Positions 1-64,000 of a stretch of 64,000 nt of DNA are shown piece by piece (the stretch's first letter is position 1; the number at the start of each line of letters is the position of its first letter). A model generated the notes under the pieces. It worked only from the letters and a program-made list of their open reading frames with translations. It was not told the origin of the DNA and ran no database searches. The stretch is from Ditylenchus dipsaci. Its lineage: Eukaryota; Nematoda; Chromadorea; Rhabditida; Anguinidae. The translations under genes and the position numbers were made by a program. Location of the stretch: assembly GCA_004194705.1 (NCBI GenBank), contig SADC01000215.1, positions 108,738-172,737 of the forward strand. Reading direction: 5' to 3'.

Positions 1-75
1 GGGCTGTTCTTTCCTCTGTCTCCTGGCAATGTCTTCTTTCCCACACTTCCTTTGCTTCTTCCTCTGTTAGCTTTT
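1..75 (-). CDS. Possible 3'-cut exon edge, unidentified
   Basis: Read on the minus strand, the first 75 bases give an open, highly charged segment containing EEEAKEVWERRHCQETEER. It is preceded by a possible AG acceptor near 80. Base composition is richer in GC and purines than the flanking DNA, which is how exons look elsewhere in this window. The reading is cut by the window edge, so no family can be assigned. The plus strand is also open here (a hydrophobic frame from 52 to 312), which weakens the call. Confidence 0.25.
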
Positions 76-445
76 TACTGGCATGGTTTTTTGCTAGCCG
101 CAGGGCCAATTTCAATAATAGCTATTTTCGAGATGCCTTTTGACACCTTAGTTTTGTTTCTTATGACTGCAGGTTGCTTTTGGTATCAATTTGCAAAAAT
201 TTCCTCCAAGAGAGCCAACCTTGAGGATCTCTATCTCCGGGAAAAGTTCGACAGACACAAAATTTGTCTTATGTTGTTGGAATATACCATCTGCGAAAAA
301 TATTATTTATAGGTTTAAATAGAAATATACCATCTAATCTTTTTTTAAACATATTTTGATAAATTTCATTCGACTGTCATAAATATCTCAACGATATGTC
401 ATTAGAAAGCTCGTAATCTGCACTTTTTTTGCACATAAATCAGAT

Positions 446-678
446 TACCGTATTTCCTCTAATAATCGCGCAAGCTCTAATAAGCGCGCACCCTCTACTC
501 TGAGGGCTTGTATCTCAGCTCAGAGAAATTTTTCTGCAAAGCTGTTTAATGCATTTTCTTAACTCCCACGAGCTCTACCGATTCCACTTTTTAGATTTTG
601 GTTGAGCACGCGAAATTTTTCAGATTTTTGGGGTTGGAAAAATAAGCGCGCCGGCGCGCTTATTAGAGGAATACGGTA
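446..678. mobile_element. MITE with TACCGTATTTCCTCTAATAA ends
   Basis: Inverted ends read CCGTATTTCCTCTAATAATC on the left and the complement (TTATTAGAGGAATACGG) on the right, each flanked by TA. Next to each end lie GCGCGC-type words. Relatives in this window are at 15728-15975, 35742-36612 and 48797-48955. It carries no coding capacity and is probably a non-autonomous DNA transposon. Confidence 0.6.
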
Positions 679-1348
679 ATCTATCAAAGAAATTGACATG
701 ATCTACCCTTCTGAACTTGCGTAGGAAAAATCGTGACACTGATGGTTCACAAGGGCACCATACTTCCTAGAAGAAACTTTTTTTTTACAATTTTTCTTTC
801 AGCATCGTGTTCCCCTTGAAATTCTGCACAAGACGCACCCATTGTAACCAACGGCCTCTAGAATGTTAAACCGAAGCCTTAGCCACTTTTTTCTCTTTTA
901 AAAGCAACAAATTCTTAAAACAACCATCGAAAACTCAGTTTTGTCATTATTGGCTGTTCCTGGTGTCTAACAAATTCCCATCTTTCCTTTTTTTTGTTTT
1001 TTCTTCAAGTACCCAGTTTTTTATATCAATATGTAATCACAATTCTTGTCTTTCATTTCGCTCTCAAAAAGAGAGAAAAAATACCATTTCATTACAGCTA
1101 AAATTCAAAAAAATTCGAATCTGTCCTAAAAGGCGGACAAATTCTTAAATTAGGTGGTACATTTCTCATATACCCTTGTTCACATTTATTTTCTGCCGTC
1201 AATAAGCTGTTATTCTGCTCTTGTAAGTTGTTAAAACTTTTTGGGAAGCATTTATTTGAAAAAAAAGTTGCGGAAACGTGCAATTTGTCCCAATTTGTTT
1301 ATTTTTCTGTGTGTGGGGTACTTGAATGGATTTATGCAACCCCCACGT
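679..1348. other. No gene seen
   Basis: AT-rich sequence with short open frames on both strands and no splice-linked coding signal or recognisable repeat. Confidence 0.5.
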
Positions 1349-1357
1349 CTCTAAAAA

Positions 1358-2278
1358 GGGTAATATTTAATAATGCCCCTAATTGCTGAAAAATGCCCCC
1401 TAATTGCTGAAAAATGCCCCTAATTGCGGGAAGAATGCCCCCTCATTGGAATTGTCCCCTAATTACTGAAAAATGCCCCCTAATGCGGGAAGAATGCCCC
1501 CTCATTGGAATTGTCCCTAATTACTGAAAATGCCCCCTAATTGCGGGAAGAATGCCCCCTCATTGGAATTGTCCCCTAATTACTGAAAAATGCCCCTAAT
1601 TGCGGGAAGAATGCCCCCTCATTGGAATTGTCCCCTAATTACTGAAAAATGCCCCCTAATTGCGGGAAGAATGCCCCCTCATTGGAATTGTCCCCTAATT
1701 ACTGAAAAATGCCCCCTAATTTCTGAAAAAACGCCTCTAATTTTCTGAAAGATGCCCCTAATTTTTTTCTCTCGTCGTTTTTAGTCAAAATTTTGCGAGA
1801 ATTCAATTTTCTAGTCATAAAATAACTTGGATTGGTTAGAATAACACCCTGGAATGGCCAGAAGCCCCTGAAAAATGGTTTTTTGGCGGTTGACTGTAGG
1901 GGGAGGGGGTTTAATTTTTTTGCGAAAATATGATTGAGCGAATCAGAATTCCGGTCCGATCGCCTGAACCACTCAGAATTTCATCCGAACCACTCAAAAC
2001 CACCATAAACCTGGAATTCTGAGCGATTGAGCCCATCGGACCGGAATTCTGATTCGCTCGATCGAATTTTCGCAAAATGTTTACCCCCCCCCCCTTTTAG
2101 TAAAACCCCCGAAAAACCAACTTTCAGGGCTTCTGGCCATTTCGGGGCGGGATTCTGACCACTTCGTTATTTTTTGACTAGAAAATTTGAATTCCCGCAA
2201 AATCTAGACTTAAAACGACGAGAGAAAAAAAAATAGGGGGCATTTTTCAGTAATTAGGGGCAAAATTAAATACCACCC
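1358..2278. mobile_element. Foldback element with tandem-repeat arm, MULE-like 9-bp TSD
   Basis: The ends are GGGTAATATTTAATAATGCC and, inverted, GGGTGGTATTTAATTTTGCC. Flanks CTCTAAAAA (1349-1357) and CTCTAAAAC (2279-2287) match at 8 of 9 bases, the duplication length of Mutator-like elements. The left arm holds the tandem array at 1379-1730. The inner palindrome around 1930-2070 (GAATTCCGGTCCGATCG-like) is related to the core at 16440-16600. No transposase is present. Confidence 0.65.
1379..1730. repeat. About five tandem copies of a ~60-bp unit
   Basis: Each unit holds AATGCCCCCTAATTGCGGG, then AAGAATGCCCCCTCATTGG, then AATTGTCCCCTAATTACTG. Copies differ by one-base changes in the C and A runs. 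The array lies in the left arm of the 1358-2278 foldback. The right arm has one unit-like piece near 2235-2262, so the array has grown on one side only. Confidence 0.85.
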
Positions 2279-2625
2279 CTCTAAAACTCAGAGTTTTGAT
2301 AATTTTTTACGTTGCCGTAGTATTATTTACATTAATATTTATTGCTTTTTTTTGCTCGATTTCTAAAATAATTTGAATTTTCGGATGCTATGGTACAATT
2401 CTACACAAATTTATTGCAAGAAAATTCAGAAAAGAGGTGTTTGATAGCACTGTCATCTGGTTTAATGCATTGGAAAGGGCATTTTATTTTCTAATTTGTA
2501 TTTTTGGGTAAAAAAAGATCATATGGGCTACAATAGTTCACTACAATAAATACTTACATACAATCAATGGTTATTTTTGACAAATTTCGGCCTCTACTTT
2601 TTCACTTGCAATAATCCTTGTAACC

Positions 2626-5600
2626 ATGAACAATCCAACCCATTCTGGAAGGAATGCATTCAGGAGAGTCAGCGGTCGAGACTTGGTTAAAGATTTGGGT
2701 TTGTTCCTTTTATTATAAATTTTAAATTGCAAATTTTTTTATTCGAAAATATTTATACTACATTAGACTTCTTTGCGTTTAATGTAACTGGAAAAATGGG
2801 TATCTGACTAAAACTTTTTGAGTTTTTGCATGTCAAATTATGTTGGAAAACAAAATGTAAAGATGGTCATATCGAAATTTGTCACAAATGTTAGTGATTT
2901 TGACGCCAATTTTTTGTTTTTTTTTCTTATAAAAAAAGCTTTTTCTGAATTCCAGCTATTTGAGGTGAAAATTAGCTTTTGGGTCAACCAATTTTTTTTT
3001 TGGAAAAGTATCATTAAAAGGACAATAAACCTCGAAAATTCGTTTTGCATGAAATTTTTCTTGTTCAATATACGGCTTGAGTTCAGAATCCCCCCCCCAC
3101 GGGGACTGATCAGATGGAGGAGATAACATCATATTCGTGTTTCTCGACCCGATTTCATGAGAAAGCCGGCTGTTTTTTTAGTTCTGAGAAAAAAAAATTT
3201 TTTCGAACCACAGGGGGGGTATCATGGTTTTTAGTCAAAATTTGAAAATTTAAATTGGCGCCTTTTGAATTTTAAAGGAATAAGGCTGTATAGGGAGAGG
3301 AAGGAACAAAAGGGGGCCACTAATCATAGAAGGCTCACTAACAAGAAGATGTTGAACATAGTTTTGAATACTGGGGCCTACCGCATAAATAAACTCTGGT
3401 ATGCATGCTTTTTCATGCATCCAGAGTCATTTTCGAGTGATTTGTGTCTAAGGTATGTGGGTGTGCGCATCTCAACTCCAAGCCCCAAGCCCCCTGCGCC
3501 CCCGAAGGGGGCGCAGGGGGCTTGAGAGTTAGAGATGCGCGCACTCACTTACCTTAGACATGATTCCGAGAATAACTCTTGACCATAAAATGCATATAGA
3601 GTCTCTTTTTGCCACGGCCCAGTTGAAAAACATGGTGAGGCAATCGAAGAATACAAACATTTCAATTTCTGACGTTCTGCCATAAAAGTGGCCCCCTTTT
3701 ACTCCCTTCCCCTCCCAATACAGCCCTTAATCCCTTTTAAATTCAAAAGGCGCCAATTCAAATTTTTCAAATTTTGACTAAAAAACATGATACCCCCCCT
3801 GTGGTTCGAAAAAATTTTTTTTTCTCAGAATTAAAAAAACAGCCGGCTTTCTCAGGAAATCGGGGTCGATAAACACGAATATGATGTTATCTCCTCCATC
3901 TGATCAGTCCCGTGGGGGGGGGGGGATTCGAAACTGCAACCCAATATACTATTGGCAGCATATAAATTGATGTGGTGGTCGTTGTTAGGTTGGCTGGTCA
4001 GCCCCATGCTGCTCATCTTAAAGTCTAATATAAAATGCAAATTTGTTGTTGCCACAACACCATCCTTTTTCAACCTAGAAAAGGGTGGCAGTAAAGATGA
4101 TGTGGTATTTTGATTAATGATGCAGCAGATTTTGGCAGTTTTTCTCGCAACACTGAAAGCTGCATACTATCCATTTAGAAAATTTTATTTTTGTCATCTA
4201 AAATTGGCTGTGCTAGGTTAAAACCTTAATTTGGCTGTCTTAAAAAGACAGACAGTGACATAGTTTTGTCGACTGGCCTACGCATGAATAAGCTCTGGTA
4301 TGCATATATTTTCATGCATCCAGAGTCACTTTCCAGTGATTTGTGTCTGGGGTATGTGGATGTGCGCATCTCAACTCCAAGCCCCCAAGCCCCCTGCGCC
4401 CCGAAGGGGCTTGAGAGTTAGAGATGCGCACACTCACTTACCTTAGACATGATTCCGAGAAAAACTGTTGATCGAAAAATGCATATAGTGGCTCTTTTGC
4501 AAAGCTTCGGTGATCAAAACGGGGTAAAAACTATAAAATGACCAAAAACCATAGAGTGGGCTAAGGCAAAAATGGACCAAAAACCACGTGGGGGGGGGGG
4601 GGCAAGGCAGTGGAACTTTTTTTTTCGAAAAATGACCTTCCCACATTTTTTTGCCGTTTCTATCGTTTTCAATGCATATAAAATACTTAGATCTCAAAAA
4701 CGCATTTTTGGCTACCCCAAATAGTGTACTCCTGCCTAATTCAATTACATGATTTTACCTTTGGGTATTTTTTGCACCTGATATCTCTACTTAATATAAC
4801 TGCAACATAGAAGGTCTTCATAAAAATCAGAGTTCTCATGAAAAGTATTAAACCAGGAATTACCCATTCCTCAAAGCCGAAAATTGACTTATAACCGGGC
4901 ATTGGCTATCCAATGAGACCAAGACCATGTAGCTCTGAGGGGTAGGACGCCAAATTTTTTGATAAAATTTAAGATTTTTATTTCAGCAAGCAGAAATGTT
5001 TTCTTTAAATTGTTGAGCAGAAAAAATAATTTAGGTTATTTTCTAAAGATTCGAGTATGAAAGAGGACTAAAAAGTGCTGATTTATTTATCGAGTGAAAA
5101 ACTAGCTGGCGTGGTTCCCTTGTTAGTCAAAAGTCTCAATTTTTGTCCATAGCCTTGAAAGAGGTGTTGATATGCGCAACAATGATGTTGTAAACATTAG
5201 CGCCCATTTGGAGTGTTATCCTGCTTACTAATAGGCACTCAAAAGTGGTGGCAGCAGCACTAACTAATGGCAACAATCTCGTCATGTGCTCTTTTTGGTG
5301 GCTGGATTTCGTGCTCTACTTGTCTTCTTCTCCAGTGCTTCCTCCTATTCCTGGGTCGATATTTATATTATGGGCTGGGGGGAGATTTACTTGCTCAGCA
5401 AATGCAAGAAATTGTTTTGGGGATTCACTAGTTTTGTTCTTGGCCCTGTGGCTCTGCTTGGTTTATGCCAGACCAAGATTTCTTTACTCAAGTTTGGCAC
5501 ATTCTCCTACTCAGCTGCTTTTAATAGTAATTGTTCCTGGTTGGTGGGGAGTAGGCGAAAGGGATTAGCCAATAATGGACTTTACAATCTGCTATTTATA

Positions 5601-8600
5601 TTCCCCTTTTAACTTTGGGGTTTTTTTTTGATAAATTAGTTGCGTGAGAAGGTTATTTGGTCACTCTCGGTATAAAAGGCCAATCACAAAAGAATTTGGA
5701 TAAACAAATTCCATGTTACAGTTTACTCTGAATTAACTGTAACCCAAAAAACTCGTTCCCACCTAGGTCCGACACTTTTTCACCCCGATTTTTGAAAACT
5801 TTCATAAATGTGATTGGTCAGTCTAGTCGAAAATCGTAAGGATACCGATTTTGCCAGTCGTTTTTGTGAATGGCAGCAGTTTTGTCGAAAAGACCTGCGC
5901 CTCTCAATTTAATATACCGAAAAAAGCCAATAAGCGTCGGTCTTTCTAGAAAAACCATTGTTATTTATAAAAATGACCGACGCGATCGGAATCTTTGCAA
6001 TTTAGCCTTGGAAAAGTTAAGCCTTTTTGTTCTTGCAAATCAGGCTGACAAATCAGATTTGGTCAAAATTTTCAAAAATAGAGGTAAAAAAGTGTCAAAG
6101 CTTAGGCGGGAACGGCCCTATACTATTTGAGGTACCATATTTTGCCTTGGTCCCGTTGTTGTTTTTCTCATATATATTTTTTCTCTCCCATTGCTGCATT
6201 GTACCCTTATTATTTTTATGTTACTTTTTTCAATTTTTCGACCAAAGATAAAAAAAATGACATGAAAATAATAAGAGTACAATGCAACAATGGAAGAGAA
6301 AAATATATTAGAAAAACCACAGGGGGTCCAAGGCAAAATATGGACCTCAAATAGTATAGGGCCGCGGGAACGCACTTGAGGGGTGTTTAAAATCGATAGT
6401 AGTCTGTATTTCACAACAAAACTGCGCTGTAAAATATATAACCTATCTTTTGAATACCGGTATCTCTGTCAGAATTCCAAATCAACCGATCTCCTATGAA
6501 TCAAGTATTTGCCTTTAGAAGCGATGGACATGGATGAAATCAGACGGCAGCAATTTGCCATGCGCTCCTTCACTGATTCTGTAGAAGTGGATGACCTGCC
6601 TTTACCTCCAGTAGCTAGTCATCTGGAGAGGAGACTAACCGCTACTAGTGAAGAGGGCGCTTGCTGGCCCGACAATGGAGGGGATTGGCCAGGAGAATTA
6701 GGTATTGGTCAAGGCATGCATTCCAGTAGCACCAACAACACCATCGACACCATAATTGAGGTGGTATTGGTTCTCAACATTACCGTACACTAGTCCTGGA
6801 TATTTAGATGAAGTTGCCAAGAGGTGAGGAATCCGTGGACCAGCAGTTGGGAGAGACCCAGAAATATGTAATGAGTGTGCCAGGCCCTGGACATGTCGAC
6901 CAGGAAATGGAATTGCACAAAAGCTTGTTGACTGAGAGTGCGGAGACACCGGGTACTACCAGCAGCGATGAAATGGAATCTCTGGCTGCTGTGCAAGCCC
7001 TCATGGACACTGCTGGCCAATGGGACACAAGTGGGTGGCTAGAGTCAGGGTCCCGCCTAATTTAGAATTGTTATTCTTAATATCTATATCTCCACCTATG
7101 AAAACAACGAAAAATGGGCAGTAGGCGAAGCGCTATATTTTATTCGTCCGCCACTTAAAAGGCTGTTGATAGTCACGAAACATAATTTTTGGATGAAAGT
7201 GACACGTAAACGAGAATTCTCCCATCAATTCTCCTCCTTCCCCACATAAAAAAGAATATCCCCAGATATGTATCGGCTCATTTATAAACGTTGTCGTTGT
7301 CGTCGTCGTTGTCGTTGGAAAAAATGTTTGTAAAGGCACTTTTACGCCAATGCCAATGACGACCTATTTATAAAAAATCCAACGACAAGGCCACCGACAA
7401 CGCTAACGACAACGAAAATTTTTCTTCCAAATTAGACAAATTACACTTTAAGCCTTTGCACTTTAAGCCAGAATTTTAAGGATTAACTATATTCTCCTTT
7501 TGTTTTCCCTCGAAATCTCGACTGAAAATGCGAAATTTGACCAATTTGGAATAAAAATTTCGTTGTCCTTGGCGTTGTCGTCGTCGTTGGCGAAAAATAG
7601 CGTTTTATACAAAAATATATTCCACGACAACGTTTGTAAATAAGCCATACACCAGACAATAGATAAGGCCTCCGGATAAACCCGAAGGCTAGCTCCAAAA
7701 ATTTATGTGCCCAACACTCCGAAGAGGTCGGAACTACTCAAGTACCTTTCAATACCTAAGGATCTGATGATCAAAGTAACGAGAAACTTTTAACTACTTA
7801 TACAAAACTGACCTCAACAACTTGCTGGGTTTAATACTCTTTGGTCTTTGCCAAATACTTCCTCTCGTTTTTTTCTGGAGGACAACAAAAACAGGAAAAA
7901 GGCGGCCTTATTCAGAGTGTTGGTGTTGTCTTCTTGCGATTTTATTTTTTGTAACAATCTTTAGAGAACTATTTTATGTGGCACTTATACATGACAAGTA
8001 TATTTTATTACTATGTGAAAAGTTCGGCACTCTTTCAAGTGGCCGAAAAACATCGCAGCGCAACATCGCAGAAAGGTAAAACCGATACTCTAGTCAAAAT
8101 ACCCCCCCCCCTATTGTCTGTCCCCCTTTAAAAACAAGCCAAATTCGAGGAAAATAATGAAAAATTCCAATTTTCCCCGCCTTTACGTATTATTTATTTA
8201 TTTTCCTTTATATTGCAGTAAATTGCTCTATTTTTTACTTGAAACTAAATGTCTTCAAGTACAAATTTTTTATGAGAGATTTAACCATCTCAACTATCTG
8301 AGAAAGACAAAGATTAAACCATGTAGGGCAAACAATTCCAGTAGTCCAAGCAATCTTCAAGAAAAAATAGTAGTGGGCTGGTAAATTATTCCCAATTACC
8401 AACTTCTAAACTTCAGATTCACCCAGACAATGCAGAAGTCCCAGCAATCAAAATGATCTCTTAGATCAAAATGCCATTCGCCAAGAGTTCAATCGGGTAG
8501 CTACACAAAGACCAAGACCTACCACCCCTACCTCCTGGTCAGCCCTGGAGAGTTATGTAATTGAGAGGGACAGCAGCAATAAAAGCAGGGATGTGGAGTC

Positions 8601-11600
8601 AGCCTTTGTGCCTATTTCTGAGAGAATGCCTCCTGATTGTGGTGCTAAAATAAAGGTGGCTTTGCCAGGCCAAAGAGATGGATCTCCTCATTCAGGTGAG
8701 TCTTTATTGACTTGGTGTGGTGTTGGTGCATGGAAATTATTTGGAATTTAAGGCAGCTTTCGAGGAAGACAGTCGTCAATGTCATGGAGCGACTTCTACG
8801 AGACTATGGCTGGTCAACAACAGGTTGGAAAAAATTTGAAAAAGTTGCGGCAAGTCTGCAGTGGAATTTCCGAATAGTTCACCCTGGGGGTAATCGAAAA
8901 TCGACTATATATAGGAAGGACCCCTGAAAAACGAATTGAAATAATCGAAAACCAGAAACTAAGGTACAGCCCGTTCATGAACCGGTAATTCTCGATTTAC
9001 ACTGTAATCCACACATCTCTAAATCTCCGGAAACCCTCAAACTAATACAAAATTAGTTAGAGCTCCCGTTCTGTGTGGTATATAAAGCGCCTGCAGATAA
9101 TTTTTTTTGACTGACTTAGGATAAACACTTACTCATCTTGAGCCAGATTTTACCCCCTTGACAACTGTATGTTAATAACTGTAGACTTTCTCGTAGAATA
9201 TATGAGAAATTTTTATTCTAATCTGACTCAGGATGAGTAGCTGCTTTTCCTGAGTCAGAAAAAAGCCATGGGACAGAAAAAATTCAAAAAATTTAAAAGG
9301 CCAAAAGTCAGAAATTAAAAAAAGTTGATTTGAAAGCGCTTTATATTATGTCGAAACAATATTTTCCCTATTTTCCCTGCGGTGCGGGCCGTCTACCTAC
9401 CCGGCAGTGAAGATGAATCTGGCCCAAAGAACAGGGGAGATAGAAAATTATGTTTCTGACATCATGTACCAGACAGGGATGAGCATTTTGCCTTTTTAAA
9501 AATAAAAAAGTGCAAAAATTTTGCCCTTTTTTTGCCCTAAAAGACAATTTTTGTTTTTCATGCAAATCGCCGTTTTAGGGCCATTTGCCTAAAAAGTGCA
9601 ATTCGCCTTGCAAAAATTGCCTTTTGGGGCAAAAAAGAGCAAATTTTTTGCCCTTTTCAATGTACAAAAGCAAAATGTTCATCCCTTATACCAAAGACTG
9701 AGTCAATCTGCACTTACAGAATCTAGAAATCACGTCAGGACAATAAATGATCATGGTTTAAAAGTTTCAGAAACTTTTTGACCGTTTTATTTTTGGTTAT
9801 TTGAGACTTTAACTAATGATATACGGTGCGTAGCCTTTTGGCCCTTTTCCCATTTGGGAAAAAAGGGGCCAAACGCCTTAATAAGGCGTTTGGCCCCTTT
9901 TTTCCCGAATTTCAAATTTTTTATGTGGCGCCATTTCAAACTCGTCATAATTTTGTTATTTAGTGTGGATAATAAATTTGTACAGTGGGGCCTTGATGCT
10001 TTCATTGTTTTTTCTCGATGATAGGCATGCTCCCAAAACGGACTGCCAACCGATTCGTTACAAAAACTGATTCGTTACACCGATTCGTTACACTGACGAT
10101 TCGTTACACCGATTCGTTACATTGACGATTCGTTACACCGATTCGTTACAGAAAAAATATTTTTTTGACCAAAAATCGACTTTTTGACTTGGGGACCAAG
10201 GTAAACCACCTGGATACCGTTTTTATTCATTAAAAAGGTATTATTTTACCTGCCTGCCTTCGGCAGGCACCCTAATTCAATAGGAAGCCCTTTGGGGGTA
10301 CATGGTCCGGGATAAGGGCTGACCCTTCGGGGTACATTGTCCGGGCCAAGGGCTGACCCTTTGATTGCTCATAATAGAAGGTGGTTTACCTTGGTCCTCC
10401 AAGGCAAAAAGTCGATTTTTGGTCAAAAAAATATTTTTCTGTAACGAATCGGTGTAACGAATCGTCAATGTAACGAATCGGTGTAACGAATCGTCAGTGT
10501 AACGAATCGGTGTAACGAATCGTCAGTGTAACGAATCGGTGTAACGAATCAGTTTTTGTAACGAATCGGTTGTATACCCCCAAAACGCCCTGGTCCCATG
10601 TTTTTTGCCTCGGTACCCTGTTGATTTTTTTGGGAGCACCCGATTCTGCACTAGAACCGGCATGAAGATGTCGGAACAAAAATAAAAGCGGTGGCCAGTG
10701 TTTTTCTTTTCGGAACGGATGAAGTTGCTGTAGCCTTCATTTGTTTTTTCGTATAGTATCAAAAGAACTGAATAAGACCAAAAAACTTTATTCCTTTAAC
10801 CATAACATATCAATTCAAGCAAACATAATACCAACCATAATATCAATAACAAAGAGGTTATAAACGGAAATGTCCTATTCTTTCATTTCTTGTCTGACAT
10901 CTAAACAAGAACAAACACTGGAGACATAGTGACCATTATCAAAATTAGGGCTGATGACTTTAATATTCCGCTCCACTCTCAATTTTTTTAAGATACGAAT
11001 TTCCGAAAGAATACACACTAGGTTGCCGAATTATCAAGGCGCCAGTGTTCAAATTGATTATCCACACTAAATAACAAAATTATGACGAGTTTGAAATGGC
11101 GCCACATAAAAAATTTGAAATTCGGGAAAAAAGGGGCCAAACGCCTTATTAAGGCGTTTGGCCCCTTTTTCCCAAATGGGAAAAAGGGGCCAAACGCCTC
11201 TACGCGGATATTACGTCATTTATAAGTAGACTTTTTAATTATCGAAAATGCTATGAAATTCATATGTGTGCATGCGTGTGCTTATTTCAATTAACAAGGG
11301 AGGGACCCTGACTGTGACCTGGGAAATTCTTATTCTGCGTATTCTTGTAAAGCGTAGCCAAATCCCCTGTAAATCTGGTTCCCCAACTATGAAAACTAAC
11401 AAAATTTTCAGGAATGACCCATGGCCCATGGGTCGGTTATAAAAAAACCATGATATGGGTATTGAGGTGTTTTTAGAACTTTGAGTAACCCTTGTACCAT
11501 ATTTTGTGGACCTTTAGATCTGGGGAGCCATATTCGTCAAGAAATTGGGCATGCTCCACTAGTATTCACAGAAAAAATTTCATCGAAGTTGCCCCAGGTC

Positions 11601-14600
11601 ACAGTCCGGGTCCTTTCCTTGAAAATAAATTCGATTTTTTTCTTAATTTTCTTTTGGATGCAAATTTAATAGCAAAACTGCAAAATTTCATTATCCAATT
11701 GCAAATAATATTAACTTTCTTCCCCCAACTAATTAATCCGCAGCAACTAATTGGCCATATATATGAAAGAAGTCCAATGAATTATTAATCTGCAAGACTA
11801 ACTAAAATAATTATACTTTTCAAGCCAATTATTTTTTGCCCTAGTAAACCGTTAAATTAATGTTAGGTACAATGCGCAGAGTTGAATGAGCAGTCCAAAG
11901 ACCAGGACTTGCTGGAAACAAATCCAGCCTATGCCTATAAAGCACCCCCTAAACCTGTGGTCAACAGAAGATCTTCGGTGGAGTGGGAGAACTTTGAAGA
12001 GGCTCGACAGCTGCAACAAGAAACCACTGACAATAATAAATACTGCTATGAAGAAGACACTAGGCCTTGGGATGGCAATAATGACCAACTAGACTGTCAA
12101 CAACAAACAGCGAGCCCTCCAGCCGACTGGGAGTCTAATCCGGCTGATTTTGGTAGTAGATTTCATTATTTTTAAAAATTAAGCGATTATAAACCTGTTT
12201 TCTCCGAAAGTTGGAAAACTTAAAATTTGGAAAAAACCCCAAAAAATCTTTTATCCCTACTGAGTTTTACAGATGGGGATATTTTATTTTGCTAAAAAGC
12301 TGAGAACTCCGTCTAAATTTATACATTTCTACTGGGTAAACCTTGGTTTCCGCAATAGGTGCAAGTTCTTTTAACTACATTTTCTGAATTTTTGCAGAAA
12401 AAAAATGTGGCCTTTTTCGTAACCCCTCACTCGGAAATAACCATAACTTTTTTCTCTCCTTGAAAATTTTGTAGTTATAGTCATCTTGTAGCTAAGGAAC
12501 AGAGCTACTAAATAAGTTACAGGTTTAATCAATGCTATTTAAAAAGAAAAGTTTGATAAAAATGAGTGGATTCGCACTCTGGAGACGCTACGCACACACG
12601 CGGCGCGGATCCGAGTTTAACTCCAGAGTGCAGATCCTCTCGATTTCATCCACAGTTTCAAGCCAATACCTACTTTATCAAAACCTAATTTTGTAGCCCT
12701 GTTCCTAAGCTACAAGATGACTACAACTGCAAAGTTTTTCAATGGACGAAAAAATTTTATGGTTATTTCTGAGTGAGGAGGTATGAAAAGAGGCACTCTC
12801 ATTCATCAATGAATTGGCACCTTTTAATCACCCGATTTCTTTTATTGAAAAAACTCTGCTGTGCAAATCTAAAGCATTTCCCTGCAGTAGAAATAAAACC
12901 TGGCTTTTCAACTCCCATTCCAAAAAAAACTAAAAACAAATAAAGCAAGACAAATTTCAGGCATCCAGACCAATACCCCCTTTGCATAACCATCCCTACA
13001 TATAGCATGTAATCCCCTTCATGCCTCTAAAATCAATAGAGCTGCTGCTGCTTTCCAAAAACAAACAGGAAGCAAGCACCTAGCCATTTGCTAGTGCCAC
13101 TCACACACACCCATCCAGTTAGCTAGCTAGTAAACTTAGTTGGCAGCCACCCCTTTTCTTTTTAGTGGATCTGAGAGTGGCATGAAGGCCAAAACTTCTA
13201 CTTCTTTTTACTTAAGAACAGCAGCGACTCTGGTCATATAGGGAAGTGGTGTGTCTTGCCCCTAGCTTTGACGTAGAGTTCTCAGGCCTTTGTGTTTTCT
13301 TAACCCCCAGTTTCTAGGGCTGGTGTTGGTGGACATCAATTTGTGCGAGTGGTATCGGAAAATTGATTCCACTGGTGTTTTAGTCAAATAATGGCAGTGG
13401 ATAAAGCTGGGCGTTGCTTCTTATGTGCTAATATTGCGTGGAATTGATGTTTTTTATTGATTTTTGTGGTTTAGTTGTGGATGCATTGAGTGAGAACCAT
13501 TTATCAGAGGATCAACCTTGTTCAAGTGACATGTATTCGGGTGATGGTACTGGAAATGACACATCTTCTGCTAGTAATCCATTTGCGGTGCCACAACAAG
13601 AGGTAGGAGTTTTTGAGCCGAATAGTTAAAAAAAATTAATATTTTTGAAAAAACAACTGTAAAATGACCATAATGGGGCGTCCGTCCTCCGGCCACGTCC
13701 CGTCCCGTCCGCATAGTCTTACAATTGGCCCATCAAATCTGTACGATCTACTTTTTAGAACATCAACTACCTTGTTCTGATGCAAAAAACATATCGACCG
13801 TCCTTGTCCGTTTATTTTGGTAGTCGACCGGCCGCTACCGTCCGAAAAAAATGTCTTTTCGAAAAAGGACAATTTCAGGACGGTGGAGGCCGGTCGATTC
13901 AAAAAGGTGGACGGGCATGGACGATCGCTTTGTTTTTGGCACTAGAAGATGTTAGTTTATGTTCTAGAAAGTAGACCGTCCATATTTGTTGAGCCAATTG
14001 CTAGACCGTCCGGACGGGGACGGGCCCGGCCGCACGGCGTCGGACGGGCGCCCCACTATGAAAATGACTATTCCAATTTTTCACAAATTCGTTCATTTTG
14101 ACAAGCGGAACGAAACAAAATCAGGATTCATTTACAACTCTTTTTGATATATTTTATTGGAAAACAGTACGCTATTTTTCGGCTTGGTCCAATAGTTGAT
14201 TTTTTAAATTTCTATTTTTATGTCTCGTTTTTCGCAATTTTATTCTACGTCAGCCAACAACAACATCTTTAATTGATAATAGAATTGAAATTTTAAAAAA
14301 AAATCAACAGGGAAGCAAGGCGAAAAAGAGGTGGCAAGTTTCATAGGAACGAAGATATTATCCGCAAATTTCCTAGATGTATCACTTCTCCCTCAATTAT
14401 CAATTGGCATTGAAATCTCCAAACAGTTATATAAAAACTGTAAAGTTTAAACCAAAGAAGTTTGTTACACCGATTGACGGGAATAAAGATTAGCTAAAGA
14501 AAACGTCTTTATTAAAATTACTTTCATCAAAATAAAATTAAAAAGCTATTTCAGAATCCCTTTGTTGACCCATCCTCCGCTCCTGCTATAGCCCCAACCA

Positions 14601-17600
14601 GAGTTGCACCTCCTCCTCCGCCTGGCCAACCACCAGCTGCCTACTATCAACCACCAGCCTCAGACCCTTATGCTTGGGGAGACACCAGCACCACTTCAAC
14701 AACAGCAGATCTGTCTAACCCCTATTACTCCAATACCCAATACTCCAACATTTACTCCGGGTATGACCAGGACGCCCCTTCCACTCAAGACCACTCTCAG
14801 CCTTATGACCAGGACCAACTAAACCAGGTGGTTCCTACAGTTGATGACTACAGTTATGCCTCCAATCCTTACAGTCAACCAGATGCATACAACCAGTATG
14901 GAGGTGAGGCTGCCTACGACCCCTATGCTCAATATGGTGCTCAACCAGCTGGTTATGAAGCGACTGACACTTATCCCAGCCAGCCAGAAGCCAACCAGTA
15001 TAATGATGTGGATTATACAGCTCCTTATGAAGGCTACTCAGATGCTTATGTGGGATATGAGCAAAACACCCAAGTTGATATCACTGGCTACGAACAAGCC
15101 ATCCCTGGCTATGAACAAGCTCCCCAAGTGGACATCACGGGCACTGATGCCTACGGTACTTCATTTGAGTATAACCAAGAATATAGAGCAGGAACTGAGC
15201 CATCTGTGGCTGCTGTTGCCACCACATTTCTAAGTCAGCCTATACTACCTCCACAAAGGTCAAGAACACCAGACCCATTCTCGTGGGAGGTCCAGGAGAC
15301 GGCTTACGAACAACATGGAAGTGCAGTGGCACCACCACCTAGGCCTGCTCCACCCATAACTCCGAGCAGATCACCGGAACCTGGTTTTGGAGGTTCAGAT
15401 AATCTAACTGCTGGAGCACTGAGTCCTAGTGGAGAGGAGCAGATGAGTAGTGTAATAGGATCAAGCAAATGTAAATTTTCGAATATATTGGAAAAAATGT
15501 TGTGAATATAAACATGCTCGTAAACCACTAAGTAATTATTTTTAAGTTTTGAGTAAAAAATTTTTACAAGAGCAGGGGTAGAAATGAAAATCATCGAAAA
15601 AAGTGTCTGGGTAGGAAAGTATTGCAGTTCTACAAGTATTGTACTGTCGGAAAAGTTCGGAAAAGACCCAAACGCACGAACATCTTTCTGATAGGTTCCA
15701 AAAAATTGATTTCCAAATTTTTCTGTATACCGTAAATTTCTTATTAGACGGCCCCTCTCTAATAAACGGCCTCCTCAAAAACCTATATCTCAGCCTAAAA
15801 AAACAATTTTTTAAATCGGTTTTCAACATTTTCTTAGTTACCATGAGTTTACCTGATTCCAGTTTTCAGATTTTCGTTGAGCACCCAAAAATTTTAAAAT
15901 CGACCCAAAAATTTTCCGAATTTTTTCGGGGTTGAAAATAGACGGCCCGGGCCATCTAATAGGAAATTTACGGTATGTATGCAGGGATGAGCTTTTGTAA
16001 CTATTTGCGGGAAATAGTTACAAATTTTTGCATTTGAAAAATAGTTACAGCCTGTAACTATTCTTGTAACTATTTCTCGCCACGAAAGTAATAATTTAAA
16101 AAAAAAAGTTATTCAGAATTGACATGTAATCGTAAAATTTTAGATAAAAATGACCAGTCTGACACTGAGTCTGACATTCAGTCTGAGTGTCCGATTTAGT
16201 GTCAGACTCAGTGTCAGACTGGTCATTTTATCTAAAATTTTACGATTACATGTCAATTCTGAATGGCTCATATTGAATCCCTGAATCTCAGCTACAAAAT
16301 GATACTAACAGAATTTTTTTTTCGCAATCAAGAAAAAAATTACAGCGAAAAGGAAGCCGGGTCGCGCACTCAGTCCCAGACCCATTGTGAAAGCGGCTTA
16401 ACTATTTTTGTCTTCGCTATGGTTTCGAATCGCGAAAAATCGACTGAGGGGATCAGAATTCCAATCAGATGGGCTTAATCGCTCAGAAACTTAGTTTAGG
16501 GTGGTTTAAAGTGGACTAACGTGCAATTCTGAGCGATTAAGCCCATCTGATTGGAATTCTGATCCGCTCAGTCGATTTTTCGCAACAAGTTTACCCCCCC
16601 CTTTAGTAAACCCCCAAAAACAATTATTTTTGGCTTTTGGCCGTTCTGGATCGGGTCCTAAGCCATCTGGTTTTTGCCTAGCCTGAAATTTTTACAAAAT
16701 TGACCAAATTTAATTTAAAAAATTTAACTGCTGATTTCGTGCCGAGAAACCACAGCGAAGACAAAAATAGTTACACGCTGTAACTATTTTTTTAAAATTA
16801 TTACTTTCGTGGCGAGAAATAGTTACAAGAATAGTTACAAAGGTCAAAATAGTTACAGGCTGTAACTATTTTTCAAATGCAAAAATTTGTAACTATTTCC
16901 CGCAAATAGTTACAAAAGCTCATCCCTGTATGTATGTTCTTATAAAGGAATATGTCGTATTTACTCTAATCATCCTCCCCAAATTGTAGATTTAGAAAAA
17001 ATGAATTTATTTTTTTTAAATATTTAAAATTTAAAATTATTTAAAACAAATATCGTTTCAGGACAAAAAAATTTCAAACATATTTTTTAACTTATGAAAA
17101 AACAACAGGGGGACCAAGCTGTTTTTTGGCACCGGACTCTCTACTAGAACCATTTATTTTGGGATAAAATTACTTTCAAAGTCGAAAAAGTTCTTTTGGA
17201 TTTATTAATCTGTAAGGGATGCCTTCTAAACTTGTGCAGCAACTACATTTAGCTCCTCCACCACCCCGTCCCGGAGCTCCACCTCCTCGCCCAGCAGCCC
17301 CTTCTCCTTCACCTGTGCGACCTCCACCGCCATCACTATCTGGTTCACCATTTGGTGATAGAAGAGTTGCCGAACAGGCAGCTGCCCAAAAGAAGCAAGA
17401 AGAAGAGGAAGAAGACCCGTGGGCCAAGTTTAAGCAAATGACCGAGCAAGTGTCGAGTGTGGTCAACAAGACCACCCAACAGTTGAGCAAGTTAAGTGAA
17501 AACAGTGCTGCTGATGACATTGTTGATGAAAGCTATGTTGCTCAAGTGGGGTGAGTATCCTTTCCATATTCTTATTTAAAAATCCCTCTTTTTCAGAGGC

Positions 17601-20600
17601 AACCAAGGCTTCCAGCTCAATTCAGCCCAGAAGCAGATCCTCCAAATGCAGGAAGACCAAAAGAAGCAGAAAGCAGACAAGAAGAAGAGGGGAAAACGAC
17701 CCCTTCACCCACCTATGACCCAAATAGGGATCAGGACTTAGAAAAAGCGGCCGCTGAATTGGTCCGCCAAATGCAGAGCACTAGAGCTGATCTGGCGGTA
17801 AGTTTACTTAAATGAGAGTGTGAAATCTGCCAAGATCCCGAATAATATGGTTAGGTATATGGTCGGCCACGACCCGACCCTAACTTAAATGAACGACTTA
17901 CGACTCGGTACAACAAATGACTTGTACAAATCTGTCTGATTTTCGGAAATTTGAGTTGAAAGCTCTGCGTATATCCCACTTAAGATGTATATCCTATTAG
18001 GATACTTGGATAGTTATTTTAGTATATTTGAAACATTTTAATTAGGACACCTTTCTCAATCCTGCCTAGAGACCAGAGGGATATATCGTGATTCCCTTGT
18101 ACCTAGAGTGCGTTTTGTAGATCCTTCCCCTCTGGGGACCAGTTTCAGCTGTTTCGTCCTCCGAGACGTTTAATTCTCAGTTATTATCCTAAAGCTGTTA
18201 TACAGACAGGTAGCAGTAAATTATGCTCAGGTAAATTCTTCCTCCACTAAATTCACCCGGCGGTGAATTTACCCTCTAGAAAATTACCCGCTGTAATTTT
18301 ACTCTCCATAACGTACATAAACTTGAGGTTACAGGTTCAAATCCTAATGTTAGTAACATCTTTTTTCTGAAATATCAGTCACAACTAATTTATAAAACCA
18401 AAACTATCTATTACCTCCCTTAAATGGGTATCCGCATCCAAAATCCGAATAATTGGATTTAGCTAAAAGTATTTAAAATTTTTACAAAATTTCATAAAAT
18501 CGTTTTGGGAACACGGCTTGATAATACTAAAATAATAATTTAATTTGTCGTACAAACTAGAGTTGCCCGGAATTCCGGTTACGGTTTCCCGGAATTCCGG
18601 TCTTTTTTCGGATTCCGGTTCCGGTCGTGAAAAAATATGTAATTCCGGTTCCGGTTTTCATAAAACTAAAATTCCGGTTCCGGTCCAAATATAAATTCCG
18701 AGCCCAACTGTATCAAAATTTTTCTCTTGCTCGGCTGATTTTTAACGCGTATTTTCATTTTTTGAACGAATTTTTCGTGTTAAATATTAATATATACAAA
18801 AAATCATGTAAATGGGCAGCGATTTTTTCGAAAACTTTTTTTTTCGACTCCTGTTTTTGTTTTGGGAAAAGTGAAATTCCGGTTCCGATTCCGGTTTCTA
18901 CAAAAATCAAATTCCGGTTCCGGTTTTCAGATATCTAAATATTCTGGTTCCGGTTTTTACAAATATAAAATTCCGGTTCCGGTCCAAATATCGATTCCGA
19001 GCCAACTCTAGTACAAACCCTACCGAGTCGTAAAAACACTAGTTTTGGAGTAGTTCCGTATCCTGTAGGGTATCCAGGTGGTGCTGGAGTGTACCTAGGC
19101 ACCTAATGCTGCTACTTAGGTATTAGTAACGAGGTAGTATAATAATACAGTCAAACCTCGGTTATCCGGCACTCCAGTTATTTGGCACCTCGTTTATACG
19201 GCACCCTGAGGCCAGTCCCCAGGGGTGCCGAATAACCGAGGTTTTACTGTACCGACTTAGGTGGATGGATATATCTGGAGAGAATGGATACCTCGTGTGA
19301 ATAGATTTCCAGGTAGGTAGGTGAAAGTAAGAAAAATAACTGTTTCATTCCATTCAAATCCATATCCGGGAACAAGTGGTGCAAATTTTCGAGGGTGAGT
19401 TCAGTCGATATGGTACAAGAAGGAGTAAATTCGGTACAAAAAATTAAATTTAGTATAAAAATCTGTAAAAATTGTATCGACTCGTTGTACCGAGTCGTAG
19501 GTTTTACTGACTCGTTGTACCCAATCGTACGTTGTACCGAGTCGTTGTACCGCGTCATACTTGTAACGAGTCCGTGTACCGAGTCATTTGTTGTACCGAG
19601 TCGTTGCTATACCACTTAAATGAATTCAAAGAAAATGTTTTTGAAAGAATTTGAAAAATTTGTAGGATTGGAAACCACCATCCGACTCCCAGTTTGCGGC
19701 TCAAGAACAAGAATCCAGTCCTGAGCCTACTATAGAACAAAAGGAATCTGTAAAGCATATTGAACAAACTGAGAAATTCGCAGATTTTTCCAAAGAAGAG
19801 CTAAAAGAGGAGTCCCCAGCACCGACACCTAACAATTGGGCTGGTTTTGGAGATGACTCAGGCCCAGTACTCCCTTCTTCAGACTCGGACTTTTTCCAAA
19901 AAGCACTGGCTGAAAGGGTCAAAGCAACAGCTAATCTGGATGGATTTGATAGGGACGAGACCATGATTGGAGATGCGTTTAGAAATGCTGCTGCAGTTGA
20001 TCCTTTTGCGCCGATTTCGGAGCCTTCGTTGATTAATGAGGTGAGGAATTTTCTAGGTTAGATTTAAATTTTTAAGATGACCTGATTGAAAGTTTTGAAA
20101 TTAGTCTGCCGAAAATAAACCAGAATGACATTTCGTGCACTTAATTCGACCGTTTTTCGGTTTTTAACCGGATAGATGAGAATATAATAAATAATAATAA
20201 ATCATGATACGATTTTATCTTTTCAGCATGATAGTTCGCGGCTCTGGAAATTCATTGTAGGTCAACCCCTAGGTCATACCAAATATGTACCGGCTGCCTG
20301 CATTATAAAAAACCCTATACAAGCTGCTACTGAATTTATCCACAATCGATTTATCGACAACGATTTAACAGATAAATGGCCGCTAGCTTCATATATGTAT
20401 CCTTCGCACAATTGTCTCCCTAACACAGCGATTAGTACAAAGACTCAAATTTGACCATGGGCGCACATCTCATTAATCAAAAATGAGAAATGCTTTTTTG
20501 TCTGCCTTTCTGTCGGTAAAAACGTTGTCGACAAATGACTTCTTCTTGTCGTAAGGCTGTTTGCTTTGTGGTCAGTCGTCAAAAAGATGTACACACAACA

Positions 20601-23600
20601 ACTCCTCACGAAATCATACAAAATTAATGGAAAACACTAGCTAGCGAAACTAAGCCAAATCATTTATCGATAAAACAGGACAACACAATGAAAATGTCAG
20701 ATTATAAGCGAAGAACAAAAGGTAGACAAAATCAAGCTATGTATGTGTATATGCGGTTCGAATCATTGTGCCTATTCAAATATTCCCGTTCAATCAACGA
20801 CTCGATTCGCTTTTTGAAAAGCAACGGATCCGGAGAAAAACGAGACTTCAATTGATTGACTACCTGCAACAGTTAAAGGGTTTTAATTCGCAAAACAATC
20901 ACACAACTAACTTCGGTAAAAAGATCGTTGTGATTCAGCTCCTTACGAGACTTCATCACTCGTACAATAGACGCCTCAATTTCATGTTTTCGTTCTTCGT
21001 CAATCTGAAATAATAACTGTCCATCAAAAAAGACAAAAATTATTATGTCAGACTTTCTGGCGTGTTTCTACGACCTCTGGCTCCGATTCACGAATGGATA
21101 CAGGCTGTACCTTGATTCTTCTCAATTTCGAGGAAAATTTATCATTGACGCTAAATTCATCCGAAAGCTCTAAATTGCAACTGTTAAAAAACAGCACTTC
21201 TAAACACGCAGATAAAGCCAACCGACCGATCACTTTACCGCTTCCCTTCCTGCATAAGATGCGCTGTGTTGCTTTCCCCATTGCAAGGCTCTGCAGACAT
21301 CTTTCTAGTTCTTTCTCCTGAATATTTGTGTCTCCTAGCAATTCCTAAAAGCATATGTTGAGTGAGGTGTAAATGTTGGCAATGAGGCTAACCGAAAACT
21401 TGAGGACAGGATTGTCATTGAAGCACATCAAAACAACCATCGTGTACACTGTGACATTTAAAATTTTCACATCAGCTTTGACACTCTAAATGTATTTGGC
21501 AGCTTTGAACAAAATTAAAAAATCTAATTAATATACCCCATTGTCTAGGTTATTGTAAAATGCAGCTTGGACGTCAGCACTGCCAAGAATCGGATACAAC
21601 TCAATTTTTCGACCATTGTGCTAAAATGCAGATGTTGCTTACAAATTTTCTGTAAAAAATTGTCTAGAGCTACCTTGCCGACGTAAAACCTAAAATGTTT
21701 ATCTCTAGTAACGCTAGATCTAATAGAAAAGCACCTACGCCTGGTAGTGAGCAAAGGTTTCACCAAGACCATCAGGAAGCTTGCAGGGTGAAATGTGACT
21801 GCTAGTTGGCCAATGCACGGCAGTGAGAACTGCCACAGAAATTTCCACATCGCCCTAAGTCAAATAAAGATAAAAGATATTTGAGACCTTTAAAGGGGCA
21901 TACTCACGCTAATAAGAGGTGGTGCCCGGGAATTCAAAAAATTTTCCTAATCACTGAACTTGTGTACGGATTTTTTCAACTTGGTTTCTAACAAAACCAT
22001 ACCTAAAATTAAATTCTAGACCTTGTTTTGTTAGAAACCAAGTTGAAAAATATGTACAGAAGTTCAATAATAAGGAAAAAAATTTGAATTCCCGGGCACC
22101 ACCTCTTATTAGCGTGGGCATGCCCCTTTAAACAACCTGTGCTATGCCCTTATACTCTTCCATCAACGTATTAGAAACATCAATATCTAAACAATACACT
22201 TTTCAGTGCGAGAAAGACTAATTCTACAACTTTGTACCTGCAAACATGCCTTCCAACTTCTTCGTGTAAATCGAACCACATTCATCCTACAAATTTAACA
22301 ATATCTTGGTTACTTTATATGAAGCGCTATTCCAATTCACCTTCAATTTGGAAATCATATACTTTTCGGCATCATTTGAACCAGATTTGTTGAGCAATAG
22401 TCTCTTGGCCAAGTGCTGCTTGTAGTACCTGAAACAGGTTACAGGGAACCGCAACGCAAGTCAGTCTGAACAACCTTTCGAAAACGTCCTTTTCTTGCAC
22501 GTGCTTAAAGAGAAGCATGGCGCTGTCTAGTGCGTGTTCAGTGGTTAAATCATTTGCCTGGAAAAAGAGTGAATGGAACAACCGGAAACAATAAATTTTA
22601 CTTCTTTGGCCCCTTTTTCAACTTATCATCAATGTATAGCGAAAGATACTCAGGACTTCGAGAGCTTAAATTGAAAAACTCCTCGATGGCTGACTGGATT
22701 GCTTTCCTGCATGCCTGGTCATTTTTAAAAGCATTCACTAGATATTCGTCAAACTGTTCCTACAAAAAATCAAAATGACGTAGCAACAAAGTTAAATACA
22801 ACCATACGTGCAGATTAGCTATCTCCTAAAAACGAAAATTAGAGAAGGAAATAATCGTCGACAAAGTTCACCTCGATGGAATCTACAGGATTTGAAACCT
22901 TGCTCTCAATGGCACTCATTATTTGTTTCCCCTTTGTGCACACATGATTCCTGAAAGAAATAATCGAAAATCAGTTATTTTGGAATACCACAAAAATACC
23001 CAAGGATGTCCACAAGTTTCTGAGGGCCCCTTTTAGAATGCTTGACAAATTCAAACAAAGACACTAAATCTAAAAAAAATAATCTAATTAATTAATCGAA
23101 TGTTTATGTCCTACCGTTAATTCTGTTATTGTTAAGCATAAACTCAAATCCGGAATCCTTTTTCTCCAAAACAGCGGTCACTTTAGACTCCGAAGCCAAG
23201 ATAATGATGAGCAACTAAAATTTACAAAATTGAGCTTTCAAATGGCAGAAAAGGACCCACAGAATTCACTTTAGCCTCCGTCGAGCTATCCAAGTATCGC
23301 TGGCAACGGTCAAACTCGTACGCGATGCATTTGTGAACTTTCTCAACATATTCAATGGAAGACTTCTCTGCAATAAACCTTTCAGCAGCCTAAAACGAGC
23401 ATTAGTAATTTGGTAAAAGAAATAAGAACGCATGGCGCTAGTAGGGAATAACCCCTCCCCCCAGAATCCGACCTTATAAAATTGCTGTAACTACCCTTGC
23501 AAACAACAAGTTTAGGGTTAGCCCTTGAGCTTGGGGGTAGGCCAGCGTGTGACTAGTTGTGACTAATGAAGGGTTTGCGCACGTTTTCCGGGGTCTGGGA

Positions 23601-26600
23601 CATAAATTTCAATAAAGATGAAAAACGTTGGGGGGAGGGGGGGGTATTCGCCAATAGGGTCAAACGCATAATAGAAACTTGCCAATCTGTAGTGATCTTC
23701 GGTCTCTTTCAAGAAAAACCTCTCGAAATTATCTTCATAATACGCTCTTGATTCGATTCCCAGCGCCATCAGCATTTTTACAATTGATTTGATGATACCC
23801 CTGGCCATTGAAATAGTTATTCGAGGGCAATCTTAATAGCCAAACCAAAACTCACCACTGAATAGATTGGCCATGTCTCTCCGACGAAATCATACTCAGC
23901 AAGGTAAGTTGTATCTGTTCATTCACGACGTGAACACAACTGACTTCAGTTCGAAACATGGAAAGAGCCGACTGATATACGCTAAGCATGCCAGGTTGGA
24001 TGTAAACACTAGAAAACATTGAATGGAGTTAGCCAGAGAGTCGATGAAAAATGCGACCAAAACTCACCGGTCCAGATACCTAAAAAGTACCGTTGAATGC
24101 AAAGATTTTAACTCATTACTAAACTGCCCACATAAGAATGTCGCGGATCATTCCAAGCATGGTTGAATACTCATTCCAGAATCGACAGAGAATTTCGAGG
24201 AAATTGCCGCTTGCATCAACGCAGCGCAAAAGCTCTGGCACAACCTAAGACAAAAAAATAATTGCAGGTGTAAACAACACATACGAAATTCCTCACTGTT
24301 TCAGTAAGATGCTGCTTCGTAAGTTTCTGATAGGCATCAAGTAACAAGTCGCCATGTTTCTCACAAACCTTAAAATTGACATTATTTTTTACTAAAAATT
24401 CAACTCTTGCTACTGACCAACGTGTAGGAGCTTCGGTAAAGCACTTCGAAACTTAGACTTGAATGCTGTTTGGATTGAATTGCAACAATTGCTTGTTTGA
24501 TCTTCTCAAACATCTCGGCATGCTTCTCATTATTGATTGTCTAAGAATTTGAATGAAAAGAAAAAAGTAATACGGAATATAAATTGTTACTGAGAGTGAC
24601 TGTTGATGTCTCTGCATTTTTTTATCTAAATAAATTCAAATAGGAAATAAACAGTGATAAATTTAAGCATTCGATTACAAAAAAATCGATAAGCGGTGTC
24701 TATCAAGATAGGTCCACAGTCTTGAAAAGACCCACGGCTTTGCAAAACATGAAAAAAAGTTTTACTTCGAAAAAATTAAGAGCGTTAATTTTAGATGGTT
24801 GAGGAATAAATCTCTGTTGATATTCTCGCCGTTCTCTGTTCATTTACAGTCAGCCCTTGATAAATCGGCACCTTTGAGGTTATAAGATTTGTTTACAGGG
24901 TGTCCCAAAATAGGCAAAACTTTTTATTGTCGCCGAATGACTTTTTTCCGTCGCCGAAATACTTTTTCCTGGATCAGGACATTTCGCCCCCAGTACGTTT
25001 CGCCCCCGAGCCCATTTCGCCCTCGGCCGTTTCGCCCCCGGCCGTTTCGCCCTCGACCGTTTCGCCCCCGCCGACATTTCGCCCACATAATATTTTATAT
25101 TAAATTCCTTCATCTCTTTTTTATCTTTTTATTCCTATGCTGTGTGGAATAACAAAGGCTTTTTGGTGCTACTTGCATATGTCCCTCCTCGCCACCATCA
25201 AATAAACTTTCTTTTAAATGTTCTCAAACATCCTATATCGATCTAAAATGGCATAAGAAGCTCAAAAAAGACATTATTTCTGAGTACTGGTCAATAAAAA
25301 AATTGATTTTTGGGACCACCCAAAATTACCCATTTTGACCATTTTTGAATGGATTTAGGTCTGTATTTGGGTAGAATGGGCCCAATTTCAAACAAAAAGG
25401 AGGATGTTGAAGATAGTTTTCAATATGGGGGCCTACCGCATAAATAAACTCTGTTATGCATGCTTTTTCATGCATCCAGAGTCACTTTCAAGTGATTAGC
25501 GTTTAAGGTATGTGGGTGTGCGCATCTCGACCCCAAGCAACAAAACACCCCCAGCAAACCCCAAGCACACATGGTAAAACAGCTAAAAAGTCGAAATCAT
25601 GTGCGATAATGCACTTTTTTAAAAATGGAAAAGTTAAAAATCTAATGGGGGCGAAATGTCGGCGGGGCGAAACGGTCGGGGGCGAAATGTCCTGGGGGCG
25701 AAACGGGCTCGAGGGCGAAACGTTCTGGGGGCGAAACGTCGCGCACCCCTTTTTCTTGTCGCCGAAAGTTGTTCTCGACACGAAATCAGGAATTTTTGAA
25801 TTTTTGTGTAAAATTCAGGTGATGGGAAAGACCCGTGGTGCGCAAAACAGATAAATTTATCTGAACCGATAAATTTATCTGCCAGATAAATTTTTATCTG
25901 TCAGATAGAATTTGTTTGCCAGATAAAATTTTATCTGATAGATAAAATTTATCGGTCAGATAAAATTTGATTTTTAAATAAAAATCATTAGAAAATTAAA
26001 AAATGGGTTTCACAGTTGCAAATTTATGGAAATTTTTAAGAATAATAGTGACTGAAATATTTGATGGGTTTTGCCAGAAATCCTGGCTGAAAATTTGAAA
26101 ACCCATCAACTATTTTAATCACTATCATTCTTAAAAATTTCTATAGATTTGCAAGTGTGGAACCCATTATTTATTTTTTTAATAATTTTTGTTAAACATC
26201 GAATTTTATCTGAGCGATAAAATTTTATCTGGCAGATAAATTTTATCTGTCAGATAAAATTGTATCTGGCAGATAAATTTATCGGTTCAGATAAATTTAT
26301 CTGTTTTGCGCACCACGGAAAGACCAGATGGCTCACGACCCACTCCGGAATGGTTACTACTCATATGGCCGCAACTCATTTGGCCGCACTCATTTGGCCG
26401 CAACTCATTTGGCCGCAATTCATTTAACCGCACCTCATTTGGCCGCCATTTCGCATTTTTATAAGAAAATTACCACTGCCATTAATTTTGACCTTTTATT
26501 GGCGAGAGGTAGTTAAGTCATTAACTAAAGGCTATTCCTACCCCGTTTTGGTCACTGGAGCTGGGCAAAAAGAGCTCTAAATGCATTTTTGTTCAAGAGT

Positions 26601-29600
26601 CTTGCTCGGAATTATGTCTAAGGTAAGTGAGATGCGCACACCAACATACCTTAGACGCAAATCACTCGAAAGTGACTCTGGATGCATAAAAAATGTATGC
26701 ATACCAGAGTTTCTTTATGCAGTAGGCCCCAGTTAACAAAACTATGTTCAAATTCCATCTTTTACGGCATCTGGGTACTTGTTTAAGTAAATTTACTTTG
26801 TTTTCTTGGGCAAAAAATCAATTTTCGGTTATATTTGAACTTGAATATACAAATTACAAAAAATTAAAAAACGTGAAATGGCGGCCAAATGAGTTGCGGC
26901 CAAATGAGTGTGTACGCTCCGGAATGGCCAAAAGGCCAAAATTATTGCTTTTTTGAAAAAGTCTGAATTTCACCAGAAAATTATTTTTTTTCACCAGCAA
27001 ATTCAAATTTTAATCAAAATACTGAATTTCACCAGCAAATTTCTGAATTTCACCAGCAAATTTATTAATTTCGCCACCATATTGTTTGTTTGATAATTTT
27101 TGCTTCTGTAGTTATGTTTTCTTCGACCTAAATGTAACCTCTAATCAAACAGACGAAAAAGCGAGGACCGACTTAAAAATGTGGGCTATTTTTGTAGACT
27201 TGGGTACTTATTTATGGTGTCAAGCACAGTTGCAATCTTATGAAGAATTGTTGGGGAGAATCAAGCTGTTAACTAATTTTTTTAGGAAAATTTTAGAACA
27301 GGTCGTCTTGAACAAAAAAGCTTTATGGCCTAGCCTGGCTGAGGTAGCAACCTTTGCAGACTAACGCATGCCCAGCTTTGTCTGTGCATTCTAAATTTTC
27401 ATCTCATCACAGAATACTTGATCCCTAATCTCTAATGATAACTACAGCAGAATCAGCAAAAAATAACAACAGATAAAATAACAACAAAAATATATCAGGT
27501 TCTTTCTAGTGCATGCCCAACTTTTCGCTTTCGTCCTCTTTTTTGTCTTCCTTCCAATGACTGAGGCGAAGGATCTATAAGGCTTTCCGACTCCACCAGC
27601 CTTAGAGAGTGCTTGCAGACTTCATCCTTGATTCGCTTGGACATGTGCAAGAAATGTAGCCGGCGAAGCAAGATGACTAAGATGACGACCGGTGAGTGTT
27701 ATATCAAAGTTGATAATATGAACTTGCTTTCCATTTGTTATTTGAGCAGATCCATCTGCAATAAACAGACGCGTCAGATATAACCTGTCTGGATCCCAGC
27801 GTGCAATGGACTTCAGAAATACTCCGTAACACCACTTGTCTTCATGAGATGCGATAGCTGATCCGGTTGGAAAGAACTTCTTGTCTGCTTCAGAAAACCC
27901 ACAAACCTGAAAAAGCTAAACTATAAACACCCTCTCTCACTGTTTGAATTAAGTACTCACTAGAAGAGGATAGTTAAGTGTCATTAGTTTCTAGTGCCGT
28001 CAACTTGAATAACCGGCCATTGAACCTGTCGGCGAAGAAGCTTTGGCGTTAAAATGACCATGATGAATTTCGACACGGCTTTGGCTTCTCCGTTTTCTAG
28101 CACAATAATAACAGTATGACGAAATGCTACCACAAACGATTGGTCTTCATCCACTAAAAAGGAATTCACAAATAAATTATTTTAGACGTTAAATCCTAAC
28201 CCGGAATCTGCTTCTTTTCATCGTAGTATTTCTGAAGATCTTCAAGTGATAGCGTGTTAGAGAAACCATTTTTCTGTGCATTGTAGGATTTCCGATTTTG
28301 TATTTGCTTGATTGTAGGCAGCTGAATGCCAGAACATCTTGTTCAGTCTAAAAAATAAGTAAAGCACCTGAATTTCACACGTGACTAAACTAAGTCACCT
28401 GAAGTTTTTGCTGAATCATCCTAGCCGTCATTCCTCTGCTTGGTTTATCCTTTGCATTAATGCTTTCCTTGACCGGACTACTGAGGCCATTATCCCTCAA
28501 GCTTTGTGATCGTGTTCTCCAGTCCTTTGAATGAATGCCACCGATAATGCAGAGAGATCTTTTCCATAACGGATTCGCATATTTGCCTTGCATTGGAAAT
28601 GCCCGGACGGTTCTTGCTGGAATGATCACAACAGTAGACTTCATCTTCATACTTCATAGTATTGTGAATGTAATGGCTGAAATGCAAGTATGCACTACAC
28701 CTGACCCAGATTTATCTCTTACTAAATCCAAAAGCATTCGTTTTCGGCCAACCATTCATCAGCGTCTTCCTTGCACTTGCAGACCACCAAATCTGTCCAT
28801 TCGTTGTTTGGTCCTCGCTTTTTCGTTTGTTTGATTAGAGGTTGCATCTACAAGTAGAAAAAGGTAATTTCAGATGAAAAAAAAACAATATGGTGGCGAA
28901 AATCAACAATTTGCTGGTGAAATTTAGAAATTTGCTGGTGAAATTCAGTATTTTGATGAAAATTTTAATTTGCTGGTGAAAAAAAATAATTTGCTGGTGA
29001 AATTCAGACTTTTGAGGGTGCATTTCAGTTACAGCCATTTTTTGGGGGATTTAACTGGTCCGCGGAAGCCCTTGACCAGTTTTTTGAAAAATGCATACGT
29101 AATTTGGGACACCCTGTACAAAAAATTTACGGTTTTTTTTCCAAACACAAAATAGTCCAAAACTCAAAATTTTTGACGTAAAATGCAAATTCTGACCTAG
29201 ATCATCTTGACCTACTTTTCGATTTTGAGTAGAATAGTTTCAACAAAATTTCAATTCTCATGCAAAAAATAACGAAATCGACAACTTGAAAAAAAAAACG
29301 AAATCGACAACTTAGGCAAAAAAAGCGGGAAATTAATAGCAATCTTTTCAAAATTGTCTAAAAATGCAATTAGGATTTTCAAAAACTTTTTACCCTGATT
29401 TTTGCGGGAAATTAAGAAATTCATTTAATTTAACAAAGAGTTTCAGTCATACCATTCGACACCCGTCCTGCTGATGAAATAATTGCACAGAGTTTCAGTC
29501 ATACGATCCATTCGACACCCGTCCTGCTGATGAAATAATTGCACAGGCAAAGCAAGCCAAGCCAAATTAGAAACAGACCAGGACCTAGAGTTTTATGCTG

Positions 29601-32600
29601 GCTCTTCCAGTGCCAAGGCTGCCTTGAACGTGTCTCGTCTATCCAGCCCCACTCCAGAAGGTGGAAGTCCTGCCCCGGTTACTGCTGATCGCCCCACAGG
29701 TTTCGAGGATGATTTTAAAGCAGAGGTTTTTTTCAACGTCTCTTTGAACGAAATTCTAAAAAACCACTTGAAATTCAGGCAGGTCAGTACAGCCACACTC
29801 CCAGTCCTCTGTACGACGAAGATGACTCCGCTGAATTGGGAGCATTCCCTGAAAAATTCACTGGAGATGGCTGGGAACTTATGATCAGATATCCTCCAAA
29901 AAAGAAAATTATGGCGGACAGGTACTGGAAGCCCTGCTATGTACGTATCCAAGCAATACCCTCCTGTTGTATGCTGACAAAAAAGAAAGCAAGCCTTTTC
30001 AAGAAATTCTTCTACAGGTATTTAATTATTAGAAATGAAAACTTATAGACAAGCTGCAATTTGGTTATTTTAGGCATCTTATTCCTTGTCTGATGTGAGT
30101 CTGCAGGCCTACGATGTTTATGGCAAGATACACACTGTCAAACTTCAGCACATTCTATACAAAGAAAGGGTGGGCATCAGGGCAGGTGAGTAGGATTCAA
30201 CTAAATCTAACATACTCATAATTATTTTTTGTTTTGCTTAAAAAATTATTGGTGTGGGAATTTTTCGACTGAAGTTGAATTCACCCACTTAGTTATTTTT
30301 TTCAATAAATTTTGAACATTCTGATAGTCGAGCGTGACTTCTGCTGCTCCTGGTTCAAATTTATTTAAGAGCTATTGAATTGTTTAGATTTAATTTATTT
30401 TGTATCGACACCAAAGTATAAAATTATTTATAACCGTAACTTATCCTGCATATCACCAACCATTTGTTTCAGGTCAAATATCTCGTCTTGTCGAAGGGCA
30501 CATGACCAAATATGGTATGCCCCTTGAACATGCTGCTCAGAGCAATATTCTGGCCAAGTTTGCTTGTTTGAATGTCGATGAGTTGACCACATTCACTAAC
30601 TGTGTGGAAGATTTGCTGTTTCATTGCACTGTGAAGCGGGAGAGCAATCCTGTGCACAAACAGGATGAAGTTCAGGTACTAACCACACTTTTGAAAAAAT
30701 TAAAATCATAATTTTTTTGATTCAGATCCACTGCTATGACGAATACTCTGCCCATGTGGACAAAGATGAATTGTAAGCGACCAGAAGGCAAGGTGAGAAT
30801 GTTCTGCCTGGCTTTCCTTACTGGATCCCCTGTTTTGGAAATAGGCCTAAATGACCGTAGAAGACAGGCAAGGAGATAGTTCGCCGAAAAGACATATTGC
30901 CCATGTACACAGAGAGGTGGATCCGCTTTGAAAACCTCGAATTCCACAACACAGTAGATGAAAGACTTGGAGGAAGATCAGGTATCTTAAAACTATAACA
31001 AATGTTAGCTGCCCACCACTACTTACATTTACTCCGTTGATAGGTAGTCAAAATACAACCTCCAGATGGATGCTTTTTTGAGGTACCACATTTTTTCTTT
31101 AAAGCAAATTATTAGATTATTTTTGGATTAATTTGTAGGTAATGAGATTTCGAGTTAGACCACCAAGGAACAGGGAAAAACCCTTGACAGTTAAATGTGT
31201 GATGAGACTGGCTGGATCTAAGGTACTTTTTTATTTGAAAGTACAGGGTGTTCTTAATATGTCGACTTTTTTAAAAAGCCATAACTTTTCCTATAGGCTA
31301 TTTTTGGAAACCGGCTTTAACATATCTATTTAATCTTTCATAAAGACTTTTTTGGTATGTGATGATGTCAAAAGCATGATTTGTGGTTGGTCCCTCCCGT
31401 GGTTTGGGTCGTGGTCTATAAACGGCCTCTGAATGGGCAAAGCAACCGACCAAAAATCGTGTTTTGACATCATTACCAAGAAACTTTCATATAAATAGGT
31501 GGATCTGTCAAAACATATTTTCAAAAACGTTCTATAAGAAAAGTTATAGATTATCAAAAGTGTCTACGTTTCCTAGGGCACTTTGTGCTGAGAATTTCAA
31601 TAATCGCAAAGAAAAAGTTAAATCATCCCTCATCCCAGATTGAAATCAGAATTGATGCAATGGCCGCTGCCCAACAGCAACGAGCCAAAGGAACCACTGA
31701 GTCGACGAGAACAATACCCTGCGAAGACATTCAAATCCGCTTCCCGTACCCGAGGCGTGGATCTACATTTTTAGGGAAGAGCGTCACTGGGTGTGGGGTC
31801 AGTCCACTCCAAAGTTAGGAGGCCAGGCAAAGTCAAGGTCAGTTTTCAAACATATACCCAACAGTACAGTTAAATCACCGATTATTGCAGAACCTGAAAG
31901 ACCGTCTGATGGGTGCCGTCCAACACACTGAAACTACTCTCATTGAGGTGGCAACTGGCGAGGCTAAATATGAGCATCTCTACCGTTCACTGGTCTGGCG
32001 CATTCCTCGACTACCAGAAAAGCATCACGCGGCTTACAAAACACACATGTTGAAGTCAGTTATTCTTGCCAGGGAATGCAAAGAGTTTACAATATAACCG
32101 GAATGCAAAAAAGCGACTGTAGTATAGAATTCTTGACGCTACTCGTCAATATCTACTCCACTCCCCCCCCCCCCAAAGCTCCTCGGGAATTAACTACAAC
32201 AAGTTTATAACTCACAAAGTGTATGCATAGTTTTAATAAGTTTCACTAATACGAACGACTGCTCATCGATTGGATACAAAAAGTGATTGGATACATCGAT
32301 TGGATACACCGTCGATTGGATACACCATCGATTGGATACATCGATTGGATACGCCATCAATTGGATACATCGATTGGATACACTTTTTTCGTGCCATTCG
32401 TGCCATTTTTAACTCAAAACAACCTAACTTGCAACAAATAGTTTTGTCATTTTATATTGTTCATTTTGTGAGCTTTGTTTTCAGCATAACAGTATTATAT
32501 GGTGCATTTTACAATTCTATTCTCTGCGTTTTAGATAATCTTGGCTAACATGGAACTTGTTCACTCAAAACGCATTGGTCCAAGAACTGCTCCGAAAACA

Positions 32601-35600
32601 TATACTGAGGGTCCGCGACAATTGACCGCCTGGTCTGTTTGACCCCCGTGGCTTTTTGACTACTTACACGCTGAAACCGATAAAGACGTTGTTTCCGACC
32701 ACTTTCCATCGAAAATTTTGACTTTTCTAGATTTTATACCTGTCTGCCTTCGACAGGCAACCTAATTCAATAGGAAGCCCCTTTGGGGTACATGGTCCGG
32801 GATAAGGGCTGACCCTTTGGGGTACATGGTACGGGATAATGGCTGACCCTTTTATGACCCACATAGCTTTTTCTTGGTGCAGCACCAGTAAGCTTTCAAA
32901 CTATCATGGTTATACGTCATTTTCTTCTTCGCTTGAATAGTCGCTGAGTTCGTTAACGATTAGGCGCACGAGTTCTATATTAGCATCTATCAGATTGCTA
33001 AATTTTATATTTATAGTAAATATCGATGTTCAAAGAAAAAAAGTGTAAAGTGTATCCAATCGATGTATCCAATCGATGGCGTATCCAATCGATGTATCCA
33101 ATCGATGGCGTATCCAATCGATGGTGTATCCAATCGATGGTGTATCCAATCACTTTTTGTATCCAATCGATGGTATACCAATACGAACTGGAGATGGGTT
33201 CCAAAATAAAAATTTAATTAGTATAATGGTTGTTCACGTTGTGAGAGTTAGAGTTCGAGTTAGAGTTAGAGTTCGGGATTTTGGTTACGTGAACACCTCT
33301 GATCCTAACTCTAACTCTAACTCGAACTCAAACTCTAACTCGAGGGTGTTCATGTACCTAGAGTTAGAGTTAGAGTTCGAGGTTGGATTTGAAGGTGTTC
33401 ATGCATATAACTTGGATTTTATTTTAGTAAACCTCCTAAAAACTAACTTTCAGTGGCTTTAGACGGCTTTGGAGTGAGATTCTGAGCTATCTAAGCTATA
33501 TACATGAACATTTTCAAGCTCGACCTCTAACTCGATGTACGTGAACACCATCGAGTTAGAGTTAGAGTTTGAGTTCGGGTTTTCGAGTACATGAACACCT
33601 CTTACCCGAACTCTAACTCTAACTCGAACTCAAACTCTAACTCGAACTCTAACTCTTACTCTAACAACGTGAACAAGCCATAACCGAAATTTTTTTTTGA
33701 TTTGTCGTTCGAAATTTGATTTTAAAACCTATCAAAAAATTTTGCTTAAATTTTACGAATATAATTTGTTTCTGGAACCCATCTGTCAATTTTTCGATAG
33801 ATTATATTGGCAAAAGCTTATGAAACCCATGCAAACACTTATTGAGTTATGTATAAACAACCGCCAACTTGTGGACCGGCCGAATACTTTTCACCTTTCT
33901 CTCGCATTACTTGAAAAAATTCAATTTTTCACAAATCGCCTTATTTTGAGCTTCAAATACATTTGGCGTTAAATGCAGATAACAAAAAAATTCTTCTTTT
34001 CCCTATAGTTTAGACCCCGTATATACCTCGAAGTCTAAATGGTTGCTAGCCAAATCACAGAGGGACCAAGCAAAAATCCTGTTTTTGACATAAATAAATT
34101 TAGGGATACAGGACAGTCGAATGCCATTTTTTGAAATCGCTTCATGGGAAAATTTATGTCCGTTTAAATTCAGGCACATTTTTTGACGCACCACATAGAT
34201 CAAACATCACTGTCAGATTTATCACTTTCCATCAAAAACAGCCGGGTTTTCAGTTTTTACAGCATTGATTCAAAATGCATAAATTTTGATCTCTGCTTAC
34301 GTAAATCTCGAAAATTATTTTTATAATATTTTTGCAGATGCCGTTTCGAACTTTCCTCCTTCGATTTGATGCCAGAAACATTCTTGCCCAGCTCCCATGT
34401 AGAGTTCACAATGCCGTTGGCAACCATCAGTAATACTGTGGTGCGCTCTGTGGGTGTGGAACAGCATGAGGACAGTGATCGGGTGGAGAAGGTTAGCCAC
34501 TTTTCAGAAAATATTATATTAACAAGCCTTTTTCAGTTTGTTCGGTATGTAGCCAAGTGCCACCATGTAGTGGATATTGACTATGTGCAGTGTAATGACT
34601 TGGATGATGTTGAGACTTCGACCTTTGCCCAATCCGCTGCATTGGAAGGATCCGGACCTGAGGCTGTGCCTCAACATGTTCCTGCATTCGAGCCTAATGA
34701 TGTACAATCGCAGCACATGGGGTAGGTACTTGTTTTTGAGTTCAAAAAAAATTTATGGGAATTGAGTAGAGACGAAACCAGCTAGACGGTTTAAATATAT
34801 CTCTACAAGGGGTAACAGGCGCCTATCGACGCTTTCATGGTGTTTTTACTTATCAAAGATTGTGAATTAAAACGGAGATTGTACACGAAAATCCACCAAA
34901 CTCCAGACCAAACTCCCCCACTACCAATTTGGAAGGCAAGGAAAACTTTTTTCAAAAGTAAATTCAATTATACGTGTTTATGCCTAGAAAAAAGCTAAAA
35001 TTCTGTACTTGAGTGTTTTGAAAAGATTTCGGACATATGTTTGCAAAACACATCAGAAAATTAGGTTTGAACACGAAAATCCACCCTAAATCCTGGCTAA
35101 AATCCACCACCTCTAATTTGGATTGCAGGAAAACTTTTTTAAAGCAACTTCAATTATTCGTGTTTGTGCTAAAAAGAAGTCTAAGATGCTGTACTTGAGT
35201 GTTTTGAAAAGATTTTGGACATGTTCGCAAACACATCAGAAAGTTAGGTTTGAACACGAAAATCAACCCTAAATCCAGGCTAAAACCCACCACCTCCGAT
35301 TTGGAGGGCAAGGAAAGTTTTATTTAAAAGCAACTTAAATTATACGCATTTGTGCTTAAAAGAAAGCTACGATGTTTTACTTGAGCGTTCCGGATAGAAT
35401 CCAATATAAGTTTGCGAAAAAAAGGCTGAAAATCGGGTTGGAAACCTATAGCTTCAGAAATAGCGTGAAAAAGATTTGTACCACTCCCAATGTCTGTAAA
35501 AAGGTGTGAACCACCCACCCACCCACACATGATAAATACTATATGAAGATATAGTATTTGGACTATTTTTATCCGTTAGTCACGTTTTCGGTAAATCGGA

Positions 35601-38238
35601 TTTTCCGCTGATGGCTCTATTTAAAGGCCATTGCCACCTGTTTTGAATTACTCCCGTCAATTCAATTTTTTGTTGCCTAATCATTCAAGTTCTGCACGGG
35701 TTTTTCAACTTGGTTTCTAACAATCACTGCTACCGTATTTCCTCTAATAAGCGCCCATGCTTTAATAAGCGCCCACGGCTCACCTTGAGACTGGCATTAA
35801 TTTTTCTGATATCAATTGATTCTGGCAAAAATTAATTCTGGAAAAAATTCAAACTGACAACTAGACTGACAACTGGAATCTTTAATTTCGAAACCATTTT
35901 TGCTAATACAAGTTTTATTCAAAAAAAATCTGGTCAAGACCAATTATTGTCAGTTTGAATTTTTTCCAGAATTAATTTTTGCCAGAATCAATTGATATCA
36001 GAAAAATTAATGCCAGTCTCAAGGTGAGCCGCGCCCACCTCTAACTTTGAGGACCTCTGTCTCAGCTCAGAGCAATATTTTGCTAATCTGTTTTTTGCGT
36101 TTTCTTAACTCCCACGAGCTCTACTTATTCCGCGTTTTAGATTTTGATTGAGCACTCAAAATTTTCGAGATCGACCCCAAAATTTTCAGATTTTCGGGGG
36201 TTTGAAAAATAAGCGCCCATGGGCTCTTATTAAAGGACCATGAAACTTGATAAGCACAGCAATTTGCAGAATTTGAATTCGCGCGGGACCACCCGAATTT
36301 TGTCCATAATGTTTTGAATTAATTTTTTTTTGCGTGCATTGAAAATTTGAACATTATTTATGAGTAAATTTTTAACACAGACTCATATAAGTTGTTATGG
36401 TGCAGTGTAAGTAGGATAAGTCGTCCGATCTGGCATTGTCGGGCAACGTTGGGCTCGACTAGTAGATGGTTCTACATTTTGAAAAAATTTTACATGCAAA
36501 CAAAAAACAATTCGAAAACATTATTGACAAAATTAGGGTGGTCCCGCGCGAATTCAAAATTTCCAAATTGCTGTGCTTATCAAGTTTCATGGTCCTTTAA
36601 AGGAAATACGGTAATTTAAATCATTGCCCTTTTAGTGATTCAAATTTATTTGTCTAATTTGAATCACGGCTAATTTGAATCACGTCTTTTTGTGTAATTT
36701 GAATCACAGCAAGGGCAGGAGCAGCCTGTGTCAAATCACATTGTGCCATTGCAAATTGTGCCAAAATCCAACTGTACCAGAATAAAAATAATAGAAATAA
36801 AAAGAATAAAATTTGATGATTTTTACAGTGAAATGTATCAAAATCGCGGCACAATTTGCGGTCAGTCAGGCACAATTTGATTTTGGCCCAATTTGCGGCG
36901 GCACAATTTGCGGTGGCACAATTTGTGGTGGCACAATTTGAATTGGCATAATTTGTATTTGGCACAATTTGCGGTGGCACAATGTGATTTGACTAGGGTT
37001 GGTTGATTGGTAATTACCCGGAAAAATACTTTTCCGGCCTTATTTCTCGGTAATTACTTGGGTAATTACCCGAAATCACCCGGGTAATTACCCGGAGAAA
37101 TACTTTTTCCGGAGAATTACCCAACCCTAGATTTGACACAGGTTGCTCCTGCCCCACAGCAATTTGAATCATTGATGTTAGTGATTCAAATTTATTTGTC
37201 TAATTTAAATCACAGATTTGATTATCTACACGAAATCAATCATTTACGAAAAATTTGTGTGAAATTCAGGGGTGGGCAAAGACCAGATGGCTCAGGACCA
37301 GTGTTTCCAAAATGACACTGACATCGCCACAATGACATGACATTATGACCTGACAATGACACTGACAATGACAATGACTTTTTAGCAGAATGACAATGAC
37401 ATGTCAGGTCATTGTCATTCTGCTAAAAGAGTCATTGTCATTGTCATTCTGACAAAAAAGTCATTGTCATTCTGCTAAAAAGTCATTGTCATTCTGACAA
37501 AAAGTCATTTTGACTTGTCATCGTGATTCCGTCAAAGCCAGAGCCATCTATCACAAGTAATTTATTTCCTTCAGGTTTCTCCAGCGATGTCACAATCAGA
37601 ATCGACGACTTCTCTCAATCGACGACTTCTCTTGTCAGAATGACAATGACTTTTTCGCAGAATGACAATGACTTTTTTGTCAGAATGACAATGACTTTTT
37701 TGCAAAATGACAATGACATGTCAGGTCATTGTCATTCTGCTAAAAAAAGTCATTGTCATTGTCAGTGTCAAGTCATTTTAAAAGTCACCTAGAAAGTCAG
37801 GTCATCGCGAATGTCATTGTCATTTTTGAAAAAAACTGCTCAGGACCCACTCCAAAATGTCCAAAAGGCCAAAATAATTGGTTTTTGGGTTTTCGATCGT
37901 TTTCAGCATCTAAAACGTGCTTAGACACGGTTAAAACGCGGTTTTCTTGGCTCCTGTGAAATAGTGTACTTTAGTAAATCCCGATTTATATCTAAATAAA
38001 AAAATTAATACAATGAGAATTTTTGACAATTTATTTGCAGCTATCGAATTGACTTCAATGAAAGCGAGTTTGGCCAGAACGGAGGAGATAAAGGTCGAGG
38101 AGGTGGTATTGGAGGAGGACTGGACATAGGTGAGGGGCAATTGGAGCTGCTGGAGGTGACCAATCCAGCAGTGATGAGGATGAGGGAGTTAAGAAAGTGC
38201 CCATAATTGAAATAAACATGAAAGGATATGGCTACTAG
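2626..38238 (+). CDS. unc-41 (stonin): Stonin, UNC-41/stoned-B-type endocytic adaptor (22 exons)
   Basis: Stonins are clathrin-adaptor-like proteins that sort synaptotagmin during synaptic vesicle endocytosis. Exons read from splice sites: 2626-2698, 6519-6760, 6808-7030, 8417-8695, 11880-12152, 13475-13602, 14555-15470, 17217-17550, 17597-17797, 19666-20040, 29499-29725, 29779-30017, 30074-30185, 30473-30675, 30726-30981, 31048-31082, 31139-31222, 31639-31837, 31891-32054, 34338-34491, 34537-34721 and 38041-38238. The sum is about 1,700 codons, near the length I recall for nematode UNC-41. Phases agree at nearly all junctions. NPF motifs, a proline/tyrosine-rich stretch, a stonin homology domain and a mu-homology domain follow in order. 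Frame slips, mostly one-base losses in G, A or C runs, occur in the exons at 17597, 29499, 29779, 30726, 31639 and 38041. Exon 1 is the least certain; it rests on a good ATG and a matching phase. The 9.5-kb intron 10 hosts CUL3. Confidence 0.9.
3069..3953. mobile_element. FB1 foldback element, complete copy
   Basis: The two halves are near-complete inverted copies over about 430 bp each. Outer arms contain ACGGGGACTGATCAGATGG and GCCGGCTG; inner arms contain AATTGGCGCCTTTTGAATTT and GCATGCTTTTTCATGCATCC. The centre is a GC-rich hairpin at 3487-3523. Related pieces lie near 4256-4480, 25385-25530, 26590-26755, 49755-49899 with 51036-51400, 62520-62705 and 63760-63960. No protein is encoded. 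Confidence 0.75.
3487..3523. repeat. GC-rich 37-bp perfect hairpin at the FB1 centre
   Basis: AAGCCCCCTGCGCCCCC and its inverted complement are separated by GAA. The same hairpin is found at 4387-4412 (shortened) and 51152-51189 in other FB1 copies. It is flanked by TAAGGTATGTGGGTGTGCGC and its inverted partner. Confidence 0.85.
4256..4480. mobile_element. FB1 fragment, central part
   Basis: Contains the FB1 core: ATAAGCTCTGGTATGCAT, TGTGCGCATCTCAACTCC, a shortened central hairpin and ACTCACTTACCTTAGACATG. It lacks the outer arms seen at 3069-3953. Confidence 0.7.
4481..5747. other. No gene assigned; two overlapping hydrophobic frames
   Basis: Two overlapping plus-strand frames of about 107 codons lie at 5245-5612. 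Neither matches a family I recognise nor joins to stonin in phase. A poly-G/C tract lies near 4587-4600. The stretch is within stonin intron 1 if exon 1 at 2626 is right. Confidence 0.45.
5748..6112. mobile_element. Diverged pogo-like foldback, relative of 59986-60411
   Basis: The ends GTTCCCACCTAGGTCCGACAC and the inverted GTTCCCGCCTAAGC match the subterminal parts of the element at 59986-60411, as does AAATCGTAAGGATACCGATT inside. The outermost TIR is lost. Confidence 0.55.
6112..6366. mobile_element. Short foldback with the GGTCCC(CC)TGTTG motif
   Basis: A 255-bp palindrome with ends GGCCCTATACTATTTGAGGT and its complement. Each arm carries the dispersed CCTTGGTCCC..GTTGTTTTT motif. It directly follows the pogo-like relic. 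Confidence 0.75.
7276..7655. mobile_element. Word foldback with GTTGTCG arrays
   Basis: The ends GGCTCATTTATAAACGTTG and the inverted GGCTTATTTACAAACGTTG flank arrays of GTTGTCGTTGTCGTCG in both arms. The end style resembles PIF/Harbinger MITEs. A truncated relative is at 52734-52855. Confidence 0.65.
7656..8416. other. Stonin intron 3 interior, nothing recognised
   Basis: AT-rich sequence with a poly-C tract near 8101-8112. No repeat family from elsewhere in the window and no coding signal was seen. Confidence 0.45.
9474..9687. mobile_element. hAT-like word foldback (TTTTGCC words)
   Basis: The ends are CAGGGATGAGCATTTTGCC and, inverted, AAGGGATGAACATTTTGC. Arms are made of TTTTGCCC and GGGCAAAA words. 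Flanks GTACCAGA and ATACCAAA match at 6 of 8 bases, an eroded 8-bp duplication. Confidence 0.65.
10041..10578. mobile_element. MULE-like word foldback (CGATTCGTTACA), 9-bp TSD
   Basis: The perfect duplication CCCAAAACG lies at 10032-10040 and 10579-10587. Left end GACTGCCAACCGATTCG; right end inverted GGTATACAACCGATTCG. Both arms are arrays of CGATTCGTTACA units, some spaced by CTGA. The interior carries ACCAAAAATCGACTTTTTG in both arms and the shared module at 10248-10362. No coding sequence is present. Confidence 0.85.
10248..10362 (+). repeat. Conserved internal module, copy 1
   Basis: Begins ACCTGCCTGCCTTCGGCAGG, continues CTAATTCAATAGGAAGCCC, then two repeats of GGGTACATGGTCCGGGATAA-like sequence ending GGGCTGACCC. 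It is shared with 32738-32852 and, inverted, 63435-63552. Confidence 0.9.
11207..11879. other. No gene seen
   Basis: Contains GACTGTGACCTGGGAAATT and CATGGCCCATGGGTCGG-type sequence. A related segment is at 44370-44680 (AATGACTCATGGACCATAGG, GGAGCCAGTATATCAGG), so this is an old dispersed repeat of unknown class. Confidence 0.5.
12417..12795. mobile_element. Foldback in stonin intron 5
   Basis: The arms CCCCTCACTCGGAAATAACC and TCATCTTGTAGCTAAGGAAC are repeated inverted near 12700-12785. The centre includes an inner inverted pair (GCACTCTGGAG / CTCCAGAGTGC) around a CGCGCG-rich loop. Confidence 0.75.
13475..15470 (+). other. Stonin exons 6-7: NPF motifs and Tyr/Pro-rich stretch
   Basis: Exon 13475-13602 contains SSASNPFAV. 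Exon 14555-15470 opens with [13 protein letters not shown] is the ligand of EH-domain proteins such as Eps15 and intersectin, known stonin partners. Exon 7 is 916 nt, the longest here, and encodes a low-complexity region full of YxxY, YEQ and PPP runs. The donor at 15471 and acceptor at 17215-17216 join in phase. Confidence 0.8.
13669..14060. mobile_element. hAT-like word foldback (GACCGTCC words), exact 8-bp TSD
   Basis: The duplication AAAATGAC is perfect at 13661-13668 and 14061-14068. The ends are CATAATGGGGCGTCCGTCC and, inverted, CATAGTGGGGCGCCCGTCC. The interior has many CCGTCC/GGACGG and GGCCGGTCGA words in inverted arrangement. It is the most GC-rich stretch of stonin intron 6. Confidence 0.85.
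15728..15975. mobile_element. MITE of the TACCGTA family with CGGCC words
   Basis: Ends TACCGTAAATTTCTTATTAG and the complement CTAATAGGAAATTTACGGTA. Inner words are GACGGCCC and GGGCCATC. It abuts the left TSD of the next element, so that insertion landed at its edge. Confidence 0.65.
15982..16928. mobile_element. hAT-like word foldback (GTAACTATTT words), exact 8-bp TSD
   Basis: The duplication TATGTATG lies at 15974-15981 and 16929-16936. The ends are CAGGGATGAGCTTTTGTAAC and its inverted complement. The arms are arrays of GTAACTATTT. The interior holds a second palindrome (16116-16263, built on GTCTGACACTGAGTC) and a core (16440-16600) related to the 1358 element. Confidence 0.85.
18558..19010. 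mobile_element. hAT-like word foldback (ATTCCGGTTCCGG), exact 8-bp TSD
   Basis: The duplication GTACAAAC lies at 18550-18557 and 19011-19018. The ends are TAGAGTTGCCCGG and, inverted, TAGAGTTGGCTCGG. The word ATTCCGGTTCCGGT recurs about ten times. Both halves show it on the plus strand, so this element is only partly palindromic. Confidence 0.85.
19148..19249. mobile_element. Tiny pogo-like MITE, TA duplication
   Basis: 102 bp with ends CAGTCAAACCTCGGTTATCC and the inverted CAGTAAAACCTCGGTTATTC, flanked by TA on both sides. The CAGTNNAACCTC start is typical of pogo/Tigger-type ends. Internal words are CGGCACC. Confidence 0.8.
19480..19612. repeat. Array of CGAGTCGTTGTAC words
   Basis: About nine units of the type GACTCGTTGTACCGAGTCG lie just upstream of stonin exon 10. 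They resemble the 12-13-mer arms of MULE-like elements at 10041 and 32257, but no inverted partner array is clear. Weaker matches occur near 17905-17945 and 19018-19030. Confidence 0.6.
20732..24617 (-). CDS. CUL3: Cullin-3 ubiquitin ligase scaffold, nested in stonin intron 10
   Basis: CUL3 is the scaffold of BTB-adaptor E3 ubiquitin ligases: the N-terminal repeats bind the BTB protein, the C-terminal domain binds RBX1, and NEDD8 is attached near the end. Exons (high to low): 24591-24617, 24418-24540, 24297-24368, 24132-24244, 24068-24079, 23856-24008, 23679-23800, 23270-23389, 23115-23214, 23000-23069, 22872-22950, 22808-22825, 22602-22759, 22475-22557, 22341-22428, 22238-22286, 22137-22186, 21739-21854, 21674-21689, 21537-21620, 21393-21485, 21199-21344 (possible 39-nt intron at 21200-21238), 21054-21199, 20912-21004 and 20732-20863. 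The total is about 740 codons; CUL3 is usually near 768. Diagnostic strings are [55 protein letters not shown] (neddylation Lys) and the end IYTYIA. The first exon is short and the usual PMTMDEKYV-like start is missing, so the true start may lie upstream. Confidence 0.93.
21889..22132. mobile_element. Foldback MITE inside a CUL3 intron
   Basis: Long inverted ends TTTAAAGGGGCATACTCACG and CGCTAATAAGAGGTGGTGCC with their complements cover almost the whole 244 bp. Arms include CAACTTGGTTTCTAACAAAA, a segment also present near 35700, 51800 and 52470-52550. It interrupts the CUL3 gene only in an intron (21855-22136). Confidence 0.85.
24068..24079 (-). other. 12-nt CUL3 microexon
   Basis: GTATCTGGACCG lies between a TTTTTAG acceptor and a GTGAGT donor. 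With the bordering exons it restores ILM-YLDR-VYIQ, matching the CUL3 segment ILMYMDRVYVQ. Dropping it would shift nothing in frame but would remove four conserved residues. Confidence 0.85.
24985..25745. mobile_element. Word foldback with TTTCGCCCC arrays
   Basis: The left arm (24985-25085) has about eight GTTTCGCCCCCGGCC-like units; the right arm (25648-25742) has the complement. The flanking bases CTTTTTC match for 7 bp. Between the arms lie an FB1 fragment (25385-25530) and GACCACCCAAAATTACCC, a sequence seen again inverted near 63920. Confidence 0.65.
25385..25530. mobile_element. FB1 fragment, left half
   Basis: Matches 3350-3480 of the complete FB1: GGCCTACCGCATAAATAAAC, TGCATGCTTTTTCATGCATC and GTATGTGGGTGTGCGCATCT. 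It stops before the central hairpin. Confidence 0.7.
25834..26317. mobile_element. hAT-like word foldback (GATAAATTTATCTG), exact 8-bp TSD
   Basis: The duplication GAAAGACC lies at 25826-25833 and 26318-26325. The ends are CGTGGTGCGCAAAACAG and its complement. Arms are arrays of CAGATAAATTTTATCTG-like words. The inner arms (GAAATTTTTAAGAATAATAG and its complement) make the whole 484 bp one long palindrome. Confidence 0.88.
26352..26916. mobile_element. MULE-like word foldback (GGCCGCAACTCATTT), exact 9-bp TSD
   Basis: The duplication CTCCGGAAT lies at 26343-26351 and 26917-26925. The ends are GGTTACTACTCATATGGCC and, inverted, CGTACACACTCATTTGGCC. The left arm has about five word units, the right arm two. 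An FB1 fragment (26590-26755) lies inside. It sits 26 bp from the previous element's right TSD. Confidence 0.85.
27365..27621. other. MULE interior downstream of the transposase
   Basis: Minus-strand frames here ([19 protein letters not shown]) may be the eroded tail of the transposase. Nothing else is seen. Confidence 0.4.
27622..28834 (-). pseudogene. Mutator-like (MULE) transposase, decayed
   Basis: On the minus strand an N-terminal part has a zinc-binding-like pattern ([11 protein letters not shown], then [20 protein letters not shown]) followed by [19 protein letters not shown] and [19 protein letters not shown]-type core follows: [11 protein letters not shown] (first Asp), NYPLLV joined over a short intron to [19 protein letters not shown], and [14 protein letters not shown] (second Asp). 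These are MULE signatures. The frame needs at least two slips (near 27996 and 28500). After the second Asp the expected C/H motif and third acidic residue are not seen before the stop at 27622. Probably inactive. Confidence 0.75.
29437..29544 (+). repeat. Tandem duplication of a splice acceptor and exon start
   Basis: Two head-to-tail copies (29437-29488 and 29489-29544) of AGAGTTTCAGTCATAC and CATTCGACACCCGTCCTGC. The second copy has four extra bases (GATC) and is the one in frame ([13 protein letters not shown]). The first copy would be out of frame, so the acceptor at 29497-29498 is taken as the real start of stonin exon 11. Confidence 0.9.
31244..31588. mobile_element. Mariner-end foldback in a stonin intron
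   Basis: Left end TA then CAGGGTGTTCTTAATATGTC; the right end is an eroded inverted match. Arms share AGCCATAACTTTTCCTATAG and GATGTCAAAAGCATGATT. The loop contains the GGTCCCTCCCGTGGTTT motif. A close structural relative is at 48494-48996. Confidence 0.7.
32257..33179. mobile_element. MULE-like word foldback (CGATTGGATACA), exact 9-bp TSD
   Basis: The duplication AATACGAAC lies at 32248-32256 and 33180-33188. The ends are GACTGCTCATCGATTGG and, inverted, GGTATACCATCGATTGG. The left arm (32265-32392) and right arm (33048-33172) are arrays of CGATTGGATACA. The shared module is at 32738-32852. It fills most of the 2.3-kb stonin intron 19. It is the sister of 10041-10578 with a different word. 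Confidence 0.88.
32738..32852 (+). repeat. Conserved internal module, copy 2
   Basis: Same order of segments as 10248-10362: ACCTGTCTGCCTTCGACAGG, CTAATTCAATAGGAAGCCCC, two GGGGTACATGG units ending GGCTGACCC. About 90% identical by eye. Confidence 0.9.
33227..33680. mobile_element. Harbinger-like word foldback (GAGTTA words), TAA duplication
   Basis: The ends are TGGTTGTTCACGTTGTGAG and, inverted, TGGCTTGTTCACGTTGTTAG, flanked by TAA (33224-33226, 33681-33683). Arms are GAGTTAGAGTTAGAGTTCG arrays alternating with GTGAACACCT segments. End style and 3-bp duplication suggest PIF/Harbinger. A relative is at 40288-41182. Confidence 0.75.
34877..35420 (+). repeat. Three tandem copies of a ~180-bp unit
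   Basis: Copies start near 34877, 35063 and 35246. Shared segments are ACACGAAAATCCACC, GAAAACTTTTTT, AATTATACGTGTTTATGC-like sequence and CTTGAGTGTTTTGAAAAGA. Divergence is roughly 15-20% by eye. It lies in the last stonin intron and is not palindromic. Confidence 0.8.
35742..36612. mobile_element. TACCGTATTT-family element with nested palindromes
   Basis: Ends ACCGTATTTCCTCTAATAAG and the complement of AAAGGAAATACGGTAATT. Inside are two further palindromes. One (about 35812-36008) has TCTGATATCAATTGATTCTG ends. The other (about 36237-36598) has GGACCATGAAACTTGATAAG ends and a GGTGGTCCCGCGCGAATTC pair. The second may be an independent insertion. Confidence 0.6.
36633..37214. mobile_element. 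Word foldback (TTTGAATCAC and GGCACAATTTG)
   Basis: Outer arms AGTGATTCAAATTTATTTG and the inner CAGGAGCAGCCTGTGTCAAA pair with inverted partners near 37138-37200. The middle has six or more GGCACAATTTGCGGT words. The hAT-like element at 37004-37129 is inserted in its right half at GATTTGAC. Confidence 0.75.
37004..37129. mobile_element. hAT-like mini foldback (GTAATTACCCGG), exact 8-bp TSD
   Basis: The duplication GATTTGAC lies at 36996-37003 and 37130-37137. Ends TAGGGTTGGTTGATTGG and, inverted, TAGGGTTGGGTAATTC. Four GGTAATTACCCGG words lie inside 126 bp. Confidence 0.88.
37299..37838. mobile_element. hAT-like word foldback (AATGACAATGAC), exact 8-bp TSD
   Basis: The duplication CTCAGGAC lies at 37291-37298 and 37839-37846. 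Ends CAGTGTTTCCAAAATGAC and, inverted, CAGTTTTTTTCAAAAATGAC. More than 20 ATTGTCATTCTG or complementary words. The host sequence is a second copy of the one hit at 25834 and 26352. Confidence 0.88.
38041..38238 (+). other. Stonin last exon and C-terminus
   Basis: After a TTTGCAG acceptor the frame continues as [15 protein letters not shown], then a Gly-rich stretch. The 5' frame would stop at a TAA near 38205. Adding one G to the GGGG run near 38136 shifts to a frame ending [20 protein letters not shown] and TAG at 38236-38238. The second ending looks like a conserved hydrophobic tail and is preferred. The preceding intron (34722-38040) is filled with repeats. Confidence 0.7.
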
Positions 38239-38339
38239 CACGATGTAACAAAGCGATATATACGCACACTCATTCCCTTCTTGCTCAATGCTAAGTTTAT
38301 TTAGGTTGTCTATGTATTATGCTACTCAACACTCCTATA

Positions 38340-38476
38340 CAGACCTTTGCACGGGCCAGCCCGGGCCGTGCCCAAATTCTAAATTTGCTCTCGGGCCGGA
38401 CCGGAAATTCTTAATCCTTATCCTTGAAAAAAAGCTCCGGGCCGGCCGCGAAAAACCGGGACCGTGCACAGGCCTG
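38340..38476. mobile_element. hAT-like mini foldback (CGGGCC words)
   Basis: Ends CAGACCTTTGCACGGGCC and, inverted, CAGGCCTGTGCACGGTCC. Flanks CTCCTATA and CTCCTAAT share six of eight bases. It lies about 100 bp after the stonin stop, so it may be part of the 3' UTR. Confidence 0.75.
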
Positions 38477-39004
38477 CTCCTAATTATAAAACACGCTGAA
38501 GAATTATTGGAAACAGAAAATGTATTTCGCAAATCATCTTTAAAATACAAATTAAGCTATTTCTTTACAACAGTGGTTCTGGTTTATAATCATCCCATCT
38601 CTGAACCAACTTTTCTAAAAATTTTGAGAAATCGTCTATAGTTATGGCTATTTGCACTTTTCTCATGAATATTCTCTTATTATAATTTCGGACATTTGAT
38701 CTCACATTTTTTCAGATAATTATATTTCTTTTGCTTTAGCTGATATTTTGAATCTCGCAATAACTTTTGGTTAATGGTTGAAAAGTTTTGGCCACAGAGT
38801 AATAACTTGTCTAATAAAAATTTTAATTTACATAGATTTGGTTAACACTTCAGATTCATCTCCACCATCTACCCTTAAACACCTAAATATTTTTATTAAA
38901 ACATAATACTGTAGAGCCTAACGCTTTAAGCAAGCGGTACAATCCCTTACAAACTATGTTTTACTTTTCAACGCAATCTACATACATAAAATATTAATCG
39001 ATTT
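38477..39004. other. Region between convergent stonin and DTWD1
   Basis: Low-GC sequence with no repeat family recognised. An AATAAA occurs near 38812. The 3' ends of both genes must fall in or near this stretch. Confidence 0.5.
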
Positions 39005-40174
39005 CTAATCCTGTAGCTTTTTCCGGTACCTCTGCCAGTCAACTCTTGAGCGAAGGAAGCAAAACCAGAAAAGTAGAGCACTCAGTTCGCTGCTTCCATC
39101 TGTTCCTTCACACTTAATGGATCCCTTTAAAGCTTCTTCGTGCTCATTGACAGCGTGATAGATTGCTTCTATGGTAGCCAGATGGTCGTCCGTCAAGCCA
39201 GGCTAAACATCGATTTTAAAGTAACTTGTTAAAGGTTAGCGAAGATTACAAACCTGAGGACGCCAATATTGAGTTCTGTACTTCTTTAGCGAGACAAATG
39301 GCAGACCTTGTAACTGCGATAGTTTTACCAGTGCTCCCACGTTATTCCACGTTCCATCTAGAAATATAAAGCGATCTATTGGACCATGTGCAGCAACGAA
39401 ATCCTGAAATGAATGTAAACCATTTTGCGCAAAACCACATTGAAATTCTATAGACTGTTAAGACTTATTACTTACCATTAAATTACAGTTCAGATTTATA
39501 GATTACAGTTCAGATTTTAGACGAGCAGTCAAAAATTTAGAGACCAAATTAACATTTTTTAATTTCAGAGTTCGAAGTGTGATCGCTCGAAAATTTATAT
39601 AAGAATAAAGCATGATACCGTAAATGCTCCAAAAGAACTGATTATCTGTTTGTATATTTATTCTGATTACCTAAAAAAACAAACCTCGACAGAAACAGCA
39701 GTTTTCGATGGATAGACAACGACTACTCTTTCCTTTGTTGATGAAGAATTCGATAGTTTAGAGTAATCTGGCACATCATCAAAAGAATCGTACATGGCAG
39801 TTGAAGTAGAAGCTGTCAGACGACAGTGCACTGCAGTAGATTTGGCATTAAGCTCTAGCGGATGCTTGATGATATCGATTTTGACTGGCAACTGAAACAT
39901 TCAATTAGACAAGTTTTGAGAGAAGAAGAAAACCGCAAACCTGGATTTGAGGTGCGAATCTGCGAATTCCCACCATAAAATTCCGACAATCATAACAAAA
40001 GTACATTCGCTTACGACCACACTCATTGCAAATTTGACGCTCATTGACAGACTCCAATTGAAGAAAATTTTCGGAAAATTTGCGATGTACTTCATCTAAT
40101 TCTTTAGCAATTGGAAGATTATCATGTTGCTCAAGCGCTGTTTCTTCTGATTTCAGCTCTATTGCGTGAGGCAT
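39005..40174 (-). CDS. DTWD1: DTW-domain tRNA-uridine aminocarboxypropyltransferase, DTWD1-like
   Basis: DTW-domain enzymes add a 3-amino-3-carboxypropyl group from SAM to uridine in tRNA (acp3U). Exons: 39941-40174 (ATG at 40174), 39685-39891, 39254-39403, 39005-39202. All junctions are phase 0 and the frame is clean over 262 codons. Human DTWD1 is about 300 residues. Exon 1 carries CNECGRKRMYFCYDCRNFMV, the cysteine-rich zinc-type motif. Exon 2 opens with LPVKIDIIKHPLELNAKST. Exon 3 has the signature FIFLDGTWNN (D-x-TW) and SLKKYRTQYWRPQ. Exon 4 starts PGLTDDHLATIEAIYHAV. No organelle targeting signal is evident. It points at the stonin 3' end. Confidence 0.92.
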
Positions 40175-40287
40175 GGAATGGAATTACAATTTGAACAATT
40201 TTCCTGAAATGATTTTCATATTAATCAAATGAAAATAAGTGTAAATGAAAATAAGTGTAAATGAAAGTACAGACGTTTAAAGTTTAT

Positions 40288-41182
40288 GGCTTGTTCACGT
40301 TGTTCGAGTTAGAGTTCGATCTAGAGTAGGGATGGAACCCGACCCGACCCGAAGTCGGGTTTTAACCCGACCCGACCCGATTTTGGGCTTGAAACCCGAC
40401 CCGAAACCCGACCCGACAATTTCCGAAAACCCGAAACCCGAACCCGACTTTGAAATCAGACAAAACCCGACCCGAAACCCGACCCGACATATAAAGCTCA
40501 ACCCGAAAAACCCGTGGCAATTTCGTTATATTTCGTTGATTGATTTCGTTATATTTTGTCAATTTTGTTGATTGTGTTTGGTTCATTATTGCGTTATTAT
40601 TCTTCTTATATTCACTGCACTTCCAGGTCGCTATTCGGAATGTCATCCTCAATCTGGGCTCATTTTACAAAGAATCGAGTGGATGGAAATGCTACGTGTC
40701 ATCACTGCTGATCTGACGAAGAATAAACAATGTTATTTCGATGATTCCTTTTCTTGTTTTGATTGTCCTTGTCCTAAATTCAAAAATAGATAGTTGAACA
40801 AGCTTCTGATTTGCAATTCTTACCCTTTTAGCCCCGCAAAAAAATGAAGACATTTTTAAGGCAATCGATTTAAAGTCCGCTCGATTTAGGGTCCCATTTT
40901 GGTCGGTTTGACCCGACTCACAACCCGAAGTTTTTTACGAACCCGACCCGAAACCCGACCCGAGAAATTCCAAAAACCCGTAACCCGACCCGAAACCCGA
41001 AATACTATGACGATAAACCCGAAACCCGACCCGACATTTACAAGTTCGCCAAAACCCGACCCGACAATGTCGGGTCGGGTCGGGTTCCATCCCTAATCTA
41101 GAGTTAGAGTTCGGGTAAGAGGTGTTAACGTACTCAAAAAGCCGAACTCTAACTCTAATTCGAACAACGTGAACAAGCCATA
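40288..41182. mobile_element. Harbinger-like word foldback split by a hAT element
   Basis: Left end TGGCTTGTTCACGTTGTTCG with GAGTTAGAGTTCG; the right end is its complement, reached after GTAAGAGGTGTTAACG. It is the same family as 33227-33680. The sequence is interrupted at ATCTAGAG by the 40327-41095 element. It starts about 110 bp upstream of the DTWD1 ATG. Confidence 0.75.
40327..41095. mobile_element. hAT-like word foldback (ACCCGACCCGAA), exact 8-bp TSD
   Basis: The duplication ATCTAGAG lies at 40319-40326 and 41096-41103. Ends TAGGGATGGAACCCGACCC and its complement. Arms are dense ACCCGACCCGAAACCCG arrays; the interior of about 330 bp is unrelated AT-rich DNA. Confidence 0.92.
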
Positions 41183-41784
41183 GCTGCAGGTGAAAACACG
41201 CACCAAATACTGATTTCCTGCAGTAAATTACTGATTTCCCGGTAAATAATCAACTCGCGCCACTTTTGACTCGCGACAGTCTCGATTGGAGACACTCAAG
41301 TTGAGTGACTCAACTCGCGACAATTTTTTAACTTCTCGACCGGTAGCAATAATCAAAATACCCGCGGATAAAAAAATATCCGAATCAACTGTATATCTTG
41401 GGTTATGAATATATCTCCCAAAGACATACCTTCCCAGCTGGTCCATGTGCTTTGGTATTAATCGATTTTCATTAGTTAGGATCTACTTTGAATGGACCGA
41501 ATCCACCTTTAGCGGCCATGATCTACCCTCAGTGATCCAGGTCCACCCTCAATTTTTTTTATCAACCTTCAATGGTCCTTCATGGTCCTACATATTATTG
41601 TACCCCGCCAGTGGGGTTGGACGCTTCGCGGCCAAGATCAGCACACTATACATTGCAAGAGATAGGGAAACATATATGGATGTGGATAGCTCCACAGACA
41701 AAAAACTTCTATAAAAATGATAAAACAGATGATAGAAAAAGTGATAATTTCTATTAGGGTAGACTTGGTCGGTTAACCGAATAC
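41183..41784. other. No gene seen
   Basis: Contains ACTCGCGACAGTCTCG-type imperfect repeats near 41240-41340 and ATCCACCTT-like short repeats near 41500-41570. Open frames are short and carry no recognisable motif. Confidence 0.45.
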
Positions 41785-41799
41785 CGGGTTCCAAAAAAC

Positions 41800-42120
41800 C
41801 AGGTTCAGAAACACTTACATTTACATTTACACTTACCCCTTCACAATACGAATGTAAATGTAAATTGAATTCAAGTATTTTCAGAGAATACTAAAAGTGC
41901 TTTATTGATGACGAGGAGTTCAATGCTAGTCATAAAAACTTAAAAAATTGGTAGTTGGGTAAAAAACTGACTTTAAAAAATAAAAGTGAGGATAGGTCAA
42001 TAATTTTCATTTACATTTACATTCGTAGTGTGAAGGCGTAAGTGTAAATGTAAGTGTAAATATTTTCGGTATTGTGAAGACACCTCACATTTACACTTAC
42101 ATTTACACTTACAATTGTGA
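41800..42120. mobile_element. Word foldback (ACATTTACACTT)
   Basis: The left arm CACTTACATTTACATTTACA and right arm, its complement, share an inner CTTCACAATACGAATGTAAA pair. Outer ends could not be fixed. Confidence 0.6.
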
Positions 42121-42168
42121 TAGAGCCATTAGCAAAATGCCGCTTAAATTTCGAGGTACAGGCGGGGT

Positions 42169-42246
42169 TGTGTTCCGAAACTCAAGCTCAAGGTCAAACT
42201 CAAGGTAAACCTTGAGTTTGACCTTGAGCTTGAGTTTCGGAAACAC
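42169..42246. mobile_element. Very short hAT-like hairpin element
   Basis: About 78 bp, almost perfectly self-complementary: TGTTCCGAAACTCAAGCTCA pairs with its complement, ending GGAAACACTG (inverted CAGTGTTTCC). The flanks AGGCGGGG and AACCGGGG match 6 of 8. Confidence 0.6.
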
Positions 42247-43689
42247 TGAACCGGGGGATTCTTTAGTTGACTGAATATTTTGACTGTAGAGTTCGAATCC
42301 GCTCTTTAACAGGTTTATTTTTTAATTTAGTTCCTAGGTAGTAGTATTTTAGTGGTAGAACTCAGTTGGCAGTACCCAAGTTGTATAAATAGAACATTAA
42401 AACTAAGTGTGTAAAACTAAGTTTTCAAAATTTTTATTTTAGATTTTTGAAAACTGTATTGAAATTTAATAAAATCATTTTGAATTTGACATGGGACCCT
42501 ATTTGAAGATATACGGCATTTAAAATTTCTTATCTCGATATATCCAAAACACCGTGTTTCCTTTCATAGACGCCCTTGAAATTCTCAAAAAATTTCAATT
42601 AAAATTGTTAGTCTAAAATCTTAGTAAAGAAGGAGGTATATAACAGTCAAAATAGTCAAATAATCAAAAGTAGAATCAAACACATGATCAAAAATGTGGC
42701 GAAAACCCTCTTCCGTCTCCCTCGCGCACACTCGAGTGCCCTTACCAAATTTTTAATAGCTTCAATCTTCTTTTCAACATTCTTTGACTTCTTTGCTAAC
42801 CGTGACCACCGAAGGGCAATGGTCCGGGTATCACAGATTGGCTCGGAATCGACACTTGAACCGGCATTGGAAATTGACTTTTGCTAAATCCGGAATCGGG
42901 ATTTGAGTTTTGTAAAAACCGCATTCCGAATCGGAATTTTATTTTTGCCGAAACCAAAGCCGGAGCCTTGAAAACGGGTTTTTGAAACAAATCGCTGCTG
43001 CTTTACACGATTTTTTTTTGTTTATTTTAGTAATTAACACAAAATATTCGCTCAAAAGTTAAAAATACGCGTTTAAAGTCAGCTAAGCAAGAACAAAATT
43101 ATGTTAGAGTCGGGCCTAAGCCATTTCGGTAAGAATGCCCGTGTATCACCACCTGAAGACCACAGTTTGGGCACTATTACGTGGGGTCATCATCTAGATA
43201 CCATTACCTAAAAATCACCCTATAGGTAATACTACGTCGATACTGCTACTTAGGTAATGGGGCCTGCTTAGCATCGTAAAACCCCAAGTGTACCCTTAGT
43301 TTTAAAACCGAGAGCTGAAAAAAGGAAACAAAGAGAGAAGATACCTAAGGCCGCCAAATTTTGGAGGAAAATACTCTTTGCAGGGGGAGGTGTTAATCAG
43401 ATTGTAATTTCATTTCGCACAATAAACTTGTCTATCAATAAGTACATGAAGGAGGTTCGACAGTAAGACTTCAGAACATTGTTCTATTAGACAATTCTTC
43501 GGGCTGGAAATAGTGTGGATAAAAAAACATAAGAAGTAAACCAAATAAGAACCAGGTAATAATCATTTAAAAAATAAAAAATCAAGCAACGAGTAAAGGC
43601 ATGAATTTCTTGTCAGGGTAAACTTTTCAAAAAACTGTTGCTAACTGGGGTTGCTAACTGCCTCCGTTGCTAACTGGCCAACCCCTTGC
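42247..43689. other. No gene seen
   Basis: AT-rich, with a short inverted pair near 42885-42960 (CCGGAATCGGGATTTGAG-like words). A weak T-arm-like GAGTTCGAATCCGCTC at 42290-42305 lacks the rest of a tRNA. Confidence 0.45.
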
Positions 43690-44062
43690 AGTTTGTGCCA
43701 ATTTAAAATTGTGCCAGTTCAAATACAGTCAACCCTCGATTTAACGACACCCCGATTTAACGACACCCGAAAATGAGCTAACTTGGTTGGCTTTGACTAA
43801 AATTTAGTCAAAGTGAACCCCCAATTTAACGACACCCTCGATTTAGCGACACCTCAAGTCGGTCCCCAGGGGTGTCGTTAAATCGAGGGTTGACTGTAGT
43901 GCCAAATACATTTCGTGCCAACACTTTGGGTTACTTTCCCCGAAAATGCGTTGGCACTATTTGAATTGGCACAATTTGAAAATGGCACAAACTGCAGGGG
44001 CACAAACTGAATTTGCATAAACTAGAAAGGCACAATTTGAATCGGCACAAACTAAAACGGCA
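43690..44062. mobile_element. GGCACAAA word element split by a pogo-like MITE
   Basis: The left part has TTTGTGCCAATTTAAAATTG; the right part has six or more GGCACAATTTGAA / GGCACAAACTG words. The 43736-43896 element separates them. The words are related to those in 36633-37214. Confidence 0.6.
43736..43896. mobile_element. Pogo-like MITE, TA duplication
   Basis: Ends CAGTCAACCCTCGATTTAAC and its complement with TA on both sides. Internal TTTAACGACACCC words are repeated four times. 161 bp, non-coding. Confidence 0.85.
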
Positions 44063-44821
44063 CATTCTACTCCTTTCGAAAAATATTTTAAAAAAAATTT
44101 TCAAATTTTTTTGTGTGAATAATAGCAGCAGAAATAGTTTGAAGAGTGAAAACAGAACGACAATTTGCTTTGGCATTATCTTGTGCACATTTTTCAACTA
44201 TTACTATAGGTGATGAACGTCTATTCTACATTCAGTATACCGATTCAGTATTCAGTATATCGAAAAATAAAGCCACCGGGGCTCTGTTAGAGGAAATACG
44301 GTAATATTAATTTTTGTCCTCCGAACATCGTTCAGATTAACAACTGGTTGGAAGGTTAATGTAAATTACAAGCAAGGGGGAATTTTGATAAAACTTTTAT
44401 TCGCGTATTCTTGCAGAGCGTATCCATGTTCCTTGTGAATCTGCTTTTTCAGCTCTGAATGCTAAAAAAATTATAGGAATGACTCATGGACCATAGGTAA
44501 GCTATCAAAAAATGATAAGGGTATCGAGGTATTTCAATTTTCTAAGAGCAGTAGATCTACTTTTTGTGGACCTTCAGAAGTGGGGAGCCAGTATATCAGG
44601 AATTTTGGCACGCTCTACAAAAAAATTCATAATCGAAGTTCGCCCAGGTTGCAGTCATGGTCTTTATTTTGTTAGATAAAAATAATTGCGAAAAAAGCTT
44701 GACCTAGCATACGCTGAAAAAACAATACTTGGGTAAAGAGTCTGAATGTGCAGGTTGGGCTTTATGCGAGTCGGGTTTTGCGTGAGTTGGGTTCAGTGAG
44801 TCAGTACTTGTGCGCATTGTT

Positions 44822-45560
44822 TTTTTTTGGCGCTGGGCGCCGGCACCGGCGCCGGGGTTCTCAAAAATGGGCGCCGGCACTGGCGCCAGTGGGCGCCGGT
44901 TATTCTGGAGGCGCCGGGTATTTCAAAAAATCGGCGCCAGTCATTTTTTGGGCGCCGGAAAAATCTAAAAGTAACTAAAAAATGTTTGTTTCACAAAAAG
45001 TATGTTTTTCATTATTAATAAGAAAAGTGACATGAATTTATCATTCTCTTGTTATACATAAAATGGTTATACATTTTTACAATTATCGATGCGTTAGACT
45101 TCTTCCTTCATCTGTTCGCATTGAAGTAATTCACACGTGCAATTCACAGCCGCTGCGCTTGCACAAATAAACAACATGTCATATGCTATCATGGCCAGTG
45201 ATAAGTTAAACCTAGACCAGTAATAAGCTTGTTTAGTCACTTAATTTAAGTGCATGCAAATGGTGTAAGTTGAAGTTCATTAAAACAAGTTGAATTGCTG
45301 AAACTCCTTCAATTTCATGATTTTATGGTTAACTATATGTACAAAAAAGAATGAATCGTGTTATTTTTTAAAGCGAAAATCAATAAAAAAATTAAAAAGA
45401 TTGCAAATTTTTTGAGAAAAGACATATCGGAAAAAATACTAAAATTTATTTGAAAAACAGGCGCCGGCGCCGGAGTTTTTAAAATCGGCGCCGAGCGTCG
45501 GCGCCCTTATTTTCTGAAAATTTTCGGGGTGGACACCGGCGCCGGCGCCCCTGCAACTAT
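44822..45560. mobile_element. Word foldback (GGCGCCGGC arrays), family A
   Basis: The left array (44829-44960) is GGGCGCCGGCACCGGCGCC-like; the right array (45460-45551) is the complement and ends GGCGCCCCTG (inverted CAGGGGCGCC, hAT-like). The interior of about 500 bp is AT-rich. The left boundary was not resolved. Confidence 0.65.
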
Positions 45561-46225
45561 GCTTGTGCGAGTTGGGCTTTTACGTGTCCCGCATGTATGG
45601 GACGTCTCATTTTTCCTTAGTTCTATTTCTTTCATGTGACTTTTTTGTATCGCAAAAAGCGACTTCAGTAGTACTACTCCATTTCGACAAGGGTAAATCT
45701 CAGACCCTAGTGGTGCAAAACTTACCGACCACTCTTCTTCGTCACTTCTGATAGTCATGCCAAGTATCTCAACTCAGAAAAAATGCTTCAAACCAGATTG
45801 GCCAATCACTACAAAGAGCTTGTCCATCTTTGCAAAGTCACAGAAAATAAACTAGGTTGAGATGGGCGGGACAATTAAAAAAAGGCTGCTGCTATAGTGT
45901 CGAAAATGAGATATTTATCGAAAATATAAATTTAAATTAGCTGTTGGAAATTGTTTGAGATAAAGTTCAATGTTATGCGATCAAGTTTACGTTTGTCAAA
46001 AGATAACTGAGTTTTAACAAGTAAATTAACTAGACAAAAACCAAAGAAACGGCGGCGCAGTCGCCTCAGAAATTAGACGGGAGGAGGGGTGGGTCAGGAA
46101 TTTGGAAAACGAATCTTCATTTGTAATTTTCAAATGACTCATGGACCATAGGTAAGCTATCAAAAAGTGACTCATGGCTCATGGTTCAGCTGAATTTCCA
46201 TTTATAAAAAATTTCCTATTTAGGC
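45561..46225. other. No gene seen
   Basis: Short open frames only. ATGACTCATGGACCATAGG at 46134-46152 repeats the sequence near 44480. Confidence 0.45.
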
Positions 46226-46227
46226 AA

Positions 46228-46562
46228 ACTATGGAATTATGGGGGTCGGGGGTTATTTTTCAACCCCCTCGGGGATGGGGGATTATTAGAGGGTGGGGAT
46301 TAATAGAGCTTGGGGGATTAATAGAGGTTATACGGTATGTGGAATAAAGTATTTTTACTGTTTGGAAAAATTCCATGTGCCTTTTTCCTATTTGGTAAAA
46401 TCCCATTGAGCATTTTTACCGTTGGGCATTTTTACCGTTTGGCATTTTGCAGAAAATATAAACTCTATTAATCCCCATCCTCTATTAAACCCCCACCCTC
46501 TAATAATCCCCCACCCCCGAGGGGGTTGAACAATAATCCCCACCCTCTAATAACCCCCCCCC
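46228..46562. mobile_element. Foldback with CCCCACCCTCTAATAA words
   Basis: The left arm has GGGGGATTATTAGAGGGTGG and GGGGGATTAATAGAGGTTA followed by TACGGTA; the right arm has the complements. The TATACGGTA next to the words suggests a relative of the TACCGTATT family. A half copy is at 47690-47757. Confidence 0.6.
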
Positions 46563-47300
46563 TCTTTCCGATTTTAAGGGAGGCTGCGCCGCTCTTTCTT
46601 TAACGTGTTTCTAATTAATTTTCATGATAAAACTTAATGATTGTCATTCCGCAAACGTGATCTTTATCCAATAACATTCAGCTTTTATTTTGAACAGCTA
46701 TTTTCATTGATGGTTTCAAAGAAGATTTCGTTTTCGTTATCAGAGTGGCGGCCTTCTTATTTTTTTTTCTTCCTGCCATCTCGACCTAGTTCTTATTTCT
46801 GATCTTGCAAAAAATTTCCAGGCTCTTTGATTGACCTAGCTGGTTTGAAGCACGCTATTTGTGTATCTTCTGATCCTCATCGAGGACGCAAACTTAGTAA
46901 CTGCGTTGAAATATTGAGATTTACCTTCGGACGATTTGACAATTTTATCCATTCTAAGGCGACCTCAAATGCTGGGACCTTTGGATTGCCGTGAATCGCA
47001 TCCGTAAATTCGATAAAGGAAATGAATACTGGGTAATGTACCAAAATGATGTGAACCAAACAAACCACTTAATTCTGTGTTCTTAGCATTTGCACTTCTA
47101 GGTTCATAACAAATGACATCTGGATGAAAGAAAAATATGTCATCGTTATTATCAATAAACAATAAACCACAAAAAACCTGTTCAACTATTGCGATTGCTA
47201 TATCACTAACAATGTTTACGAAATAATAATACTGGCGTTGCGTAGAGTTGAGAGAGTAAGCGTACGCCAGTGGCCGCGTACGGCTTTTGTACAGGCTTGG
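46563..47300. other. No gene assigned
   Basis: Minus-strand frames of 63 and 128 codons overlap between 46877 and 47351 and read partly protein-like (FTDAIHGNPKVPAFEVALEW). They switch frame at about 47050 and match no family I know. Confidence 0.35.
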
Positions 47301-47371
47301 GAAAAAGTGCGATCCCACGATATACTCCTTGCGAGTCGGCGCTCTAAACAATTGAGCTATCGGGTCGCCCC
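47301..47371 (-). ncRNA. tRNA-derived relic (degenerate)
   Basis: On the minus strand GATAGCTCAATTGTTTAGAG gives a good D-arm and A box. Then come GCCGACTCGCAAGGAGT and GTGGGATCGCAC where a T-arm should be. The anticodon stem and the 3' half of acceptor and T stems do not pair. It is a tRNA pseudogene or the head of a tRNA-derived SINE. Confidence 0.35.
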
Positions 47372-48130
47372 AGGCCTGTTTCTTATTTTTCTGCTATCTG
47401 CCTCCCTTACAAGAGACTCGGCATCGATACCAGAAGCGACGAGAAGAAATGGTGGGCAAGGTTCTTGCTTTGGCTGTGTGAAGTCGCTTTTTGGATTTCA
47501 AGTAGCTTTGTGGATTTATAAAAATTCGCACAGAAAAAAAACTAATGAAAAATAAGCAAAAAGTGAGGCGAAAAGCAAGACGTCAAGTACACGCGAGACA
47601 AATTCGAAGAAATTCCATAAATTAGAATTATAATCTTTTAAAATAAAAATTTTCAGAAATTTCCGGCGCCTTTGCCAAAGAGGTTGAAATATAATCCCCA
47701 CCCTCCGAGGAGGGTTGATTAATAATCCCAGTGGAGGATTAAAAGAGGTTATACGGTAGTTTGCATTCGGCATTTTCCTCGTTTTTCATTTTGCCAAATG
47801 GTAGGAAGATCGCACCCATTTTTACCCATATTATGTGGTCGAAGGCTTAAGCCCCCAAGGTGCATAACATATTTATTTTTTTAGTTCACTATTTAAGTTC
47901 ATTCACTTCTTGGACCAAAAACTATCGAGGAATCGATTGGAATTATTTCCAGCACTGCTTTACTATCAGCAAATACCCTAATTTTGGGATTTCATGCAAA
48001 ATATACACAGACGTGTGTAGGATGGCATGCAATTGGACATTATTGGATTTTTTTCAATTCCAACTCTCAGTAAATATTAATTTCTCTTTTTCGATAGCTT
48101 AAATAAAAGTCTCACATTTTAGCACATGAA
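47372..48130. other. No gene seen
   Basis: Includes the CCCCACCCTCCGAGGAGGG half-copy at 47690-47757. Otherwise AT-rich with no recognised feature. Confidence 0.45.
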
Positions 48131-48493
48131 ATTGTGACCAGTGTTGTTCCAGCGCCGGGATCGGCGCCGGCGCCAGCGCCGGCGCCGACCCTTTCTGAAA
48201 AAAGGTCCCAGCGCCAGCGCCGAGCGCCTCCCTAAAAATTTTTGGCTCCGGCGCCAGCGCCGTCGCCGACCTCTTTTGAAAAAATGCCCCAGCGCCGGCG
48301 CCGGCGCTCATGGCAGCGCCGACGCCGGCTTGATAATTTTGCTTTTGCTGTAAATTTCATGAAAAATTCCTATTTTTCAACAGTATGTTTTTTACAGTGA
48401 AAGTGATAATAATTATTTGTTATCTATAACGCTTAGCAGCATACCGTTTATATTTCCTCTATTAATTCCTCATGATAAGTGAATTTTGAAATA

Positions 48494-48996
48494 CAGGGTG
48501 TCTTAAAAAATCCGCAGAATTCGAGATGGCTATAACTTTTCCTAGAACGAATTTCTGTTTTCACTAATCGTTTTCTCTTGACGGGCAATTTCGTTAAATG
48601 TATAATGTTAAAAGTATGATTTTCGCTTGGTCCCCCTGTGGTTTCGGGTTTTACCATCTAGGAACCACCCACAGAGGGACCACAAAGGGACCAAGCGAAA
48701 ATCGTATTTTTGACATTATACACCAAATGAATTGCCCGTCAAGAGAAAATGGTTGAAGAAAACAGAAATTAGAAATTCGGTCTCGAAAACAAGTTACCGT
48801 ATTTTCTCTATTAATGCACCCGGGTTCATTATTTTCAACCCTTCAAAAATGTTGAAATTGTGAATAAAAAATGGCCCTAACTCTGAAATCCTAGTCAAAG
48901 AATCGAGGGGGGGGGTTCATTATTAGAGAGGGGTTCATTAATAGAGAAAATACGGTATATCCATTTCAAATCCTGTGGATTTCTCGAAACACCCTG
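48494..48996. mobile_element. Mariner-end foldback nested in 48139-49415
   Basis: TA-flanked ends CAGGGTGTCTTAAAAAATCC and, inverted, CAGGGTGTTTCGAGAAATCC. Arms share TGACGGGCAATTTCGTTAAA and AAGTATGATTTTCGCTTGG; the loop centre has two inverted copies of the GGTCCC motif. The 48797 element sits in its right arm. Confidence 0.82.
48797..48955. mobile_element. TACCGTATT-family MITE, third nesting level
   Basis: Ends CCGTATTTTCTCTATTAATG and its complement, TA on both sides. Inner word is GGTTCATTATT. 159 bp. Confidence 0.75.
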
Positions 48997-49899
48997 TATT
49001 TTCCTTATGCTGAGAAATAAGTCCATATGAGGTGGAGTTATTAGAGAAAGGGAAGTTCATGAAAGGAATAGGTTATATAAGTTTTGTGAAAATAAAAGTT
49101 GTGTGAATTAGTTTTTTAACAATAGCATATGATACCCTGGTTATGTTACAAAAAGAAACTAAAAAATTAAAGAAAATAAATAAAGAAATGAAAGAAATTG
49201 CAGCACAAAAGAGCTGATAATTTAGTTTAAAATTAAGAATAATTGTCTTTCTCAATATTAGGCTGTTAAATTTTAGAAACAGCGCCGGGGCCAGCGCTGG
49301 GACAAAAATTTTTAGCGCCGGCGCCGACCAAAATTTTCATTGGCCCAAGCGCCGGCGCCGAGCGCCAGCCCGGCGCTGTTTTTTCCCGGGCAGCGCCGGC
49401 GCCGGAACAACACTGATTGTGACCTGTAGGACAAAAACTCAGAAAATATTAGTTAAACCCGAAAAATCGATTTCCGGCGATTCAACAGGCTTTAGCCTGT
49501 AAATCAGCTCTGGTATGGGTTAGACTTTTCTATGATGATTTTGTTGGATATCCAACAATGTGAGGATCATTTTGACATCAAACTTATGAATAAAAAACAT
49601 GAAAAAATTAGGCCAGCAGCCTCCAGATCTAATTTTCGGATCTAGGTGAAGGTAATTGAAAACCATTATACTCTTCCAGAATCGAGTTTTGAAGACTAAG
49701 TTTTGTATCCTGGAGCATATCCAGGTTGTGCTCAAGCTTTTTACCTAGGTCATCATGGTTTTTTAGTCAAAATTTGAAAAATTTGAATTGGCGCCTTTTG
49801 AATTTTAAAGGGATAAGGCTGTATAGAGAGGGGAAGGGAATAAAAGAGGGCCACTTTTATGGCAGAACATCAGAAATTCAAATGTTTGTATTCTTCGAT

Positions 49900-51026
49900 G
49901 GGACACGGACGTTTGTGTCTAAAACCGTTTGTGTCTAAGGCCGTTTGTGTCTAAACCGTTTGTGTCTAAACCGTTTGTGTCTAAGGCCGTTTGTGTCTAA
50001 TTTTTTAGATAAGCTAATTCATTTTATTGATTTTTTCATCATTAAACCACAGTCAACCCCTAACATAGTGACACTTTGTGACACCTTTAATATAGTGACA
50101 CTTTATTCTCGGCTAACAAACAGGTGTTGGTACTCAGATAATGGTCCTCAGGCAGCTATTCCCGAATGGTCCCACTTTGGTGCTGGTACTCATGTAATGG
50201 TATTCTGGGGCGTTAAGCGAATCAATCCACATCCCGTATTGGTCCATACACGAATTGATCCATACTTTTAAAATTCGGGCATTGAGAATTTTTTTTGTCT
50301 GAACCAACCTAACCAGGCGGTCGTCCACTTGGAGCAACTTTTTTTTTGAATTTTTGGGTATTAGAACCTGTTTTCTGGATCAACTCGGGCATGCTGAGAA
50401 TGGTTTGATAGTGGTAAAATGGCGTTTCGTCAAGTATTTTTTTGGTTTTAGGAGATAATTGATTTTACAAAAACTCGATTATACCGAAACTCAAAAAATA
50501 CCCTACAAAACGGTATTCTAACAATATCAAACCAAATTCAGCACGTCCAGATTAGTCCAGAAAATAAAGTTTGGAACTTGAAAAACGAAAAAAAATTTTG
50601 ATCCAAGTGGACGACCACTTGGCTTAGTTGGTTCTGACTTGAAATATAAATTCCCACAAAATTTTTGTTTGGAGTAGTTTTGGATGGTTTCGAGTGGTTT
50701 TTTTGTTGGTTTTAAGTGTGTTGGGTACTTTTAGTTGGGTTTGGAGGTTTTGGGTGTCTTGAGGTGGTTTTGAGTGGTTTAGGTGGTTCAGACACATTCT
50801 AAAATTTTTCGAAAAAACAACAAGGGGGACCAAAGCAACTTTTGAATAAAAAAATTGACGAAACGTCTATTTACCGTAATTCACATTGCGAGGGTGAGGG
50901 GTAGGAGTGCACAATACAAATGAATTAGGTTATGTAAAAAATTAGACACAAACGGTTTAGACACAAACGGTTTAGACACAAACGGCCTTAGACACAAACG
51001 GTTTTAGACACAAACGGGGTGTACCC
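49900..51026. mobile_element. MULE-like word foldback (GTTTGTGTCTAA), exact 9-bp TSD
   Basis: The duplication TTCTTCGAT lies at 49891-49899 and 51027-51035. The ends are GGGACACGGACGTTTGTGTC and, inverted, GGGTACACCCCGTTTGTGTC. Six to seven GTTTGTGTCTAA words stand at the left end and five at the right. The interior holds a piece of pogo-like sequence (50049-50110) and a foldback at about 50280-50640. Confidence 0.88.
50280..50640. mobile_element. Foldback with GGTCGTCCACTTGG arms
   Basis: Ends TCTGAACCAACCTAACCAGG and the inverted complement AGAACCAACTAAGCC. The inner arms GTCGTCCACTTGGAGCAA and AAAACTCGATTATACC pair with partners. A second copy is at 54515-54852. Confidence 0.75.
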
Positions 51027-51409
51027 TTCTTCGATTGCCTCACCATCTTTTCAACTGGGCCATGGCAAAAAAGACTCTATATGCATTTTTGATCAAGAGT
51101 ACTTCTCGGAATCATGTCTAAGGTAAGTGTGTGCGCGCATCTCTAACTCTCAAGCCCCCTTGCGCCCCCGAAGGGGGCGCAGGGGGCTTGGAGTTGAGAT
51201 GCGCACACCCACATACCTTAGACACAAATCACTCGAAAGTGACTTTGTATGCATGAAAAAGCATGCATACCAGAGTTCATTTATGCGGTAGGCCCCAGTA
51301 TTCAAAACTATGTTCAACATCTTCTTGTTAGTGGGCCCTGTGTGATTAGTGGCCCCCTTTTATTCCCTTACCCTCCCTATACAGCCCTTAATCCTGATTC
51401 TATAGTCAA

Positions 51410-51800
51410 GCCATGGTAATTGCCGGTGGTAATTACCATGATAATTACCCGGTAATTAACGGTAATTACCATTCTATTTACCAAGGGCTTTGAAATTTTG
51501 GTACTTAAAAACAGTAAATTCAGTCAATATAGTTGACATATAGTTAATACGATCGAGCAAGATACACGGTATAATAGCACTTATGCCATAAACGCTCAGT
51601 TTTTTAAACCTATTTTGATAGTTGACAGGGGAACATCACGAAACACCTAAAATGGCACCTACGTATGATCCCAGGAGTTAAAATTATCTTAGTCTCCCTG
51701 TGGTTTTAATTACACAGTTTTGGTAATTACATGGTAATTACCTGGTAATTACCGTAATTATCACTCGATTTAATTACCATGGTAATTAACCAACCCTATT
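51410..51800. mobile_element. Word foldback (GGTAATTACC), hAT-like right end
   Basis: The left array 51415-51475 and right array 51722-51790 are GGTAATTACCATGG-type words. The right end CCAACCCTA equals the inverted TAGGGTTGG end of 37004-37129. The left end is eroded. Confidence 0.6.
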
Positions 51801-52733
51801 AGAAACCGAGTGAAAAAATCCGTACAGAAGTTCAATAGTCATGAATTTTTTGAATTGGCGGAGGACAACCGTTGTCGTAGACGGCAATGGCGCTTTAAAA
51901 AGGCTAATTTTAAAAAAATTTTTAAATTATCATTGCTATTTTTATTTTTACGTGCAAAGTCAATTAGTAACAAATGCGAGAAAATTTGATGAATGTGAAC
52001 AAAGGCTCCTTCATGTTCTGCAAGTCAGCGAAAGCGCCTTTCGTAATTTCCTAGGCTTCAAATTAGCATTTTTTGATAGATAACTTCGATACTTTCTTGC
52101 AATCCCTTCAAGTTTGGAACGGGGCTTGGGTAAGCTTTTGAATTGATATACCTGTTGTTTTTTATTGTGATTTTTTAAGCTTAGGATTTTAAGACGCACT
52201 GAAACATGAGTTTAAGATATATTCGAGTCCGTCCTAACATACGCTGGCCTACCATCGCCTAAGCCTAAAAAACGACACGGGGACCAAGGCAAACCCTTCC
52301 CCATTATCACGAGCGTAGCTGCGCCGTTGGGCGCTATGTTGCACTGTGATAGTTTTCTACATAAAAAATACTTTTCTAAAGGGCCATTGCCGTCTCCCAC
52401 AACGGTTGTCCCCGCCAATTAGAAAAAACATTCTAATCATTGAACTTCTACACGGACTTTTCACTTTATTTCTAACAAAACTTTACTTAAAATTAAATTG
52501 TAGGCTCTGCTTTGTTAGAAACCAAGCTGAAAAATCCGTACAGAAGTTCAATGATCAGGCGAAATTGTTCAAATTGGCGGAGAATCCAGCTGGAAATTTT
52601 TTTACAAGATATATTTTTTTACAAATATATTTTAAAGCTTGTGTCTTTTAAAAAAAGGTAGTAAATGGCAGTACGAAGTTTGAAAAGAAATCATTTCCGT
52701 AAGCGCAGGGCTTCCAAACGTCTTTATTCATGG
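51801..52733. other. Mosaic of foldback pieces, no gene
   Basis: GGACAACCGTTGTCGTAGACG at 51863-51883 pairs with its complement near 52388-52410. AATCCGTACAGAAGTTCAAT occurs at 51818 and 52532 beside CTAACAAAAC arms shared with the MITE at 21889. A GGCCTACCATCGCCTAAGCC piece at 52244-52263 belongs to the 60.6-61.2 kb family. Confidence 0.5.
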
Positions 52734-52855
52734 CTCATTTATAAACGTTGTCGTTGTCGTCGTCGTTATCATATAAAGGCACTTTTACGCCAACGACGAT
52801 GACAACGACGACCTATTTGTAAAAACTCCAACGACAACGCCAATGACAACGAATT
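52734..52855. mobile_element. Truncated GTTGTCG-word element
   Basis: Repeats the left arm of 7276-7655: GGCTCATTTATAAACGTTG, then GTCGTCGTCGTTATC, AAAGGCACTTTTACGCCAAC and ACGACCTATTTGTAAAAACT. Confidence 0.75.
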
Positions 52856-53309
52856 TTTTTCTCTTAAGTTGGATATCTCCACATCTCCAGAATGTCAGCT
52901 ATCGAATAAAAAAAAGATTAGATCAGTACGACGATTTGAAGGTCACTTGGGCGGTTACAAGCGACCAAATTGTTCAAAAAATTCAAAATTTTGAAATTTG
53001 GCGCGAATTTAAATTCGTGCCAAAATTCAAAATTTTGTCTCGACAAGAATCAAAGTTTAGTCGTGTTTCTGGGTTAACTTTGTGTTCTGAAACACATTTG
53101 GAACAAACTTTTTAAAATTTTCAAACAAAAATTTGAGTTTTCCAGCATTCAAAATTTAAATTGGCGCAAAAATGAAATTTTAAATTGTTAATGGAATAGT
53201 TGGTATGGAGGATGATTCCAAAGCAACTTTTTGTGCCGAATACGATGGATAAAAAATTTCATGACTGCGTTTTTTCACCACGTACAAGCTACCTATTTGG
53301 TTACGTGTC

Positions 53310-53935
53310 CTGAAAACGGGCATGATATCCCGGCTGGGTTGGATGTTATGAAAATTGGCATAAGACCCGGATTGGGCTGTGTGTACTGAAAGTGGGCATG
53401 ATATCCCGGGCTGGGTTGGATGTCCTGAAAATCGGCATGATATCCCGGGCTGGGTTGGATGTCCTGAAAATTGCATGAGATCCGGGCTGGTTGGATGTCC
53501 TGAAAATGGGCTTGATATGCCGGGCTGGGTTGGATGTCCTGAAAATGGCATGATATCCCGGGCTGGGTTGCATGTCCTGAAAATGGGGATGATATCCCAG
53601 GCTGGGTTGGATGTTATGAAAATTGGCATAAGACCCGGATTGGGCTGTGTGTACTGAAAGTGGGCATGATATCCCGGGTGGGTTGGATGTCCTGAAAATG
53701 GGCATGATATCCCGGGCTGGGTTGGATGTCCTGAAAATGGGCATGATATCCCGGCTGGGTTGTATGTCCTGAAAATTGGCATGAGATCCCAGGCTGGGTT
53801 GGATGTCCTGAAATGGGCATGATATCCGGGCTGGGTTGGATGTCCTGAAAATGGGCATGATATCCCGGCTGGGTTGGATGTTCTGAAAATTGTCATAAAA
53901 CGCCGGATTGGGTTGTGTGTCCTGAAAATTCGACA
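53310..53935. repeat. Minisatellite, about 16 copies of a ~39-bp unit
   Basis: The unit is GGTTGGATGTCCTGAAAATG followed by GGCATGATATCCCGGGCT. A variant triplet (TGTTATGAAAATTGGC, AAGACCCGGATTGGGCTGTG, TGTACTGAAAGTGGGC) occurs twice about 265 bp apart, so there is a higher-order period of about seven units. Because 39 is divisible by three, long frames stay open on the minus strand (up to 264 codons). Those are taken as by-products. Confidence 0.9.
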
Positions 53936-54514
53936 ATTTAGGTTTGATCTAACCAAGTTGGCTGAGAAACTCATTATAAAGGGTGCTCTAAATTTTCAAA
54001 TAAAAAGCATAGTATTTTGAAAATTTTGGCCGCTTTAAGCGGCCATCTAGCACCAGTACGACGCGCGTAGCGCGTTTAAATACAATGAAATTTTAAAATT
54101 TTAATTAACTGATATTTATTTTTAAAATCTTCATTGTGCTGGGCCTCCTAGTTTACCATTTAAACATCGATTATCATCGATAGTAAATATTTTTTATTTC
54201 GAGGCGTGTTTCGATTCGATCACTTAGGGAGGGTACCTGAACACCCTTGAATAACAGAGTCGGATTCCCCAACACCACTCTCGATCATGAAATGCATACG
54301 GAGTGTCTTTTTGTGACGGCTCATGTTGAAAAACACGGTGAAACAGCCAACAATAATCGGTACCGGTCAATTTTCCGCCGCCAATTTTCCGCGGACAATT
54401 TTCCGTGGACAATTTTCCGCCGTCATAATTCTAAATTTATTTTTTTGTCTTGTGAAGGAGTCCTATTATTTAAAATGATTTCTTTTAATCCAACCTCAGT
54501 CCTACTGGATAATC
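53936..54514. other. No gene; short CAATTTTCCGC word cluster
   Basis: At 54362-54425 four GACAATTTTCCGC words stand in tandem without a clear inverted partner. GCGCGTAGCGCG at 54062 is a small palindrome. Confidence 0.5.
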
Positions 54515-54852
54515 CGTGCACCAACCAAACCAAGTGGTCGTCCACTTGGTGCAATTTTTTATGTTTTTCGAGTTATAAAACCTGTCTTCTGGACTAAGTC
54601 GGGCATGCTGAAGATGTTTGATAGTGGCAAAATAAGATTTTGTATGGTATTTTGGGGTATTGGGAAATAATTAATTTTACCAAAACTCGATTTTACCAAA
54701 ACTTAAAAAATACCATACAAAATTGTATTTTACCATTATCAACCATCTCAGCATGCCTGAGTGCGTCCAAAAAACAGGTTTGGAATATGAAAAAGTAAAA
54801 AAAAATTCACACCAAGTGGACCACACTTGTTTTGGTTGGTTCAGACTGAAAA
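54515..54852. mobile_element. Foldback with GGTCGTCCACTTGG arms, second copy
   Basis: Ends CACCAACCAAACCAAGTGG and the complement CCACACTTGTTTTGGTTGG. Inner arms match 50280-50640 (AAAACTCGATTTTACC and its partner). Confidence 0.75.
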
Positions 54853-55590
54853 ATTTAAATTCCGCGATATTTTTAAAAATGCAGGAATTTTAAAACCTAA
54901 CCCACCTAACCCAGTGGTACCCTACACAGGTTCACGGTCCGCGTAGGTAAAATCGCAGTTTTGGTTTTAACAAACCGAATTAACGGAACGATATTAATCA
55001 GAATAGGTGGTTTTTTTATTTTAACTAACTTATGTTTCCCCAGGTCATCCAGGTGGATATCCACCTGACCATGTATTACACACCCCAGGTTTTGATATTC
55101 GGGTATGTAAAAACGAAATTTTTACTTAAAATTTTACTTATGATAGGATGATGTGTTTATAAAATATGAAAAAGTTTATTTTTTGAGTCATCCACGTGGA
55201 TATGCACTTGACCCACTTACACCCACCGTAAATTTTGGGGTTGGAGTGAGTAAAATTGCAACTTTGATTCTAACAAAACAGACACCTTACACGATTTTTT
55301 ATTGGAAAATAATGGTTTGTTCTTGTTTTCTCTTAATTTTATTTTGTAGGCCATTTATCTGGATCACCTACGAAATTGAAATTTTCGAAAAATTAACCAT
55401 TTTTTCTCACCAAAATCTTGTTTGGAATCGGGTTTAATAAGGTCAAAATTGTAATTTTACCTACCCGAACTCATCCACCTGGATAGCTAGCTGTTGTCGG
55501 GATTAAATTTTGGTCTGACTCACTATTGGAGCAGCCTCGCTAAAAGAAACGATTCTAGCCTAGACAATTGGCAGAATAGCGAAATGGCTC
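54853..55590. other. Dispersed TCATCCAGGTGGAT repeats, no gene
   Basis: GTCATCCAGGTGGATATCC and relatives recur at about 55044, 55188 and 55466, each followed by GGGTAGGTAAAAT-like sequence. Open frames are not protein-like. Confidence 0.5.
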
Positions 55591-55745
55591 AGAGCTAATT
55601 GGTGCCAACAGGAGGCGCAAACAACAGAATGACGCCAATTAAATTGGCGCCTAATTGAATTTGGTGCAGACTCAAATTGAGGCAACGTCAAATTGGTGCC
55701 GGCTCGCATTGGCGCACAATCATTTTGGCAAGGAGACATACTGCT
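55591..55745. repeat. Cluster of AATTGGCGCC words
   Basis: Eight or so TAATTGGCGCCTAATTG / AAATTGGTGCC words in direct order. No inverted partner was found. Confidence 0.55.
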
Positions 55746-55779
55746 GAAATATTTCTACCGTAGTGTTGTATGCAGTGTT

Positions 55780-56045
55780 TTCATAAACGAACACGAAATC
55801 AATGCGAAATGAAATCAAAGCGAAATTTCGAAATGAAATGAAAACGAAAACGAAATGGGGTATCAAAACGAAATGAAAACGAAATTTCGTTTTCGTTTTC
55901 ATTTCGTTTTGAAATCGATTTCGTTTTCGTTTTCATTTCATTTTGAAACGATTTCGTTTTCGTTTTCATTTCGCATTGGATTTCGTTTTCATTTCGTTTT
56001 CGTTTCCTTTCGTATTGAATTTCATTTTCGGTTTCGCTTTATATT
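55780..56045. mobile_element. Word foldback (CGTTTTCATTT)
   Basis: AACGAAAACGAAATG words on the left (55790-55888) face TTTCGTTTTCGTTTTCATTT words on the right (55889-56038), meeting at a perfect hairpin at 55881-55896. Outer ends not resolved. Confidence 0.65.
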
Positions 56046-56448
56046 AGGGTTTCTTTCTATAACTTCTGGTATTTTTGCAGGCGATATAATTTCATAACTT
56101 GAAACTCATAATTGGTTCGCTGTATAATGGATGACATACAACTTGTATGTCATTTCGTAAAGGAGAGTCTCTACTTTCATCGCTATTTTTAGCTTTTACA
56201 ATTTCACAATAAAATATTGATTTTTAGCCTTCAAAGATAGAGCTTCGAATTGAAAAAAGAATAAGTTTCGATACCTCAAATACTGGTCAAAAGTTTAATC
56301 AAGCGTTAGGCGCTGCAACAGCGTCTCAGTACTTAGCACTCCAAAAAATGACTAAAATTGAAGAAAACTTGAACTTCCGTCATTTTCGAAGCATGTGCTT
56401 CGTAAGAGTCTTTTTGTACAGCTCCAGTGACCACAATACGGAAGAATA

Positions 56449-56855
56449 CCCTAATATAGGGTTGTGAATTTTCCCGGTAGGATTCTTTCCGAGAATATTC
56501 TCGAGATTATTCTCGGAAAGGATCTTTTTTTGGTAAGAATCAGAAATAATCAACCTGAAATTCCAGTGGCAATCCACTGGAATTTCAGACTTTCTGGCAT
56601 TCCATTGGAGTCACTGGTTGGCGAGTGGTCATTTAGTGGTTGTCCACCTCATTTTTCCGTGACAGCAGTTTAGTTAGCTTCGGCATTGTGTCTGAAAAGT
56701 TCAAAAGAGTAAAGGTAACACCAAAAAAACTGCAAAAAAATGTTGAACGAAAAGTAAAAAAATCGAAAAAGATTATTCTCCCATTTTTGATATGGGTAAG
56801 AATCTAGATTCTTACCAAGAATATTGTCTTTCACAACCCTACCCTAATATAAGGT
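56449..56855. mobile_element. Foldback with TATAGGGTTGTGAA ends
   Basis: CCCTAATATAGGGTTGTGAA on the left pairs with TTCACAACCCTACCCTAATA on the right. Inside, GAGAATATTCTCGAGATTATT and CCAGTGGCAATCCACTGG are further short palindromes. The TAGGGTTG end resembles hAT-like ends elsewhere here. Confidence 0.6.
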
Positions 56856-57420
56856 AGAATACATTGTCGTCCCCTTTCCGGCTCTGTTATCAAATCCGGT
56901 CCATGTTTTGCATAGGTCACCCCCCCCCCCCCCCCCCTACTGTTTTTTTCCTGTTTTTATTATTTTCCTTAGTCCCCAGTTGTTTTCTTAAGGTTGTTAT
57001 CATTATTATTATTACTATTATTTGAAAATGTTTTTTGATAGAATGGTTAACATTTATGCTTAGAAATATGATTGTTCGAGTATACACTAAATAAAGTATT
57101 CAAAGAAAACAGAGGGACAAGGCAAAAAAATAAGAAATGGGAAGAAAACAAGGTACCAATCGTAGATTAGAGCCCCTGTAAAATTCCGAAATACAATCAG
57201 AAAGTTAAGCCATTTAGAAACGTGAACATTAGAAACACTGAACATTAAAAAAAACCACCACAATCAGATCACATTGTCTATCACACTTCGCATATTGTAA
57301 GAGAACAAAGCCCGATACAACATCGCAGACTAGTAATACTAGCATAATCTTTAATCACTGCTTTTTTCTACTCAAAAAAGAAAATAGCGAGAGAGGAAAA
57401 CGAATGCTGAGTCAACACTT
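56856..57420. other. No gene; poly-C tract
   Basis: A C-run of about 20 bases lies near 56920-56938. The remainder is AT-rich and downstream of the ubiquitin polyadenylation signal. Confidence 0.5.
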
Positions 57421-57426
57421 TTTATT
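57421..57426 (-). terminator. Polyadenylation signal AATAAA of the ubiquitin gene
   Basis: AATAAA on the minus strand, 74 nt after the stop codon at 57500-57502, in the right place for 3' end formation. Confidence 0.6.
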
Positions 57427-57499
57427 GTCGAAAAAGAACATGCGCATACAACAGATGTGATGAAGATAGGGATCTTGAAGACGAGACCTATTGATCACT

Positions 57500-58222
<723 letters not shown>

Positions 58223-59898
58223 ATGGCTATGGGAGACGAAATCAAGCGAAACTTGAAAGAGCTTTTAGAAGCTGGGGGCTATGGAGAACAGACGAGCGCT
58301 CCTTATTCGACCAATTTGGCTGAGACGTCCAAAGAAGTGCAGCGTCGCGTGCGAGCTCTTAAGAAGTACCAATTGGAGAGTATCGATTTGGAAAGCAAGT
58401 TCTATCATCGAGTTCATGAGCTTGAGAAGGAATTCCAACCGATGTTTAATGCCATCAATCTCAAGGTCAGTTGGTTTAGTTCTTTGCTAATCTATCTGCG
58501 TTGTTGAATTCCATTTCTAGCGCAAAGCCGTCGTGATTGAGATCATGAGCCTGCTGATGAGGAGTGCGACGCTCGTTGATTCACAACCTTGACGAGGATG
58601 AACTTCAGGTAGATTTTGTTATATCATACTGCACTTTTAAGTGTGGAACGTCTCTTTTAGAAGTTGGAAAATAATGCTCCAGTTGAGGGAACACCATCGA
58701 AGGGAGTTCCAGGATTTTGGTTCTATGCTCTGAACAACGCTTCTCAGATCAGTGATATGATCCACGAGTACGATGCGCCCATCCTGAAGTTTCTTGTTGA
58801 CATCTCGTTGCAAGTTCATACGGATCCGACTGTGAGTTCTTTTGATCTCGTATGTACGTATTCGCCACTTATATTTCAGGGTTTTTCGCTCCTATTTCAC
58901 TTTGCTGAGAATCCTTACTTCACGAATGCTATCTTGACTAAGTACTATGAGCTGAAGATCGCTCCAGACAATGGTATCCAAGAAATTCTTCACAGTACTC
59001 ACGGCTCGTTCAGAAACCCGGAGTTAGAATATTTGCATCTTGGACACACTTTACTCCAAGTCCAACTGTTTACGAAAGTTGGAGTTGGGTATCTCTGTTT
59101 GGTGCACACCTTTTTAAACCAAATCGGGGTAATGAGCTATTGGCTATTGGTGGCGGCTACTGAGGGAGCCTGTTTAACCAAAAAGCTGAAAATTTTCGTG
59201 TAAACAGTTCTCACTCTAACTCTGACTTCGTGAATCGGAGTCAAGTTGGAAACGGGTCGGAGACGAAGTATTATGCTCGTGAACACCTCTTACTCCGACT
59301 CCAGCTCCGGATTTCTGGAAGAGCCATCAGTGTCATCTTTTTCAATTTTCAGATGATCCCTTTGGTTTCGATGGCCCAACCGTGGTCAAAAGCGAAGGAA
59401 CTTTAATTGACTGGAAGATGCAAGAACGTCACTCAGAAAGTCGTCAAGAAGAAGCAAAAGGTGCTGGGGCTGGACGTTTCATGGACGAAGACCGTATGTG
59501 ATTCATTCATTCTGTCTTATGCTCGTTAACCTGTGGTAAATTTAGGTGCCAAACGACAGTTTCTTCAACTTTTTCGATGCTGTTGTCAAAGAGTTGACTG
59601 AGAATTTGAAGTAAACTTTTTCTTTATTGAAAATGTGCTCCGTAATTTTTAGGCGGAAATTGAACATGGCGTGCGTGTGGACTTCGAAACGGGTCAAGTC
59701 ATTCGTGATCAGATCGTTCCTCGTGCTGTTCTCTTCTTCACCGGGGAGGGTGTTGAAGACGAAGATTTTGACGATTTCGATGAGGATGAAGACGATGTGA
59801 GTATTGTCAGATCTATTTTTTCATAGTTAGTTATGCGTCATTATATTCAGGAAGATTCTGATGGTGCCTCTGATGGGAACGACGATGAAGACCGATAA
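58223..59898 (+). CDS. nap-1 (NAP1L): Nucleosome assembly protein 1 (NAP1) histone chaperone
   Basis: NAP1 proteins chaperone H2A-H2B and assemble nucleosomes. Exons: 58223-58465, 58521-58608, 58661-58831, 58880-58973, 59353-59493, 59546-59610, 59653-59796, 59851-59898; about 330 codons against the usual 350-400. Motifs in order: QLESIDLESKFYHRVHELEK and FQPMFNAINLK (dimerisation helix), HEPADEECD, GVPGFWFYALNNA, GFSLLFHFAENPYFTN, DDPFGFDGPTVV, LIDWK, PNDSFFNFFDAVV, DQIVPRAVLFFTGEG, and an acidic tail (DEDFDDFDEDEDD). Frame slips are needed in exon 2 (near 58540), exon 5 (two missing bases near 59421-59428 and perhaps two more near 59460-59485) and at the 59610 donor. Several fit G-run shortening. 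The intron 58974-59352 carries GAGTC-type inverted words like those of the GAGTTA elements. Confidence 0.92.
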
Positions 59899-59985
59899 GA
59901 ATCTTTCGGTTACGAAAAACTCTCAGTCTCTTTCGATTTTTATCGTTGAACGGTTGTTACTTATTGTCGCATATAAAAGCTACAG

Positions 59986-60411
59986 TCGAACCTCTCTATA
60001 GTGTACAACCCCAAAGTTCGTTCCCGCCTAGGGTCCGACACTTTTTTAGCTCGATTTTCAATTTTTTGCTGATTCTTTTTTCACAGTCTGGCCGCAAATA
60101 TCGTAAGGATTCCGATTTTGCCGATCGTTTTTCATTTGTCTATATATTTTTTCTCTAAAAAAGCAAAACCTCCATATAGTGTACACCACTTTGAAAATAA
60201 GATGTACACTAGTGGGAGGTTTTGCTTTTTTAGAGAAAAAATATATAAGACAAATGAAAAACGATCGGCAAAATCGGAATCCTTACGATATTTGCGGCCA
60301 GACTGTGAAAAAAGAATCAGCAAAAAAAATTGAAAATCGAGCTAAAAAAAGTGTCGGACCCTAGGCGGGAACGAACTTTTGGGTGTACACTATAGAGAGT
60401 TCGACTGTATC
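59986..60411. mobile_element. Pogo-like foldback, TA duplication
   Basis: Ends CAGTCGAACCTCTCTATAGT and its inverted match with TA at both borders. The two halves are complementary over more than 190 bp each (GTTCGTTCCCGCCTAGGGTC, AAATATCGTAAGGATTCCG). It starts about 88 bp after the NAP1 stop and may lie in its 3' UTR. Confidence 0.88.
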
Positions 60412-60629
60412 TGCAACAATCGCAGCTTCTTTTACATGCCTAGTACAGTTTACTCTCGAACATTGTAGCTCAATTCAGCGCAATCTCGAGTTCTGAAGTA
60501 AGTTAGATTTTTTGCAAAACGGCAAAAATCCAGTGAGATGTTGCCCGCAAATCCAAGCTTAGAAAATGAAGACTAAAAATATCATTCTAAAAAACGTAAA
60601 CGTCACAATAAACGGCTCTATTCGACAAT

Positions 60630-60840
60630 GAGGCGTTTTTTGCTTTGGTGCCCCTTGTTGTTTTGCAGGACTTTTTAGGCTTAAGAAAGGGTCAGCCAGC
60701 GTGTGTTGGGATGGACTTAAACATATTATCAAACTTATGCCAAGTCCATCCTAATATACGCTGGCCTACCGTTGCCTAAGCCTAAAGCCGAAAAATCACA
60801 ATAAAAAAACACAGGGGGACCTAGGCAAAAAAAACTTCCC
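60630..60840. mobile_element. Foldback with TAGGCTTAGGCAACGG arms, copy 1
   Basis: The left arm (GCTTTGGTGCCCCTTGTTG, TTTTTAGGCTTAAGAAAGG) and the right arm (GGCCTACCGTTGCCTAAGCC, CACAGGGGGACCTAGGC) surround ATGGACTTAAACATATTATC and its partner. Confidence 0.72.
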
Positions 60841-60999
60841 CATTGTCGTATGGAGCCAAAAAAGCGCCGCCGCCTGGGCCGGCGGCCGTGCAAATATACG
60901 GCCGACTAGATAAAGAAAAGATTTCTCGTGGTACCATCTTGTAGCTAAGATGCACATTTTCAAAATTTGCTATCTAAAGGCTACATGTAATAATGCAAG

Positions 61000-61235
61000 G
61001 GGGGGTGGTATTTTGCCTCAGTTCCCCTGTTGTTTTTTTAGGACTTTTTCAGGTTTTAGGCTTAGGCAAGGTCGGCAGCGTATGTTTGGATGGACTTAAA
61101 CATAAGTCTGAGATATTGTTTGAGTCCATCCCAATAACGCCTGGCCTGCCATTACCTAAGCCTAAGTGGCCCTATATTGATAATGGGGGAAGGGTTTTGC
61201 CTTGGTCCCCGTGGTCGTTTTGAGGCTTAGGCGGT
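61000..61235. mobile_element. Foldback with TAGGCTTAGGCAACGG arms, copy 2
   Basis: Same layout as 60630-60840, with CAGTTCCCCTGTTGTTTTTT on the left and GTTTTGCCTTGGTCCCCGTGG at the right edge. The loop is GATGGACTTAAACATAAGTC and its partner. A one-arm piece is at 52215-52290. Confidence 0.7.
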
Positions 61236-62510
61236 TTTTAGGCTTTGTTAGGCCGTCAAAGGTTGAAGTGTTCGACCGATAACCGAGAGAAAAATAGACA
61301 ATGAAAGATGAGAAAACTGAAATATTATTAGTGTCATCAATGAGTTTTATGTGCGAAACTGAAGTTTGATAACGTAAAATAGGTTTATAACCCAATAAAT
61401 GTTGCTATTATGTCACAAAATAGTCTAAATTTAGTACACAAGCTCTTGATATACACGAAAATATACAAAGAAAGTCCTATTTTTTTAAATCTGATGCGAA
61501 AAATATTCGTCTCAAAAATTTCGGTGAAATTGGTGGTATAAAATATCTAAAATATTCTTACTGTTCTTTGAAGCACAAAGTTTGCCTCATTGCTCTTTAC
61601 AACTATACCGGTTAAAATTTTTTGAGCGTTTAGTGACGAAAAGAGCTTTTAAGATAGAAATCATGATGACATTTTTACGGATATAATCACTATTAAAATT
61701 AGCTTTTATATTATATCCGAAAAAAATGTTTTAGTAGACGCAAATTTTGTAAGAACCGAATTTCGGTAAGGAAGTTTTACCGTTTTGGTAATTCTGCGGA
61801 TCAGTGATGTCATTTTTAACTGTTTCTTAAATTTCTTACGAAAATTCTTCTCAAAAAAGCTTCTCACAAAAAAATTTCTTACGAAATTTCATTCTTACGA
61901 AACTTCCTCTTACGCAGGGCTTCCGTATCGAAATTTAAAAATAAAGGACATTCGGTCAAAAGTGCCATTTTATCCAGTGATTGTTGGGTTTTGAGTGCCT
62001 TTAAGTGCCTTTAGAGTGAGTGCCTTTAGAGTGCCTTTAGAGTGCTCCTTAAAGACTGACTGAAACAATTTTTTTTCTTGCAGTTTCGTAGTTAGAAAAC
62101 ATTTTTAAGCCGTCCTAACATATTCTGGCTCATCCTGCGCCTAATCAAAAGCCATAAAATCAACAAGGGGCCAAGGCATATTTTTCTCGTATGAACCACC
62201 AACACTTATAGAGCCGTTTTTTCTAAAAAAATTTGAGAACTTGTTTTCTTCGTAACCCTTGCTTAAATTAACTAAAGATACCTACAAAAGACCAAAAAAG
62301 CTCTTTTCGACACAACTTTTTGACTCCGTCCTGCATACAGATTTTTTCCTAATCGGCCCCTTCCCTGTAAGATTTTTCTCAAAATGGTGTAGGTAAAATG
62401 GCCTCAAAAATTTGAAAAAACGGTGTAGGTAAAACGGCCTAAAAATGGCCCGCTGCCCCCCCCCCCCCGTAAGAAATTCCTGCGTACGCCACTGGGACGG
62501 AGTCAAAGGT
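61236..62510. other. No gene seen
   Basis: AT-rich DNA. GTGCCTTTAGA is repeated about five times at 61996-62044. A GTCCTAACATATTCTGGC piece near 62115 belongs to the 60.6-kb family. A poly-C tract lies near 62457. Confidence 0.45.
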
Positions 62511-62519
62511 TGAACTTTC

Positions 62520-62705
62520 TCAAGGAAATCGGATCGAAAAACACGAATATGAAGTTATCTACTCCATCTGATCACTCCCCGTGGGCGAGGGGGGGGGATT
62601 ATAAACTGCAACCTAATATATCTGGCCGTAGCCAAGGCCGAGAGAGGGGGTAGACCCTTTTCGCCAAATAATCAAAGATGTTGAACATAGTTTTTGAATG
62701 CTGGG
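62520..62705. mobile_element. FB1 fragment, right outer arm
   Basis: Matches the FB1 right end near 3855-3953: GAAAAACACGAATATGAAGT, CATCTGATCACTCCCCGTGG and AAACTGCAACCTAATATA. Confidence 0.65.
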
Positions 62706-63227
62706 GCTCAGTAAACATTAGTAATTTTTGTTGTCAAAAAATGCCATTTTATCCAGTGCCTTATTGATTTTTCAGCAAAGAAAAAAGATTTTGACAAAAC
62801 ACCTCGAAAATAAAACAGATTTCGGTCCCACAAAATCTTTAAAAAAAAACAGGGTGTTTCAAGAAATTTGCCGGTTTAAAAACGGCCAAAACTTGTTTTA
62901 TAGGGCGTTTTTCAAAAATTCTGTTCTCCGCAAATTGATTTTATTGACCGTTAGCATATTTTGACCGTCATGATTTTGACCATCACCATTTTGAACCGTC
63001 AGGAGTGTTTGAAGATAACGTCTCGTTTAAATATTCTGAAATAGTTAAGATCATTGTACCCTATCCCAGATTCCTGTCCTAAACACGGTTCGATAATTTT
63101 AAAACAGCAATTTGACTTGCAGGAAGCCATGTTTCGGAGTATCTTCATATACCGTAGGTTATTCAGTTGGTACTCAGGTTTTCGCACCTAGGTGTACCTA
63201 CTAGGGTTGGCCTATAGTCAATAATTT

Positions 63228-63750
63228 GGTAAAGGAACGTTTCACGACAAATACGCATATGCGTATTTTTGGTGAAACGTTCAAAAAACAACAGGGGGGA
63301 CCAAGGCAGTTTTTTTTACGTTTTTTTCGAAAATTTTTTAGATCGATTTTACAAAGTCCCAGCAGCCTATCACATGAGTCATACATCGTATCACACAGCC
63401 AATTGTTTCAAAAAACAGGTTTTAAGCATTTCGAAGGGTCAGCCCTTATCCTGACCATGTACCCCGAAAGGGTCAGCCCTTTATCCCGGACCAATGTACC
63501 CCTAAAGGGGCTTCCTATTGAATTAGGGTGCCTGCCGAAGGCAGGCAGGTAAAACCCAAAAGTTGTATCAATACTGATTTGATACAATACGATTTCGGTG
63601 TTGGGGTGATTGTGGTGGTTTGAGATGGTTCGGACACAATCCAAAAATTTTCGAAAAAAACGTAAAAAAACTGCTTGGTCCCCCTGTTGTTTTTTGAACG
63701 TTTTCCACCAAAAATACGCATATGCGAATTTTGGTGAAACGTTCACGCAC
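63228..63750. mobile_element. MULE-like foldback with the shared module, exact 9-bp TSD
   Basis: The duplication CAATAATTT lies at 63219-63227 and 63751-63759. The ends are GGTAAAGGAACGTTTCAC and, inverted, GTGCGTGAACGTTTCAC. The arms hold GCATATGCGTATTTTTGGTG, AACAACAGGGGGGACCAAGG and the complements. The third copy of the module lies inside. Confidence 0.85.
63435..63552 (-). repeat. Conserved internal module, copy 3
   Basis: Inverted relative to copies 1 and 2. On the minus strand it begins ACCTGCCTGCCTTCGGCAGG and ends GGGCTGACCC. Confidence 0.9.
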
Positions 63751-63759
63751 CAATAATTT

Positions 63760-64000
63760 AGCATACCAGATTTAGCATACCAGAGTTTATTTATGCGGTA
63801 GGCCCCAGTCAACAAAACTATGTTCAACATCTTTCTTTTCAACAATAAATTGGCCCTTTTTGGTCCTTTCCAACCCTAATATGGCCTAATCCTTTCAAAA
63901 ATGGTCGAAATAGGTATATTTGGGTGGTCCCAAAACTCAATTTTTATTGACTAGAACTCAAAACTAATGCCTTTTCGAGCTTCTGAGGCAATTTTAGGTC
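63760..64000. mobile_element. FB1 fragment running off the window
   Basis: GCATACCAGAGTTTATTTATG, GGTAGGCCCCAGTC and AACTATGTTCAACATC match the FB1 inner arm. The tail (GGTGGTCCCAAAACTC) matches 25308-25330 inverted. Confidence 0.65.

Follow-up and report, generated by a model that had tools for sequence, protein, structure and literature searches.

The tandem arrays that face each other in many inverted-end elements of Ditylenchus dipsaci are probably arrays of transposase-binding sites, in which the repeated word is turned over as a block and diverges together with a finger domain of the transposase, while the ends used for cleavage stay fixed. This prediction is drawn from sequence comparisons within the window (the whole 64,000-nucleotide stretch analyzed here), a 200-kb sample and genome-wide searches. 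A D. dipsaci protein matches contig C923 of the genome at 93 and 98% over two exons, in line with this species or a close relative as the source.

The elements themselves are likely to be DNA transposons that move by cut-and-paste and belong to two known classes; their inverted ends are long and repetitive inside, and most elements lack their own transposase. Ten of them had been named in the sequence-only reading as inverted-array elements with exact target site duplications (TSDs) and differing words. The difference in words was confirmed, and nine of the ten have exact TSDs of 8 or 9 bp at the places named (Table 1). The exception is the element at 33227, where reading of the flanks revealed no 8- or 9-bp TSD despite inverted ends and word arrays; none was seen either in the flanks of the only other full copy of this kind in the sequence examined (40291-41176). 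The hAT element 40327..41095 is nested inside this copy. Exact TSDs were also found in four more window elements (13669, 17892, 18558, 36994). The elements with 8-bp TSDs look hAT-like, and those with 9-bp TSDs are foldbacks of the Mutator-like class (MULE), of the type seen in Tm1 of Meloidogyne and Muta of Aedes. We take the hAT-type ends to be hAT by their YAGNGNTG-like terminal inverted repeat (TIR) consensus. The hAT element 18558-19010 sits inside the family D element 17892..19613.

Table 1. Elements of the window with their predicted classes, ends, array words and TSDs.
Position	Strand	Element (predicted)	TIR or ends	Word	TSD
10041..10578	.	MULE-type foldback, family D (placed in MULE by ends and TSD alone; linked transposase: none)	GACTGC / GGTATAC	CGATTCGTTACA	CCCAAAACG (exact, 9 bp)
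13669..14060	.	hAT-like	CATAATGGGGCG / CATAGTGGGGCG	CCGTCC	AAAATGAC (exact)
15982..16928	.	hAT-type	CAGGGATGAGC	AATAGTTACA	TATGTATG (exact, 8 bp)
17892..19613	.	Family D element		CGACTCGGTACA (array only at right end)	ACTTAAATG (exact, 9 bp)
18558..19010	.	hAT-type	TAGAGTTG	ATTCCGGTTCCGG	GTACAAAC (exact)
24971..25747	.	Foldback	GGATCAGGAC / GGTGCGCGAC	(G)ACATTTCGCCCCC	No exact TSD
25834..26317	.	hAT-like	CGTGGTGCGC	AGATAAATTTATCT	GAAAGACC (exact, 8 bp)
26352..26916	.	9-bp-TSD foldback	GGTTAC / CGTACA	AACTCATTTGGCCGC	CTCCGGAAT (exact, 9 bp)
26957..29029	-	Inverted arrays around broken MULE-related transposase		AATTTGCTGGTGAAATTCAGA (21 bp)	Searched, not found
32257..33179	.	Family D element		CGATTGGATACA	AATACGAAC (exact, 9 bp)
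33230..33676	.	Inverted arrays (named element 33227)	TTGTTCACGT	GAGTTAGAGTTCG	8/9-bp TSD not seen
36994..37129	.	hAT-type	TAGGGTTGG	GGTAATTACC	GATTTGAC (exact)
37299..37838	.	hAT-type	CAGTGTTT / CAGTTTTT	GTCATT	CTCAGGAC (exact, 8 bp)
40327..41095	.	hAT	TAGGGATGGAACC	ACCCG	ATCTAGAG (exact, 8 bp)
48139..49415	.	hAT	CAGTGTTGTTCC	GGCGCC	ATTGTGAC (exact, 8 bp)
49900..51026	.	MULE foldback, family A	GGGACACGG / GGGTACACC	CGTTTGTGTCTAAAAC	TTCTTCGAT (exact, 9 bp)

A scan of 264 kb (window plus sample) for exact 8-bp duplications adjoining a 10-bp inverted end gave 36 matches, not all of them hAT, whereas two controls gave 0 and 1. For 10 bp, 5 matches were obtained (controls 4 and 0). The 9-bp scan (8 matches, controls 6 and 1) stayed near the controls and thus misses asymmetric 9-bp ends. 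Transposons of the P superfamily, to which Galileo belongs, generate 7-bp TSDs, and for membership in this group the 7-bp scan showed no clear excess (11 matches, controls 9 and 3). Of 30 inverted pairs in which both arms carry arrays, 11 were flanked by an exact direct repeat of at least 8 bp, at least one of which (24975) is not a clean TSD; the shuffled mean was 1.15, with a maximum of 5 in 200. Both full ends were present in six of the eight fetched copies of the 40327 family (window copy included), and all six have exact 8-bp TSDs, each different. The MULE elements displayed a composite end of a short terminal motif and a tandem word of 13-16 bp. Where their flanks were readable, TSDs of 8 or 9 bp were exact at the fetched loci L030, L031, L035, L036, L038 and L045, at the sample elements 40352 and 117299 and in five window elements, and inexact at L029, L032 and sample element 116833; the search for a TSD at L034 and at window element 24971 yielded none. 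An 8-bp TSD was present in all four elements read whose ends are GGCTGTAC or differ from it by one base; three of the four contain a MULE transposase. A division of hAT and Mutator by TSD length (8 vs 9 bp) was rejected because family B combines MULE transposases with 8-bp TSDs.

Genome-wide, the MULE terminus stays constant while the inner word changes. The family A terminus GGGACACGG (search pattern GGGACACGGNCGTTTNNNNNNNAA) was matched 116 times and its reversed-pattern control 0 times, and the family D terminus GGTATA (pattern GGTATANNANCGANNNNNNACA) 344 times versus 5. Among the 100 matches listed for each family, 26 distinct inner words were counted for family A (7 in at least two copies) and 25 for family D (13 in at least two copies), with the first array copy being read and many singletons possibly representing mutated copies; because the patterns fix part of each word, these counts comprise only words of that skeleton. 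The three commonest family A words account for 72 of the 100 matches listed, and the 13 multi-copy family D words for 88 of 100. Words of one family have a common skeleton (CGTTT......AAA in A, CGA......ACA in D), and the copies inside one array are alike. Six copies of a shorter family D variant were picked up with a pattern one base longer. Among the hAT elements, identical first nine bases (CAGTGTTGT) are followed by different words, namely GGCGCC, GGCACC and the only weakly repeated TTCCTC.

The arrays also differ in period from other tandem repeats: 14-17 bp was found in 23 of 46 arrays in inverted pairs versus 4 of 45 elsewhere (Fisher P = 2 × 10−5, with the two arms of one element counted as two arrays). 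This concentration, the recurrence of one word behind one terminus at dozens of loci, the six different exact TSDs of the 40327 family and the transposases flanked by word arrays (see below) make it very improbable that the words are simple microsatellites grown by slippage in old MITEs without a role in mobility, even though the two ends differ in array copy number and some of the hAT words have a simple sequence. For the MULE families this explanation, which the sequence-only reading had itself put forward as the one that would overturn its proposal, was largely rejected on the genome-wide word and terminus copies, the TSDs and the period.

Whether the words drifted or were swapped between lineages, both of which had been proposed, was approached through the terminal micro-variants. 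Among the matches listed, the commonest words mostly keep to one variant (in family D, CTCGGT 17 of 17, CTGGAT 6 of 6 and CTCGAT 17 of 19), and several words are common to one variant, while more than one variant was seen for each of the rare words CCGGAT and CCAGGT. Swapping by recombination or nested insertion would be possible given a pair of 21-bp-word arrays nested inside the left array of L030 and the few family D words with more than one terminal variant in the matches listed. Since most multi-copy family D words keep to one variant among these matches and the words of one family have a skeleton in common, we regard swapping as very improbable; no clear case was seen, and drift by descent is favored by the correlations of the words with terminal variant and transposase. 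A 34-bp repeat common to the interiors of 10041 and 32257 was rejected as a sign of swapping because it is a dispersed repeat with at least 59 genome matches (40 scored of 767 first-look candidates). The one-mutation network of words was likewise discarded as proof of stepwise drift, being no better than column shuffles in family D (P = 0.25) and weakly above them in family A (P = 0.016).

Transposases in elements with the same word were found at both MULE and hAT loci. Nine of 13 fetched MULE loci (PF10551), picked for score and long frames rather than at random, lie between facing inverted arrays of one word; at L033 the words of the two sides are not the same, and at L039-L041 one of the sides bears an array. 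A family A end close to a MULE match led to the choice of L044 and L045, which combine a transposase with the word and the GGGACACGG end of window element 49900. Both hAT loci fetched (L042 and L043, of 150 listed for PF05699, Dimer_Tnp_hAT) have TIR, word and exact 8-bp TSD around the transposase, and L042 has its ends and word in common with sample element 9585. By tblastn, none of the available MULE transposases was located inside window elements other than 26957, and no transposase was linked to family D elements. The transposase at 27000-29000 had no real tblastn match to other MULEs and a PF10551 E-value of 0.14; it is homologous to a D. dipsaci PF10551 protein (55%), its link to MULEs being by homology only, and all six hits of that search came from D. 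dipsaci.

The word is suggested to follow the transposase. Similarity of words, written out by hand and with the right-hand array chosen for L033, was correlated with transposase similarity, calculated as pairwise identities over 67 columns of 13 own-genome domains (Mantel r = 0.66, P = 5 × 10−5 for 13 loci; r = 0.48, P = 7 × 10−4 for 10 non-redundant loci). With 5-letter array profiles, P was 7 × 10−4 for nine loci and 0.09, not significant, in the strictest version with seven non-redundant loci. A single base in 14 separates the family A words of L029 and L031, which does not exceed the variation among the copies of one array. A FLYWCH finger (PF04500) scored above the cut-off in L029, L031 and L032 and was partial and below it in L037 (four family A pieces), and was found by Pfam in neither of two family B pieces. 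Compared with five loci carrying other words, the finger of L029 is 36-47% identical and its catalytic domain 63-68%; with L031 as the query and L036 left aside, the values are 41-60% and 63-73%. For L032 the gap is small (60 vs 63). Between loci with the same word, the fingers are alike, with 88% identity for L029/L036 and complete identity over the stretch aligned for L044/L045. These values point to weaker conservation of the finger than of the catalytic domain, and the correlation suggests co-divergence. Alternatively, the words might bind host factors or serve hairpin formation or silencing, and their change would reflect escape from host recognition rather than transposase specificity. 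Small RNAs have been linked to long MULE inverted ends (PMC6446971). Host factors would predict neither the alike fingers of same-word loci nor the correlation of word with transposase, weaker as it is with 5-letter profiles, and we therefore consider this alternative unlikely.

In the proposed binding-site mechanism, the Mutator-like end has two functional parts, a terminal motif adjoining the TSD that is nearly fixed within a lineage group (GGGTAC../GGGACACGG, GGCTGTAC or GGTATACC/GACTGC) and an inward array whose word recurs every ~15-16 bp and changes from lineage to lineage. The FLYWCH finger would bind the word with one monomer per repeat, at a spacing of ~1.5 helical turns, and a multimer would be recruited by many sites that are weak individually; recognition of the terminal motif would fall to the catalytic domain. 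Once a new variant of the word has arisen, it would be carried across both arrays by unequal exchange, conversion or slippage. Joint divergence of finger and word would follow and split one family into mutually private ones. The hAT elements probably follow the same scheme with words of mostly 5-10 bp behind YAGNGNTG-like ends. Their word-binding part is presumably the BED finger.

The architecture had been regarded as undescribed, which did not hold up because the elements are of the Tm1 and Muta kind; the comparisons given here refer to portions of the cited papers. Tm1, a Mutator/Foldback element of Meloidogyne, another plant-parasitic nematode, resembles the present elements in its mostly 9-bp TSDs, asymmetric 7-bp terminal motifs, composite ends with a tandem word of 13-15 bp (CGATTCAGTATCCGC), FLYWCH and MULE transposase and many MITE-like copies, and its word starts like the CGATTC of family D (PMC3169594). 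In contrast, one consensus word is given for the Tm1 family, whereas one terminus here has 13 multi-copy words among 100 matches listed, and the words track the transposase clades. The Muta1-14 elements of Aedes aegypti, assigned to the Phantom group (PMC5225508, PMC6446971), have the same architecture with 8- or 9-bp TSDs and repeats of 9-15 bp in 10 of 12 long-TIR families; Muta1 is mobile in yeast (PMC5225508). The palindrome form of Muta recurs here in GGGTACACCC. Words at a constant terminus are compared neither with each other nor with DNA-binding domains in the portions of the two Muta papers considered. Long ends occur in different superfamilies, and Galileo/Foldback of Drosophila, which also has long, internally repetitive ends, provides a precedent in its THAP zinc finger binding repeats of these ends (PMC3688188). 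Tgf2/hAT likewise has short TIRs, 8-bp TSDs and many subterminal repeats, called a defining feature of hAT (PMC4890040), but the repeats here are packed densely into arrays that face each other, and different words follow identical first nine bases. A 2026 paper on arthropod MULEs describes G/C-rich first bases and suggests that multiple sites for cooperative binding are provided by long TIRs (PMC13359780). In a survey of transposable elements of plant-parasitic nematodes that lists D. dipsaci (PMC11118728), the terms tandem, subterminal and Mutator are absent from the main text and MULE occurs once. In the portions of open-access PMC literature covered, no report was found of many array words behind one constant terminus. 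This feature is suggested to be what is new here.

If the words are binding sites, tens of naturally evolved pairs of zinc finger and DNA site would be present in this one genome, with the catalytic part almost constant between them. It could then be tested directly how a transposase shifts its specificity in step with hundreds of sites, and the DNA code of FLYWCH fingers could be derived from sequence. More tentatively, the words may be serially replaced 'locks', in which finger and sites change specificity together around a fixed catalytic terminus because a tandem array can be homogenized as a block. One family could then give rise to dozens of mutually private families in one genome, each able to escape cross-mobilization by the copies of its parasites or by repressors, comparable to satellite or PRDM9-type turnover, and families A and D would offer natural collections of fingers that differ in specificity, paired with their sites.

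Exact 8- or 9-bp target duplications lie directly outside the ends of nine of the ten elements named in the sequence-only reading, whose coordinates are accurate and whose account of elements with private words (short tandem units in arrays facing inward behind inverted ends) is right as an observation. The exception is 33227, whose flanks showed no target duplication. Its family has one other full copy in the sequence examined (40291-41176), within which the hAT element 40327 is nested, and this copy is likewise without a visible duplication. Four additional window elements (13669, 17892, 18558 and 36994) are flanked by exact duplications.

The genome scanned comprised 227 Mb in 1359 contigs, with the window as G000:C215:108738-172737. 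Contig C923 aligns to a Ditylenchus dipsaci protein in two exons, at 93 and 98% identity, and D. dipsaci also accounts for all six matches of a second protein search, which points to this stem nematode or a very close relative. A scan for inverted ends of 10 bp, with up to one mismatch, adjoined by an exact, non-palindromic 8-bp duplication gave 14 matches for the window and 22 for an uninterrupted 200-kb stretch of contig C1105 (the sample), compared to 0 and 1 in controls with the right end reversed or complemented. Scans for 7, 9 and 10 bp gave 11, 8 and 5 matches, which is near the larger control (9, 6 and 4). The 36 matches of the 8-bp scan are not all word elements, several being long hairpins or nested matches. 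Eleven combine hAT-like ends with a repeated six-letter word common to both ends, a degree of sharing that no more than 1 of 300 random window pairs equalled. Another three that have hAT-like ends (13661, 62470 and 78815) share words at a level equalled by one or two of 300 random pairs, the six common letters at 78815 being merely ATTTTT; a few matches without hAT-like ends also score for word sharing. Flanking direct repeats of at least 8 bp were found in 11 of 30 inverted pairs whose two arms both carry arrays (mean 1.15 with right flanks shuffled), in 5 of 21 with an array on one arm (0.8) and in 9 of 52 without arrays (1.43). Duplications thus mark inverted repeats generally here, and array-bearing ones most.

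The 8-bp elements are for the most part hAT-like. Their first bases are CAGTGTTGT, TAGGGATGG, TAGAGATGG and CAGGGCTG, which fit the hAT terminal pattern. Two hAT transposase loci (PF05699; L042 and L043), picked for long frames, were fetched among 150 listed, and in both the transposase lies within word arrays and terminal inverted repeats (TIR), flanked by an exact duplication of 8 bp. The element at sample position 9585 has the same ends and word as L042. Across the 264 kb of window and sample, one hAT start of nine bases, CAGTGTTGT, is paired with three distinct shared words, of which TTCCTC is weak (equalled by 75 of 300 random pairs).

The 9-bp elements are Mutator-like (MULE). The MULE transposase domain PF10551 has at least 115 matches genome-wide, and 13 loci (L029-L041) were fetched, selected by score and open frame. 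In nine of them (L029-L032, L034-L038), inward-facing arrays of one word flank the transposase left and right; for L039, L040 and L041 the stretch fetched contains an array on one flank, and in L033 the arrays on the two sides differ in word. Four lineages, families A to D, can be distinguished. In L044 and L045, fetched deliberately for a family-A end close to a MULE match, the transposase lies between arrays of the window 49900 word, and the GGGACACGG end is present in both. The GGGACACGG-type end (GGGCCACGG in L032) is located 5' of the transposase in six of seven family-A loci (L029, L031, L032, L036, L037, L044 and L045), L031 being reversed. Duplications are 8 bp in all four family-B cases read and exact 9-bp at three window elements of family D; they are inexact at L029, L032 and sample 116833, and none was seen at L034 or window 24971. 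The element at sample 117299 was assigned to family D by its word alone, and its ends differ.

Elements, words and other repeats (window, positions in the 64-kb stretch; sample, positions in the C1105 stretch)
Feature	Location	Ends	Word or unit	Duplication
hAT locus	L042	TIR TAGAGATGGAGG	CGGGA	ATTAAGAC
hAT locus	L043	TIR TAGGCTTGGGCG	AATCCC	GTTGTATT
hAT start	window 48139	CAGTGTTGT	GGCGCC	
hAT start	sample 51320	CAGTGTTGT	GGCACC	
hAT start	sample 101318	CAGTGTTGT	TTCCTC	
Eleven strong hAT-like scan matches	window 18550, 25826, 36986, 40319, 48131; sample 9585, 51320, 57448, 59548, 130239, 136715			
Family A	L029, L036	GGGACACGG and GGGTAC	CGTTTGTTCGAAAAGTT	
Family A	L031	as family	CGTTTGATCGAAAAC	
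Family A	L032	GGGCCACGG	CGTTTGACCTTAAAGC	
Family A	L037	left terminus lost	CGTTTCCCCTAAAAGTT	
Family A	sample 106510	as family	CGTTTCCCCTCAAAGTT	
Family A	window 49900, L044, L045	L045, other end GGGTACACC	CGTTTGTGTCTAAAAC	L045, GCCGTAATC, exact
Family B	L030	GGCTGTAC or one-base variants	TTTCGTAACAGCTTCA	
Family B	L038	as family	TTTCGTAACAGGTTCA	
Family B	L035/L039	as family	TTTGGTAAAAGGCACA	
Family B	sample 40352	as family	TTTGGTACTTGGTCA	
Family C	read at L034, L040	GGGTACAY	including GACAAAATTTGCCC, GACAAAATTCTACCGC	
Family D	window	GACTGC / GGTATACC or near variants	CGATTCGTTACA, CGATTGGATACA, CGACTCGGTACA	
Family D	sample 116833	as family	CGACCGGGTACA	
Family D (by word)	sample 117299	GGTAAAATC / GGACAACTATC	CGATTGGTGACA	GAACTGGAG, exact
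GAGTTAGAGTTCG elements, further foldback family	window 33230-33676, 40291-41176	TTGTTCACGT		not readable from two copies
34-bp repeat with short hairpin	window 10240-10375, 32740-32860, 63430-63540		GGGGTACATGGTCCGGGATAAGGGCTGACCC..	
Facing pair of 21-bp word	L030:431-598, 1335-1483		ATTTACGCCCTCAAATTACTC	
Facing pairs, read by eye	window 24894-24906/29107-29118, 48492-48504/48987-48998	TACAGGGTGTCYY-like		
Palindrome, ~855 bp, 78% match to own reverse complement	window 3080-3935			
Minisatellite in minus-strand open frame	window 53306-53929		~16 copies of 38 bp	

Several other repeats accompany these elements. Two family-D elements have the 34-bp repeat in their interior, and it occurs once elsewhere in the window; it is dispersed genome-wide (767 first-look candidates, 40 scored). 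The 21-bp pair lies within the left-hand word array of a MULE and is apparently a foldback inserted into the array of another foldback. The TACAGGGTGTCYY-like pairs enclose other elements and look like TA-inserting (Tc1/mariner-like) transposons.

A check suggested by the sequence-only reading, whether the word varies behind unchanging ends, came out positive in whole-genome scans with a fixed terminus and a free word centre, which gave 26 family-A and 25 family-D words among the 100 matches listed for each; part of the word is set by the search pattern, words of other form escape detection, and the first array copy only is read. At L031, L044, L045 and window 49900, for which the two arrays were read, the remainder of the array matches the first copy. 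The family-A terminus had 116 matches and its reversed pattern 0. Among the 100 listed, CCCTGTA accounts for 32, GTGTCTA for 27 and GATCGAA for 13, the other 28 comprising 23 words, four of them present two or three times. For the family-D terminus there were 344 matches (control 5), and 13 words with at least two copies make up 88 of the 100 listed. Many singleton words may be mutated copies of common words. Among the matches listed, the majority of multi-copy D words go with a single terminal micro-variant: CTCGGT stands behind GGTATAGCAA in 17 of 17, CTCGAT behind GGTATACCAA in 17 of 19 and CTGGAT behind GGTATACCAC in 6 of 6. Also among those listed, GGTATACCAA precedes CCGGGT, TCAGAT and CTGGGT as well, and CCGGAT (three copies) and CCAGGT (two) have a different variant every time. 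At four family-A loci, the word copies of a single element are 83-93% alike (L032 contributing only four copies). The mean likeness among five family-A words is 73% (range 57-93%), and the words of L029 and L031 are no further apart than copies inside an array.

Similarity of the catalytic domain was correlated with similarity of the word (Mantel r 0.66, P 5e-5, 13 loci; r 0.48, P 7e-4 for 10 loci without L036, L038 and L039), with words freely rotated but hand-written and the right-hand array chosen for L033. With 5-letter array profiles, the nine loci that have arrays on both sides gave r 0.57 (P 7e-4), and the seven among them other than L036 and L038 gave r 0.25 (P 0.09). Co-divergence of word and transposase is thus supported, though not conclusively.

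A likely candidate for the reader of the word is the FLYWCH zinc finger, found N-terminally in family-A transposases (L029, L031 and L032 above the Pfam cut-off; L037 partial and below it) and not found by Pfam in two family-B pieces. Compared with five loci carrying other words, L029 shows 36-47% identity in the finger, 63-68% in the catalytic domain and 66-76% in the C-terminal part, versus 88, 94 and 93% with L036, which has the same word. With L031 as query, the values for five loci excluding L036 are 41-60% (finger) and 63-73% (catalytic domain), and for L036 35 and 62%; the gap is small for L032 (60 versus 63%). A generally faster change of N-terminal parts would give the same picture.

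A period of 14-17 bp was found in 23 of 46 arrays in inverted pairs versus 4 of 45 arrays in other parts of these sequences (Fisher P 2e-5), and in 14 of 26 versus 4 of 34 in the C1105 sample alone (P 6e-4); both arms of an element count as separate arrays, and the cases are not independent. In a census of 128 arrays, which includes loci selected for MULEs, a second peak lies at 21 bp (18 arrays versus 50 at 14-17). Lengths of 15-16 and 21 bp correspond to about 1.5 and 2 turns of B-DNA, and we infer that the array periods reflect protein spacing.

The plan of the Mutator-like elements here is also that of Tm1 in Meloidogyne, which combines duplications of mostly 9 bp and asymmetric terminal motifs with a tandem word of 13-15 bp and a transposase of the FLYWCH/MULE type (PMC3169594). 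In Aedes Muta, 9-15 bp subterminal repeats occur in 10 of 12 long-TIR families, and the terminal motif of Muta1 is an imperfect palindrome (PMC5225508). For Galileo, a transposase finger has been shown to bind repeats within the long ends, and long ends are found in different superfamilies (PMC3688188). The architecture thus has precedents among nematodes and across more than one superfamily, so that the elements themselves cannot be called undescribed. The term holds for the radiation of words: in the open-access literature available, no report was found of a single constant terminus that, within one genome, precedes dozens of words tracking transposase lineages. No clear instance of words swapped between lineages was seen. 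For the MULE class, the best reading is that the words are drifting, putative binding sites.
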